Translations under genes and position numbers: made by a program
The notes under the pieces: generated by a model
Seen by the model: only the letters and a program-made list of their open reading frames with translations
Database searches by the model: none
What the model was told of the DNA's origin: nothing
Assembly: GCA_018902385.1 (NCBI GenBank)
Contig: JABSSW010000005.1
Location: 992,001 to 1,056,000, forward strand
DNA length: 64,000 nucleotides
Source: Physcia stellaris
Lineage: Eukaryota; Ascomycota; Lecanoromycetes; Caliciales; Physciaceae
Direction: 5' to 3'
In this document: piece after piece, positions 1-64,000 of the stretch
How the letters are laid out: every line of letters starts with the position of its first letter
Numbering within the stretch: the stretch's first letter is position 1

Positions 1-760
1 GAGTATTCAATTCAGTAGAGTATACGTTCAATTCACGGAGAAGTGTTTGTATAAGCAAAACTAGTGATGTTAAGATGGGGGTCTGTCGAATGAGAGATTA
101 TTGATGTGTGATGTAGAGCCTTTAATCTCTTTTATTGTGGATCAAGAGTGGCGGTTTCCGCAAAGCAACCGTTTGAGCCAAGTAGTTTTAGGGTGGGGGT
201 TTGATTGTTCGGGAGAGGTCGCTGGTGTGATTTAGTGCTTCTGTTCTCGTACGAACAACGGCTCGAAAAAGCGATAATACAAGCAAAGTCGAGGTGTTAG
301 GGTGGGGGTTCGTTTGTATGATGATAAGTATTGCTGTATGATGTAGAATGTTTATTCTCGTACGAGGGGTCGCGCGGAAAGAGTGGTACAAGCAAGTAGG
401 TGTTAGGGTGGGGGTTTGTTTGTTTGAGAAGACGTCGTTGGCGTGTACTGTAGCGTCTTTATTCTCTTATGCTGTGTGTTCGTTCCCGTGGAAGATTACT
501 GATACATACCAAGTAATGATACAAGTCAAGGAGTGGTGTTAGGGTGGGGGTTTGGTTGTATGGGGAAAGGTACTTTTGCTGAGAGGTCGTTGATCTCCGG
601 TGTACAATCTCTATATTCGTACAATGTAGGTTCAATCGTGCGGAAAAGTTGTGGTGCAAGCATAGTGGAGGTTCATGCAAAGTAGTGTTAGGGTGGGGGT
701 TCGTTCGTTTGGGGGAGTTCGTTCGAGTTTGCTGTAGAGTCTTGATATCATATTTATCAA
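1..760. repeat. G-rich satellite array 1
   Basis: Five good copies and one worn copy of a unit whose core is TTAGGGTGGGGGTTTG recur at about 69, 187, 298, 405, 539 and 687, so the period is about 105-150 bp. Between cores the units share GATGTAGAGCCT-like text, TATTCTCGTAC and AAAGTAGTGGTACAAGC-like text. On the minus strand the core reads NPHPNT, which makes misleading open frames; I see no gene. The TTAGGG inside the core equals the usual fungal telomere repeat, but the array is not telomeric DNA because the hexamer never repeats in tandem. Confidence 0.85.
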
Positions 761-2430
761 GCGCTGTATCGCTTAACGCGGTAATGGTTGAAAGTTTTGT
801 TAATGTCGCAGATCTTGGACGAAGAATTCCGGCGTTGACTGAGATCGAACACGGGAAGATCAGGTTTGAAACAGATGCCGCTCGAGTAGATTCAAGGGTT
901 TTCGACAATGAGGTCTACATCGACAAGCATCGTGGAGGTTCTTAATGTTCCTCCATTCCGAAATACGTCTCGCTTCGTGGTCCGGCAACTAGAGGGATTT
1001 CGTTTGTTTATTTGAAGAGTTCTATCATCATCCAGATATGGGCTGCGCTTCTCTCGCCCAGACTATGAGTTCTTCGCCACAACAGAACTGACTGGAAGTT
1101 GCGAGAAACCTTGTTAAAGTAGTTCACCATTTGTCTGGGGTCAAAAGGAGAAGGTTTTATCCTGTTTGTCTTCGGAGGCGGTCAATTATGTGATTATAGC
1201 AGTCTTTTTGCGGCAAGAGGTATAGATGGACATGATGGAAGCAATCGGAAAAATTGAACTTTGAGTTAGGATATGAAGTTAAACTCTCACCGAGGATGTG
1301 AAACAGGCGAGAATAATTTACTCCTTTCTCGGCTTTTATGCATCGGAATTCCAGTATGGAAGCTTGGATATCATAGCGCTTTGATAAGATACATGACACA
1401 GCCCCGAACAGTAATTCCCGATGTTCCGACTGGCGGAGTCCAGGAGATCAGAGCGATGGCAAAGGACAGGGAAGTTGTTCGCCCTCTACGGATTCGATAC
1501 CATTTGGGTTCTACAGTCGGTAATCACGGATCCTTCGGTGATGTAACTGTACCGGAAGCTATCTCAGACTTCAATATCTGCTTTCGTGGTGTCGCAGAGG
1601 AGGGAGAATACCCTTTCGAAGCAAGCGAATAGAATGTATGCCGACATCTTCAGTGTTTTGCGTGTCTAATCTGGTCGTGTTGATCAAGAGACAAGTGCTG
1701 GCAGGCATTTCCGCATGCTGCTCGCGCAAGTGTTCAGTTCAACGGCTTTCTGTATTAGGTTTTGATGGGCTGAAAACGAATCTACCACTGAGGCTAGAGA
1801 CAAAAAATTTGGTGATGTGAAACAGGCCTGGCTTCACAATACTAGGGAAGAAACGAGATGAGTCAGATGTCGAGTTCTGACAAGCGATTTGATACAGGCT
1901 CGAGGCCTTTTGTGAAGTAATGGTCGATTTTCCGACTCGATGTCCGAGCTACCATGGAGGAGGAAGAGAATCGCCCGTCTATAAGAGTCAATGAAATAAA
2001 TATAAGACCGAATTTGCCATTGATGAAGGTATTGAACACACATGAAAGTCGGAGTCGTTCATACTTTCGGAAAGTCGGTCATCTCGAAGCATCAACACAA
2101 GTTTCAGGGAGTGCAAAGAGGGACTAAGTCCAACTTTCGAAGCCGAAGAAGCAGAGAAGGTGAAGAAACCGGAGAAGTGTGCACTCTTTCTTCACTCAAC
2201 TCTATACCAATGATCGTCAAACTTCAGCGATTATTTGTATCCATTTCATCCGAATTTCAGTGCCGTAATTGCCACCGAGCTGCCACGCCATTGATAATAT
2301 ACACCATCGAAGCCTCTAGTCACTCACTCCAATCATGCTGCACCGAGAATGTCAGTAGTGCTCGATGTAGAGAGGATTGAACGCACATGAAGCTCGCAAT
2401 CATCCATGCTTTCGAAAACCCTATGATTTC
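760..2430. other. No recognisable gene; worn sequence
   Basis: This stretch holds only short open frames on both strands, none with a recognisable motif, and no splice pattern I can defend. A fragment near 2440 already resembles the first unit of the following satellite. It may be decayed gene sequence. Confidence 0.5.
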
Positions 2431-3830
2431 CAATTTCTCCATCGGAATCCGTGAGCTCGAAATTCCAAAGCGATTATGGCTGTAAAGTATTTTTCCTTCA
2501 TCTTGGTCTTGTAGACACGTTCTGACGGGAACGATGGGCCTGATCAACTACAACGGCGTTTCCATCAACGCAGAAAGAGCAATATTCGCAATCTTCTTTG
2601 ATGTTGAATCTTCATCATCGTCGCAATTATCCATGCTTCTGAAAATTGCTTCCGAAAATTGCATGTTTCCACAAATTTCCCAGTATCCGGTGGGCTCGTG
2701 ATCCCAGAGGCGATTTTGGCTAGGCGCATTCCTGATAATGATAGCGACAAGTACCGCCTCAGCTTCGATTCTGTTGATACGTCCACTACGAGAGCCATTG
2801 AGAGCCTGATCGAATAAAGCGCACTTTTCGCTACTTCAGAAAGAGCAATGTCCGCAGCCTTTCTTTGGTGCTGAGTTTTCAACATCACCGTAGTCATTCA
2901 TGCTTTCGAAAACCGCATGTTTTCCCAGTTTATCCCGTAACTTGTGGGCTCGAGATTCCAGAGGCGACATGGCTAAGAAGCGTGCATCCGGGATATGATA
3001 GCGACAAGTATCGCCCTCTATAATTTCAATCCACATGTTTTCCCAGTTTCTCCCGTAACTTGTGGGCTCGAGATTCCAGAGGCGACATGGCTAAGAAGCG
3101 TGCATCCGGGATATAATAGCGACAAGTATCGTCCTCCAGAATTCCAATCCACATGTTTTCCCAGTTTCTCCCGTAACTTGAGGGCTCGAGATTCCAGAGG
3201 CGACCTGGCTAAGAAGCGTGCATCCCGGATATGAAAGCGACAAGTATCGTGTTCCAAAACTCCGATCCACATGTTTTCCCAGTTTCTCCTGGAACTCGTG
3301 GACTCGAGATCGCAAAGCCGATTTGGAGAATGCATTTGGAACTTTGGTAGCGACAAGTATCGTGTTCCAAAGCTCCAATCCGCATGTTTTCCCAGTTTCT
3401 CCCGTAATTCTTGGGCTCGAGATCCCGAAGCCGATCTGGCTAAAATTGCGCATTTCGAAATTTGGTAGCGACAAGTATCGCCTTGATCCTCTTCCAAAAC
3501 CCGCATGTATCCCAAATCCCCCCCCAACGCTTGGGCTCGAGATTGCCAATCGGTTATGGCCAGAAAGCGTACATCACCTATATTGCAAGTGACAAATATC
3601 GCCTTATCCTGATTCGAAACCCGCATGGTTCCCCAATTCCTGAAGTAACCCGTGGGCTCGAGATTCCAAAGTTACCCTGGCGGAAAAGCGTGCGTTTCGA
3701 CTTTGGGTAGTGGCAAGGAGCGTTGTGGTCTTCCTCCAGACCTGCATGTTTCCCCAGTTTTTCCTGTAACCCGCGGGCTCCAGATTCCAAACCAATCCAA
3801 CCCTCAGTCTGCACGTACACAGAGCCTGAA
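2430..3830. repeat. Satellite A, ~118-bp tandem units
   Basis: About ten units carry GTGGGCTCGAGATTCC at roughly 2448, 2692, 2943, 3060, 3180, 3298, 3412, 3530, 3653 and 3773. The seven inner spacings are 114-123 bp. Each unit continues with a GCGACATGGCTAAGAAGCG-like stretch, then GATAGCGACAAGTATCG, then CCACATGTTTTCCCAGTTTC. Units around 2940-3260 are nearly identical, which suggests recent local copying, while the outer units are more diverged. The minus strand keeps protein-like frames (for example LARSPLESRALKLREKLGKH), so the unit may come from an exon, but no family is recognised. Confidence 0.9.
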
Positions 3831-4236
3831 TGTCTGATTACATTGCAATCCGGTATGATGTCAAATGGGACGGCCGTGCCAACCCGACGGCGTAAATATT
3901 TCACTTGACTCAAGAGGATAGCATATTCTCAAACGACTCAAGGCTTTGTCGAATTCGGATATTGGTAGCGACAAGTATCGCATTGAGCTTGTTCTTATGG
4001 ATACGATTCTTGCGAAAATAATTGCGAACCTGATCAAACAAAACGGCTTTCCACTAAGGCGACTTTTCACTAAGGCAGAAAGAGCAATGTTCGCATTCTT
4101 GCCTTGGCACCGAGTCTGAGCTTGCATCGTATCCGTACATTGTAAGTTCAATCGTGTGAAAAAGTTGTGGTGCAAGCAAAGTAGAAGTTCATGCAAAGTA
4201 GTGGTTCAAGCAAAGTGGTTTACTTCAGCTGAGTCT

Positions 4237-4316
4237 CCACCCTCCCACCCGGCCGAAAGAAGGCTCGTCCACGCATGTCTACCTAATCTGTGAACGTCGT
4301 GCCCACCCACCCACCC
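4237..4316 (-). other. Paired C-rich quadruplex-capable tracts, locus 1
   Basis: CCACCCTCCCACCC (4237-4250) is followed 50 bp later by CCCACCCACCCACCC (4302-4316). The minus strand therefore has four GGG runs with one-base loops, the textbook pattern for a very stable G-quadruplex. The same module recurs at six other loci in this window. Confidence 0.75.
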
Positions 4317-4609
4317 TGGGCCAGATCGGTTATACTGTGGATTCTCGTTTGAATTTTCTCTATCTCCCGAGGGCGTGTCCACACTCTTGCTTTGGCACAG
4401 AGTCTGGGCTTGTGCCGTCTGGCCTTTGGATAGCTGCAAGAACGATGCAAGCAGGATCTTGTTGTTAGAGATCTTGCCGCATCCCTGCCTTATCCCTGCT
4501 TCGACGCTGACTCTTAAGCATGCATCGTCCCGAACCTTGTTGTCTGCAAGAATGGCTTCAAGCTTGGTCTTACCGACGCGTTGCTTCCGGACTCGAGTGT
4601 CAGTCATTA

Positions 4610-5830
4610 TTTTCATAACAATTCGTGGGCTCGAGATTCCAAAGGTACCTGGCTGGCAAGCATGTCTCGTTCGAATTTTGGTGACTGCAAGGATGACTTA
4701 TAGATACATTCCTTCCGGGACCGGGTGTCAGTCAGTCCACCCATAGTAATCGGTGAATTCCGGATTCCAGAGGTGACTCTGGCTCAAAAGCGTACATCGT
4801 TCCGAACCTTGGTAGCTGCAAGTATGGCTTCGATTTATCGATACGTGTCTTGCGGTATCGAGTGTCAGCCAATTTCTTGATAGTAAACCGCGAAATCGAG
4901 GTTCTAAAGGCGATTCTAGCTAACAAACGTGCATCGTTCCGAACTTTGGTAGCTGCAGGAATGGCCTCGTTTTGTCGATACGTCTCTTGCGGAGTCGAGT
5001 GTCAGTCATTTAATCATGATAATCCGTGGGCTCGAGATTCCAAAGGCGACTCTGGCTAGAGAGCTTGCATCGTTCCGAATTTTGGTAGCTGCAAGAATAT
5101 CTTCGTTGTATCGAGACGTTTCTTTCGGAACCGAGTGTCAGTCAGTGGGCTCGAGATTCCAAAAGGCGATTCTGCCTAAGAAGCGTGCATTGTCCCGAAC
5201 TTCGGTCGCTGCAAGAAGGCTTCAAGCTTGGTCTTACTGATACGTTCCTTGCGGGACCGAGTGTCGGCCATAGTCCGTGGGCTCGAGATTTCCATGGCGA
5301 CTCTGGCTAAAAAATGTGGATCGTTCCGGACTTTGATAGCTGCAAGAACCGCTTGTATTTTGGTCTCATCGATAAGTTCGTTGCGGGACCGAGTATCAGT
5401 CATAATCGGTAGGCTCGAGGTTCCAAAGGCGACTCTGGCTAGGAAGCGTGCATCGTCCCGAATTTGGTAGCTGGAAAAACGACTTCAAGCTTGGTTTTAT
5501 GGATACGTTCCTTGCGCGACCGATCAATTCGATCGACGAGCTCCTTGGTAAAAATGTCGGCGATCTGCTTGAAATGAAAAAAACTGAACATACATGAAAG
5601 TCACAGTCTTCCATGCTTCCGAAAATCACATGTTTTCCCAGTTTCTTCAGAGTAATCCGTGGGCTCGAGATTTCAAAAGGCGACTCTGACTAAGAAGCGT
5701 GCGTTGTTCCGAACTTTGGTCGCTGCAATAATGGCTTCAAGCTTGGTTTTATTGATACGTCTCTTGCGGACCGAGTGTCAGCTTGATCAAAGAACGGGCT
5801 TTTCACTTAGGCAGAAAGAGCATGTCCGCA
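4610..5830. repeat. Satellite B, ~120-139-bp tandem units related to satellite A
   Basis: Eight or so units share the satellite A opening (GTGGGCTCGAGATTCCAAAG) but then continue with GACTCTGGCTAAGAAGCGTG, GTTCCGAACTTTGGTAGCTG and a GACCGAGTGTCAGTCA end. Units begin near 4625, 4748, 4888, 5027, 5147, 5278, 5411 and 5658. The minus strand of several units is open and reads MTDTRSRKERISKTKLEA then KVRNDARFLARVAFGISSPR, a coherent basic segment, so this looks like an amplified exon. No family is recognised. Spacing is not always a multiple of three, so the frame is not kept along the array. Confidence 0.88.
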
Positions 5831-6600
5831 TTCTTGCTTTGGCATCGAGTCTCGTCACCAAAAGACAAGTATCGATCATCTCAATGCGTTTCGCGCTGTC
5901 TCGCCGAAGGTTCTCGAAGAACACTCGCGGGTGGCGCTCGATCTTGAAATGATATCAAGTATTCCTTTGTTATTCCGATCTTGTTTGACAGTCGCCTTGG
6001 GCTAATCTGTTGATCTTATTTGGCGAGAAAATCTACAATAGATTACTCATATTGGTGGTAGTCAAGTTTATTGCAAGGGATTTCTCTTTTCACTCGTCTC
6101 CTCGAAAGCCTTCTTCTTACTCTTTTCCCGGTTTTGATGTTCGGTTTTTCGTTCTCGGCTTCGATATCGATTTCAGGCCGTCACTCGCACCGTCCGTGCT
6201 AGAGATAGCAGGCTTTTCCTATTTACAGGAAGATATTACATCGAAGTTCGAGGTATCAGCTATCATTGCAGTATTTTCATTCAAGGTGAATTCACTATCA
6301 TCTGGGCCTATTCTGAAATATCTTCAGGCCCATGCCGACAAAGACACGTTCACGGTAGTTTTTTTTCAATCCATTCATGTGCTTTTGTCGTCTCAACCGC
6401 TTAGTCTCACTTATCTCGGTGAAGAAATCCGCCAATTTACTCGTTCAGTCTATTTGGCTTTCGACTTTTGACGACTTTGGCGTACATAACGGGTTTTCAG
6501 CCTAGCATTGTCCACAGCCTTCCTTTGGCACTGAGTCTTCGTTTCCAAGATGCTTCGCAGACCTCGACTTAGACGAGTTTTAGTGGTGAGCAGTTCGATC
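5830..6600. other. No supported gene
   Basis: A plus-strand open frame of 153 codons runs 6010-6471, but it opens on TTG, has no known motif and shows no repeat-independent support. Text near 6160-6220 (GCACCGTCCGTGCTAGAG) recurs near 15940 and in the array at 46000-46900, so this stretch is also partly repetitive. Confidence 0.45.
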
Positions 6601-8360
6601 ATCTCATGTACTTTACCGTCCTAGTGGTGTTTGGGTGGGGGTTTTTGTATGGTGAGATGGTGTTGTTGTGTGTTGTAGAGCCTTCGTCCTAATATATTAT
6701 ATGTTCAATTGCGCGCACAAGTGGTGGTACTAGTCCAGGAGTGGTGTTAGGGTGGGGGTTATTCCGTTTGGGGAGGTTGTTGGATGAGTAGTCCGATCAA
6801 GCTATGTAGTCATTCTATTGGTGTGAGGGTGGGGGTTTGCTTGTTTAGGAAGAGGTTGCTAATGTAGTTCGATCCCGTTGTGTACTTTAGCCATTCAAGT
6901 GGTGTTAGGGACAAGTCTTGACAGTGAGTAGTTCGATTACGGCGTGTACTTTACCATCCTAGTGTTAGGGTGGGGGTTTGTCGTTTGAGGAGAGGTCGTT
7001 GATGTGTATTTCGATCACGTCGTGTACTTTACCAACCTAAAGGTGTTAAGGTGGGGGTTTGGCGGTTTGGTGAGAGGTTGTTGAATGAGTAGTTCGATCA
7101 TGCCGCTTTGGCCGTCCTCTTGGTCTTGGGGTGGGGGTTTGTTTATCTGGGGAGATTTTGTTGGATGAACAGTTCGATGATACTGTTTACTTTGACCGTC
7201 CAATTGGTGTTAGGGTGGGGGTTATCCGTTTGGGGGAGGTAGCTGGACGAGTAGTCCGATCACACTGCGTGCTTTAATCACCCTGGTGGTGTTAGGGTCG
7301 GGGTTGGTTTGTTTGGGGGAAGTTGTTGATCGAATACGGAGACTCGCACCCAAAGGCCTGGTGTGCCAGAATTATTGAATTCTAGGGCTAGGAAAGTAGC
7401 ATCCGTTCCCAGCAGTCCGCCTTTGGCAGCCTAGGAATATCCCTATCACACTTTCAGGTGCTCACTTCTGCCTTCTTCGATTATTCCTCGTTTTTAGCGC
7501 ACATCAGGCCTTTGATGCGGGTTTCCGTAGTCCGATCACGCCGTGTACATTAAACGTCCTAGTGGTGTTAGGGTGGGGGTTCGTTTGCTCGGGGGGATTG
7601 TTGATCTGTGATGTAGAGCCTCTATTTTCGTACATTGTACGCTCCATCGTGCGAAAAAGTAGTCGTACAGGTAAACTTATTGGTATAGGCAAAGTATTGA
7701 TGCCAGCAAAAGTGGTGTTAGGGTGGGGGTTGGTTTGTTTGGGGAGAGGTTTTTGGTGTGTGCAAGCAAAGTAGTGGTATCGTCGGAGTAGTGGTTTTAA
7801 GGTTGGGGTTTGGCGGTTTGGCGATAGATTGCTGATATGGTGTAGAGTCCCGTTTCTAGTGAATTGCACGTTGGATCTGCGGGAAAGTGGTTGTCCAATT
7901 TGTTGGAGGGAGGGGAGAGAGATCACTGATGTGTGCTACCATGCCTTTATCCTCGTCTATTGTACGTCCAAAGTGGTGACGCAGAGAAAGCAGTGATGTC
8001 GGCAAGCGGTGTTAGGGTGGGGGTTTGGCTGTTTGGGGAGAGGTCGCTGGTGTTAGAGTCTCTATTCCAATACATTGTACTGTCAATCCGCGAAATAGGG
8101 GTTGTACATGGTGAGTTATTGGTACACGCAAAGTAGTGATATTAGCAACAGCAGCATTAGGGTAGGGGTTTGTCGTTTGGAGGAGATTCTTGATGGGTGT
8201 CTCTATTCTCGTACATTGTACAAGCAACAATAGTGGTGCTATGGTAGGGGTTTGTTCGTTGTGGAGAAGGTTGTTGGTGTGTGCAGGCGAAGTAGTGAGT
8301 GGTATTAGCAAAGTAGTGTTAGGGTGGGGGTTAGGTTGTTTGGAGAGAGGTGGCTGATTG
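6600..8360. repeat. G-rich satellite array 2
   Basis: About fifteen copies of the TTAGGGTGGGGGTT core occur between 6622 and 8320, roughly half exact. Spacing is 75-150 bp except for a gap at 7340-7550 that holds unrelated sequence. Here the core is often followed by TGAGTAGTTCGATCACG and a CGTGTACTTTA segment, the same string found in the 180-bp array that follows, so two families have merged at this border. Confidence 0.85.
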
Positions 8361-8399
8361 TGATGTAGAATCTACTCTCATTTGGGGATAAGTATGTAA

Positions 8400-10260
8400 A
8401 GCTTTCGCAATCCCACGTTTGCTGCCTTCATCGGCACCGAGTCTTCGTCACCGGAATCCTCGCAAGACCTCGACTTACAAGCCTTGGCCGTGATTAGTCC
8501 GATCACGCCGTGTACTTTAGCCATCCCGTCTCTCTCGCTCGTTTCGAAATAGGTGTGTAAAACCTTCACATTCTTGACCCTTCATTAGCATCGAGTGCTC
8601 GTCACTAAAATGCTTCGCAAGACCTCGACTTACAAGCCTTGACGGTGAGTAGTTCGATCACGCCGTGTACTCTAGCCATTCCATCTCTCTCGCTCGTTTC
8701 GAGATAGGTATGCAAAGCCTTCGCAATCTCGCGTTGCCCCCGAGCATCGAGTCTTCGTCCCCAAAATGCTCCGCGAGTCCTCGACTTAGGCAAGTCTTGC
8801 CGGTGAGTAGTTTGATAACGCCGTGTACTTTAATCATTCCATCACTCCCACTCGTTTCGAGATAGGTATGCAAAGCCTTCACGATCTCGCGTTGGCCCTT
8901 CATCGGCGTCGAGTCTTCGTCCCCAAAATGCTTCGCAAGTCCTCGACCTAGGCAAGCCTTGGCAGTGAGTAATTCGATAACGCCGTGTACTTTAGCGATT
9001 CGATTCCTCTCACTCGGCTCGAGATAGGTGTGTAAAGCTTTCACAACCTCCCATTTGTCCTCTTCCGTCTCTGGAAATTTGTTCAATATGCGGAAGTGGT
9101 TGATCACCTCACTTGGTTGTAGCCCTATAGCGGCATTGAGAAACATTTGGTGCCCAGGCCCAGATGTCGTGAAAAATGCAATCGCAGCAGTCGCTTTGCA
9201 TATTTTGTTCAAGGTTATCAAGCTTGGTATTGGTAGTCAGGACGTTCACGCCGCGGTTCTTCCTGTTGAATTCTTCCATGGCCATTGCTCGCCTTTGTGA
9301 CTTCTGGTGTCAACGATCGAAATACCTGTCCTAGCCGTTGGCTATGGCTGGCTGTGAGGTATACCGCTCAGAGTATTGAGATGGAATTGGATATCCCATC
9401 ACTCTCATTCGTTTCGAGATAGGCATGTAAAGCCTTCACAATCTCACTTCCTCCTCGGTCTCTGGGAATTTGTTCAATATGCGGAAGCGGTTGATCACCC
9501 CAATTGGTTGTAGCTCTACAGCGGCATTAGCCTTGTCTTTGCCGCTTTTGATGTCAATGGCCGAAATACCTGTCCTGGTCGTTGTCCATGGCTGGCTGTG
9601 AAGTAGACCTCTCAGAGTGGAGATGAATTCTGGCATTCCATCACTCCCATTCGCTTGGAGTTAGGTATGCAAAGCCTGCAATATCACTTTTGTCTTCTTC
9701 AGTCTCTGGGAATTTGGTCAAAATGCGGAAGTGGTTGATCACCTCACTTGGTTGTAGCTCCACATCGCCGCAGTCGTGCCATTCTTGTAGCTTCACAATC
9801 TCACGTTTGTCCTCTTCAGTCTCGGGAATTGTTCAAAACGCGGAAGCGGTTGATCACCCCACTTGGTTGTAGCTCCACCTCGCCGCAGTTGTGCCATTCT
9901 TGTAGCTTCCGAGATGTCCGATCACGCCGTGTACTTTACCCATTCCATCACTCTCACTTGTTTCGAGGTAGGTATGTAAAGCCTTCACAATCTCATGTTT
10001 GTCCTCTTCGATCTCTGGGAATTTCCAAAATGCGGAAGCAGTTGATCACGCCATCAGCTTGTAGCTCTACAGCGCCGCAATTATGCCATTCTTGTAGCTT
10101 TCGCGATGTTCGATCTCGCCGTGTACTTTAGTCATTCCATCTCTCTCGCTCGGTTCGAGATAGGTATGTAAAGCCTTCACGACCTCACCTTTGTCCTCTT
10201 CGGTCTCTGGGGATTTGTTCAATATGCGGAAGCGGTCGATCACGATCAGATTAAAAACGC
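8400..10260 (-). repeat. ~180-bp exon-like tandem array
   Basis: Four or more units between 8400 and 9010 and several partial ones to 10260 share, on the minus strand, REIVKALHTYLETSERDG, MAKVHGVIELLTAKAC and HFGDEDSMPMKGQ. A second module, GVINRFRILNKFPETEE, recurs at about 9060-9130, 9460-9500, 9700-9740, 9810-9870 and 10010-10240. In some units the Ala-Cys end runs straight into GTAAGTCGAGG, which looks like a 5' splice site. The array therefore seems built from at least two exons of one unknown gene. Confidence 0.75.
8658..9221 (-). pseudogene. Best-kept frame of the 180-bp array
   Basis: This is an open frame of 187 codons with no ATG at its start. It contains GLQPSEVINHFRILNKFPE, then two in-phase copies of the VKALHTYLE.S...(G)M.KVHGVIELLTAKAC.. 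module about 54 residues apart, and decays at the end into another frame. The Cys, Leu and charged residues repeat in register, so the sequence once coded. I do not recognise the family. Its lack of a start and its setting among worn copies make an active gene unlikely. Confidence 0.5.
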
Positions 10261-10499
10261 CATCTCCACGCTCGAACTCGATTGACGTCTAGGAAAGCTC
10301 GGACCTGACCTATAGGAGGATATGCCCTAGCGTTTGACAAGGTGAGTAGCTTGCTTAGTTCACTGTGTGGGTCGGGGTTGAGAGAGTGGTAGAAGGAGGA
10401 TGGGGAGGGATGTATGCTTCTTGGTCATAGGGGCGGTTTGCGATGAGGGAGTGGATTTGATGTACAGTGGAAGAAGACAGGCACGAGGTAGGCGGAGGG

Positions 10500-10615
10500 A
10501 TTTGTGAGGAAAATGGGGACAGAGACGAACCTTCTTCCCCGGTAGCACCTGTCCATCTTTTTCGTAGTATTCTCGGATTCACCAATGTCTGCCCATTGAA
10601 TTCGTTGACCGAGAC
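10500..10615 (-). pseudogene. PC4/Sub1-like coactivator fragment, copy 1
   Basis: The minus strand reads SVNEFNGQ in one frame and IREYYEKDGQVLPGKKVRL in another. Together these match the beta-sheet core of the transcriptional coactivator p15 (PC4/Sub1) family, where the pattern is VSV..F.G...(V/I)(D/N)IREYY...G...PGKKGISL. The fragment lacks the rest of the gene and changes frame inside. Other copies lie at 27560-27750, 32655-33095 and 33490-33610. Confidence 0.6.
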
Positions 10616-10689
10616 ACGCCGCTTGTCTAATATCTTGAGTTCATAATCAACTATTTTGAAACGGTCACTGGCGATGAATGTCGGTGACA

Positions 10690-10795
10690 GCGCCGGTGTT
10701 GTGCCACTTCTGTAGCTCTACAGCGCCGGTGTTATGCCACTCTTGCAGCTCTACAGCGCCGCTGTTATGCCATTCTTGTAGCTTTCGGCAGCACC
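10690..10795. repeat. Three ~38-bp tandem units
   Basis: AGCTCTACAGCGCCG followed by TGTTATGCCA and TCTTG repeats three times here, and single copies lie at about 9765, 9885 and 10065 in the preceding array. It appears to be a sub-repeat that expanded out of the 180-bp family. Confidence 0.75.
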
Positions 10796-10939
10796 TTTGC
10801 CTTTGCCGCTACTTATGTCAATGGCCGGAGTAGCTGTCCTTGCCTTGTCTCTATGTCTGGCTGGAATGTCGTTCAGAGGGCTGAGGGGGCTTTGACATCC
10901 CATCACTCTCACTCGTTTCGATATAGGTATGTAAAGCCT

Positions 10940-11460
10940 TCACAATCTCCTGTTTCTGTCACCGAATCTTCGTCCCCAAAATGCTTCGCAAGGCCTCGAC
11001 TTGGACAGGTACCTCCTACAAAAGACAGTCAGAAGAGAGTTGGCAAGGGTAGGGTTGATTGGAGTAGCTGACCTCGCTGTTGCCTGTAACTGGCCGTGAA
11101 GTATAACGCTCGGAGCGTTGGTGGCTCTCTGTGATTGCTGGCTGCTGCGATGGGGTCGGGCTCCCGTCGTATGATGGCTGGACGGATTGTTGCTGCGAGC
11201 CACGCCGGCGGTCGCTGCTGTGGTGGTGGTAGCGGCTGTTGTTTCCGCCGTTGCCGTGGCGGGAGGTGGTGGAGATAGTGATGGTGTTCGTGATAGTGAT
11301 GACGGTGCTGGTGCTGAGCTCTCGCTGAGCTCGTGCTGTGCCTGCCGCTGTCCTGGCTGATGTGCTCGCTGTCGTGTTCGTCGTTTGGCCGCCAGCCGCC
11401 GCTGCTCTATTCTTTGGGCCTATGCTTGTGCAGTTTATTGCTGCTGCTGCTGGATCTCAT
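10940..11460 (-). other. CTG/GGT-rich low-complexity stretch with Ser/Thr/Pro-rich frame
   Basis: Plus-strand CTG, GGT and GCT triplets are dense from 11190 to 11460. The minus strand stays open for a Ser/Thr/Ala/Pro-rich segment that passes into VARSNNPSSHHTTGARPHRS near 11190 and on to 10940. The end of this frame (SVILHGQLQATARSA) resembles segments read at 9570-9640 and 9320-9360, so the stretch belongs to the same decayed gene family rather than being an isolated gene. Confidence 0.45.
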
Positions 11461-12070
11461 CGTGTCAGCAAGGCTATGAATCCAAAGACGGCCAAGCGGA
11501 TAATTAATATGAGTAATACATACTGGACTCGTGAGTGAGGCTCCCGAATGGTTGTGGGTTGAAGATGAGAGAGGTGGCTGTCATCTTGCCAAGCTCTGCC
11601 GCGATAGCACGTCGCATAACGGGAGCTTGGCGTCATCGTTCACTCGTGAACACGCCAAAGCCGAATGAATCAACGATAGCCCGAATCCGGAAACACAGCC
11701 AATTCAGAACTCCATTCATATCGGATTACGTTCTGGATTCCAGAACGGGGTAATCGTGATTTGATGAGCGATCTGCTATCCGCAACTAATTTTGGCCCGG
11801 GTGAGTGGTCCATCGTTGAAACCCTTCACTCGCGACAAGCTTCGAGACCTTTGGTTGCGACTCTATAGTAGGGAAGGACTTAGTGATAATGCGCGTAAAC
11901 GCCTAGATGTTGATGTCCGATTCAGATTAAGTCGCGTCCGATATTGAGACAATATCGAAACCGATGATCGAAGTGATTAATCATCTGAATGCTGGATAAA
12001 TGAAGCCGCATCGAGATCGATTGATGAGAATCGTTTACTCAACCTTGCGTTGAGATATCATCTCGCGCTT
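11460..12070. other. Nothing recognised
   Basis: Short open frames only; no repeat unit, motif or splice pattern that I can support. Confidence 0.4.
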
Positions 12071-12071
12071 C

Positions 12072-12605
12072 CTAGACAGCTCGCATTCCAGCTCCTCGAA
12101 TATCAATCGAAGGTATCTCCTCCTTATAATGTCTTATGTCAGAGATTCCCATGATTCCGTGCTCATCCGAAAATGCGGGATCTCCCGTCCGCGCCGTTCC
12201 GCGTAGCTGAAAATGAGATGATTGTGTCGCCATCAACGGCCATCTATACATCACTCCGTCAACATCACATTCCGTTGGCTCCCGTTGAAATCTTAACGTG
12301 TATCTCAGTTCGACTTCATCCATCATCAACATATCCTTCACGCGTATCTTTGATATGCACCCTTCCCCCTCAATAGGGGTACTCTTTCCTCTCAGTCGTT
12401 GCCGACTTAGGCGCACTACAATGGTCAGAGACCAGCCGTCGTTGCCCCAACCCGTCCTCACTTACCTCCTTTGTTGAAGTAATCATCCAGCAGCTTCCGA
12501 CGAGCGTCCTAGCTAGCCCCACTGCTATCATCTCCCAGGTCCTGCGTCTGCTCGTCTGTAAGTATTAGATCCCGCCTCTGTGCCTCGTAGAGATCAGGTC
12601 TTGTC
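12072..12605 (-). pseudogene. Decayed two-exon host gene piece with retained intron
   Basis: On the minus strand an upstream exon (about 12605-12466) reads PDLYEAQRRDLILTDEQTQD, GDDSSGAS, an in-frame TAG, then DARRKLLDDYFNKG. A 50-nt intron at 12465-12416 starts GTAAGT, has a CTGAC branch site and ends TTGTAG. The phase-1 join leads into VRLSRQRLRGKSTPIEGEG and on to ISDIRHYKEEIPSIDIRG, stopping at 12072. The splice phase fits exactly, so this was a real gene. The in-frame stop suggests a pseudogene. No family is recognised. A related exon with its own GTGAGG donor lies at 13310-13420. Confidence 0.6.
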
Positions 12606-12639
12606 GAGAGAATACTGATAGCAATCCAGACCAATCATT

Positions 12640-13300
12640 CCAGGCAATCCTCGCTTCCGCTGCCTATACACACCATCCCATCGATCATCACCAGTACCGA
12701 GATTTCAGCGTCATGGGCGTCAATTGGAAATTGGCTCACTCGAAAGAGCGGATAGTGGAAGGCGATGTCGACCTGCTTCGCTGTTGACCAAAGTATCGAC
12801 TGTTTATATTAGTCGCATAACGCGCGACGCTGGTTCCAGTTGAAGCAGTGATGGACGCGGAAGCAACACCTCGACTGAGGCAAACGTCGAGGAAGAGGCG
12901 TGCTTGCAGGAACGGACAGCTGTCAAAGGAAAGTTTTGTAGGGGTGGAGAGTCTGGCAGGAAGCTGATCCACTGTCCCGGATGTCAGTTAATCTGTCTGT
13001 AAGTCAACGTTGACTTCTCATTGAACCTGCGGAGTACTTACTTGACAGTCGAGACGTCTGCCCTCGGCATTATCGCCCTTGATGCAAAAGGAGACCACTA
13101 AATTCACCACCCCAAAGAGGCGATTCCAGCATCGCATAAAAAGACGATGAGGTCAACGGCGTTTCATGCTCCATGCCGTAACGATGGGTTCAGCTGGCGA
13201 CCATTATAATTGGGCTTGCTCTGTCCGCATTATCCGATCTGGATCGATATCGCGAAATCTGACGCAGGCATCCATGATGTAATGACCAGAGTCGAGCCGT
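12640..13300. other. Nothing recognised
   Basis: No long frame with a motif. Possible GTAAGT and GTCAGT sites occur but no pair gives a convincing exon. Confidence 0.4.
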
Positions 13301-13309
13301 CGTCGCCTC

Positions 13310-13425
13310 AAACCATCCTCACCTTCTGGATTTGGTGAAGCGAATCCCTTCTTGCTTCCTTTCTCTCAGCGTTCGCAAAAAGAACACGGTATGTAATGGT
13401 CATCATAACGATCGTCTCCAACTTC
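13310..13425 (-). pseudogene. Related copy of the exon ahead of the 12465 intron
   Basis: The minus strand reads YRVLFANAERKEARRDSLHQ followed by IQK and a donor-like GTGAGGATGG, then GGCGACGACGGCTCGACTCTG, which parallels the intron text at 12465-12416. The matching of both exon end and intron shows a duplicated exon-intron segment rather than a processed copy. Confidence 0.5.
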
Positions 13426-13896
13426 ACAATCGTGCTGACAGGATGATATAGATGCCTTATGGACGCTATCGAATCAAAAATTGGTGTCAACGAACTCCAT
13501 ATGAGTTTCCCCGAGCGTCCAAACTCGCCTCCAATTGCTCAACAGCTCCAGCGCCAGCAGTCCACTCGATATGTTTTGCTCTCTTTATACAGTCATCAAT
13601 ACAAGTCGTCTTCGAATGTTCCTGCTTGTGTTGTCGTCTGTTCCATGTCCAACTTCTAACAATAATTAGCAATTGTTCCCCAACAACCTTGCCATGCGTT
13701 TCATCAAGTTCATTCCTCGTCCACGATGTATATCATGCCCAGTCCTTTATATCAAGTCTTGTGGTGGTTCTCTCAATCTGTATCCTTCTCTTGGTAAAGA
13801 GTAAAGCCATCGGACATTCCTATAACTTACTTTGCGACCACATCGTCCATCTCACCACGTCTCTCATCTCCTGTACATCAATCAAACATCATCAGT

Positions 13897-13937
13897 CCAC
13901 CCTCCCACCCCGGAAATGGTGCCCACCCTCCCACCCA
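13897..13937 (-). other. Paired C-rich tracts, locus 2
   Basis: CCACCCTCCCACCCC (13897-13911) and CCCACCCTCCCACCC (13922-13936) sit 10 bp apart, preceded by an ACATCATCAG leader. On the minus strand both are quadruplex-capable. Confidence 0.7.
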
Positions 13938-13974
13938 CGAAGACCCAGTGGCGAAACTTACCGCCGTCGGTACC

Positions 13975-14105
13975 CGACAACCTACGACACCATGAAGAAA
14001 ATCCAATCTTCAGCTTCCGCCCCAAGTCGGGTAACGGTAGTTCTGTCGGGGAATCATAAAAAACAACATCACTTACTACAGACCATGAGATACAGAAGCC
14101 TTTAG
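13975..14105 (-). repeat. Dispersed ~150-bp family, copy 1
   Basis: GAAAATCCAATCTTCAGC, AAGTCGGGTAACGG, TCATAAAAAACAACATCACT and TTACTACAGACCATGAGATA match the order of blocks found at 36235-36405, 39487-39655, 44790-44945, 47490-47660, 53215-53395 and 58480-58615. The block order is constant, so this is one family, not chance similarity. Confidence 0.6.
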
Positions 14106-14199
14106 TATCATTAGCAATTCCGATAATTCAACGCGATGGACTGGGAACCCGCACGCTCGATAAATCACAAATACTCCAGGCTTAGTTCTTTGAAGAGCC

Positions 14200-14481
14200 T
14201 TGAATAGGATTCCTCCAGGACCCAGCGCTTTTGTTAATCGCGGGGAACGGGGAAGAAAAGATTCAACATTTATCGTAATTGTCTTTCCGGACGATTACGA
14301 AAGAGAAACAGACAAGCGACATAAGGACTTTGATTATTTGAAGAGGCCCGAATATTACGCCTATTACGACACTCGCATGATAGCAGCTTTAGGCTTGCGT
14401 GTGCGCTATCCTTTTGCTGATCTCCCAATATTCGCTAATCGCTTCTACCATCAAGTATCCATCAACCCCTCCCACCATTGA
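14200..14481 (+). CDS. Short acidic/aromatic open frame, unknown
   Basis: From ATG at 14200 a frame of 93 residues contains a run rich in Asp, Glu, Tyr and Lys (FPDDYERETDKRHKDFDY) and ends after RVRYPFADLPIFANRF. The last part has a relative in the plus frame at 16150-16200 (GDLFADLP). The flanks (about 14165-14220 and 14480) belong to the exon modules repeated at 14650 and 15970 on the minus strand, so the frame could be a chance overlap. No family is recognised. Confidence 0.25.
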   Translation: MNRIPPGPSAFVNRGERGRKDSTFIVIVFPDDYERETDKRHKDFDYLKRPEYYAYYDTRMIAALGLRVRYPFADLPIFANRFYHQVSINPSHH

Positions 14482-14646
14482 CCCACCGTCAAGCCTTGCC
14501 TCAATCTAAGGTACTCGCGCCACGACGATTGTGAATCGATCAGACCCTCGCTGATAGCTGCTGTTAAAAAAATTGATGAATTGTCTTCAACGTTGGCTGT
14601 CGAAATAAAAAGATCGCTAAAACCGAACATCTTGCCTGCTTCACCA

Positions 14647-15036
14647 TTACGATGTACTCCAGGCTTGACCCTTTGAATAGCCTTGGATAACAGCAAGATT
14701 CTGCCTCTCGCGCGGAACCAGTCTTAGGCTTGCGTGTGCGCGATCCTTTTGCTGACCCAATTTCCTACTTTTACTTGCGCGTGTCGCTTCAGCTTCCGCA
14801 GAGATGGTAGTGGGCACTTTCGATGGAGGCATGGCCCTGGCTTTATCTTCCGCATTCCGAGCAGAGTTGATGACGCGATTTTCCTTGTCTGACGAGAAAA
14901 AGGTAGCTGACGAGAGTGAAAGTTCAGTCGGACTATTTACGCGTCTTTGTGTTCGTCGCGTTCGTGAACGGTCATTGTGTGTATCTTCCTCGTTATCCGA
15001 GTCTTCGGGAGAAGACAAGACAGCTTGGCGAGCCAT
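14647..15036 (-). CDS. Ser-rich nuclear-type open frame, 129 aa, unknown
   Basis: A true ATG at 15036 opens a 129-residue frame beginning MARQAVLSSPEDSDNEED. It is rich in Ser, Arg and acidic residues, with a basic stretch (RSRTRRTQRR) at about residues 24-33 and a second one (RASKSRKLGQQKDR) near residues 87-100, both possible nuclear signals. No folded domain or membrane segment is seen. Its 3' part is homologous to the exon at 15989-16160, so it may be the first exon of a longer spliced gene; the repeat module LSKALQRTKPGV follows in another frame at 14690. Among the local copies it is the least broken. Function unknown. Confidence 0.4.
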   Translation of the reverse strand: MARQAVLSSPEDSDNEEDTHNDRSRTRRTQRRVNSPTELSLSSATFFSSDKENRVINSARNAEDKARAMPPSKVPTTISAEAEATRASKSRKLGQQKDRAHASLRLVPRERQNLAVIQGYSKGQAWSTS

Positions 15037-15579
15037 GGCGGAAGGAGGTGGAAACGAGTGGGGGTTTGCCTTGCGGGAGATATAGAGAGGGTCTCTCAAT
15101 ATTCATCATCCCAGCCACCATCAAGTCCTCCATCATCTCCAGGATATGAGCATGCTTGTGGATTGAGCATAATCCCGCTGGCGGCTGCTGTTTACGAGAG
15201 TTGATGGTCCTCAACATTGGTCGTCGGTACAAGACATCCCTTTTAAAGAAACAGCTGGGTCGGTCAAGCTCGAAGACGGTTGTGACGTGTTTACTTCCTC
15301 TAATGCAAGCGACTCTAGTGTCTCATCAAAAACGAGTCTCTTCAACGAAGCTCTTCAACGAAGCCTCTCATCCTATTCACTGAGTTTGGATAAAACACCT
15401 GCACTCGTGAATTCTGTAGCTTGATAAGGGGTCGGAGTCGTCTGTCCCTCAGATGATAAGAAGTCTTCACCCTTGTTGCCAGACTGTCTGGGCCTATCAT
15501 CTATGGACAGTAGCCATTAGCCTCTCCTGACCGTCGCAAAACTTAGCTGCTGTGCTAAAGGGACATGGGATTAGTCATT

Positions 15580-15846
15580 TCACAGGCCCAATAAGCCACT
15601 CAGCATCTTTTGAACGACGTTGTCATCATCTACCATGCTATCCATCATGCTTCGAAACTGCCATTGAGTGTGATCGAGCTCGTGATAACTCGATGCTGTT
15701 TTTCCCAATCGTCTTTGACAGACTTGAGCGGAAAAGGCATACTGATATGATTGGCTTAAGCTGTTAGGAGTAGATCTGCTTTGCGCATTTATCAGATCTC
15801 GCTCCTGGCTGCTGTTTGCGAGGGTTGACGAGCAGTCTTCGATGTT
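15580..15846 (-). pseudogene. Exon-module fragment
   Basis: The open frame (first ATG near 15846) reads MTNIEDCSSTLANSSQERDL, then SYQYAFSAQVCQRRLGKT and SMMDSMVDDDNVVQKML. The first part matches the same module at 14535, 15165 and 18215. No domain is recognised. The surrounding copies are worn, so this is listed as a gene fragment. Confidence 0.4.
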
Positions 15847-15988
15847 GGTCATGAGTCTAAGGGAAAGGTCGCTAGAACCGATCCTCGTCCTTGATGCTCG
15901 ATTCCTCGTCCGGCTTCATTCTCGGCCTCGGGTTCATAGTTCGCACCGTCCGTGCTAGGGCTACCTCGAGTAATGAGTTACACCAGGC

Positions 15989-16363
15989 TTAGTCTTTCGA
16001 AGAGCCTTGGATATCAGGACCGTTGTGACCCTCTCGAGAGGTAGCAGCTTCAGGCTTGTCTCTCAATGATAAGGAGATTCCGAGTTTCTGGCGATTCATT
16101 ACTGCAAGCGCCAGTTCATTGTCACTACAAACTGACGAATACCTTACTCCGCTCGAGTCAATCGGCGATCTTTTTGCTGATCTCCCATTGAGTTGGAAAG
16201 CGCTGTACTCGATATACGCTTTTCGAATTGACCTCATAATCCACAGGTCTTTCTGACTTTCTTTGCAGTAGCAAGGGTTCTGCTGGCTCTTGGACTGGGC
16301 GTCCTCGTCCATATCGTCGATACTGGTTATTGGTCGATGGATGGGTGTGAAACCTCGCATCAC
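15989..16363 (-). pseudogene. Exon-module fragment with Cys/Ser-rich frame
   Basis: The minus strand is open for about 124 codons and contains PITSIDDMDEDAQSKSQQNP, CYCKESQKDLW, SVCSDNELALAVMNRQKLG and a SLRDKPEAATSREGHNG segment. The second half is homologous to residues near the end of the frame at 14647-15036. The text around the CYCKES part recurs at 16500-16560. No known family. Confidence 0.4.
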
Positions 16364-16689
16364 CGACTTAATCGACTTCCTTGCCTATCTCTACTTGTAA
16401 GTAGACCGACCACAGAGTTATGAAGCGAGATCTATGCTAAAGTCTCAGTCACCTCGTTGTCGAAATGGATATGCTGTACTCACTTTACGTCTTTCGAGTT
16501 GGCCGAAGTATTCACAGGTATTTTTCTGGCTTTCTTTCAGTATCAAGGGTTCTGCTGGCCTCTGGATTGGAGAAATCTCCGTACGACTGGTACAAACTCG
16601 ATGTCCATCGCGTCAATCTTGACATGTCAATCCGAACGGGTCGATTCGCAGTCTCGGTCTGCCTCCGTGGTTGTCTACAACACTGATGA

Positions 16690-17080
16690 TTAGCACAGCT
16701 TGTCTGAGTCAATCACGAGTATATTCCCGGAGATGAAATCGACACATCCTGATATAAGCCCGACATTCCGAGCTGCTAAGTGAAGTAAGCCCTCACAATT
16801 GCGGATCAAGCACGAGTATATTCCCGGAGGTGACATCCATCCATCTTGATAAGCCCGATCTTTGATTCCGCCAGGTGAAGTAAGCCTGACATCTCGAGCT
16901 GCCAAATGAAGTACGCCCTGACGATAGTGATCGTCGCATTCTCCTTCGAAACCTGCTATGGGACCTTTTCATGAATGATACAGTATGGGTATATTTTCGC
17001 GATAATGGATAGACAGCCGGATTCAATAGCAGTCCATCTCCGACTGGGACAGAAGACCAACATCGTCATGAGTGAAGATC
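16690..17080 (+). pseudogene. MYND-family C-terminal fragment, copy 1
   Basis: Two stacked copies of a segment reading EYIPGDEID..(W)YKPDI occur at about 16710-16780 and 16808-16870, followed by text parallel to the DCEDRRIIHRNVLR and DTVRVYFRD stretch of the better copy at 51958-52290. Several stops interrupt it. Strand and order show a degraded copy of the same host gene. Confidence 0.6.
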
Positions 17081-17229
17081 CGATAGTCATCATTCGTAGA
17101 GAAGGCAACATCCTAGACTCTTTGGGTTAAGGGATGTGGCTCTTGCGGATGGAGCCGACGAAGAGAGGCAGATCCGAAGCATTCAGAATATTGTGTGAAA
17201 GACGTCAAAATAAGGTGTCGTACATTCTG

Positions 17230-18230
17230 ACTTACTCTGTCATCACCTCCGCTTTATCTTCGCTTCATCCGCCCGTCCATAGCCGTGTATCCTATCGCCA
17301 CATCACTTGGACTGGAGAATCGATTTCGAGTGTCGAGGAGCCTCCATTAACTCAACCACCAAGTATCCATCCGGCCCTTCATCCACTTGTGATGGGAGCG
17401 GCTGGGTCCAAATATAATTGGTATTGGTAACGTGTCGATTGATGGGTGTGGAACCTCGCATCGCAGACTCGGTGGTTGACACATGAATCGTATCTCTGAT
17501 GGAAATTAGGCCAGATTTCACCACGTTCACCTTCCCTTTACTCGTTCGACTTGTCTGTAGCCCTGAAATCTATCGCCTGATCAATGAGGCTTAACAATTG
17601 GCTTCGAGACTCGACCATTCATCAACCCAACCAGCAAGAATCGATCCGGCCTTCCTCCCATCCACGTTGGATTGGAGCGACCTGGTCCATATGGACGATA
17701 CCGATAATTGGTCGATTGATAGGTATGAAACCTCGCATCGCAGGTTCGGCCTGCTTCGATGTCTACTGATAATCAGTACAGCTGCAGCATTCCAACTTAT
17801 CCTCGCATCACATCGTTCATCTTACCTTTGCTCCGTCGACCTACATAGCCAGATATCCAATTGGCTGATCACTTGCTCTTGACAATTGGCTCCGAGCCTC
17901 CAAAGGCGTCCATTAGATCATTTCGTTGTCAAGCATTATCAACCCAAACACCATCGCGCATCCATCAAGCCCTCTCCCATCCACCTTGGATTGGAGCGAC
18001 CTCGTCCATATGAATGATATAGGTAACTGGTCGATGGAATCTAGCATCACAGGCTCGGTCTGCTTCGGTGGCTGTCCACTCTACTCGCAATTAGTACAGG
18101 TGCCAGGCTTCCCGACTTACTGTTACATTCTAGAGAGCACCCATCAGACCCTCCGTCCACCAAGCATCCATCGCCACGCCCTCCCACCCAGCAAGTCGGG
18201 GCCGACCCACCCACCCACGAATTGATCAGA
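17230..18230. repeat. ~280-bp tandem array
   Basis: Three units begin near 17240, 17530 and 17810. They share ATCAACCCAACCA, CATCCGGCCC, TTGGAGCGACCTGGTCCATA and GTGTGAAACCTCGCATCGCA. Isolated pieces lie at 16310-16360 and 18330-18370. The ATCAA..CATC leader and the following C-rich text resemble a worn form of the paired C-rich module, which appears intact at the end of this array (18179-18218). Confidence 0.8.
18179..18218 (-). other. Paired C-rich tracts, locus 3
   Basis: CCCTCCCACCC (18179-18189) and GACCCACCCACCCAC (18204-18218) are separated by a GCAAGTCGGG spacer, similar to the GGAAGTGAGGG spacer at other loci. Only the second tract approaches four G runs on the minus strand. Confidence 0.6.
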
Positions 18231-18639
18231 CTTCCGCTGTTGGCTACTGTCTAGGAGAGTTGATGAACTGTCTTCAATGATCGACATTCACATTATGGAT
18301 TCAAATTCATCGGATCACCGGCGATCAGAAAAGACAGGGATCGATTGATAGATGTGCAACCTCGCGATAGGCTCAATTCACTCTATCTCTACTGATTAGT
18401 AGCACAGCCTTCAGGCATTTCAACTTACTTGCATTTTCCACTTCACGTCTTCATTTCTATCTTCAGTATATCGTCAATTATGATGCCGAACTCTGAGTTG
18501 ACGTTTTTGTTGTTGATGATGATCGTCAGGGAAGGCAGTCGCGTACCTTCCTCACCACCTCGCCCACGAAGTCTTACGTTGGGGAAGGTGCGCACCTTCC
18601 TCATCACAACATCGGAGCTAATCCCAATCAGCCAATCCA

Positions 18640-18790
18640 TCCCAGGAATCATCAGGCAAGAGCATCAATGCCACCGATCATCCTGGGACACCATCTCCAT
18701 CCACCAACATCAAGAAATTTCCGAGGAGTGCAATCGTCAGGAAATCCAACTTACGAATAGCTTCACTGATCTTCTCAAATAATTCTTCTA
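18640..18790 (+). repeat. Truncated relative of the hairpin/poly-T element
   Basis: GGAATCATCAGGCAAGAGCA followed by CAATCGTCAGGAAATCCAAC matches the 5' two-thirds of the elements at 23766 and 55673 (GGAATCATCAGGCAAGAGCA, CCAATCGTCAGGAATTTC). The hairpin and T tract are absent. Confidence 0.55.
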
Positions 18791-18834
18791 AAGGCGTACA
18801 TTCCCGCAAGAATAGTGGTGCCAGCAAAGGTAGT

Positions 18835-21715
18835 GGTACAAGCGGTGTTAGGGTGGGGGTTCGTTTGTTTGGTGATAGGCTGTTGGGGTGTAGTGTAGAG
18901 ACTCCATCTTCGTACATTGTACGTTCAATAATTCGCAAAAGTAGGATCTCGTGCAAACTAGTGGTGTCAAGATGGGTGTTAGGGTGGGGGTTTGTTCGTT
19001 TGGGGGAAGATTGTTGGTGTATGGTGTAAAGCTTCTATTCTCATACATTGTAAAAACAGATACAATGGTGCACGCAGGTTGGTGTTAGGGTGTGGGTTTT
19101 TCTGTTGGTGAGTGCTGTAAGTTCTTCATCCTCCAATACTATTCGTCAACAGCAACGGTTCACGCAAAGTAGCTTTTAGGGTCGGGGTTTGGCTGTTTGG
19201 GGAGAGATTGTCGCTCTGTGCTCTAAAATCTTTATCCTCATTGTACGTCAACGAGGTTCCCGCCAAATAGTGTTAGGGTGGGGGTTTGTTCGTTGGGGAA
19301 GAGCTTGCTGGCGTGTGATGCAAAGCCTTTATCCTGATACATTGTACATTAAACGTAGTGGTGTTAGTGGTGTTAGGGTCGGGGTTTGTTTGCTTGGGGG
19401 AGGTCGTTGATGTGTGCTGTAGGGTCTTTGTCCTCTTATATTGTGCATCAACAGTAGTGGTTCATGCAAAGTAGTGGTTTTAGGGTGGGGGTTCGTTCGT
19501 TAGAGGCTGTTGAAGTATAGTGTAAAGCCTCTATCCCCGCCCATCGTACACGCAAAGTAGAGCTTCGAGCAAAGTAGTGTTAGGGTGGGGGTTAGTTCGT
19601 TTGGGGGAGGTCTTCGGTGTATAGTGTAGAGTCTCTATCTTCGCACATTTTAGAAGCAGAATGGGTAGCGTTAGGGTGGGGTTTGTTCGTTTGGCGGGAG
19701 AACTTCGGTGTGTGGTGTAGAGTATCCGATCTCGTCTGTCTTACAAGCAAATATAGTGCTGCACGCGAAAGTAGTGGTGGGTGTTAGGGTGGGGGTTTGT
19801 TCGTTAGAGATTGTTGGAGTATAGGCTAATGCTGCGTACTTTCTTCATCGCTATGTACAAAATCTTTGGTGTTTTGGGCATGGCCGGTGTGTAGGTGGCG
19901 GTCTCGCTGAGCAAAGTGTCTCAGCAGAGCAGTTTTTCGAGCTTTATTATTTTTTTATGTCCCTGCGGCTGAATTATGGAGCGAAGAAAAGGCCTCCAAA
20001 GAAGGTGAAAACGCCAATGGAGTCCAAAACAAGGAGTGAGCGGACGGGGCAAAAGAAGAAACAAAAGATGAGGAATGAAATGAATGGGGCATTGGCTTTT
20101 CAACTAATCAGGAGGTCAGCCCCTCCGAGTCACTTTCATTTCGTCGTCCCTGCATTAGCATCTGTGTCTAGCCTGAACGATGTAAAACCTCTATCCCGCC
20201 CATTGAATGGGCAAATATAGTGGTGCACGCATAGCCGTGGTGTCGGCAAGCAGTGTTAGGGTGGGGGTTTCGTTTGTTGGTGGGTGCTGTAGAGTCTCTA
20301 TTCCTGCACATCGTATTTTCTATACGCAAAATTAGTGGTACAAGCAGAGTAGTGTTAGGGTGGGGGTTTCGCAGTTTGAGGAGAGGTTGTTGGGTGAGTA
20401 GTCCGATCAAGCTGTATAACCACCCTCTTGGTGTTAGGGTGAGGGTTTGTTCGTTGGTGTGTGCAGTGGAGTCTCTATCCCCATACCTTGGTCGTTCAAT
20501 ATGCGAAAGTAGTGATACAAGCAAAGTAGAGGTTCAAGCATAGTAGTGTTAGGGTGGGGGTTTGTTCGTTCGGGGAGAGGTTATGAATGGGTATACCGTC
20601 ACGCTTTGTACTTTGGCCATTCTAGTGGTGTTAGGGTCGAGGTTTGCTTGTTACTGTAGAGTTTCTGTCCCCGTTCGTTGTACTTCCAATCCGCAGAAGT
20701 AGCGGTTCAAGCAAAGTAATGTTAGGGTGGGGTTTGTTCGTTTGGGGAGGTCATTGATTGCCAACCAACCTCCATCTCCGGTACTGCCACAACAATCCGC
20801 GGCGCCCCGGCCCTTTGCTTTTACCGAAAACCGAGTCCAGTACTTGAAACAAGAGATTGTTTCGAAGTTGCCTTTGCCTCAGACGAGATGGTCCCGACAA
20901 CAAAGACATAATTGGCCTATCGAGTCGACTGTTGGCGTGTCATGTAAAGCCCCTATCTTTTTCTATTGTACGTTCAATCACGCCCAAAGTCGTGGTCTCA
21001 GCAAAGGTAGTCGCACAAGCAGGTGGTGTTAGGGTGGGGCTTTGAATGTCTGTGGGCAATGTAGAGTCGGAGGTCTCCGTTCCCGTACGTTGTACTTCCA
21101 ATCTGCAGAAGTATTGCTTCAAACAAAGCAGAGCTTCGAGCAAGGTGGTGTTAGGGTGGGGGTTTGAATATTTTGAGGACAGGTTGTTGGGGTATATTGT
21201 AAAGCCTCTATCCTCGTCAATCGTACGGGCGAATAGAGGTGCACCCAGAGTCGTGGTCCAAGCAAAGGTGGTGTTAGGGTGGGGGTTTTGCAGTTTGAGG
21301 GGAGGTTGCTGGGTATATTGTGAAGCCTCTATCCCCACCCATCGTACGGGCAAATATAGTAATACACCCAAAGTCGTGGTGTTAGGGTAGTGTTTTATTT
21401 GTTAGTGGGTGCTGTAGAATCTCTATTCCCGTACACTGTACTTTCATTTCGAGTAAAAGTAGTGGTCCAAGCAAAGCAGTGTTAGGGTGGGGGTTTGTTC
21501 GTTTGGGGGAAATTGCTGGCGTGTGCTGTAAAGTCTCTATTCTCATATGTTGCACATCAAACGTAATGATGTTAGCAAAAGTAGAAGTGTTAGGGTGGGT
21601 GTTTGAATGTCGGTAGGTACTGTAGAGTTTCTGTCCTCGTACGTCGTTTTTCCACTTCGCAGAAGTAGAGGTTCAAGGAAAACAGAGGTTCGAGCAAGGT
21701 GGTGTTAGGGTGGGG
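18835..21715. repeat. G-rich satellite array 3 (largest)
   Basis: About 25 copies of the TTAGGGTGGGGGTTTG core lie between 18847 and 21710, about half of them exact, spaced 75-150 bp. Units carry CGTACATTGTACG or near variants (for example near 18912, 19340, 21085) and CAAGCAAAGTAGTG. The array is split by a 340-bp element at 19828-20175 and by unrelated sequence at 20755-20930. Confidence 0.88.
19828..20175. repeat. 340-bp dispersed element, copy 1
   Basis: It shares block order with 39070-39428: GTACTTTCTTCATCGCTATG, TTTGGGCATGGCCGG, GAGCGAAGAAAAGGCCTCC, GGGGCAAAAGAAGAAACAAA, AGGAGGTCAGCCCCTCC and TTCATTTCGTCGTCCCTG. It interrupts a G-rich array here. No coding signal is recognised. Confidence 0.7.
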
Positions 21716-22698
21716 GTTGAATGACATAGAGAATTATTGCGGAGTATACATAGAGAATCTCCACGAAACGACTGTTATGGTCAGCGATGAAAGACTACAG
21801 AAAAAGAACAAAAAACCTTCGTGATTGGAACAATAAAGAAGAATATTCGCGACTCGGCTAAGAATATACTTGTTGGAGAACTGATGAGTCGCCTGAACAG
21901 CACCGCAGTCGATTGCCGACATCTTTCTCCTTCGAACCTATCGACCTAGTCAGGCTGATCGATCGGCACCTAGCGAGCCTGCTACAAAGGCAGTCAATAT
22001 TTCATATCCTCCACAGGTTGACATTCGCGAGTATAGAATACTCACACTTCCAAGCGATGGGATACCACTTGATGAATACTGAAATGAAGACTCTACCTCA
22101 AGAGCCTCACACCTAACTCGCGAACGGGCGACCCCAAACCCCAAACTGAAGATCGGATTTCACTTGGCTTCGCTAACCCCAGTGAACCTACTTCAACGGC
22201 ACCTTGAGGGAGCCTGCTATAGCGAACTCATTGAGATCGCTACAGTGATTAATGAGCCTACCTCGGTGGCCACAAAAGCATGCGTTCGATCTTTACACGG
22301 CAGCCAACACCCAGACGGAGGTAGACCTATTACACCTCAGCAGCGACACAAGAGCAAATGGCATGGAGAGATGAATAACAGGAGTCGAGAAGGTCTGGCT
22401 ATATCGTCTACTCGGCGATCCTCTCCACAGCCGTCTGTCCGCCGTCCAGGTCTTGCAGTCAACCAGAATAAGAACTTGAAAGCCCGAATCCGAGAAGTTG
22501 AATCGGCACAGGCCCGCGTAACCCATACTGATCTACTCTGCCCCTGCCCTGCTCCATATGTAAGCATCCATCTAGGATATGATAATCTACTCTACCTTAA
22601 TATTGGTTCAAACTACCAATCAGAATATGAGCTGCCATCTTCTCACCCAGAATTGTCATCATCCATCAAGATATCGAGTGCCCACCCACCCACCCAGG
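21716..22698 (+). repeat. ~1-kb duplication, copy A
   Basis: This block starts directly at a G-rich core (TTAGGGTGGGGGTTGAATGA), runs through GGAGTATACATAGAGAATCT, CGAGCCTGCTACAAAGGCAG, GAGCCTGCTATAGCGAACTC and ACCTCAGCAGCGACACAAGA, and ends at the C-rich module (22681-22695). Copy B follows at 22852. The plus frame 22164-22727 is open for 187 codons and keeps SELIEIATVINEPTS and QHPDGGRPITPQQR, which copy B keeps in the same frame. I do not recognise a family. Confidence 0.75.
22681..22695 (-). other. C-rich quadruplex-capable tract, locus 4
   Basis: CCCACCCACCCACCC is preceded by CATCCATCAAGATATCGAG and followed by AGGAAGT. This is a single tract, with four GGG runs on the minus strand. 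Confidence 0.75.
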
Positions 22699-22851
22699 AA
22701 GTCTTGGTTCAAGCAAAGCAGTGTTAGGGTGGGGTTTGTTGGTTTGGGGTGAGGTTTTCGATGTGTGGTGGTGAGTCTTTCTCCTCAATTATTCGTACGT
22801 CAAAAGTAGTGGTTCTCGCAATGTAGTGGTACAAGCGGTGTTAGGGTGGGC

Positions 22852-23765
22852 GTTTGAATGATATGGAGAGTATGTACGACCGAAGTGGAGTATACATAGA
22901 GCATCTCCACGAAGCGACTGTCCTAATCAGCGATGAAACGATACGGAGGAACAGCGAAGAACATCCAAGAAACGACTCAATGGCAGACTTACCTGTTTTG
23001 GGAGCCCATTAGCCTGGTAGACGGGCTTGAACGGCACCGCAGTCAATCGCCGACCTCCTTGCTCCTTCGAACCAGTACAGTGAACCAACTTAATCGACAC
23101 CTTGCGAGCCTGCTACAAAGGCAGTCAGTAGTCGATATCCTCCGCTTGCTGGCATTAACGAGTCTCTATAATAAATATCCACTTCAAAATTGGGACACGA
23201 CTTGATAAAGAGGGGAATAAACTCCCACATCAACAACCTACAACCCAAAAGACCAAATGAAGAATTGGGTTGGATCCGCTCCGCTGGTCTCAGTGAGCCT
23301 GCTTCAACGGCGGCTCATGAGCGAGCCTGTTACGGCGACCTCATTGCTTCCACTACAGTGGTTAGTGGGCCTGCTTCGACGATCCTGAAATGCGATTCTT
23401 ATCACCGCAGCCAATACCCAGACGGAGCTGCGCCTATTACACCACAGCAGCGAAACAGCAATTGCGTGCCGAGCTATAGAATAAGCCTGCTACACCGCCA
23501 AATCAGTGACCCTCCACATCTCTCTGTCTGCTGTCAATGATACTCTGTCCAGGGCCTGGAGACAATCAACTCCGATCGATTGAGAACTTGAAACCCGAGT
23601 CTGAGAAGTTTGAACCAGAACAAGCCCGCAGAACCGATACCGATCTACTCTTGTTCTTCCCTACTCCATCTGTAAGCGTTCACCTAGAATATAAGAATCG
23701 ACTCTACCTTTAATATCGCATCAATCAGAATATGAGCTGCCATCAACATCCATCAAGGCATCGGT
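22852..23765 (+). repeat. ~1-kb duplication, copy B
   Basis: It begins at a G-rich core variant (TTAGGGTGGGCGTTTGAATG), then GGAGTATACATAGAGCATCT, CGAGCCTGCTACAAAGGCAG and ACACCACAGCAGCGAAACAG in the same order as copy A, and ends at the paired C-rich module at 23766. Plus frames at 22933-23205 (HLASLLQRQSVVDILRLLAL) and 23190-23540 (QYPDGAAPITPQQR) parallel those of copy A, so both copies derive from a segment that may once have coded. Confidence 0.75.
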
Positions 23766-24239
23766 CCACCCACCCACCCTAGAGAAGTGAGGGCCCACCC
23801 ACCCACCCAGGATATTGGTTCCTTCCTCTGATGGTCAACTCGTGAACCCGTTATCTCATGCACGCGAGATCCACGCGATCTCCACGCGATCTTCACATGA
23901 TCTCCACGAGGCTTCCCGACGTCGATCCCCAAAGTCAAAACCATCCAGGCAGGAGCGCCGACCTATACCAAATCCCAAACCATCTCAGGAATCATCAGGC
24001 AAGAGCATCATCATGGCATCGACGACCTCAAAACCCAACTTTCCATCTCCCAACTCCAGAAAAATTCTGAAGAGGCCAATCGTCAGGAATTTCAACCGGA
24101 CTGTGGAACACAGTCGTTCGTACCTCACTTCCTTTATTTCCACAGTCTCCGCCCACCTCCCCGGAACCCAGCCGGGCTCAAATGAGCGACATTCGCTTGG
24201 GCTCATGGTCGCTCATTTGAGCCCTCCAAACCCTCCGGG

Positions 24240-24276
<37 letters not shown>

Positions 24277-24284
24277 TCCCGAGG
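23766..24284 (+). mobile_element. Hairpin/poly-T element, copy 1
   Basis: From the paired C-rich tracts (23766-23779, 23794-23808) the element runs through GGAATCATCAGGCAAGAGCA, ATTCTGAAGAGGCCAATCGT and CGGAACCCAGCC to a perfect 16-bp hairpin (24174-24189 with 24209-24224, arms GGGCTCAAATGAGCGA and its complement, 19-nt loop), then a run of 31 T (24243-24273) and AAGTCCCG. The copy at 55673-56248 has the same order. No transposase or RT is present, so any mobility would depend on another element. The hairpin followed by T tract also resembles a transcription-termination structure. Its class is unknown. Confidence 0.6.
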
Positions 24285-24959
24285 TCAGAGACAAATCTGT
24301 GGAATCTACTTACCTGGCAGATTTTGGATTATCTTCATGAAGTGGTATGGCATTTGTTCTTGGGTGAGTCCTCAGTTGTGGTGGTATCTGGAGTCAGCCG
24401 AGTTCCTCAAGGTAAGATCCTATCGTTCTCGTGCCAACCATTCCATGCTCATGAAACAATCTATGGAGGCGTTCTTCATCATCAAATTCTGTCGCCGCTA
24501 CCTTACTCTATAGGCTCAACGATGAAAGCTCTCCCCTGTTGCTCTGTGGATGTCCTCTTTATCTCCAACGCCGATTCCGCCTATCCAACGTCTTCGCCCT
24601 GGCAAACCACGAGTATCCAGTAACTTCGCTCTTCTCATATGTCCGTCTTCATAGACGTTGATGCGTTTGGTCTGGAGTTGAAAGATACACATTGAAGCGC
24701 TTGGTCTGAAGTTGGTGGTGGCATCCTTCGAGCGTGGGTGCTGATGAACATATCAGCTTATCCCCAACTGTGCCAATGAAACCGACATACCCGACATACC
24801 TTTGGATACGATCTTGTTTGTCAATCGGGTGTATACTCCAATCTCCAACCGACTCTTCGTCGCAGCCCTCTACTGTCGCCTCTTTGGAGTGTTGCTCTCA
24901 AAGACGGACGTTGCTCTCATAGACTGACGTTGGTCTGAGTAGCGCTCGCTTATGGTTGG

Positions 24960-25650
24960 CCCCCAATAAGGTGTATGTTGATTGTTGACTCCGGGGCGTG
25001 CCGCCTATGGCGTCCGTTCAGGTGTGGTGGGACTATTGGTACGTCGACAGCTTTCCACTTCGCCCGGTCGCATTTTTCAACCTTCACTCGAGTAGCCTTC
25101 CCCGACTCTTTCCCCTCATATTCATCGCCTATTCCACGCGAATCAAGGCTCTGATCAATGATTCTTTGCCACAGTCCCTTCGCTGCGTGGCCTGGCCAAT
25201 TCCATCCAGGGTTTGTGCACCACTTTGCACTCACTCCAGCTCCTATCCGTTCCTCTATTCCTTCGCTTGCGACACAGGATCTTGTGTTGGTGGCTTGTTC
25301 AGGTTTGGGTTGGCAGAGGTGGTCCTGTTGACTCACAACCACATCCCCGGCTTCCGTTCCACCACATCCAATTTTTGTAAAGCACCTCGACACGCCCCAG
25401 CTCTTGATCATTCCTTTATTATTCGTTTCCGACACTCGATCTTGTAGTGACAACTTGTCGAGGGTGGGCTGGTCCTGCTGGACGTCTCCCTACACCACCG
25501 CAGCCCCGAGTGGCGTTCCTCTTTACATCCAATTTTTGTAAGCCGAGCTCCTATTCCTTGCACTATTCCTTCGCTTGCGACACAGGATTTCGTGTTGCTA
25601 GTTTGTTGAGGTCTGGGCTGATTCTGCTGCAAGGTGCCGGCACCATCATA
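24960..25650. repeat. Worn tandem units with TTCGCTTGCGACACAGGAT
   Basis: TTCGCTTGCGACACAGGAT followed by a GTGTTG..TTGTT.AGG segment occurs at 25259 and 25570, with CCAATTTTTGTAA and AGCTCCTAT blocks repeating around each. A third, poorer copy lies near 25400-25500. The family is limited to this stretch. The 24285-24960 sequence before it shows nothing I recognise. Confidence 0.6.
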
Positions 25651-25759
25651 CCATCGGACCTCATTCCTCCTCGCCCCAATTGTGTTGTGCTAACATCGGC
25701 GCCTTCGACATTGTATCTTCGGTCCTCCGATGTCCCATTGAGAGCCTTGTGATGATATT

Positions 25760-26420
25760 CGATGCGTGATGGGGTGGCTGGTTGGCAATTTGCTAATTGA
25801 AAGACGTCCTGCCGATTGTGAAGACCGTCGCATCATCCACCGGAACGTGCTACGAAAGGTTTCCGACATTATTGCAGCTGAAGATGCCCTGGGCCCGTCG
25901 TCTTTTACACCGAGAGGGCTAAGAATCATAGTCTGGCTGTCGGTGGAGGATATTTCGAAACAACCAAAGAGTCAACCCAGCGACTGTAATGTCGTCAGTG
26001 AGGTACAAGACACTGAAATGGTTGTCATACGCCAGGTACATCCGCCTTACTCGAGGGGAAAGATGGGAGGGATCTTTACCCTATTTTGACGCCTTCCACA
26101 CGATATCCTGGATACTTCGGATCTGTCACCCCTTCGTCGGCACCATAAGCTATGAAGTAGTCTGTCGGCAAGTGTCACATCCTTGGGCCCAGATGGTCTA
26201 GGCTGATCCCTTCGTTGCGAATGCCGACTGTCGGGCGTCTTCACTCTTGACGGTGCCGGTCTTTTGTTATCTCAACTAGAGATCGACTGCTACTGGATCC
26301 GTCTGTTAATGCCCTGTCGCGGAAATATGCCCGTACTGTGTCGTTCATCTTCAATGTGAGATATTTACGTACTGCTCGGTGTCTGATAATAACGGGTCTA
26401 CATTGCGCAGGAGTATGATG
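25760..26420. pseudogene. MYND-family fragments in opposite orientation, copy 2
   Basis: The plus frame from 25769 contains RRPADCEDRRIIHRNVLRK, matching the strand-opposed stretch at 52140-52210. From 26100 to 26370 the minus strand matches the next part of the same gene: YFRDRALTDGSSSSRSLVEI, then text equal to WRGPIVVIR and DVTLADLRRAADYF in worn form. The two halves lie head to head, so an inversion broke this copy. Confidence 0.6.
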
Positions 26421-26429
26421 GATTCGAGT

Positions 26430-27000
26430 CTGTGAAAGGTAACTGTCCCAGCACGGAATTGTGCCGCCTCATTATTCTTCTTCGCCTTCACATGCTGTAC
26501 CCAAGACCTAGAGAGTCATCCTACAACTTAACGGTTACCCCAGTCCGGAAAATCCCGGTCCGGATACAACGTAGCCTGACTTCAAGGGTGCTGCGGCGGG
26601 ACGCGGATCCGGACGCCGTGTTCGCAACGCTGTTTGTCATCAATTGATTTCACTGCCTACTTTGCAATTTCGAACTCTGGTAATCCTTTGCACCCGTTGA
26701 CGCAGCCACTTTACAATCATATCTGGATCTCTGAGTTGCTGGAATCGCATTCTACTATCATTTCGGACTCACCGTTCATCGCCTCTCATGCTAACAAGCT
26801 TTTGTATGAACGCGAAGGCTTTGAATACTCTCGCCCTCTAGTCACCTTGCTGATTCTCCCGACAGGCCATAGCTCATGCTATCCTTCAACCTTGTCTCTC
26901 CTCACATTAATGTACCTTCGCTCACTTTATGCCGCTCTTCCCATCCCGTACCTCGGTCTCCAGGCAAGGTTGGGCACTACATATATCCTGTGAGGGGGAT
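26430..27000 (+). other. Unassigned open frames
   Basis: A plus frame at 26634-26993 runs 119 codons without a known motif (its first part reads ISNSGNPLHPLTQPLYNHIW). A short GC-rich patch lies at 26565-26625. I cannot support a gene. Confidence 0.25.
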
Positions 27001-27148
27001 GGACGCAGATCTTTGACCGTGTTTCAAGACCGAAGACGAGACTAGGCGAGCAAAGATCCACCACGGTCACATGATAATGGTCAACAATAACATGAAGGGA
27101 GCAGGAGTACAAGACAGCGAAGCTTTCATCCTCATACCGGCCATGCTG

Positions 27149-27395
27149 CTCGCCCACTTGCGCCTCCCTGATCTCGACGTGTCGTTGATCCCATACACGA
27201 TAACGAAGCTTGCTCTATCCTCATACTGTCGATCTACACTACTCTCTCACTTGCGCCTCCCCAGTCTCAGCGTCTCGTTTTCCACATACAGGAGAACGAA
27301 ACTCGCTCCATCCTCACACCGTCAATCCACGCTGCCCGCTCACCTGCACTGTACCTCGGTATAAGGTCTCGTTGGTCACATACAGGAGGACAGAG
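27149..27395 (+). repeat. Three ~93-bp tandem units in one frame
   Basis: Units starting near 27149, 27243 and 27336 share CACTTGCGCCTCCC, CATACAGGAGAACGAA-like and TCCTCACACCGTC-like blocks. The period is close to 31 codons, and the plus frame stays open through two and a half units (AHLRLPDLDVSL then SHLRLPSLSVSF). The codon-sized period hints at a former coding repeat. Confidence 0.6.
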
Positions 27396-27559
27396 CTTGT
27401 TATTCACATGCCGACATTTTATTTCAAGGATAGATGGCAGGCCTAGTCAGCCTGGCCAGGTTATAATGAGTTACTGCCATTGCCGCGTCGTCCAAATTCT
27501 CAGTGTGCCAGATGGGCCTGGGGGAGACTGCTGGCGACAAAGAGCGAGTCGAATGCGGA

Positions 27560-27750
27560 GTCCTCAGTCGATCGTGTGGGTCCATGTCGTCAACGCACTC
27601 CGAGAGATCTCTGACAAGTGGGGTGTTTCGGTCAACGAGTTCATGGCACAGAATGGTGAATATCCGAGAATACGACGAAAAGATGGTCAATTGCTACCTG
27701 AGAAGAAGGGCATATCTCTGGCACGTAAACCTACACCAAGACAGTAAAAC
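27560..27750 (+). pseudogene. PC4/Sub1-like fragment, copy 2
   Basis: The plus strand reads VVNALREISDKWGVSVNEF, then in a second frame MVNIREYDEK, then back to KDGQLLPEKKGISLARK. The order VSV.EF, (V/I)NIREY, DG.LLP.KKGISL is that of the PC4 single-stranded DNA binding fold. Two frame changes show it is not functional. It is the copy with the most typical KKGISL end. Confidence 0.65.
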
Positions 27751-27959
27751 GCAGATTAGCCTTGCGGAAGGAGCAGCGCCAGCGAGCATGCCCAAGCCAA
27801 GGACTGAAAAGTATCGATGACAGAAGGGTCGGCATCCTCTTACCTATCTACTGTTGTCCAGACGAGCGATGGGCTCTATTCGACAGCAGCAAGGACTTGG
27901 CATATACGACCACTCTCACCCGGGTGAAGATACCTTATCATCTGAGGCGCGGATAATTG

Positions 27960-28215
27960 CGAGCCTTTATCGAGCTACAGAATTGGCTTGCAAGCTATCC
28001 ACCGAAACCCAGTGAACATGAAGAGGGGCTCCGCGGAGAGTCGTTCTTTGATGATGTACCCGGTATACCCCAGTGAAGGTTCCTTATCATCTAAGACACG
28101 GAAAGTCAACCATTTATCGAGCTACAGAGTTGGCGGGCAAGCTATCCACCGAAATCCAGTGAGCATGACGAGGGCTCCGTTGGGAAGAGTCGTTTCTTGA
28201 TGAGGTACTGGAGTC
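27960..28215 (+). repeat. Two ~150-bp tandem units
   Basis: TTTATCGAGCTACAGA, GGCAAGCTATCCACCGAAA, CCAGTGAGCATGA and GAGAGTCGTTCTTTGATGA repeat twice (first unit from 27965, second from 28112). The plus frame of both reads LYRATELA.KLSTE, so it may be an exon piece. The following 28215-29640 shows no recognised gene. Confidence 0.65.
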
Positions 28216-29640
28216 GCTTGCATTAGAGGAAGTCGTCCTATGGACTGATTGCTGATTCGGCGAAGGCTCATGGATACTCAGTGGTCAGAGGAAATGCTCG
28301 GAAGTTCTGCTCGATATTCTGCAGGTCATCGTATACCTCTATCTTCCTCCATCTATCGGAACCTTTCATCACTCGCCCTCCACTTCCAGGAGTCATATCA
28401 TGTACGTGTCAACTCCATGACCGAATGCGTAAGGCAGTTGGTCGACGATGCTACTGCCCAGCAGACTCCTTGCTGTGTGTGTCTTCTATAGGTGGTACTC
28501 GCTGGCCAAGTCAATCACCAAAGTCTCCATACAGCAGCCTTCGGAGGTACTGGCTATAGAGATCACAACATTTTCCGAGCTTGATCGATTCGGCTAGTAT
28601 CGCAGGTGACAGACACAACCATCGAGCACAGCTGTTGCACGGGAGAGTCGGCATCATGGACGTCTAACGGAAACCATCCAGAGACTCTATTCCTCCATTG
28701 TCAGCTTCAAAGGCAGAACCCGAGGACGATGCTAGATATGTGCATGAGAAGAGGTGCCTGTACAATCCTTTTGAGTGATCAGGATGACTGTTTCGAGTTA
28801 GATACTTGTGGAGAGGTATTAATTACCAATATCATGGATCACGCAGACCCTCTCACCCTTGCAGAGGACTAATTCGCAGTCGATCTTAGCTAGATCACTT
28901 GCGATGTATTAGGATGTCAGAGTTCAATTGGTGGTGTGCAGAAGAGGGGCTTGATTTTCGGCGATCTCTCGCACGATAACGGGACTTGAACAGGAGAACT
29001 GAGCTGGAAGTTTCGTGAAGCCTGACCACCCCACAATCACGACCACGAACAGTCGTCCGATTACCATAGTTGAGACGGAATTAAAGGACGACATCTTCAT
29101 AATTTCATCCTCATGTCATCTTTAAAAGCTTTGTGCCGAAGACGGATATGTGTCTCGTCATCGCGATTGGTTTAGACGCATGGGAGACATCATAGCACTA
29201 CCCCAAACCAAGGGAAGGGACATCATTGAGACATCTCACATTTCAATGTAGATTATACCCTCTGTTCCAATAAACAGGCGATCGATACTTTGGCATGGTC
29301 TTCCCTTCAGAATTTCGTCGCATAGATACAAGAAATGATGAACCGTGCTCAGCTGATGGTCTGCAGATTTGCAGACTCAGATATCGAATTTTAGATTTAC
29401 AGCCAGTATTTTCAATGTTTCTACTCGCAATCGCCCTCTATTGCGTACCATCTCCTCCTCTCCTTCGATCTTCAAGATATTGCAAAGGAAATCCTTTTAC
29501 TTTTCGGCTTTCTCATGTCTTATATTGCTTTCTTCTTTTTCAATGAATTTTTCCGTTTCTACTTCTCGTTCTCTAACGGTGATGTAGTGGACCGAGATAA
29601 CACATTCGAGAGGCCATCGCATGCACCAGAAGACGATACT
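28215..29640. other. No recognised gene
   Basis: Plus frames such as 28606-28872 (ending NIMDHADPLTLAED) are open but have no motif and no strong context. The DNA is not obviously repetitive, so a diverged spliced gene cannot be excluded. Confidence 0.35.
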
Positions 29641-29654
29641 CAAATAAGAGCTTC

Positions 29655-29845
29655 GAAGTCGTGAAACGGTGAAACATGGTCTCGTGAAATCGTGAAGTCG
29701 TGAAATCGTGAAATCGTGAAATCGTGAAATCGTGAAGTCGTGGAGTCGTGAAGTCGTGAAGTCGTGAAATCGTGGAGTCGTGAAGTCGTCAAGTCGTAAA
29801 ATGGTCAATCCGTGGAGTCGTGATCCATGGAGTCATGGAGTAAAA
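29655..29845. repeat. 9-bp minisatellite (TCGTGAAGT)n
   Basis: Around twenty head-to-tail 9-mers alternate between TCGTGAAAT, TCGTGAAGT and TCGTGGAGT, with worn copies at both ends. The opposite strand reads an HDFT-like peptide repeat that I regard as an artefact of the 9-bp period. Confidence 0.9.
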
Positions 29846-30215
29846 GCCTTTACCTCCATACCATGCATGTTGTTCGTGCGGAAAAGTCGTGATGCAGGCA
29901 GGTGTTAGGGTGGAGATTATTCGTTTGGGAAGAGATTGTTGATTTGTGATGCAAAATATCCATTTCCGTGCACTGTACGTTCAATCGTGCGGAAAAGTAG
30001 TGCTTCAAGCAACGTAGTGTTAGAGTGGAGGTTTGGATCCCAGATTCGATCACACGCAGATGTCGTGGTGTAAGCAAGATAGTGATGTTAGGGTGGGGTT
30101 TGTTTGTTCGGTGAGAGGTTGTGGATGGAGGATGTAAAGTTTCTATCCCCTTACATTGTACGTTCAATCGCGCCTAAAGTAATGATGGAAGCAAAGTAGT
30201 GGTACAAGCAAAAAT
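29845..30215. repeat. G-rich satellite array 4
   Basis: Three worn cores (near 29903, 30018 and 30087) keep the GTACGTTCAATCG, CGGAAAAGTAGTG and CAAGCAA blocks of the family. The array ends in AT-rich sequence that leads to the gene at 30611. Confidence 0.75.
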
Positions 30216-30424
30216 AGTGATGATGAGATGCGCGTTGTGAATTGATGACTGGATGCATGTCATCTTTTCCAAGAGAATAAGACACATATGAGAGGGCTAT
30301 TCCTTTCCTTCTTCATTATTAGTTCATCTCATCGAAAGAATGTGCGGTCGATTTATATGATTATCTGTCTATTCATGCTGAAGAATTGAAAGTCGCCAAT
30401 GAGATAAGGGGGCGCGTCAATATT

Positions 30425-30450
30425 TTGATGCTCTGTATTATATAATGTGT
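30425..30450 (+). promoter_or_regulatory. Possible TATA region of the 30611 gene
   Basis: CTGTATTATATAATGTG lies about 170 bp upstream of the ATG in a locally AT-rich segment. It is placed by sequence only; the distance would imply a long 5' leader. Confidence 0.25.
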
Positions 30451-30610
30451 TGTGTTAACTAACGCCGAAAGTCTACGTTATGGACTGTAGTGCAAGAAGC
30501 GTTATTATATCATCATTTGATGTACACTTTGCAATAGCATTCTCATTCATACTTCAATCAGAAATATAACCTCTTTCGTTTCGAATACCACAATTACATA
30601 TTCAATAAAC

Positions 30611-31100
30611 ATGGCCAATATGGCAGCATACAAAACTCTCTTTATTGCGGACGATCAAATTCCCCGCGTTTTTGATAGTCACGAGACCTTTGTTGAGCCA
30701 GACAAACGTCACGGAGGACACCAGGAAATCTACACCTGGGTCAAGTTACCACCTGTAAGTTAATCATTATTCGAACTTACTGTACCTTTTACTGATAGTA
30801 TCAAAGCCACCTCCGATGGACGCATGGATGTGGGAGCGATCCCACATCGTTTGCATGATTTTTGACGCCTTTTCCCCCAACCGCATGAAGCTGCGGGTTG
30901 CGAATTTATATTGGGAACGTATGCGACAGTCCGGAATCAATAGTGGCGCAGACCTCATGAAATTATCCGAGGATAATTGCGCGCTCGTCCTCGGTCTCTA
31001 CAACGACCAGAGACCTGTGTTTTTCGGAAAGCTTAGGGAGATCAAAGCGGCCAGTCGGGGATATGGATCGTGGAGAGCCGCCCAAGGGGTGGCCCACTGA
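30611..31100 (+). CDS. Two-exon small protein gene, 145 aa, unknown
   Basis: Exon 1 (30611-30754, 48 codons) begins with ATG in a good context (A at -3, G at +4). A 52-nt intron, 30755-30806, has GTAAGT at the 5' end, a CTGAT branch site and an AAAG 3' end. Exon 2 (30807-31100) continues in phase and ends with TGA. The protein starts MANMAAYKTLFIADDQIPRV and includes ERMRQSGINSGADLMKLSED near its middle. It has no signal peptide or membrane segment. The join passes through five prolines. An AT-rich upstream region with TTATATAAT near 30437 could be a promoter. I do not recognise the family, but intact frames on both sides of a clean intron make this the best candidate for a working gene here. 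Exon 2 might continue through another intron downstream. Confidence 0.65.
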
Positions 31101-31529
31101 ACCATTATACAGGGATTGAGAGCCTCCTAGTCAATATTTCCTTTCAATTATTAGTTCTGCTACTATCAAAGTTCTTCACATGCTCCAGATATGTCGCACT
31201 GGCATTGTTTAACATCGACTCTAATTTGACTGTAGTGATGCACATGTTTTGTGACGAAATGCCTGACTCGTATGACAAATTAGTACTTACAAGATACACA
31301 CCAAAAAAGGAACATTTATTCAATACGCCGACATTCAACTACACTACCTCATCGGCAAGATTCTGCCTCGAAATACCTGTCTCTACTTCTCTTCGCGATG
31401 AAATTTCGATTTATATTTTTTATTGGAAGAACATTGTGCCTCGTGACATATTTCGTTGTAATCAACGAGCCCGGTAGAACGAAGTGCTTCACATGGACGT
31501 GCCTCGATTGGTCTTGAATAGTCAGTTTT

Positions 31530-31874
31530 GCGACTGGCTGGATCAGGGTGCTGAAGCAAATGAGACGAGAAATTGCAGTGGCTGAGGCTTGGCACGCCTA
31601 TATAAGCGGCCTTCCCTCTCGAGTTCTGGCCTTCTGCAGCTTTCGTCTCTTCTTTTTTCACTCACTCACGTTTCAATAGTCGTTGTTTTTGCGTATCAAC
31701 TTCATTTTCGGCAGGAGATTCTGTCGCGTAGACAGGGGGAGTTTGTTTCCCGGCACAGTGGCAGTTTCAGTTTGGTCGTTTGGTGCCCCGTGGGCTACTA
31801 CTTTTGCTAGGAGACTACCGCCCAAACACCTACATAGTATTCTGTTCAGTAATGAGGCGAACGAGGCTTTAGTG
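31530..31874 (+). repeat. TATA-palindrome family, copy 1 (type A)
   Basis: It starts GCGACTGGCTGG, has ATGAGACG..AATTGCAGTGG, CACGCCTATATAAGCG, a pyrimidine-rich TTTCGTCTCTTCTTTT, the type A middle (CGTTGTTTTTGCGTATCAAC, GTCGCGTAGACAGGGG), GTGCCCCGTGGGCTACTACT and ends GGCGAACGAGGCTTTAG. A TATA box 45 bp ahead of a pyrimidine tract looks like a promoter. It could be a fossil solo long terminal repeat, but no internal region is seen next to any copy. Confidence 0.75.
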
Positions 31875-32171
31875 TCAAGGCACGGAAGGCTCCTGAGATC
31901 ATATAAAAGGCATAATTGTTCGTACATTTACCAAAGGCGCCCTCGGCCCCAAGAGGAAGAAAAAGGAGAAAGAAGGACGAAGACAAAGAAGATTGATTAT
32001 CCATTCAATGAATCCCTAGCAAACTTACAGACATCTTGCTTTACCAATGACTGTCAACGTGGATCGGAACCACGATAGAACTTGAGATGTTCCTTTGATA
32101 CTATGGAGACACCAGCTAATCATGAACTACTTAGTCCGCCGTCATCTCCCTCATGAAACATTCATCAAAAT

Positions 32172-32555
32172 CGGCTGGCTGGACCGGGTTGCTGGAGAAA
32201 TGAGACGAAATTGCAGTGGCTGGGGCTTGACACTATAGGCGACCTTCTCGTCCGAGTTCTGGCCTCTGCAGCCTTCGTCTTTTCTTTTTGAAATCACATA
32301 TTATTTTTCCCTTTTGGCGTCCTTCCCTGGCCTGTTCTATGTTTATTGGGCGACGCTGGCGCCGTCTGTGGATGCTTCCTCCGGCGGCTTGAGTCTTTGG
32401 GGTTTGGGAGTTTGGTTTCGGCACAGTGGTAGCTCCAGTTTGATCCGTTTTGCAGATTTTCCGGGGGCTACTGCTTGCTAGAAACCACCGCCCACACACT
32501 CATAGCATAATATCTCGTTGTTCTATTCTAACAATTAGGCGAACGAGGCTTTAGC
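32172..32555 (+). repeat. TATA-palindrome family, copy 2 (type B)
   Basis: It shares both ends with copy 1 but carries the type B middle: CCTTCCCTGGCCTGTTCTAT, GGCGACGCTGGCGCCGTCTG, TCCGGCGGCTTGAGTC and GGGAGTTTGG. The TATA palindrome is worn. Confidence 0.75.
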
Positions 32556-32654
32556 CGTTGAATTGGGGATTTCGATGGAGATATCGCCAACCGTTTTATT
32601 TCATTCATATGCGACTTACCCAGCTGTCATGTGATATATGTTGGTGTTGATGAT

Positions 32655-33095
32655 GCAGCTTATCGTGAGAAACCGTGAGAGTGAATGCTTTTTCCCATGT
32701 AGCATTTGCTTGTCTTCGTAGTATTCGCGGACATTCACCACTCTGTCTTTTGAACTCGACCGAGACGCGCCCGTCAGAGATCTCCCAGAATGCTCCGATG
32801 CCGTGCGCTCATACGATCTACGTAAATCCACTTGAGAGATATGCCTTCTTCCCAAGTAGCATATGTCCATCTTTTCGTAGTATTCTCGGATATCCACCAT
32901 TTTGTCCCCCGAACCCGTCGACCGAAAGACTCTGCTTGTCGGATATCTCCCAGAACGCGTTGACGACGTTCGCTTCAACCATGGATGTAGTATCCTGTGA
33001 GAGATATGCCATCTTCCCAAGTAGCAAATGTTCATCTTTTTCGTAGTATTCTCGGATATCCACCGGTCTGTTCATTGAGCTCGTCGACCGAAAGA
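32655..33095 (-). pseudogene. Three tandem PC4/Sub1-like fragments
   Basis: Three ~160-bp units on the minus strand carry VVNAFWEISDKQSLSV then, in another frame, VDIREYYEK, then the DGH.LLGKKAYLSQ segment. The first unit (about 32660-32745) keeps VVNVREYYEDKQMLHGKKHS in one frame. Units repeat with GATATGCCTTCTTCCCAAGT and GTAGTATTCTCGGATATCCA on the plus strand. This is a local tandem amplification of one exon of a PC4-type gene, now broken. Confidence 0.65.
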
Positions 33096-33097
33096 CT

Positions 33098-33437
33098 TTG
33101 GCTGGCTGGACCAGGGTGCTGAAGCAATGAGACGAAATTGCAGTGGCTGAGGCTTGGCACGCCTACATATAGGCGACCTTTCCCCCTGAGCTTCTGGTTT
33201 CTGCATCTTTCGTCTCTTCTTTTCCAATCCACCCACGCCTCAACGGCCGTTCTTCTGCGTATCAACTCCCACTCCGGCAGAAGACTCTATCGCATAGAGA
33301 GAGGAAGTTTGTTTCGGCATAGTGGCAGCCCCAGTTTGGCGTCTGAACCCCGTGAGCATACCGCTTGCTAGAAACACCCGCCCACACACTCTACATAGTA
33401 TCGTTGTCCTAGAAATCAGGCGAATGAGGCTTTAGCC
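33098..33437 (+). repeat. TATA-palindrome family, copy 3 (type A)
   Basis: It begins GGCTGGCTGGACCAGGGTGC right after the PC4 array and ends GGCGAATGAGGCTTTAGC. It has the type A middle, slightly longer CACGCCTACATATAGGCG, and TTTCGTCTCTTCTTTTCC. Confidence 0.75.
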
Positions 33438-33489
33438 CGCTTGTCGAATATCTCACAGAATGCGTTGATGTCGTGCGCTATTGTCTTCG

Positions 33490-33610
33490 ATTAGGGCCCG
33501 TGCCAGAAAAATACCCTTCTTCCCATGTAGCAGCTGTCCATCTTCTTCGTAGTACCTGCGTTCATGGGTCTGCCCACTGAATTCGTTGACCGAGACGCGC
33601 CGGCCGGATA
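33490..33610 (-). pseudogene. PC4/Sub1-like fragment, in one frame
   Basis: This copy keeps the whole stretch in one frame on the minus strand: RRVSVNEFSGQ, ERRYYEEDGQLLHGKKGIFL, then ARALI. In known PC4 proteins the same positions read VSV..F.G, IREYY and G...PGKKGISL, so most residues that contact single-stranded DNA are still similar; Ile-Arg-Glu has become Glu-Arg-Arg. It has no start codon or other exons. Confidence 0.65.
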
Positions 33611-34900
33611 TCCTTCAACTACTTGACCGAATGTATTGCCTACCAAATAATTCAGTCGAGATCTTGTCTTGACAGTGCCCGAATTGTCGTTGGTTACGAA
33701 GTCATACTCGGATTCCAAGGGTGTCTCGATGCGGATTTTGCCGGTCATTGATCTTGGATTGAGTAATTCTATTGTATTTGATGCGTCGTGACCATTTTAG
33801 GACCTGGTCGAGGCATGGAAGATGAAGTCATGATCTGAACCATGAGTCTCGAGACGGTTTTTGCCGGTCATTGATCCTGAGTCCTTTATTGCAATTGTTG
33901 CGTCGCGAGCCATTGTAGAGTCTGGTCGAGGGTTGAGCACTACGGAGTCATCATCGGATTCATAGGTCCCGGTGGGCGTTCTTGCCGGTCATTGATTCTG
34001 AGCCCTTCATCGCAGTCGATGCGCCGTCATCCATTCTAGGATCTGGTCGAGATGAAGCCATCGTCGGATCTATGGGTATCAATGGAGCGTTTTCCTGCAG
34101 GACATTGATCCTGAGTCTTTCTTTGCAGTTGGTGCGCCGTGGGTCATTGGCTACGAAATCATGTCGGATTCCAAGATCTCGGAGGACGTTCTTGCCGAGC
34201 ATTGCTTCTGAGTCTATATTCGCAGTTGGTGCGTCGCGAGGCATTATAGGATCTGGTTGAAGCGAAGCCATTGTCGGATTCCAAGCTCTCGGTGGGCGAT
34301 TCCTGCCGGGCATTGATCCTGGGTCTTCCTTTGCAGTTGATGCGCCGCGGGTTCACGTTTACGAAGCCATCGTCGGAATCCATGCTCCTGGTGGGTTTTT
34401 CTTGCCGGGCATTGATCCTGGGTCTTCCTTTGCAGTTGATGCACCGCAAGTCATTGGCTACTAAGCCATCATCGGATTCGCAGGTTTGGGCGGGTGTTTT
34501 CCGCCAGGCCTCGATCCTGTGTCTTTCTTCGCAGTCGATGCGTCCGAGTCTATGTTTACCTAGCTATCGTTGTATTCAAAGGTAAAGGTCTCGGTAGTTG
34601 TTTCTTGTCGAGCGTTGATCCTGGGTCTTTCGTTGCAGTTGATGCGCTGTGAATGAGGCATTGGCTACGAAGTCATGTTAGATTCATATGTCTCGGGGCG
34701 TTTCCTGTCGAGCATTCACCCTGCTTTCATTGCAGTCGAAGCCCCTGGAGCCAATGGCTACAAAGCCATCATCGGATTCATAGATTTCGGTGGGAATTAA
34801 TGGCTTCTTTGTAGGCTTCGCGATTGTGGCTGTGCAGTGCGTTGAACTCAAGACTACAGTCGGGCGGCGCATAATCGAAATTTTGCATCGTTGCTTGAAG
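33610..34900 (-). repeat. ~110-bp tandem array with Arg-rich frame
   Basis: About ten units spaced 100-127 bp repeat GCCGGTCATTGATCCTGGGT, CTTTGCAGTTGATGCGCCG, GGTCATTGGCTACGAAGCCA and TCGTCGGATTCCAAG. In 34159-34449 the minus strand is open through three units reading RRINCKGRPRINARQE then SLESDNGFAS, with in-frame spacings of 34 and 37 residues. The unit once coded, but the protein is not recognised. Confidence 0.8.
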
Positions 34901-35010
34901 CTTATCTGAGCGAGTTACTTCATCTCGCAATGAGCAATGGCTTGGCTGTAGGCTTCGTGGTCTCGACGGTACATTGCTTTGAAGTCCAAAGCTTGGGTTG
35001 AAGGCGGCAT

Positions 35011-35350
35011 CGCTAAAGCCTCGTTCGCCTCATTGCTAGAACATACTATGTACATGAGTGTTTGGGCGGTAGTCTCCTAGCAAGAGCAGTAGCCCACGGG
35101 GCACCAGAACGGCCAAACTGGAGCTGCCACTGTGCCGGGAAACAAACTCCCCTGTCTACGCGACAGGGTCTCCTGCCGGAAGTGGAGTTGATACGCAGAA
35201 ACAACGACTATTGAGGCGTGGGTGGGTGGGAAAAGAAGAGACGAAAGCTGCAGAGGCAAGAACTCGGGGGGAGAGTCGCCTATATAGACGTGCCAAGTTT
35301 CAGTCTCTGCATTTCGTCTCATTTGTTTCAGCACCCTGATTCAGCCAGTC
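35011..35350 (-). repeat. TATA-palindrome family, copy 4 (type A)
   Basis: Reverse orientation, ends GCTAAAGCCTCGTTCGCC and CAGCACCCTGATTCAGCCAG. It carries GTCGCCTATATAGACG and the type A middle whose CCCTGTC..GACAGGG arms form a 7-bp hairpin with a 5-nt loop. It abuts copy 5 directly. Confidence 0.78.
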
Positions 35351-35351
35351 G

Positions 35352-35736
35352 AGCTAAAGCCTCGTACGCCTCATTGTTAGAATACTATGTACATGAGTGT
35401 TTGGGCGGTAGTCTCCTAGCAAGAGTAGTAGCCCACGGGGAACCAAGAATGGCCCAAACTGGAGCTGTCACTGTGCCGGGAAACAAACTCCCAAATCCCA
35501 AGACCCAAGCCGCCGAAGGAAGAGTCCATAGACGGCGCCAGCGTCGCCCAAAAGGCACAGAAACAGCTCAGGAAAGACGCGACAAGAGGGGAAGATAGTA
35601 TGTGGTCTCGAGAAAAGAAGAGACGAAAGCTGCAGAGGCCAGAACTCGGGGGAGAGTCGCCTATATAGGCGTGCCAAGCCCCAGCCACTGCAATTTCGTC
35701 TCATTTGCTTCAGCACCCTGGTCCAGCCAGTCGCGC
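35352..35736 (-). repeat. TATA-palindrome family, copy 5 (type B)
   Basis: Head-to-tail with copy 4. It has the perfect 14-bp palindrome CGCCTATATAGGCG and the type B middle (GACGGCGCCAGCGTCGCCC on the plus strand). Outside the middle it is very close to copy 4, so the two differ mainly by a swapped central cassette. Confidence 0.78.
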
Positions 35737-35934
35737 ATTAATCGCTTATTGAAGCGTCATATACATTGTTGCATATCAGTTTCTGACCAGATAGTGTTAG
35801 CGATGTCACAGGAGTGTATTCATAATACTACTCACGTTGTGGTTTTGGAGATGTCTTGTCAAGTGGTAGCCGAGGCCTTGAGATTCGAGATGTGGTAGAG
35901 AGCAAAGGGAGCGTAGAAGAGATCATTATATATA

Positions 35935-36180
35935 GGCCATGAATATTCGCCTGCGACTGAGCCATTGCGATGTGTGACTCAACAAAAGTCTAATTCGGTG
36001 TAAAAACTCTGTTGAAACCGTGGTTTGAAAGTCGGTGGATTAGCGTTTTATTGTGCTGTATGTGGCATGGACATCCGCCCTCGACCGAGCCATTGTGGGG
36101 TGTGACTCAACAAACGTCTTTTTCGGCGTAGAACTTTATCAAAACTTTACAGTCTGGAAGGTTGCGGATTGATGGTTTAC
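35935..36180. repeat. Two ~128-bp tandem units
   Basis: GACTGAGCCATTGCGATGTG, TGACTCAACAAAAGTCT and TCGGTGTAAAAACTCT repeat once at 35950-36055 and 36080-36180 with about 75 percent similarity by eye. No coding frame is evident. Confidence 0.65.
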
Positions 36181-36234
36181 TATGTAAAAGCTTGATTCGT
36201 GTATCCAATGCTTCAATGCGGTGCTAACTTTGCC

Positions 36235-36405
36235 TCCCATTGCAACGAATGAGTGAGTACCCATCCTTGTCACATGGTGAATGAATCCAAGATGAAGAAG
36301 ACATCGTTTCCAGACCTCGTCCTGATTCGAGTAGTCGCAAATATGTAGAGGGTATCATATGAACTATGTGGCACTATAGTTCAGCACTCAACTACCAGGT
36401 CATGA
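36235..36405 (-). repeat. Dispersed ~150-bp family, copy 2
   Basis: Blocks ACCCATCCTTGTCAC, AAGATGAAGAAGACATC, GATTCGAGTAGTCGCA and ACTACCAGGTCATGAGATA follow the family order. Confidence 0.6.
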
Positions 36406-36412
36406 GATAATA

Positions 36413-36564
36413 TTGGCTGGGTGGACCAGGGTGCTGATGCAAACGAGACAAAATTGCAGCGGCTGGGACTTCGCACGTCTACCTCGGCGATCTTCTAGAA
36501 ACACCACCCAAACAGCCATAATAGTATCTCGTTGTTCCAACAATCGGGCGAATGAGGCTTAAGC
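36413..36564 (+). repeat. TATA-palindrome family, copy 7 (internally deleted)
   Basis: It keeps the first ~70 bp (GGACCAGGGTGCTG, AAATTGCAG) and the last ~80 bp (GAAACACCACCCAAAC, GGGCGAATGAGGCTTAAGC) and lacks the middle. Confidence 0.6.
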
Positions 36565-36889
36565 ATTGGTAACTTCGCATCTATGCACGACTTCGCTAGC
36601 GCAATGACTTCCTACAAAAGGGCCTCGGTGGGGCGTTGATCCTTTCGCTGCAGTTGATGCGCCTCGGGTAGTTTAACGGTGTTGTCGAGGTTTACGGGTA
36701 ACAGAGCATGATCCACAAGCCAAGGACGGCTCATCATGGCCATATGGAGGCATGCGCCACGTGAGATTCGTTAGTAAGCATCATCTCACCTGAAATTAGG
36801 GGCGGCCCGGCCCGGCCCCACGTGAGCGGAGACATGGCTCGTCAACCATCGTTGTCGGCACACATCGCCGCCTTCATGAAGAGTGGTGG

Positions 36890-38050
36890 GGGACGGGTTT
36901 TGGTGTTGATGCATTCCCCATACACTGATACGTTCAATCGCGCGGCAATGTAGCATTACAAGCAAAGTAGCGGTCTGAGGGTGGGGGTTTGTTGGTTTGG
37001 GCGAGGTTTTGGTGTGTGATGTATTTCTCACACATTGTACGTTCAATCGCGCGGTAGAGTAACGCTACAAAGAGGTGTTAGGGTGGGGGTTTGTTGGTTT
37101 GGAGCGAGGTGGCGTATGATGTATTTCTCACACGTTATACGTTCAATCGCACGCACGGAAAACAATCAAGGATAGAGGTGCACGCAAAATAATGGTGCTA
37201 TGGTGGGGGTTGTTGCTTTGGGGTGAGATTTTTGACGTGTAGTGGGGAATCTTTCTCCTCAATTATTCGTACGTCAAAAATAGTGGTTCACGCAAAGTAA
37301 TGCTACAAGCGGTGTTAGGGTGGGGTTTGTTCGTTTGAGGAGGTGTTGTTGATGTGTGCTACATTTCTCATTCAATCGCTCTAAAAAGTAGTGATCTCAG
37401 GAGAAGTAAGTGCTAGGGTGGGGTTTGTTCGTTTAGGGAGGTTGTTCGTGTGTGCTTTATTTCCCATACACAATCTCATGCACTGGTGGAGAGTGGCACC
37501 CTTGTTTCAGCGCCTGAACGCCGCTTAGAGGCTGCGCCCGATAATATCGCCTAACCCGGCTCGAAGTGCGACGTGGGTTTTGGAAGCGGTCTCGGCTTGT
37601 GCTCGGGCATCGGCTCACCTGGATTCTTGTCTGTAAAAAGGGCGTCATACCAGTGCGAGCGATACTTTCAATTGCGAGCAAAGTAGTGATACAAGCGAAG
37701 TCCTGGTACACGCGGTAAATCAGTGGTCAGGGTGAGGGTTTGTTTGTTTGGGGGAAGTCTTTGGCGGGTGATGTAATCCTCGTAATTTGTACGTTCAATC
37801 GCATGGAAAAAAAGCAAACTAGTGGTGCACGCAAACTAGTGTTGCACGCAAAAGTCATGGTGGATGTTAGGGTGGAGGTCTGTTTTTCTTTGGGAAGGGT
37901 CGTTCAATCATGCGGAAAAGTAGTGATACTAGTAAAGTCATGCTGTTCAAGTGTTAGGGTGGGGTTTGAGCGAAGTCGTGATACACAGTAAAAGAAGTGG
38001 TACAGTCAAAGTATTGGTGTTAGGGAGGTTGGCTGTTTGGAAAAAAAGTA
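36890..38050. repeat. G-rich satellite array 5
   Basis: About nine cores, mostly worn (36975, 37078, 37200, 37316, 37410, 37731, 37868, 37953, 38018). Several units keep CATTGTACGTTCAATCGCGCG. An unrelated 200-bp insert lies at 37470-37660. The array ends just before the AT-richer, gene-like region. Confidence 0.82.
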
Positions 38051-38109
38051 TTCGTAAAATCGCGAGGTTCATTTCAAAATCTAAATTAATATAAATTTTT
38101 TTCATCGTC

Positions 38110-38663
38110 TTACGAGCGTCTCTGCTTCTTTGCAGGCTTTAGTTTCGCCAAAAAATCGGCGCTGTGAGTGTACCCTCTTTTCGGGCGCGGTCCGCCCCGG
38201 TCGGCCTAATCAACGTCAGTGTACATTTAAAAGAACGGCAATATCATCAATCAGTAGTGGATGGATGGTAAAAGTATAGTATGTACGATGAGTGTATATG
38301 ATGGCAAAATGACTTACCAGAAGCCCGAAGGCATTCTGTTGTTGCTGCTGCTGCGGCTGTTGTTGCTGCTGCTGTTGTATATTTTGCGGCTGTTGTGTTT
38401 GGTAAGGTTGCTGTGGGGCGTATGGGTTCGGAGGAGGTGGACCTTGCCTATTGATTGCTGGATTGTTCGAGGAATCAGGCTGACCAGCTGGTGCTGTGGC
38501 GGCTGGAGCATTGTATGGGGAAGCGCCACGAAGCATTTGTTGCTGCTGCTGCTCTGCGCCGGCAAGCAAAGCCTCGTCATCCGAGGCACCGAACTCAAAT
38601 TCATCTCCGAAATCGGAGACGGGGGATGAAGAGATGAGGGAAATGACCTCGCGACGACGGCTG
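38110..38663 (-). CDS. Q/P-rich protein gene, at least two exons, unknown
   Basis: The 3' exon (38205-38110) reads ADRGGPRPKRGYTHSADFLA then KLKPAKKQRRS and TAA. A 112-nt intron (38317-38206) has GTAAGT, a CTGAC branch site and TTAG. The preceding exon runs in phase from about 38663 to 38318 and reads EVISLISSSPVSDFGDEFEF, GASDDEALLAGAEQ, a Pro/Asn/Ala-rich part and two Gln runs. Upstream of 38663 an in-frame stop and an AG suggest a further 5' exon that I cannot place. The acidic patch followed by Q/P-rich linker and a basic KPAKKQRR tail suggests a nuclear protein, perhaps in DNA repair or transcription, but this is inference from composition. CAG repeats may vary in length. Confidence 0.55.
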
Positions 38664-39069
38664 CTATCGAAATCGTAAAATTAGATTCAGTCTTCAATTG
38701 AAATCGACCATTCAAACATAAATTCTACACGACATTCTTCCTGTAAATGTCATTGAGATATGTGAATATTGATTCCAGATAGAATTTTGATTCCCTCCCA
38801 TATCTGATATTCGAATATCTTTGTGGAACGATAAAATTGCATCACTTGACATCAAGTCATCTGCTATACTCGATGGTTGATTCGAGTGAGCATGCATATG
38901 TTCAAATCCAGATGGACCCGCACGGCAGTAGGGTCGATAAATCTGCTACCAAATACGCGGCATCTGGAGATGATATGTACATGGAAAAGACTCTTCAAAA
39001 TAGATCGAGGAATAAAAGGTTCGGATAACGAAGAGAAGAAAAGAGAAGATCACTACAATCCACGTATCT

Positions 39070-39428
39070 AATGCCGTGTACTTCCTTCGTTCCTATGTAC
39101 AATACCATGGTTTTTTGGGTCTGGCCGGCCTGTAGGCATCCTGCACGAGCGAAACAGCTCGGCACAACAGCTCGGCACAACAGCTTTCAGAGCCTGACTA
39201 CCCCTGCCTCTGCGACTGGGTTTTGGAGCGATAAAAGAACAAACAAAGCCCAATAAGGTGGTAAAACGTCGAAAGAGGCCAGAAACAGGATTGAGTGGGC
39301 GGGGCAAGAGAAAGAGATCAAGGATGAGGAAGGGAAGGAATGGTACATTGACCTCCTATTTAACTAGGAGGTCAGCCCTTCCAAGCCTCTTTCGTTTCGT
39401 CATCCCTGTGCACCCATGTCAAGCCTGG
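39070..39428. repeat. 340-bp dispersed element, copy 2
   Basis: It has the same block order as 19828-20175 and is better kept at GACCTCCTATTTAACTAGGA, an 8-bp inverted repeat around an 8-nt loop. Inside, AACAGCTCGGCACAAC is doubled. No frame is supported. Confidence 0.7.
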
Positions 39429-39486
39429 ACAAGTATCCCATGTTCTGACGTGGTGCGATTTTGACCTCCACGCACTTGCTCAAGGT

Positions 39487-39655
39487 GAGAAGACGCTGAC
39501 CCAACCATGACACAAAATATATGTAGATGACCTGAATTAGACATCTTCCCATTTCTTCCCAAGTCGGGCAATCGAAGGTCAGGGTCTACGACAAGGTGCG
39601 AAGAAATAGCACCGTTTACTACCAGGCCAGGGGATAAGGGTCGAGTATCTCGTAT
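39487..39655 (-). repeat. Dispersed ~150-bp family, copy 3
   Basis: CAACCATGACACAAAATATA, CTTCCCAAGTCGGGCAATCG and GTTTACTACCAGGCCAGGGG match the family order. It directly follows the 340-bp element. Confidence 0.6.
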
Positions 39656-39668
39656 GACTGTTGGGGAT

Positions 39669-39832
39669 TTATACACCATGCAAGCACGGACATATCTGTT
39701 TAAAAGAGTGTGTATACGAGGGCTTCATGGAGACTACAAACGAAAAGAAACACTGCGAAATACATACAAAGCGGAGTCCTTGCTGGGGCTGCTGTTGCTG
39801 GTGCTGGTGCCGGTGCTGGTGCCGGTGCTGGT

Positions 39833-39863
<31 letters not shown>

Positions 39864-40280
39864 GTGGTGGTGGTGGTGGTGGTGGTGGTGGTGGGCGTGC
39901 TGCTGCTGAGCGTGCTGCTGCTGAGCGTGCTGTTGCTGAGCTTGCTGCTGGTGCTGCTGCTGGTGCCGTTGCTGATGCTGCTGCTCTTGTTGTTGTTGTT
40001 GCTGTTGCTGCTGGTGCTGCTGCTGCTCTTGCTCTTGCTGCTGCTCTTGCTGCTGCTGATGCTGCTGCTGCTCTTACTGCTCTTGCTGCTCTTGCTGCTT
40101 CTGCTGCTTCTGCTGCTCTTGCTGCTCTTGCTGCTGCCGGGGCTGCTGCTGTTGTTGTTGAGGAGGGTGGTGGTGGTGCTCGCGGCCGTGGTGGTTGAGG
40201 GGATGGGGGTCGGAGAAAGGGAAGTTTGGGCCCCGAGCCAGCCATGACTTTGGTACGACACGGAATTTTGACTTGGCCAT
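39669..40280 (-). CDS. Q/H-rich low-complexity protein frame with one in-frame stop
   Basis: ATG at 40280 begins MAKSKFRVVPKSWLARGPNF, followed by a His run and long Gln-rich tracts mixed with Glu, Lys and His. One TAA at 40076-40074 interrupts the Q/H frame, which is otherwise open down to 39669. A 44-nt intron (40324-40281; GTAAGT, CTAAT branch, ATAG) ends exactly before the ATG, so it lies in the leader or joins an upstream coding exon. The stop could be removed by a GTAAGA donor that overlaps it, or be a real break or a sequencing error in the triplet repeat. An overlapping Ala-rich frame (40245-39700) has no stop, so the true frame is not certain. No family is recognised. Confidence 0.4.
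39781..40180. repeat. Compound CTG/GGT triplet-repeat tract
   Basis: About 400 bp consist of CTG/TTG/CTC triplets with GCTGGTGCC blocks (39781-39855), a pure GGT run (about 39859-39892) and three copies of GCGTGCTGCTGCTGA. Both strands stay open in several frames because of the triplet period. Such tracts are prone to length change. Confidence 0.9.
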
Positions 40281-40439
40281 CTATTATCTCTTAATTAGCC
40301 TCGATCCCGAGCAAATTTACTTACCGTACAAAGGAATTTGCGTGAAATTTACGTGCAGAACACAAAATAAAGATAGACTTACGACTCTGTATTTTACGCG
40401 AACTGAATAGAGAAAAGAAAAAAAGAGAAAAAATCTAGA

Positions 40440-41900
40440 GAATTTACCATATCAAATCTATCAACAAATAATAACAAGAAAGATATCACTGTGTTAAAGT
40501 CAAATCATTTGAAAAAAGCATCACACACAAATGTCATCAACAATACGCTTTCATTTCTAATCGCGATGAAATTAAGAATCGTCTCTTCAGCAGTTGCCTC
40601 TCCAGCCATCCATCCACTTGAGCCATCCCTTCAGACCGTTGAGCTACCTTTCCCCACGAGTATGTTCGTAAATTTCGACAAGATCATGCAATATTTTGCG
40701 ACGCATCAATTGCAATCAAAATATCATTGTTCGATTCAAACATTTCACTGAAAATCATTTGTAGAAAGTCATGACGTTTGTTGAACACAACGTTCGCAGA
40801 AAAAATGCGTCCAGGGTCCAGTTGTATGGACCGACCAATTGGGATTAGCGCCTTGGTGGTTGCGCATCTGTTTGCCGCAACCCTGCATAGATCTTACTCC
40901 TAGACCAACAAGATTAACGAGACGCAATGTAATCAAACATAGTATTTCAACAGTTGAGATTAACAACTTCACTTGATTATTCTGATCAGCTACAGCACAT
41001 GAACACGTAATAAATAGTCGTCAAACGCAATAATCAATTTCTAAAGCATTCAGTCAAAGTCAGATCAGATATCGATCTAATTGCATTCGCAATACTCAGT
41101 TCTTTAGTACACGATTATGTTTCAATACAATTCTGAGTTACAGCAATAACATTTCTTCATCTATTTTATTTCTTGCGAAACTCGAACGAATTCGTCTATT
41201 CACATATTTTACGGATTCGTCTATTTATTCGAATTTAGCACAGTCAGAAAAATCTCTCTACTTTTATTTTTTTTTTTATTTTCGCGAAGTCCCCGTTCTC
41301 TTCTCCTCCTTGTTCGAACCCTGATCTCATTCCCTGATCTGCTATCCTCTGTCGACACATCATCGAAAACTATTCTGAGACAGAAAACTTATAGAAGTTT
41401 TTATACTTCATCTAATGTCGATTATCAGTTTCTACATCGATGCCTCACCTCACGAGAAGCACGTTCAGAGCGCACTCCTTGAGATGCTCGGCCACGCGTC
41501 TCGCAAATCGACCCTACGTCCTACCTCAAGTCTAAAATCAAACGATCTCACTTGTTTTCTTTCGATGCCCATATGAGTTCACAAGTTCATTCTTTGAAAC
41601 ATATCAGAAAATTACTCATTAACTATAGATTCGTATGCGAATATGTGAAAATGTGCTTCGAATGTTGAAAATTGTCTTTGCAAAAAAACTGAATTCAGAG
41701 TTCAGCAATTTTACGAACTTCTCGCCAATTCGTCTATCTAATTCGTACGCAAGATTTGTATTCTGTGAAAACATTATTTACATTTTTGTTTTTGCGAATT
41801 GTTTCTCTTTCGACATTTGTTTTTCTTGATCGTTTTTCTTCTGTCTTTACATTAAAGCGAATGATATAAGAAGAAATCATCTTGAGATTCTTTTTGACTA
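40440..41900. other. AT-rich, no gene recognised
   Basis: The stretch is clearly richer in A and T than the rest, with T runs near 41260-41280, and has only short frames. It may be intergenic DNA between the Q/H-rich gene and a region beyond the inverted-repeat element. Pyrimidine tracts followed by CAG near 40390-40430 on the minus strand fit leader introns of the 40280 gene. Confidence 0.5.
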
Positions 41901-41901
41901 G

Positions 41902-42552
41902 CAGTATACAGACCCCCATCTTGGTAAATGGACACCCCGCGTTCGGTAAATGGACCCCCTACCCGGAGGCCTCCCTCTGAGTAGCCCTCGCCCCGCCCCC
42001 GAACCGCCCTCGCCCCCACGGAACCCAGCTCGGAGGTCATTCGACCCTCATCTCCTGTCAAAACTCGATTTTGCCATACAAAAAGGACCTTTTCATTGGA
42101 GATACTCAATCATTTCAACAGTTCACGTTATTGTCCGAGATAATTGCAGAGACAAAGCCATAATTAGATACGAAACATGCATTTTCGGTGGAATTATCTC
42201 CCACATCTCCTACCAATCTACTATCACATATCGACCCACCTATCTACCCACCTAGATAGACAGGTAGGAAGGTAACTGAAGAGGTAAACAAGTAGAGAAG
42301 TAGGGAGGTAGGGAGGTAGGGAGGTAGGGAGGTAGGGAGGTAGGGAGGTAGGGAGGTAGGGAGGTAGGGAGTTAGGTAGACAGGTAGATAGTAGATGGAT
42401 TGCTATGAGGTATCTCCAACAAAAAGGTCACTTTTGTATGGCAAAATCGAACTTTGACAGGAGATATGGGTCGGAAGGTCGCCGGGGGCGCGCTTCCGGG
42501 GGAGGCTCCCGGGGAGGAGGGTCCATTTACCAAGATGGGGGTCCGTATACTG
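41902..42552. mobile_element. Non-autonomous DNA element with long terminal inverted repeats
   Basis: The left end CAGTATACAGACCCCCATCT and the complement of the right end CAGTATACGGACCCCCATCT match, and similarity continues about 150-200 bp inward through TTGGTAAATGGAC, ATCTCCTGTCAAA, CGATTTTGCCATACAAAA and TTGGAGATAC. The centre (about 42120-42400) has no frame and contains an 8-bp minisatellite. With long inverted ends and no transposase it fits a MITE or deletion derivative of a DNA transposon. No clear target duplication is visible (CTAG left, TCAG right), so the superfamily is open. Confidence 0.8.
42296..42375. repeat. 8-bp minisatellite (GGTAGGGA)n
   Basis: About nine near-perfect GGTAGGGA units lie inside the inverted-repeat element. 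Purine-rich G triplets every 8 bp make the plus strand quadruplex-prone. Confidence 0.92.
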
Positions 42553-43590
42553 TCAGCCTTCTTTTTACGTTATGTGAGCTCGAGAGTAGCACTTTATTAT
42601 AGCACAATTACGTTAAAGTTAAGAGGACTTTTTAATACGACTTCATTGGACCTAAAGGGTAGATTAGATTGTTCGCCACCGACAATGCGATCCCCTCGTC
42701 CAAACTTTCAAATAGCGACATTTTTCAACATCTCGCATCCATTATCTTTCTAGCCAGCGATGTCTTTCTTCTAGGAAACTCATGAAGGCCAGTGACTCTT
42801 CAAGAAACGCCGGCGATGATGTTGGGATGCAGGGACTTGAAGTCTCTCGTCTCCCTTCTTCTTCCCAGCCCGATGTCGCTTCTGTTTCTCGCCAAGCACG
42901 ATCTGTTCTTGTTTTCAGCCTTATCCATCTGTATTATCTGCCCATCCGTCGAGAAGCGTCAAGCTGCCAGGATATCTGGCGCTTCCAAATTTTCGGAGAA
43001 TGGATATGACTGAGAAGGTGTGGCGAAGGATTAAGAGTAGAGTTCATTGTGTAGGATAGGAGGAAACGTTTGCAGTGTCGGTAGGATAGGATAAGTAGAG
43101 AGTAATGTTGAGAATATCGCTGAACGTCGTTTGCACTGTACAAGTCATTCGTGAGCAAGCTATTTCATGCTTGTACCCACCAGAGCTCGAGACTTCACTG
43201 GCTGCTGTCGAAGCAAAGAATGGAAAAAATGTGGCGTGAAGCCCAGCCTGGCCATCCACGATGTTCTCCCACAAGAGAATAAGCCTAGCAGAGTCTTAAG
43301 ATGATGAAGTCGTTTTTGATTGAGGCCGTACGTCATAATTTGGCCAGTGTCAATCGGACCCTAAGTACATGCCACTCTCGAACTCGTGCATCACCTTTTC
43401 ACATCTTCAAAGCATTCCCTCCAATATGAATGTCGAGCGTATCGAGTTGGCTATTTTTGCTACTAGGTCTGCATCAGAACTTGCACCACAATAGTACGTA
43501 CATCCGACTTCAATTGCCAGATGTTGCAGACCCGAGTCCTGCTAGCCATTCTGACCACCCTCAAGGAAGACGGAGATTCAATACTTAATA
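42553..43590. other. Low-repeat stretch, no firm gene
   Basis: An ATG frame at 42782-43009 (75 aa, MKASDSSRNAGDDVGMQGLE) and a minus-strand exon-like frame at 43274-43180 (NIVDGQAGLHATFFPF, then a possible GTACAAG...TTGTACAG intron) are the only candidates. Neither has a known motif. The stretch is not obviously repetitive. Confidence 0.35.
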
Positions 43591-43599
43591 TCATCGAGA

Positions 43600-44420
43600 T
43601 GTTCTATTCCCTACCATGCTGGGCCTAAATACAAGAAAGCCAAAAAGGAGACGAAAGCAAAGAAACTGCTCCCGTGGGTTGAGAAGAAGGAGCAATTCTG
43701 GGGCACGGCTTTCTCCGCCTCGTTAGTCGCCGATCCAACAAGGAAGAAAGCTAGATACCAATGCTGAATTCAAAGCCAAGAAGGAAAAAGGAGACGAAAG
43801 TAAAGAGAAAGCATCCGTGAGTTGAGAAGAAGGAAAATTTCTGGAGGTTCGCCTTTCTTTCCTTGTCCCGCCTCGTTCGTTATCGGTTCTAGAATTGGGA
43901 CAACAAACAAGAAACGAGCAACGCTGATCCACATGCGAATAGATATCTGACAAGCGACGCGTCTCGGTTTGCTTTTATATTTTCAGAAACCAATGCTGGG
44001 CCCAAAGCCGAGAAAGCCAGAAGGAGACGAAAGTGAAGAGAAAGCTTCCGTGGGTTGAGAAGAAGGAACAATCCTGGGAGGTTCGCTCGTCTTTTTCTTG
44101 TCTCGTTGTCATCGGCTGCCGATATGGAAGAAGGAAGAAGACGGGTTTCATCGAGCACGATGGGAAGGATGGGACCTGGAATGGGGACAACAGATAAGAG
44201 ACGGGTAACTGATTCATTTGGAGACCAAATATCCGACAAGCGGCGCGTCCCGATTTGCTTTTATGTTTTCAGATATCAATGCTGGGCCTAAAGCCAAGAA
44301 AAGCAAGAAGGAGACGAAAGCAAAGAGAAACCTTGCATGGGCTGAGAAGAAGGACAATTCTTGGAGGTAAGTTGGTATCTTCCTTGTCAAGATAGAATAG
44401 ACGAATTACTTTGAGCAGTG
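43600..44420 (+). repeat. Repeated Lys-rich exon, four copies
   Basis: Copies near 43612, 43757, 43990 and 44273 share CAATGCTGGGCC, AAGCCAAGAAAGCC, AAGGAGACGAAAG and GGTTGAGAAGAAGGA. The plus frame reads AGPKYKKAKKETKAKKLLPW in the first and AGPKAKKSKKETKAKRNLAW in the last. Between copies lie GGGACAACAAACAAGAAACG, GCGACGCGTC and TTTGCTTTTAT.TTTTCAG, the last being a good 3' splice site. Confidence 0.75.
44273..44366 (+). pseudogene. Best-kept copy of the Lys-rich exon with both splice sites
   Basis: A 3' splice site (TTTTATGTTTTCAG) precedes 44273 and a 5' site (GTAAGTTGGT) follows 44366. The 94-nt exon reads INAGPKAKKSKKETKAKRN then LAWAEKKDNSW in one frame. The Lys-rich run could be a nuclear signal. 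Neighbouring exons are not found, so it is a gene piece. Family unknown. Confidence 0.5.
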
Positions 44421-44789
44421 ATGTGCAGGATCGGTTGCCAAACGAGGACAACAGATAAGAAACGAGCAACGCTGATCAAGGTGAGAAACAGATATCCGAC
44501 GAGCGGCGCGCTTGGGTCAACGAGTTCAATGGGCAGTTATCGTTATCGGCTGTGATTTTAAAAGTTTCCCGGCATATGTAATTATAGCTGCAGTTCAATT
44601 ATTTTCCGCCTTAAGGATGCAGACTTCCCAATTTGAATGGCGACTTCCATGCATTGGTTTGGCACGTCTGATTTAGGTGGCACATTTCTGAGGAGGATAG
44701 AGGATCGGTTGAGCAACTCGCTCTGATGTGGTCTTAATTTCGCCTCTCATGTATCACCACCACCTACGGCCTCAGTGCAACGAGATGTG

Positions 44790-44945
44790 TATCTGACTTT
44801 GGTACAAAATGATTGAATATAGGATGAAGAAGACATCACCTTCAGATGCGTCTCAAGTCGAGTAATCGCAGGTGTGTCGGGGGATACTGGAGTATCGTAA
44901 GAAGGATGTGTAGCATAGTATCAGGTCGTGGGAGTGAGATTCAGC
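44790..44945 (-). repeat. Dispersed ~150-bp family, copy 4
   Basis: GACTTTGGTACAAAATGATT, GATGAAGAAGACATCACC, TCAAGTCGAGTAATCGCAGG and AGTATCAGGTCGTGGGAG follow the family order. Confidence 0.55.
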
Positions 44946-44949
44946 ATCG

Positions 44950-45850
44950 AATGACGTCGCAAAAGAGACTCAAGCGTCGAAAGGCCTAGAGACCTCGGCT
45001 GGGTGAATCAATATGTCGACTCAAGGACACGCAATTGCAGTGGCTGCCCTACATGATTAGTCCTCTCGAGCTTCTACGACGATTCCGGTCACCTCAGCGC
45101 GTTAACGTTTCGAGAATCTCGATTGAACAGGCTGGTTTGTGAAATATCTTTGGTGGCTTGCGAGTTGAAGGTTTGGCGAATGTCGACCGGATCAGTGGCA
45201 TTGAAGTCGATATTTGGATTTTTGCCTGTATTGTCAGAGGTCAGTTGATGGCGATATCCTGGGGGCGGCAACGGTTCTGGTGAACTAGAGATGTAGCAGT
45301 GATAGGAACTGTAGATGTGAGTTGTCTAGTTATTGAGGTGTCGTATGCCGTACAACATCGACTTTCAAACTAGGAACATTCAGGCTTGATGAAGCTTGAC
45401 TGTCACGAGTGACGAGTCATCTTGCGAGAAACGATTGGATCTTGGACTGTCAAACAGCTCTTCCAGCACCGACAGCACTACAGTGTAGTAAGGGAGAAGA
45501 GTTTGCACATCGAGGAGTCGCCGAATCTTGTCTAGCAAATACCAATCTTATGGATCAATGATTCGGCTTCAACAACTATGAATGAACTCTCACCCAATCG
45601 CATCTCGAAGTAGGAGACTCTCCCAACCGCGTCTTGCTTTATGGAAGTCTCTTTCAGTTGCATCCTTCCCTTGATGACGCGGATCTTCGATGGGGTCTTG
45701 TATAGAATCATGCTCTGAGCCTTCTCCGTATTTACCTATTTTGATCAAACTCCCCATGTCCGGGTTTCGGGCACTTACCACACAAGGGACAATTATGGTC
45801 CTCCAGTCTTCCAAAATCCACTTCGCTACCTTCAGACCATCATTCGCCCT
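44950..45850. other. No recognised gene
   Basis: Short frames only. CACGCAATTGCAGTGGCTG at 45026-45044 is a small relic of the TATA-palindrome family. Confidence 0.4.
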
Positions 45851-47770
45851 CCTCGCTTGTCTTCTCGAATCTGTTCTTCCAGCCTTTATCCTCGCCCCCT
45901 CACTCGCCTCCTAGAAATTCTGTTTCTTCCTTTTTTCTTCGCCCCCTTCACCCGTTTCCTCGAAATTCCTTTTCTTGCTCTTCTCCCACCCTCCTCAAGT
46001 GTTTTCTCGTTTCCTTGGCCTCGCTCTTCCCTCGCTCTAAGTGCTCGGTTCCCCACCAGCACCTTCCGTGCCCAAACCAGGCTTTGCTCAGGCGTTGCTT
46101 TGTATGCGGGCCGCTCGACAGTTTCGCCTTGAGCGGTTGGAAAGATATCTTCATATAGAAAGACAATGAGGAGAATGACGAGAGTATTGTATGCGGGCCG
46201 CTCGACAGACTCCACAACTATTTTCTCGTATTATTTTCTTGCTCTTCCCTTCACTCTCAATGCTCGATTCATCATCAGTACCGTCCCTGCCCAAAATAGG
46301 CTTTGCATTGTACGCGGGCCGCCCAATGATTTACTTTTAGCGGCTAGAGCGAATACGAGATCTGAAAGGATAATGAGGAAAATGAGGAGGGCGTTGTATG
46401 CAGGTCGTTCAACGGTCTTGCTTTTGACGGTTCGAGCGGCTTCGAGTTCGGGGAGAAGGACGAGAAGGGCGTTGAATTGGAGAGTTGTTATAGAAAGGAT
46501 TTGAGTATCGTCAAGTATCTTATGGTATGCAGGTCGCTCGACGGTTTTGCCTCTGGCGGTAGACCGACTTCGAGTTCAGGAGGCGGGCGAGGGCGCTGAT
46601 GAGGGCGTTGTATACGGCCGCTTGACGGTTTCCCTGGCGGCTAGACATGCTTCGACTTCTGGGAGGAGGGCGAGGTATGCATTGAACTGGTGAATTTTGA
46701 GAAAGATGGTTAGAGTGTAGTAAAAATCTTCTAGTATCCCATGCACTCATCTTATCGAAATCCTCTTCTTGCTCTTCCCTTCGCTCTTAGTACTCGGGTC
46801 CTTGACCTCGCTCTTGGTGCTTGACTACTAAATCATGAGCTTCGTTATCGGTTCCAGGCTCGCCATTAGCACCGTCTGTGCCCGGGATAGTTTTTGCGTT
46901 GTATGCGGGCCGCTTGACGGTCTCACTTTGATGATGAGATACTCTTCGAGCTCAGGAGTAGGGAATGTCGAGGACATTGTGTGCGGGCCGCTTGACGAAC
47001 TCGCCTTTGGCGGCTAGAGCGACTTGGAGTCTGGGACGAAGGCGAGAAGACGGCGACGCTGTATGCGGGCCGCTCGACTGTTTTTACCTTGGCGGTTAGA
47101 TCTGCTTCGAGTTCGGGGATGAGTTTGAGAATGGTCTTGAATTCATGAATGTTGAATCGGAGGCTTTTTACAGGTATGCTTTGGATGTACGGAGTTACAC
47201 CATGAGTTCTGTCAGGAGGGTTAGGGTCTGGCGCCGTTATTGCAGAGCAATATTCCGTTCAACTCTAATCCAGCTGACAAAATTAATGGTGTAGGTCTTC
47301 GTAATCAAATAACTTATGTAATGCAGGTCGCTCGACGGTTTCGCCTTTGACGTTTAGATACGCTTCGAGTTCGGGGAGGACGACGATAGGGTGTCAAAAT
47401 GGAAAGTTGTACAGAGATGATTTATTTATAATCAAAAATCTCCCATTCATAGTCTGCTGTGATGCTATGTTGTCTGTAATGCATCGCTACAAACACATTC
47501 CAATATGAGAAAACGCGTACCCATTTCTGGCATAAAGCATACGAAGACGACATGAGACTGCTATTATCTTTCGATGTCGTCCCAAGTCTGGTAATTACAG
47601 ATTTGTTGGTGCATCATAAATTGGCATCGATTACTACCAGATCATGGAATAGTATGCGCGTCGCTCGATGGTTTCGCCTTTGACGGTTAGAGCGACTTTG
47701 AGATCGGGGAGGAGGACTAGGAGGGCGTCGAAGTGTACGGTTTTAGAGAGATGGTTCGGGAGTACATCAA
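45850..47770 (-). repeat. GCGGGCCGC tandem array with coding-like minus strand
   Basis: About eleven units carry TGTATGCGGGCCGCTCGACG or a worn form (about 46105, 46192, 46312, 46400, 46530, 46610, 46902, 46981, 47063, 47325, 47655). They continue with GGTTTCGCCTTTGGCGGTTA and GCGACTTCGAGTTCGGGGAG. The minus strand of many units reads LLPELEVALTAKGETVERPA in one frame. Spacing is 80-330 bp. This is an amplified exon piece; no family is recognised. The 45850-46100 part has CT-rich relatives with GCACCGTCCGTGCC. Confidence 0.78.
47490..47660 (-). repeat. Dispersed ~150-bp family, copy 5
   Basis: ACCCATTTCTGGCATAAAGC, GATGTCGTCCCAAGTCTGG, CATCATAAATTGGCATCG and TTACTACCAGATCATGGAAT match the family. 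It is embedded in the GCGGGCCGC array. Confidence 0.65.
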
Positions 47771-47796
47771 TCCATTCAGCCATAAAGATACAGGAG

Positions 47797-47811
47797 CCCA
47801 CCCACCCACCC
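47797..47811 (-). other. C-rich quadruplex-capable tract, locus 6
   Basis: CCCACCCACCCACCC is followed by AGGAGGT. A CATCAATCCATTCAG leader precedes it. Single tract. Confidence 0.75.
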
Positions 47812-47859
47812 AGGAGGTACATTGCGGGTTCGACAAAATCAAACTCCCCTAAGACAACT

Positions 47860-48015
47860 GACCTCTCGCCGGAGTGGAGTTATCGATGTGCAGAGTATAG
47901 ATCACTGAAAGACTTGGATGGATGGGAAGAGAAAAAACGCAGAGCAGAGCTCGGAAGAGTCGCTTTGATCAGCGTGCCAAGACTCGGTCACTGCCGTTCC
48001 CAATCCTGTCGAGTC
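47860..48015 (-). repeat. Worn relic of the TATA-palindrome family
   Basis: CCGGAGTGGAGTTATCGAT, GGATGGGAAGAGAAAAAACG, GAGCTCGGAAGAGTCGC and GCGTGCCAAG keep the order of type A copies in reverse orientation. Both ends are lost. Confidence 0.5.
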
Positions 48016-49220
48016 GTGTAGCACGGCAGCTAGCGGCCCGCTGCATAACCGCGTTTTCTTCTTAGATCTGGTGAGCCGCATCGAGAGCCAAGACAGTGCA
48101 GTTGCCTTCTTTCAGTACACGGCTACCCAGTCTCATATTGCAGAGCGTGCACTTCGCACACGATCTCCGCTCTCATCACCTAGGTTCATCGATCATCCAC
48201 CCTCCACCATCATCATTGAGCAACAAGTCGTGCTCCGATTCTTAGACGCCTGTTCTGGCACGACTCGACGCGTTTCTGGATTCTAAGTCGCGCAGTAGGA
48301 CTCGTCAAGATTATAATAGGGGAAAAAGAGAGAACGCGGGACGCGATGTTCAGGGTGAGTAGTCTTCTGTGTTACTTGGGGTTTACCTGATTGGAAGTCC
48401 CATGAAATCCAGAGCCAGCATAATGGTCGATGTCGTCTTGCTGACCTAGCATCTCAGATGCTTGGCTCCGGAACGCCTCAATAACGAGATCTATCGAGAC
48501 GATCGACGCTGTCAAAATACGGCTCATCGCTATCGACGAAACACATTGCATATCCGAGGGAGAACATGCCGGTCTGATTGTCCGAAAGGTACATCGAGCC
48601 AGCGACCGCGTCTAGGCTTCGACTAAACATGATGTACTAGTAGCGAGGGATGTCAGAGTTGGAGCGGAACGGATCAGCGTGCAACAGCAAGCCATCTCCC
48701 TCTGGAAGTGTAATCAGCGTTAAGATGGAGGCTACCCTTGAAGTGGCCGACGATATATGTGCAACTTCCGAGACAAAAGGGATTTTTAGAACGACCACGT
48801 ATCGCTCAGGGCAGCGAAGTACCACTCATATCACAAATGCAACGACAAATTTATTACCAGTACATGTAGATGCCTTGTGTACTGTGTGAATGTGACTCGT
48901 ACATCCATTTGGAGTCGACAAGTCGTGTAAATGGCATGATTCGAATATCCATCTGTCCCTCCTGTAGTCTCTCATACCAATACAGGTTGGAATACCAATT
49001 GTGTGCTCTCACTAGAACACACTTATCGTATAGTCCATATTAAAGTTCCAGTTGCAGACTGGCGACGGTGATACTTTGCATGATTCTTTTCTCTATTCAA
49101 GAATTGCCATGTAATCTCCAGCACCCTGTCATGTGTCTGACTCGTCTATCTTCACTGGAGTCTTGACCGTTAAGTGTGATACTAATCCTAAGCCTATTTA
49201 TGGGATGAGGCTAGGGAGGA
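48015..49220. other. No recognised gene
   Basis: Only short frames, for example 48650-48889 on the plus strand, none with a motif. No tandem unit is seen. Confidence 0.4.
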
Positions 49221-49224
49221 GTTG

Positions 49225-49540
49225 ATTCAACCATAGTGTCAAAGCAAATGAGACACATCTGCGATGGCTGGGGCTTAGCTCGCGTATAAAGGCGATCATT
49301 TCTTTTGGAAATTTCTGATCTCTACATATTCCGTTTCTTCTTGTTGAGACCACATAATATTTTTTTCTTTCACTCGGCGTCCCTCAGAGCTGATTTGCTA
49401 TGTCTTATGGGTGATGTTGGCGCCGCTCATGGACTCTTCGTTTTGCCGTTTGGTTCTTGAGGTTCGGGGGTTTGCGTCGATTTAGGGGCAGCTCCAGTTT
49501 GACCGTTGCCATTTATGGCCAGGCAGGCTTTAACGGCTTG
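49225..49540 (+). repeat. TATA-palindrome family, copy 8 (type B, 3' end replaced)
   Basis: AAGCAAATGAGACACATCTG, GCTCGCGTATAAAGGCGATC, GGTGATGTTGGCGCCGCTC and TTCGGGGGTTTGCG match type B. The 3' end passes into sequence (CTAATCTCTAGGCAGTCTC) that recurs at 50730-50760. Confidence 0.65.
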
Positions 49541-50790
49541 GATCGAGCCCCGGACGCTAATCTCTAGGCAGTCTCTGGGTGCTCGAAGAAAGGCGCCATC
49601 ATCCACCAGTCCTAGGGATCAGCGGATCCGGTATCTGACCTGCACATCTTTAGTCGTAGACCGAACATCAACAGCTTCGCGAGTCTTCGACGTCAGAGAC
49701 CTTGACTTGACCTTGAAAATTGCGCGATCCTTGAATGAGAATCTCGAAATTACTTCCGCGTGATCGTCAATGATGCCATTTGCGTTATCACCAGACAGGC
49801 TTCGTCATGCAGCCCACGTAAGGTGAGCTCGTTTCAGTACAGCTGGAAAGAAATATACTTATCGCCTGACTTACGACGACATGTTTTGCTTACTTGCCTG
49901 TAAATGGCGCATGTGTCGCATAGCCTTCAACCTGTGATCGCATGTCAATATTCGGAGTATAAATCTTGACAGACTCCATCTTCGTACTCTTAGGCTCGAT
50001 GGCGTATACTAGCGATTACGCGCACATTCACCTTCGTCTCGCTGGCCGATGGGAGCATGACCTACCCGAAGTATTTAATTTCCACATGATCCGCACAAGC
50101 ATCATCCTGTAAGTCGACCGCATGTGAAGAGCCACCATGTATTGCTCGGGGCCAATGTGCGTGTGGTATATTCGAATCAAGTGTTTCCTGGCTGGTTGTT
50201 GTTGATGGACCTTCTTTTGGCAATGGACTGATCAAACTGCAGAATTGAGAACCGGCATCATATGTGTTTGAAAATAGGGTCAAGAGTCGATACTTATCGG
50301 GAACCACTTGAGTGTCAAATCGATGCTTTTGTTGACTGAAAGAGTGACTAGAGTCTTCGTCGGAGTAAGTGGTCACTGCGACGATGATACGGTGGGTCAC
50401 TGTGGTGGCGATTTGGTGGCCATTTCGTTACTGGGATTCGGATGAGATAGGATTGACGTCCTCGATGATTCGCTGGAATTTCATGATCATTTGCATGGCG
50501 CCGAATGCAGATATTAAATAGACTTCGTCTGCTTTGCTTGTCTGTCGATCTTTTCTGCTTCGCAGGCTTCGAAGGTTGAAGTTTCCACCTCTCTTCAATC
50601 TCCATCCCTTGCATTGGTATAGCAACTTATTTTTTATAGTTAAGGGTCCAGGTGGAACTTGCCCCGAGGCCAGCTCCAAGATCTCATCGAGGTGCACCGA
50701 ATCTTGCTGGCCGAGGCGCCCAGGCACCAATCTCTAGGCGGCCTCCGAGCGCTAAAAAAAAGGTGGCACTCTCCACCAGTGTAAGGGATA
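49540..50790. other. Unassigned, partly repeated with 50690-50790
   Basis: A plus frame from 49506 to 49763 and minus frames at 50062-50730 (for example DSVHLDEILELASGQVPPG) are open but carry no known motif. CTAATCTCTAGGCAG and AGGCGCCATCATCCACCAG-like text occurs in both 49558-49610 and 50726-50780. Since true MYND pieces follow, these may be other exons of that gene. Confidence 0.35.
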
Positions 50791-52910
50791 GCTGTCGCCA
50801 AATCGGGGTCTAGGCTGACGCCTTCGCTACGAACGACGACTATCGGGTCTCTTCACATATGACGGTGTTGATCGATGAATAATGCGACGATCTTCGCAAT
50901 TAGCAAGACATACTTCATTGAGCAGCCCGGAAACGTCGGGCTTAAACTAGGATGGGTCGATTTCATCTCCGGGAATTTACGAGAGTACTCGGTTTGATCC
51001 AGACAAGCTTCGACTGATATTGTTCTGATAGCAGAATAGCAAGATAATGATCGTTTGAAGAACGGTCTCTCTTGAAGTCGATTGCCTTGCAGAATAATTT
51101 GTGAGTTGACCAGTCTGTTTTCTGGCAACTGGAAGAGCAATAGGCGAATCATTTGCACTTCTTGTGTCTGACTCCTCAACCTCCACTGAAACCTCGCTTA
51201 TTGAGTTTGATACTATTTGTGGCGCCATAGGCGGGATGGAGGAGACGTACGGGAGAAAATATCGAAGTGAAGAGAGACATTTGTCTGATAGCTTGTTCCC
51301 CTACACGATGAACAAATGCCGTATGTATTGAAAGGCATGGGAAATGACTGCATGAATTGCGTGTGTTCTAAGTAAGTGGTCCCTTGACTGCAACACATGC
51401 GAACGCTGTACTTCTCAACACTTGCCACAGCATCCACGTATGCCTCCTGCTCAGTACCCTGACGAGCCTGGCCTAGAATTTCGTGTAAGCTTTCTCAGCG
51501 ACGAGTCCTAGGAGTCCCTCAACGACGCAAATCCTGAATCTTCCGTGCAAGCTGCTTCAGCGCGGGAGATCATTGACCAATCCGAAGATGTGGGTTACCA
51601 TCGTTGCATTGCATACAGGCACCTCCAACGCAGTAGATCCTAGTGCTCCCCCAGCGAAGTGACACCGGGCAAGCTTCTTCTGCTTCACTTCCCTCCGCCT
51701 TTTCTGCTTCACAGGCTTCGGACGTTGAATTTTCTGCCTCTCCACTCTCTGTAGTTGTCGCCAGATAGGGTCTAGGCTGATGCCTTCGCTGCGAATGACG
51801 ACTATCGGGCCTCTCCACTCATGAGGATGCTGGTCTCTTGTTATGTCGATTAGAGATCGACAGCTACTGAATCCGTCTGTTAATGCACTATTGCGGAAAT
51901 ATACCCGTACTTATTCATCCTCTCGCTGCCGTTGAAAGGTCGACAGTTCTGTAGCTGTCACCGATAGGGATTTAGGCTGATGCCTTCGCTGCGAATGACG
52001 ACTATCGGGCCTCTCCACTCACGACGATGCTGGTCTCTTGTTATCTCAATTAGAGATCGACAGCTACTGAATCCGTCTGTTAATGCACTATCGCGAAAAT
52101 ATACCCGTACTGTATCAATCATGGGAAAGTTTCGTAGCACGTTCCGGTGGATAATGCGACGATCTTCACAATCGGCAGGACGTACTTCGCTTAGCTGCTC
52201 GGAAATGTCGGGCTTATACCAGGATGGGTCGATTTCATCTTCGGGAATATACTCGTGCTTGACCCAGACAAGCTTCGATTGTTATTGTTTCGATAGCGGA
52301 ATAACGAGGTAATGGTCGTTGACGGTCTTCCTTATCCGATGGTCTTCCAGATTAATTTGTGGGTTGACCAGTCTATTTCCTGGCAAATTGAAGAGTAATA
52401 GGCGGACGATTTGTTCTAATAACAGAATGGCAGAATAGCAGAATGGCAAGGTAATGATCGTTGACGATCTTTATTGGAGCCGATTGCCTTGCAGAGTAAT
52501 CTATGGGTTGGCCAGTCTGTTTCCTGGCAAATGGAAGAGCAATGGGCGGACGATTTGTTCTGGTAACAGAATATCAGAATAGCAGGATAGCAAGGTAATG
52601 GTCGTTGAATGTCTTTCTTGAAGCCGATTGCTTTGCAGAGTAATTTGTGAGTTGACCAGTCTGTTTCCTGGCAAATGGAAGAGCAATAGAACGACGATTT
52701 GTTCTGACAGCAGGCTAGCAAGGTAATGGTCGTCGACGGTCTTCCTTGGATCCGATTATCTTGCAGAGTAATTTGTGGGTTCGTCAGTCTGTTTCCTGGC
52801 AAATGAAAGAGCAATAGGCGGACGATTTGTTCTTCTCCTTGGTAAGTGGAAGAGTAATAAGTGGACGATTTGCACTGGATGCAGAGCTTAGCATTCGAGT
52901 TGTTGCAGGT
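50790..52910 (-). pseudogene. MYND zinc-finger gene pieces, tandemly repeated
   Basis: On the minus strand a MYND finger half reads YCSSSCQKTDWSTHKLFC at 51142-51089. It recurs four or more times between 52900 and 52310 (for example AYCSFICQETD at about 52820-52788, CSSICQETDW..HKLLCK at about 52690-52630 and 52540-52480). LCIQCKSSTYY at about 52893-52861 gives the preceding Cys pair. This is the C..CK...YC...CQ..DW..H...C pattern of PF01753. Copies of a later part of the same gene (WRGPIVVIR) lie at 50850-50795, 51930-51745 and 52290-51958. MYND fingers bind proline-rich protein motifs. Stops and frame changes, and Cys to Tyr in one copy, mark it as non-functional. Confidence 0.75.
51958..52290 (-). 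pseudogene. Longest open piece of the MYND-family C-terminal domain
   Basis: About 108 codons stay open on the minus strand: KLVWVKHEYIPEDEIDPSW, YKPDISEQLSEVRPADCEDR, RIIHRNVLRNFPMIDTVRVY, FRDSALTDGFSSCRSLIEIT and RDQHRREWRGPIVVIRSEG, then a stop. From memory of the family, basidiomycete MYND proteins carry a region with YFRD..L.DG...N.S, HR..WRGP+VV+R and then DVTL.D.R..VDYF, and this order is found here and at 59650-60430. Related copies are at 16690-17080 and 25760-26420. It has no start codon and no zinc finger in the same frame. Confidence 0.65.
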
Positions 52911-53214
52911 GGTAGTGCGTCCCTGGGAGGATAGACTTGGGTATGAACTTCCACTTACCCAAGATATGTCATCTTCTCGCTGGGTATACGAATTTATCGA
53001 CCAGATGGAACTGTGTGATCAGAACCTTCGATGAGTAGGCAGCAGCGCGGTTACATCTCGACAGCCACTACTGTGCCATAATCGACTCTGGGTTTCGGAC
53101 GAGACGGGTTTTTCGCGCATTCTTATGATATTGGTGATCATTGTATGGGGTGAAAAAGATATCCCATGGTCTCGTGTGGTGCTATCTTGCTTCCCGCGTC
53201 GATACACCCAATAC

Positions 53215-53395
53215 GATAATACGCTTACCCGCGTTTGGCACAAAGCGTACGAACGACCTGAAGACGATATGAAAGTGACATGAAGACAACATCATCTTCT
53301 GGTTCGTCCGAAGCCGAGTAATCGTAGAGCTGTCGATATATCCTAAAAACTCGCAGCACTTATTACCAGACCATAGGATAAAAGGCGGGCGTGTT
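53215..53395 (-). repeat. Dispersed ~150-bp family, copy 6
   Basis: ACCCGCGTTTGGCACAAAGC, ACATCATCTTCTGGTTCGTC, GAAGCCGAGTAATCGTAGAG and TTATTACCAGACCATAGGAT are in family order. Confidence 0.65.
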
Positions 53396-53515
53396 TCTTT
53401 TTGGAGGCGGCCGATCAGATCATAATAGTCTTCGGGCGTCAGCAAATCCCAAACATTGAATAGATAAAGTGGAAGCCATCGAGACATACCCTCCCATCCA
53501 GAATTTGGAAACCAC

Positions 53516-53912
53516 GCTAAAGCCTCATCCGCCTGATTGCCAGAACAGAGCAACAAGACAATGGGTGTGTGGACGGTGGTTTATAGCAAGCAGTAGCCCA
53601 CAGGGAACCTGCAAAACGGACCAAACTGGAGCTGCCTCTATGCCGAAACCAAACTCCCAAACCTCAAGACTCAAGCCGCCGAAGGAAAAGTCCATAGACG
53701 GCGCCAGCGTCGCCAAGAGCCATAGAACAGGCCAGGGAAGGACGCCGAACGAAAGGGGAAGATAGTATGTGATCTCAGTCTCGAAAAAATAAAAGACGAA
53801 AGATGCAGAAACCAGAAGCTCGGAAGAAAAAAGGTCGCCTATATAGACGTGCCAAGCCCCAGCCACTGCAATTTCGTCTCATTTGCTTCAGCATCCTGGT
53901 CCAGCCGGCCGA
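53516..53912 (-). repeat. TATA-palindrome family, copy 6 (type B)
   Basis: Full-length reverse copy with ends GCTAAAGCCTCATCCGCC and CAGCATCCTGGTCCAGCCGG, the type B middle (GACGGCGCCAGCGTCGCC) and GTCGCCTATATAGACGTGC. Confidence 0.78.
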
Positions 53913-53914
53913 CT

Positions 53915-55240
53915 TCCAACCTAAATTCCGCTCTTACTCGGGGTATCGGTTGTCACCCCCTCACCCAATATATTCGCTCCCTATCTGTAGCCATAACATT
54001 AGGTTCGCTCTATCAACCGGAAATTTAGCTGCTTTCTCTCACACTGTATTCGTCAACCTCTAACATCAATCTCACCATACAACGAATCATCGGTCCACCC
54101 TTCCCCTTGGAGAGATGTCGTCCTCTCCTCCTGATCGCATTAATCCATTCCGGCATTCTATATCATAATGCGCTCCGTTTAGTAAATCGTTCCTAGACTC
54201 GCAATTAATCCAATTTGGTGGCGGATATCTGCGGGAGCTGATTGGCGCGCGATGCCCCCTTATTCCGGCACGACCCGTGGTCGGCGCAACAACACAACAC
54301 TAGACGTGACTCATAGTAATCTTCTTTAATCAAACTTAAAGTCAACGTCTCTTCATGCTTCCCAACCTCGTCTCAATACCTGACATCAAGTTTCCACTTC
54401 TGTTGCATACCCCCAATACCCCTTTTTGGTCCAGTCGCCAGATGTATCACCACAGCGTAGATGATGAGTAAGTCGTCGGATGCATCTAAACATTGAATTA
54501 GCACTCGACTCGTACAATATACTGGAGCTTGCCTCGTCATCCATCTTTGCCTCAATGCCCAACGTCCAATATTCCCAACCTTACCTTATCAATCTTTGCC
54601 CCAATACCCAGGGTCCAACATGGTAAGATTGTCTGCGTATAACTTCATCCGAGCCTCGTAAGTCGCTCGCGGTACTGGTGTAAGTTGATACGGTAAGCTA
54701 CGGGATTAATCCACTTTATTTCGTCTTTGTCCATGGACCGGTATTGCGCAAAGCGATAGCGTGTACACCTTAGTCGTAGAGATCATTAGGTAGCCTTTTC
54801 CCCTTTACCCTTGTTCCAGTTATTGAAACGTATCGGCCACGGTGCCCATCTGACTTCATAGTTAGAAAGAGGGCAAGCCTACTTGGAATACAACGAATTC
54901 GCTAAACGACAAGTTGCGAGCATCGAGTATCATCAACACAACAACTTTCGAACGATAAGAGCAAGCCAGTACTAGAAGAAAGAGATGTTCAACCCAAGTA
55001 CTCACCACTGACAATCCACTTCAACACAGAGTCTCGTCCCTTCAAGTAGCTGGCACCAAACATTGACTGTAATTACTTTGACGCATTCGTCTTCGTGATG
55101 ACTCTCAAGTTCAACGTTGACCCAGACTAAAGCGATGTTGTGTTAGACATAAGAGATCCAGATACATCTCAACCACTTCAGCATATAGTCTCTCATTCCT
55201 TCAAGCAGCTGTCCAAGAATCGATCATAGGCGTTACAGGA
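53915..55240. other. No recognised gene
   Basis: The stretch is pyrimidine-rich on the plus strand with many CATC and CAAC words and short frames only. GTAAG and CTTAC words suggest introns of a diverged gene, but no exon chain can be built. Confidence 0.4.
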
Positions 55241-55670
55241 AGATCAGGTATGAAGCTTCCAGACATAGGAGACGAACTTACTGTGCTTGACAGATACTGC
55301 CTTCATCCTCCAACTGCATATCCATCCTCCTGTCATATATCCATCAATCCTCCAAGGACATCATCGATTTAGCTTCCCAGTCATCAAAGACATCATCGAA
55401 ACACCGTCCCACACAGAGATCATTATTCTACATCTGTGCTGCGGGTAACCTTCAAACTCAGCTGGATGATGAACTTATCGTGCTTGACAAGTACTGTCTC
55501 TCATCATCTTCCTACCACGTATTCAGTAAAGACATCATCGGAAAACACTGTAATCATCATCCAGTTGCGGGTAACCTTCAAGGCAGTCGGAGGATGAACT
55601 TACTGTGGTCACAAGTATCGCCAGCATCATCAGCTTACCACACACCTATCAATCCATCAAAGACATCGAG
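55240..55670. repeat. Worn ~110-130-bp tandem units
   Basis: GATGAACTTACTGTGCTTGA or variants occur at about 55270, 55466 and 55594, each followed by CAGTACTG or ACAAGTATCG and CATCATC blocks. The last unit flows into the paired C-rich module. Confidence 0.6.
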
Positions 55671-55672
55671 GG

Positions 55673-56199
55673 CCCACCCACCCACCCAGGAAGTGAAGGC
55701 CCACCCACCCACCCCGGGGATTGTTCTTTAACATTGATGCTTGCGCGATGCAGAATGTGGTTGGGTTGAGATTGGTCATGGTCCAACTCAATTCCCCAAG
55801 TCGTGAATCCATCCTCACCACCTGCCTCCACCCTTGTTATCGCACCTGCCGTCGCGCCACCACCACCACCACCCTTCCACGCCACATCCACGAGGACTCC
55901 CGAAGCTAAACCCAGATAGCCAGATCATCTCGAACAATGTACATCCAGGCAAGAGCACCGACAACCTCACCAAAAGAAGAGACACCCAGAAAGCCAGAAT
56001 ACGACACATCCACGTTCACAAAATTCTGAAGAGGCCAATCGTCAGGAATTTCCATTGATCTGTCGGAGACAGTTGTTCGTACCTCACATCCTCTCTCCGC
56101 CAGATATCCGCCCACCTCCCCCGGAACCCAGCCGGGCTCAAATGAGCGAGATTCGCAGGCTCATCGTCGCTCATTTGAGCCCCCTCCAAAGCCGTCCGG

Positions 56200-56239
<40 letters not shown>

Positions 56240-56248
56240 TCCCGGATC
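55673..56248 (+). mobile_element. Hairpin/poly-T element, copy 2
   Basis: Paired C-rich tracts (55673-55687 and 55700-55714, 12-bp spacer with GGAAGTGAAGG) are followed by CATCCACGAGGACTCCCGA, AGGCAAGAGCACCGACAACC, ATTCTGAAGAGGCCAATCGT and CGGAACCCAGCC. Then comes the perfect 16-bp hairpin (56134-56149 with 56167-56182) and 33 T (56204-56236) followed by AAGTCCCGGATC. The hairpin arms are identical to those of copy 1 while the rest has diverged, so the arms appear constrained or recently exchanged. Confidence 0.65.
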
Positions 56249-56799
56249 TTCACATGCCTGCTTTACTCTCGCTCCTTCATCGAATTGATCGCTATTAGTG
56301 CTGGAGTGGATGTTGGTGTCGGCGTTCGGGCTTTTGGAGTGGGCTTGGTTCTCAAATCTTCCCGACCGAGGATTCTTCCCCTCTCCCAATTACACCCCCA
56401 TCGATGCATCAACCACAAACATCCGAGTTGTCTCAGCTCATAAGTGTGAGGTTACCCTTATCTTACAGTACTGTCTTCTGCTAATGGCACACGTGGACAG
56501 CCTGAAACACCTCGTCGATTGTGCATACGGCTCCCCACATCCATCTCCTCTACATCCTACGCTCCGACAACAGTACGATGATCTTTCTGTGTCCTAGCCT
56601 TCCTATAACCTTTCAACCATTCATTAGGACTCTCCATCGCCCCTACACCCTGCACTCCAAGCAAAGCGGCCTACCTTTCTCTCTTCTACTTTCGGCCTGC
56701 CTACAAACCTTTCCCACCAACTACACCGATCACAATCGGGCGGGGGGAATTCCGGATGCATTCATACCTTCTAAATATCCTTTGCCTCGACCGGTCCTG

Positions 56800-58880
56800 T
56801 GCTCTGGGTCACTCGATCTCATTTGGACGTCTGCTTCCTGGGAAGAGTGAAAAGCAAGGATGGGCATTTGTCTAAGAGGGTGACATGCTCGAGGAGAATG
56901 AAGAACACTCAGTGCTCTAGGTCACTCGGTTTCAAATGGCATCCGCTTCCTGGGAACAGTGAAAAGGATGCGCGTTGGTCTAGGATTGGATCATATTCGA
57001 GGGGAATGAAGGACACACTTTGCTCTGAGCCACTCGATCTCAATTGGGCATTCTCCTTGTGGAACAGTCAAAAGCAGGTACAGATTTGCACTGGTCTAAG
57101 AGGTTAACATAGTCGAGGATACTGAAGCAGGGGCAACAAGGTTATCGCTATTCACTTCCTTAGGATCTCCACCGCACCCCAGACTTCGGGTCACTTGATC
57201 TCAGTTGGACGCTCGGCTTGGTCTAGGAGGGCAACATACTCGAGAATAATGAAGTAGGGGCAACAACGTTCTCGCTATTCACTCCCTCTACCGCGCCCTA
57301 CGCTCCAGGCCCTCAATCTCAACTAAATGTCCGCCTTGGAAGAGTCAAAGCAGGTGGATGCGCATTCGTGCAAGAGGGCAACAAACTCGAGGACACTGAG
57401 GTAGGGGTACCAAGGCTCTCGCTATCCACCTCCTCCACCGCACCATACGCTCCAGGCCACTCCAACTCACCCGCTTTGGAAGAGTCAAAGGTAGATACAT
57501 GGGCATTAGTCGAAGAGGGTAACATAATCGAGAAGAAGGAAGAATACCCTGTGCTCTGAGTCACTCGATCTCAATTGGACGTCCACTTTGGAAGAGTCAA
57601 AAGAAGGTGGATGCGCATTGGTCTAGGTGGGCAACATACTCGAGGATAATGATGTATGAGCAACAAGGTTCTCGTTATTCGCTTCCTCCACCGCATTACG
57701 CACCAGCCCCTCGATTTCAATTGGATGTCCACTTTGAAAGACCTAAAAGCGGGGAGATGCGCATTGTTTTAGGAGGGCAATATACTCGAGGATAATCAAG
57801 TAGGAGAACACGTTTCTCGTCGTTCAATACCCCCACCGCTCACTGCGCTCTAGGCCACTCGATCTCGCTTGGAACGTTGGACACGTACTTTTTCATCAAG
57901 AGAGGGATCAATAGCAGCGACCGGCGCACAGCAGTTAAGGAGGGCAAGATATTCGGGCGGAAAAAGGATGGGCAAAACAGGTCTCGCTATCTCTGTCTTC
58001 GCCGTCTCTTACCTGCCTTCGCGGGCTATCCTCCGTCCCCCAACTTCTGTCTCCATCCGACTCTGCAGTCAAGCCCGCCCGTCCTCACCTGGATACCTAC
58101 TTCTGTGAAGGAGTCAAGAGCAGAGGAGGACTGGCTAGAGGCAACATACATTTGGACACATGAAGGGCAACAACGATTCCGCTATCCTCTGTTTCCATTG
58201 TACTGCCTCTACTGTACCTTGGGCTTCAGACCACTCAATCTCACTTCGAGACCTATCTATGTCTCTCAATGAGTCAATAACGACAGGGCACGGGGTATGG
58301 AAATATTATAATCGCGGGCATAGGAAGGAAGGACGACAAAGTTCTAGCCCTACTCGGCCTCTCGATTTTCCTCTGCCTCAAGCGGCTATCCCCTGCCTCC
58401 GCCGGCTACTTCGTGGTCTGGTGTCGTGCTATCTGCCCTTGATGTGTTGTCACTGGCCTACCCATTGTGACAGAACGCCTACCCGTTTTTGGTACAAAGC
58501 ATATGAAGCCGTCATCAAGATGACTCCATCTTCTGATTTCGTCAAAAGTCGGGTGAGAGCAGATCTGTCCCTGTAGCATGAAAGTTAGCACCACTTACTA
58601 CCAGACCATGGCATACTCTGCCTACACCTCTTCTGCGCTCAAGGCCACTCGATCTCAATTTGACATAGTCAAGAGCAGTTATATATGGACGGTGATTGGA
58701 AACCACCATACCTGTCATGAGGAGCATAATGGCTTCTTCGAAAGAGTCAAGAGGAGGTACTGATGCCGACAAGAGGATCTATACAATCGCGGAGACGAAA
58801 CGGTGCCATTTCAATGCGCCTTACCTCCAAAAGTCCTGCGCTCTGGGTCTGTCGATCTCACTTGGATCGTTGCATACCTA
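56800..58880. repeat. ~105-160-bp tandem array
   Basis: About eleven units carry CACTCGATCTCAATTGGACG or a variant (56813, 56925, 57028, 57187, 57313, 57562, 57711, 57857, 58224, 58637, 58852) followed by GAAGAGTCAAAAGCAGGTGG, GCGCATTGGTCTAGGAGGGC and AACATACTCGAGGATAATGA. Unit length and content become irregular after 57900. No coding frame is kept across units. Confidence 0.75.
58480..58615 (-). repeat. Dispersed ~150-bp family, copy 7
   Basis: ACCCGTTTTTGGTACAAAGC, CTCCATCTTCTGATTTCGTC, AAAAGTCGGGTGAGAGCAG and TTACTACCAGACCATGGCAT are in family order, inserted in the tandem array. Confidence 0.68.
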
Positions 58881-59264
58881 CCTCTTCGATAGATGTAAGA
58901 GCAGGTCCGATGCACAATGGCCAAAGTACAAGCTCAGACACAACTGTCACAGGGTCATACATCATTCAAAGGGAGCAATCGAATCTGGGAAGACAAATGG
59001 GAAGCAAAGCACCCGGGCGCATGCGTTGTGCACAAATCTCGAGCTACATTATCCAGTACTGTCGTGATTGATTTGTCGGCATTAGTCACAGAAGGCGCAA
59101 TTAGATTGCGCCGGACATTATTTGCAGTCGGATACTGCCGACAGCTTTCAGGTTAATACAAAGTGTCCACAGTACAAGGGATCAAGGAAGGTCGGCTTAC
59201 GGCGGAGCAAGAGCAGCAGGCCAATAGAACACTCCTATAGCTGTCGGGTTTTCAATAGAGATTG

Positions 59265-59645
59265 TCATTGAGGTCCGGTCGCAGATCGATCCACACTAGG
59301 TAAGACGGTAATACTTATGGTGGCATGAAGGGAGGCAACGTGACTTCTGCTACAAACAATACATAAGGGACAAAGCAAGAAGCAACGGTGTCTTCGTCTA
59401 ATTTTCCCCAATAGCTCCCCTGCCCTCTTCCCCCGAGCCTCCGAGCCCACGCCATTGGTGCCCTTGTTTGGCGGGTGATCCGCCCATTCAGTACGTGGTG
59501 ACCACCCCGGATCATCCTTAACACTTTCGCTGAGACCTTTGGTTGATTCGAGCCATGACTGGGATTGTTCCCGATTTATAATCTCGCTTGCCACATGCCG
59601 GTTGATCAACTCTTCCGTTTCTTCATCTACAGCTTTACGAGCCAT
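59265..59645 (-). pseudogene. Open frame related to 60751-61059
   Basis: A minus frame of about 126 codons starts at ATG 59645 (MARKAVDEETEELINRHVAS). Another frame at 59524-59315 reads MIRGGHHVLNGRIT, equal in pattern to VIRGDHHVMDGRIT at 60810-60760. So an exon is shared between the two places, in different frames. Family unknown. Confidence 0.35.
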
Positions 59646-59649
59646 AATC

Positions 59650-60430
59650 CGCTTTGACGCCTTCCACGCAATATCCTAAATACTCCGGATTTGTCCCTCC
59701 TTCCACACAATATCCTGGATACTTCGGATCTGTGCTAACAGCGGCACTTCAAGGAGCTTCGAGATGGGTATCGGTGTTTGGTTTCTGAACGCAGGGTGGT
59801 CCATCGGCACGTGGAGCGCGGAGAATCTCTGACGGCAATGTATCGATTTGTCACCAACACAGCTTATTTTGACGCCTTCCACCCAATATTCCGGATACTG
59901 CCGATCTGTGTTAACAGCGGCATTTCAAGGAGCTTCGAGATGGATATCGGTGTTTAGTTTCTGAACATAGGGTGGTCCATCGGCATGGAGAGTGCTGAGA
60001 ATCTTTGGCGGCTATGTATCACTTTGTCACCGCTTTATTTTGACGCCTTCCCCATGGGATTTTGGATACTTGGGATATGTGCTAACAGCGACATTTCAAG
60101 GAGCTTCGAGATGGGTATCGGTGTTTGGTTTCTGAACATAGGATGGTCCATCGGCACGCGCAGCGCTGAGAATCTGGGACCGCCTCGTATCAATCTGTCA
60201 TCGTCGCAGCTTATTTTAACGCCTCCCACAATATATCCCGGATACTTTGGATCCGTCCCTCCATCCACACAATACTCTGGATACTTCGGTTCCGTGCTAA
60301 CGGCGGCGATTCAAGGAGCTTCGAGATGGGTATCGGTGTTTGGTTTTTCGTCGACACCATAAGCTATGAAGTAGTCTGCCGCACGACGAAGATCTGCAAG
60401 TGTCACATCCTTGAGTCCAGATGATCTAGG
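59650..60430 (-). pseudogene. MYND-family C-terminal pieces, three to four tandem copies
   Basis: The minus strand carries DVTLADLRRAADYFIAYG at about 60415-60360, then DPKYPGYIVGGVKISCDDDR, GGPRFSALRVP and MDHPMFRNQTPIPISKLLE at 60268-60090. Near copies of the second part follow at 60040-59900 and 59882-59700. In the family as I remember it, V+GV+I.CD.D and DHP+F....+.IS lie after the DYF segment, so the order is right. Tandem period is about 190 bp. Only the C-terminal part is present. Confidence 0.65.
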
Positions 60431-60750
60431 CTGATGCCTTCGCTACGAGTGACGACTATCGGGCCTCTCCACTCGTGACGGTGCTGGTCTTTTGTTGTCT
60501 CTTGATCCCAACATATGACGTGTCAGTCTTAATCGACAATGTCTTGTAAATCAATGTCGCCCTTGCTTCCGCGGCGATGGGTACATGGTAAGCGGCCTAA
60601 ATAGACCCCGCCCCGGGCTGAAGGTGGTGGTGGTAATAGTGACTAGGGACAAATGCTGCTTAGCCGACGTCATATTCCTATGCTTCGTGCCAGGGACGGG
60701 TCCGCGTCTTATCACCTAAGTTGGAGTCTCTCAAAGTATCACTGCAGACC

Positions 60751-61059
60751 TCACTGATGTAATTGTACCAACGTTATCCGCCCATCCATAACGTGGTGAT
60801 CACCTCGGATCACCGGGTAGGAGTCGCGGCGATTGGTGTATGGCAGGCGGCCTGAGTAGACCTCGTCTCGAATTGTCTTTTGCGGCTGTGACTGATTTTG
60901 CTGCTGCTGTGATTGCTGCTGCAGTGGCCGCGCCGGTGGTGGCGGTACAGATTCGAGTTGTGCATGTCGCTCGCGATGGGGATGACTAATCGCTGAATAT
61001 GCAGGTAAGCATCCGGTTGTGCCGAGGCTCATCGCAATACGAGAGTACCGATCCAACAT
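60751..61059 (-). CDS. Open frame, 102 aa, Gln/Pro-rich middle, unknown
   Basis: A true ATG at 61059 starts MLDRYSRIAMSLGTTGCLPA. Residues 38-62 are Pro then Gln rich, and DEVYSGRLPYTNRR and VIRGDHHVMDGRIT follow. The last two segments recur at 60590-60640 and 59470-59520 in worn form, so this is a member of a local repeated gene. No domain is recognised. The frame could be a 5' exon. Confidence 0.3.
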   Translation of the reverse strand: MLDRYSRIAMSLGTTGCLPAYSAISHPHRERHAQLESVPPPPARPLQQQSQQQQNQSQPQKTIRDEVYSGRLPYTNRRDSYPVIRGDHHVMDGRITLVQLHQ

Positions 61060-61204
61060 GAAGTACTCTCATAAGTATTGTTCTCAAGGGAGTGCGCTCA
61101 ATACAGATCCTTTGCACAACAATTTTCGACAACAAAGCCACAGAGACCAGAAGCCGGAAGCCCGAGAGTGGATGTCACGGCTGTAGAACAGAGTGCGCAG
61201 ATAT

Positions 61205-61591
61205 ATGGGCTTCTTCAAGGAGTTTCAAGTTCTCGCTGTTCTGAACACAGAATGGGGTCTATTGAAGAACAATAGCAGACCAGGACGACAAATGTTGATC
61301 GATGCATTACCACCATCGATCGAGGAGGTTCATTTAGTTTCGGGAATAGACTCTACTATAGACGTTTTTGTGGATGTCTTACAACATTTGATAGTCTCAA
61401 AATCAAGCATTCTAACTACCAGAGTGCGTATTACGCACTTACAACTTTCAGCAATCGACCTCGAAAGCACGTCACAGACTTCGCACTATCCACAGTCACT
61501 CATATCGAAGTCTCAATTCTTGGCTACAGAATTATCACAACCGGAAACGTGCGACGGTATTTCACGACTATCGATGAGGCAGCAACGATAA
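61205..61591 (+). CDS. F-box/LRR-like protein fragment
   Basis: From ATG 61205 the frame (MGFFKEFQVLAVLNTEWGLL) continues with MLIDALPPSIEEVHLVSG, VDVLQHLIVSK and ITHLQLSAIDL. The order 'F..L..L...W.LL', 'ALPPS+EE+HL' and '+.HL.LSA+DL' is what I know from the leucine-rich part of fungal F-box proteins, which choose targets for SCF ubiquitin ligases. The F-box itself is not seen upstream, and the open frame extends slightly 5' of the ATG, so this is at best the C-terminal exon. It is single copy here. Confidence 0.4.
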   Translation: MGFFKEFQVLAVLNTEWGLLKNNSRPGRQMLIDALPPSIEEVHLVSGIDSTIDVFVDVLQHLIVSKSSILTTRVRITHLQLSAIDLESTSQTSHYPQSLISKSQFLATELSQPETCDGISRLSMRQQR

Positions 61592-61857
61592 ATGGATAGA
61601 CATTCCCGCTCGGGCGATGTGATGGGATTGGAAGGATTTGGACTGGCATATATGCTTAAGCGTTAGTGACGGGTGTGTTGAGGACGTGGAGCAGACAAAT
61701 CAGCGACGACCGGCTTCTCTATGGATCAGCATGAGGATTGGTGGTTAGACAATCGGGAATGCCGGTAATTTTCAGCCGCAGGCTTCCGAGCGTGACGTTC
61801 CCGGATATGCTCACAAGAAGTTGATTGATAGGGGGCGTATATGAGAGACACTATGCT

Positions 61858-62049
61858 TCAAGATGATGGTGCTGTTACAGAGATGGACGAATAATTGGGT
61901 GTAAGCCTGAGAGAGTCTCTAGATGGCCTAATAACGGACTGCATGCGAGCATCCATAACATCCTCCAAATGCAATTTTTTGGTGTACAATGTCTCCTGAT
62001 CATCTCTTAATACCCTTGACATGTGTAGCAGCTTTTCCCTGGCCGTCAT
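61858..62049 (-). CDS. Short open frame, 63 aa, unknown
   Basis: ATG 62049 starts MTAREKLLHMSRVLRDDQET, followed by LYTKKLHLEDVMDARMQS and a Ser-rich tail. The amphipathic, charged make-up looks coding. The same frame is open upstream for a few codons without ATG. Neighbouring exons are not found. Family unknown. Confidence 0.3.
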   Translation of the reverse strand: MTAREKLLHMSRVLRDDQETLYTKKLHLEDVMDARMQSVIRPSRDSLRLTPNYSSISVTAPSS

Positions 62050-62879
62050 TGATCGTTGATAAGGTAACTGGCGTGTTTGCTATTGGACTCCATCACCCAC
62101 TCATCCCAGCCACAATCACGGTTACTCGTCTTTGGAAACCCCAACGTGATCTGATATGAATGTCGTTCTAAGTTGGCCGTATTCCCGAACTCGGGCTATC
62201 GTTGTTTCATTCGGTTTGGGTGGATGGTTGTGATCACTCTTTTGCTGGGGCCGAGTGACTCAAAGTCGAAAAATCGACCACTTTTATTCCCTGAAATCGA
62301 CATCCCATTACACAATAGCCATCCTAGCGACACCGAATCTGAAGTTTGTAGGTCTGTTGATATCCTGCTTGTGATGTTGCAGAAGGTCGTCTGTCCATGT
62401 GTCTGCTCCACTCCGACAACGCATCATATCCGAGAATATCACCCATCTTGAATAGACCATTCTTATCGCAGAAGCACCCTTCTCTTGCCCCAACCTGTGT
62501 TCTACGTCCAAATCTTGTGGTATGCCCGAGTCGGAGTCTCCCCAATGTACCACCGCCAAACTCATCGCCGACAACGTGCCAACGTCCTATCCCATCCTGT
62601 TCCTGTCGGTCGTCTGGATAAGCTTCGACGGCGGACGCACCCGGGAAGCTAATTGTTCGGATTCCGAGTGTTGTTTGTTGAAATGCGCGGGTGTTGCTAG
62701 ACGACTAATGCACGGTCGCATATCGTTGGTTGGACGATTACCGAACCAACGAGCTGTTAGCCTCACTACTAGTATGACCACGGAGGTGTGCTCGTACCTT
62801 GTATGCGTGCATCCCTGGATCTTGAATGTCTTCACTCCACCCAGCATAACGGCACCCAACCCGTCCATCACGCGATGAC

Positions 62880-63960
62880 TTCCAACGGACACTGTGTGCT
62901 TTCCACGATGTCACAGCCTCATCTGTCGCGCTATCTTTACCCCGTGCAGTGTAGGAGTCGACTGGTATTGGCTTATTGTCGTGTTGGGTAGGCCTATGGC
63001 ATGTAACCAGTATCTCCATCTTCCGGCGCCTCAACCTTATCTTCTGTTACTCCGTTGTAAATTTTCCATTGCCACAATTTTGCTCGTAGTACTCTCTCGT
63101 GTAATCATGGATATGTGGAATGAGTGCGGCCGCTGGTGTTTGGGCGTGTTGAGCTGGCGGTGAGGGTAGGAATGTTGATGGGTATTCCATGGAGCAAGGC
63201 AGCCTGGCAGTCTCGCAGTACATCGAAAGGCGATAAGGCTTATGGCAAGCACCGGAATATGTAAGGGAAGATGCAGAGTCGAATCCGTCTAAATGGATCA
63301 AGGCGCTCAGTAGCCCACCAACAGGTGCTGCGACGAGGTCGAGGTCCAGGGACATGAGGTCATTCCCCACCTGCTTCCTCTTGTCATCTCCGATTTCCAT
63401 TGCTTTGTGCAATCTCGTTCATCTCTATTACCTGTCCACCTGGGTAATCATGCCACGACCTCATCTATCGCGTTAATTTTCCCCGGGTGTAGGAGTCGAC
63501 TGGCGTTGGGTCGATGGTTGTTGGTCTATGGCGTGTACCCGGTATATCCATCTTCTGGCGCCTCAACCTTCTCTTCCATTGATCCTTGGTATTTGGTCCA
63601 TCATCATACATTCTGCCCATAGTCCTCTCTCGTGTAATTCTAGCTGTGGAGTGGGTGCGGTCGTTGCTCTTTGGGTGTGGTGGTTAGGTGTGGCGGTGAG
63701 TACAGGAATGTCGAGCATCGGCGACACACAGCGGCGATACGACGAGATACTCTGAGGTCCATAACAGTCTCAGACTCCTGTCTGTCAATTTCCGATCGTG
63801 AAAGGATGTATATTCTCCCAAGTTCGGAGCAATCTTGATGGGCATCCCATGGAGTGGGTCAGGCTGGCATTCTAGCAGTAAGTCGAAAGGCGATAGAGAC
63901 TTGCGACAGAGACAAGAATATCGTCTTGTCATCTCCGATTCCATTGTGTTGTGCAGTTTC
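62880..63960. repeat. Two ~560-bp direct repeats
   Basis: TGTAGGAGTCGACTGG, ATCCATCTTCTGGCGCCTCA, CTCTCTCGTGTAAT and CGAAAGGCGATA occur in the same order at about 62950-63240 and 63490-63895. The second copy is longer around 63690-63830. Frames on the minus strand are open but unrecognised. Confidence 0.68.
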
Positions 63961-63968
63961 ATTGAGTA

Positions 63969-64000
63969 AGATCCGGGACTTAAAAAAAAAAAAAAAAAAA
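63969..64000 (-). mobile_element. Hairpin/poly-T element, copy 3, cut by window end
   Basis: AGATCCGGGACTT followed by 19 A up to the last base is the reverse complement of the T-tract end of copy 2 (T run then AAGTCCCGGATC). The rest of the element should lie beyond the window. Confidence 0.6.

Follow-up and report, generated by a model that had tools for sequence, protein, structure and literature searches.

Gene pieces in short tandem arrays at one island of the Physcia stellaris genome

How do pieces of unrelated genes come to lie together in short tandem arrays of similar period? This question is raised by a window of 64,000 nucleotides of Physcia stellaris (contig JABSSW010000005.1, positions 992,001 to 1,056,000). 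The arrays belong to an island of about 75 kb, about -5 to +70 kb in window coordinates, with AT-rich blocks on either side, in a genome of 44 Mb. The original prediction held that many families form tandem arrays here, and this is borne out by diverged direct arrays throughout the region and by local direct duplication, which amounts to 35.8% of the island versus 1.7% of 128 kb of GC-normal flank. In the window, 37 rows were reported by TRF; after removal of overlapping rows, arrays with a period of 80-250 bp numbered 13 in 70 kb of island and 2 in the flank. Self-matches less than 3 kb apart were direct in 263 cases and inverted in 8. Classical satellite DNA, i.e., a long homogeneous tandem array, was rejected, since TRF rows with a period of at least 80 bp are short (1.8-4.8 copies) and show 73-93% matches.

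Sources of the arrays

Pfam cut-offs were passed in the window by PC4 at one place and by MYND at two. Because a six-frame Pfam scan of the first 19.4 kb yielded PC4 alone, the hunt for sources was moved to DNA searches of the organism's own genome; Rfam and tRNA scans gave no match. The best 39-40 of 104-365 candidates were scored in most of these searches and all candidates in two, the source count thus being a minimum. We found 13 source tracts on 10 other contigs (designated C26 and so forth), each of about 0.17-1.5 kb and all present at other loci too, with 158 matching pieces in the island but no match elsewhere in the 264 kb examined (overlapping matches removed at 50% overlap, best score first).

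The arrays had been described as at least eight families without shared sequence. With each family name assigned to the arrays at its stated coordinates, these matches trace most of the named arrays to three genes; several of the families merge, and eight independent sources are rejected. The "180-bp" unit (162/192 bp) and both satellites, A and B, are overlapping or adjacent pieces of a single open frame in a RecQ helicase gene, 580 bp of which occur as 33 pieces across 9 kb of the island:

2031..5863, plus strand: satellites A (118 bp) and B (about 128-136 bp), RecQ C26:136689-137033, within one parent open frame; longest single piece 5523-5863
6506..11007, plus strand: arrays of the "180-bp" unit (154/162, 192, 244, 117 and 33 bp), RecQ C26:136989-137268, with other stretches interspersed
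48454..48808, minus strand: piece from the second RecQ tract, C26:138305-138690, which by eye lies around the DEAH box

One 33-bp array lies, judged by eye, on an imperfect repeat of its parent, and in this differs from the duplication with little junction homology proposed below. The PC4 unit and the GCGGGCCGC unit both come from one PC4/Sub1 gene:

10318..10635, plus strand: piece of the PC4/Sub1 gene, C77:74522-74857, that includes an intron of about 220 bp (placed by eye)
32716..34794, plus strand: PC4 arrays, an exon-3 piece (spacing 157) and then the 5' part of the gene (periods 99-123)
43616..44535, minus strand: inverted PC4 pieces, C77:74812-75074, two of which span the exon 2/3 intron (placed by eye)
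45835..47735, plus strand: pieces from the 3' end of PC4, the GCGGGCCGC unit among them

Introns (placed by eye) are spanned by the pieces at 10318-10635, 43753-43968 and 44268-44535. A processed (retro) pseudogene origin of the PC4 pieces was rejected because introns are retained, PC4 alone having been examined in this respect. Likewise, the MYND array and the 176-bp array have one MYND gene as their origin:

16698..17218, plus strand: MYND-gene pieces, C8:517288-517726
25793..26348, one piece per strand: match to the MYND gene
50806..52913, minus strand: MYND array, periods 128-200, C8:517097-517594
59654..60501, minus strand: 176-bp array, from the MYND gene at C8:517514-517855

Other MYND loci were rejected as the array source: 7 non-source loci of about 3 kb each gave 2 short matches in 264 kb, one of them in the island, at 29.3 kb. 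The other tracts and arrays are as follows:

9133..9292, plus strand: piece adjoining a RecQ copy, C41:401532-401699
14381..16567, plus strand: pieces of the gene for an uncharacterised 617-aa protein (G7Y79_00015g038350), C15:220953-221800
14751..15087, plus strand: C2:192407-192746, an open frame adjoining Nse4 domains on the same strand
18807..22856, plus strand: biggest family, copies of a 230-bp tract, C15:367502-367735
20750..20929, plus strand: C46:186637-186824
27452..27921, minus strand: C59:4281-4574 and C56:18106-18398
27922..28883, minus strand: inverted pieces matching the 617-aa protein gene
30434..30779, minus strand: C10:341635-341979
38373..38540, minus strand: piece of a Sec31-like gene, C6:944852-945055, identity about 95%
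56796..57873, no strand: array of period 108-113 bp, for which a genome search with all candidates scored found no parent
61190..61407, plus strand: piece of an LRR-like gene, C2:1250876-1251093

The 617-aa gene pieces follow the parent order for the most part from 15252 onward. The open frame at C2:192407-192746 was interpreted as exon 1 of the Nse4 gene. The Sec31-like piece has the top identity among single captures, and its parent has a TPR_Sec16 domain upstream in the same frame; the LRR-like parent scores 22.9 bits, slightly below the Pfam cut-off of 24. Further copies of C15:367502-367735 lie at -4.7 to 0.7 kb, 6.6-8.4 kb, 29.9-30.2 kb and 37 kb. With 47 pieces and no obvious coding nature, this tract departs from the expectation that gene segments are the sources throughout. 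The source status of the RecQ, PC4, MYND, 617-aa, Nse4, Sec31-like and LRR-like loci rests on intact frames; for C41, C46, C10, C59 and the C15:367.5k tract, the direction from source to island is assumed. A known source accounts for 11,320 of the 23,341 locally duplicated bases in the window; that is, the parent was not found for about half of them. The matches on other contigs and the direct local repeats support the proposal that many arrays stem from host genes elsewhere and were multiplied locally.

Delivery of the fragments by a gene-capturing transposon (Helitron or Pack-type), with later expansion of the arrays, seems improbable. Gene pieces from many sources, introns included, are typical of Helitron capture, and the island also holds dispersed repeats of roughly 200-700 bp. 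However, among the matches listed (mostly the best 39-40 candidates), each gene-like source has one other locus besides the island, and no second genomic copy of a captured gene piece appears beyond the two. The PC4 and MYND pieces, moreover, lie on both strands, tens of kilobases apart. The PC4 piece at 10318..10635 sits within a 460-bp stretch flanked by two RecQ pieces, and no target duplication was seen at the PC4/RecQ junction when read by eye.

Periods, reading frames and unit borders

Tandem spacings (n=44, multiples included) range from 78 to 1141 bp, with a median of 198 and an interquartile range of 123-280. With fundamental periods separated from multiples by eye, the array periods form a broad class, mostly about 80-330 bp, without a tight peak; the similarity of period that had been claimed thus holds in this loose sense only. 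A protein-like frame, in contrast to what had been proposed, is not kept. Only 10 of the 44 spacings are divisible by 3, and in one frame of the MYND stretch 700 codons contain 25 stops. Indels relative to the parents mostly break the frame (not multiple of 3/multiple of 3): 44/4 for RecQ, 19/5 for MYND, 29/5 for C15, 9/2 for PC4 exon 3, 6/0 for PC4 exon 2 and 0/1 for C2 (Nse4). For these counts and those by codon position, overlapping matches were removed at 30% overlap, best score first.

Amplification of exons as units, and with it the idea that exon-sized segments were cut out, was rejected. The RecQ and MYND units lie at arbitrary positions within single open frames of 293 and 476 aa, respectively, and the PC4 pieces cross introns; unit borders are not exon borders. 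Since pieces span introns, sit within single open frames and break the frame, we conclude that exons are not the unit. When the units were compared with host exons, host genes were indeed matched, but exon borders were not, and about half of the duplicated bases had no gene match. A single duplication process that fixes the step size, rather than exon excision, would explain why the periods resemble one another.

Descent of the copies and a proposed mechanism

In the four sources tested, derived sites common to copies are 2.9-10 times above the expectation for independent capture (overlapping matches removed at 30% overlap; changes in the parent after capture inflate the excess), and copy-copy distance mostly grows with physical distance. 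Sequence comparison thus shows that many copies descend from one another within the island. Because copies share derived sites, independent recapture of every copy from the parent is not favoured. Among neighbouring same-source pairs at most 400 bp apart, 115 of 116 are on the same strand. This near-uniform direction, together with the shared derived changes, indicates that DNA was captured and then tandem-duplicated in place.

Pieces match their source with a median identity of 76-95%; in the five multi-copy sources the range is 78-86%. In MYND, RecQ, C15 and PC4 exon 3, divergence from the parent is much the same at the first and second codon positions (0.12-0.17). RecQ, MYND and PC4 exon 3 show a clear rise at the third position; in C15 no such excess is clear, and PC4 exon 2 has an irregular pattern. 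These data bear on two further explanations. An origin of the island from old, clustered paralogous genes that decayed in place is very improbable. The PC4 and RecQ pieces do cover coding regions, and by eye the PC4 pieces combined account for almost all of the gene between start and stop. Against this stand the equal divergence of positions 1 and 2, the PC4 intron, still alignable between piece and parent, and the absence of island matches to the remainder of the MYND gene, the remainder of the Nse4 gene, and RecQ stretches 5' of and between its two tracts. We give even less credence to arrays kept by selection, e.g., as a source of small RNAs acting on the parents (RecQ, Nse4, PC4). Transcribed arrays could yield small RNAs, and genome-maintenance genes are 2 of the 5 sources with a Pfam match over the cut-off (RecQ, Nse4). 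Yet no single target set accommodates the Sec31-like, LRR-like and MYND genes together with the tract that is not obviously coding, and the identity to the sources given above also argues against selection.

We instead favour, with a probability of roughly 0.7, repair-associated capture followed by duplication in place. The other loci would be the sources of the island pieces, acquired as filler DNA in end-joining or template-switch repair of breaks. First duplications would be of the end-joining type, i.e., tandem, with little junction homology and steps mostly of about 80-330 bp. Slippage and unequal exchange between copies would account for later growth and shuffling, and copies would drift as pseudogenes, free of selection. 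The larger tracts occur as many overlapping direct copies next to one another: of the 116 neighbouring pairs, 84 lie on the same strand and overlap in source coordinates. At 7 of 7 junctions, chosen for sharp borders, homology is at chance (best microhomology 2-4 bp versus a random mean of 3.5), although the test is weak because the copies have diverged. Published work (PMC8355091, PMC11724301 and PMC9779921) documents both tandem duplication and the insertion at breaks of sequence templated from distant sites, in some cases complex. The GC-normal flank, intergenic DNA included, is almost without such duplication; for a general neutral process to apply, some local cause would be required.

Known systems and mutation context

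The origin of satellite DNA is usually reconstructed once the source is already lost. Here, most of the named arrays can be placed position by position on parent genes that still seem to be living, which makes the step size and orientation readable, as well as the junctions and the mutation spectrum. The island thereby shows a route from ordinary genes to satellite-like DNA, and gene-capture surveys should note that array units need not equal exons. Helitron and Pack-MULE transduplication also gathers intron-bearing host gene fragments in non-coding DNA; the island differs in that no multi-copy carrier is among the matches listed and in-place array growth dominates. In the mosaics of primate pericentromeric segmental duplications, pieces of many loci enter one acceptor region and are then duplicated locally. 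The two steps are alike, but those pieces measure tens of kilobases, whereas here they measure hundreds of bases, in a fungus. Small tandem duplications made at double-strand breaks by CST/Pol-alpha fill-in with NHEJ, as described in PMC8355091, are similarly direct, in place and sequence-independent; the short ones discussed there are, however, single events under 100 bp, whereas the island has steps mostly of about 80-330 bp, in many rounds at one locus. In yeast dna2, rad27 and RPA mutants, PMC11724301 describes distant templated insertions, in which pieces of DNA from across the genome, at times several together, are put into a break. These were measured at induced breaks, mostly in mutants, unlike the natural, long-term accumulation seen here.

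In the AT-rich blocks flanking the island the CpC dinucleotide is almost absent, which suggests that these blocks are acted on by a RIP-like C-to-T process whose target is unusual. In island copies of five sources, C-to-T is 0.063 at CpA versus 0.183 at CpC (overlapping matches removed at 30% overlap, best score first), and TpA/ApT is 0.70 in the island and 0.42-0.66 in the AT-rich blocks. RIP of the CpA type was therefore rejected as the cause of divergence, C-to-T being lower at CpA than at CpC and TpA/ApT not raised. UV-type C-to-T is not favoured either, since it is the 3' neighbour that matters and the rate is lowest at TCA. As a rather improbable extension, the island might be a standing engine that makes satellite from captured DNA, in which duplication confined to the locus, with a step near 80-330 bp, works beside a genome-wide CpC-erasing RIP-like mutator whose length limit decides which of the captured pieces persist as arrays. 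If so, the mutator would erase CpC in long repeats and touch short pieces lightly. The dispersed repeats of the island total 6,117 bp, from intervals collected by hand from search outputs; C76 is included, being classed as dispersed because it matches at many places in the island.

Sources of the pieces in the island

The genome examined comprises 43,974,083 bases in 147 contigs, with the window at C5:992001-1056000, and the analysis covered 264 kb, i.e., the window plus 100 kb of its contig, C5, joined on either side. The published P. stellaris assembly, from an axenic ascospore culture, has 184 scaffolds and 46.57 Mb, slightly more than the genome examined, and was sequenced with Illumina (30x) and Nanopore (31x) reads (PMC7513301). 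Given such read data, mixed or collapsed reads are an improbable cause of arrays whose copies are this divergent. Local direct duplication occupies 35.8% of 70 kb of the island, the stretch dense in tandem arrays, versus 1.7% of the GC-normal flank (128 kb) and 12.4% of the AT-rich flank (66 kb); direct local repeats number 263 and inverted ones 8.

Sources were located by searching the genome's own DNA outside C5, and the DNA surrounding each was then aligned back to the island. This yielded 158 pieces from 13 tracts on ten contigs, spanning about -4.9 kb to +69.6 kb relative to the window; none lies outside the island within the 264 kb. The island sits between two AT-rich blocks, one at roughly -12 to -6 kb, the other at roughly +78 to +88 kb.

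Source tracts of the island pieces (contig; source; pieces)
C26; RecQ helicase gene (Helicase_C, RecQ_Zn_bind and DEAD over cut-off); 33 + 1
C77; PC4/Sub1; 32
C8; MYND gene; 20
C15; gene of an uncharacterised 617-aa protein; 16
C15:367.5k; separate 230-bp tract; 47
C2; open frame adjoining same-strand Nse4_C and Nse4-Nse3_bdg matches; 1
C6; Sec31-like gene (Pfam TPR_Sec16); 2
C2; LRR-like gene (slightly below Pfam cut-off); 1
C41, C46, C10, C59; places without gene assignment; 1, 1, 1, 2

The 617-aa source is P. stellaris G7Y79_00015g038350 (100% identity, 97% of query), and the 230-bp tract has no convincing reading frame of its own. As controls, seven non-source loci of ~3 kb gave 2 matches in the 264 kb, one of them inside the island, and 11 of 12 DNA stretches adjoining captured tracts gave none; the remaining one gave 3, extending the C15 tract. 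The GC-normal flank also holds strong local repeats (58%) at window -98000 to -96000, matching none of the 13 island sources.

Source matches cover 17,252 of the 64,000 bases of the window and dispersed repeats 6,117, or 23,364 combined. Local duplication accounts for 23,341 bases; a source matches 11,320 of them, and either a source or a dispersed repeat matches 13,001. A dispersed repeat at 41874-42567, matched on many contigs, has inverted arms (42042-42105 and 42410-42473) flanking an 8-bp tandem array. Another (31529-35736 and 53503-53916) has two parts of ~340 and ~380 bp, at up to 92% identity to C46:100593-101316. A short repeat of ~230 bp (53157-53384) is found on at least 19 contigs at 81-86% among the matches listed, and is perhaps a MITE- or SINE-like element.

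Probable capture and local multiplication

For the RecQ, PC4, MYND and 617-aa sources, derived sites common to copies amount to 0.020-0.127 per site, versus 0.006-0.018 predicted under independent capture; this excess is an upper bound, because parent changes after capture add to it. Copy-copy distance is 0.75-1.62 times the parent-copy distance and mostly increases with physical distance, an increase for which such changes do not account. Among 116 same-source neighbour pairs within 400 bp, 84 are same-strand and overlapping, 20 run forward, 11 back, and one is on opposite strands. The island pieces were probably copied from elsewhere and afterwards multiplied.

The original prediction held that exon-sized segments were cut out and multiplied into arrays of similar period. 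Exons are not the units: RecQ unit A (about 136790-136907, by eye) overlaps unit B (136819-136947) within a single open frame, the MYND tract takes up most of the initial 780 bp in an open frame 1.2 kb long, and PC4 pieces span introns, with piece 10318-10635 at 79% identity across an alignment containing an intron of ~220 bp (placed by eye). Most indels relative to the parents are not multiples of three. The island has 13 arrays of period 80-250 bp and the GC-normal flank 2, a roughly twelve-fold excess per kb, versus only about two-fold for 8-29 bp arrays (15 versus 14); thus, within the chromosome stretch examined, the longer class is particular to the island. It is broad, however: the 44 tandem spacings, multiples included, have a median of 198 bp and extremes of 78 and 1141 bp.

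At seven hand-picked junctions, the best microhomology was 2-4 bp within 6 bp, near the random mean of 3.5 (from one source locus), and the initial duplication therefore apparently had no need for homology. The 33-bp array at 10687-10783 is located, by eye, on an imperfect repeat already present in the parent; therefore, slippage acts too. On the model of mechanisms outlined in the literature, the steps would be break-induced tandem duplication and templated insertion. No description of comparable fungal arrays was found in the titles and opening abstracts of the partial literature collection searched.

Rates of difference from the parent genes by codon position (1, 2, 3)
MYND; 0.119, 0.128, 0.166
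RecQ; 0.137, 0.126, 0.246
PC4 exon 3; 0.137, 0.119, 0.245
617-aa protein (C15); 0.168, 0.147, 0.173
C2 (Nse4), one copy; 0.125, 0.084, 0.168
PC4 exon 2 (set aside: chosen frame contained stops); 0.239, 0.108, 0.176

The MYND, RecQ and PC4 exon 3 rates are compatible with copies under no constraint, together with synonymous drift in the parent; those of the 617-aa protein fit a fast-evolving or unconstrained protein. A Sec31-like piece at 95% suggests that captures date to different times.

CpC loss in the AT-rich blocks

Five AT-rich blocks (GC 23-29%) lie on C5 at -64 to -57, -36 to -25, -12 to -8, 78 to 86 and 142 to 164 kb relative to the window. CpC and GpG are nearly missing from them, with many 2-kb steps holding 0 of each versus ~20-45 expected, although some steps within or at the margins of the blocks are not depleted. 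The observed/expected ratio of CC is 0.00-0.01 in four blocks and 0.44 in the fifth, versus 0.96 in the gene block and island; within the blocks, CT is at 0.20-0.45, CA at 1.2-1.5 and CG at 2.75-3.4. On other contigs, 4 of 14 loci contain a 500-bp step at 0.0. This points to a RIP-like C-to-T process with CpC nearly saturated, which would differ from the usual CpA target.

Island copies of five sources carry a mild form of this pattern, with C-to-T rates of 0.183 at CC, 0.134 at CT, 0.085 at CG and 0.063 at CA; in eight single-capture tracts pooled, the rates are 0.160, 0.161, 0.064 and 0.020, respectively. The C15:367.5k tract departs from it (0.105 at CC, 0.216 at CG). The sole island stretch with CC+GG observed/expected below 0.6 in 500-bp steps is 40751-41750 (0.43-0.54, GC 0.37-0.39).

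In the same partial collection, no description of CpC loss was found in titles and opening abstracts. A CpC bias in itself may already be known, since that context is treated in other fungi: for Rhizoctonia solani, a table gives a C-T change at CpC every 214 bp, denser than at CpG (370 bp) (PMC4014442), and in Mycosphaerella graminicola CpC bias was one of the contexts scored (PMC4522978). What is distinctive here is that the loss is almost total. Three cytosine DNA methylase family matches (C6:791557, C3:340323 and C5:498855-499792) are, from sequence, candidates for the CpC process; one of them has two TGA codons in the matched frame.
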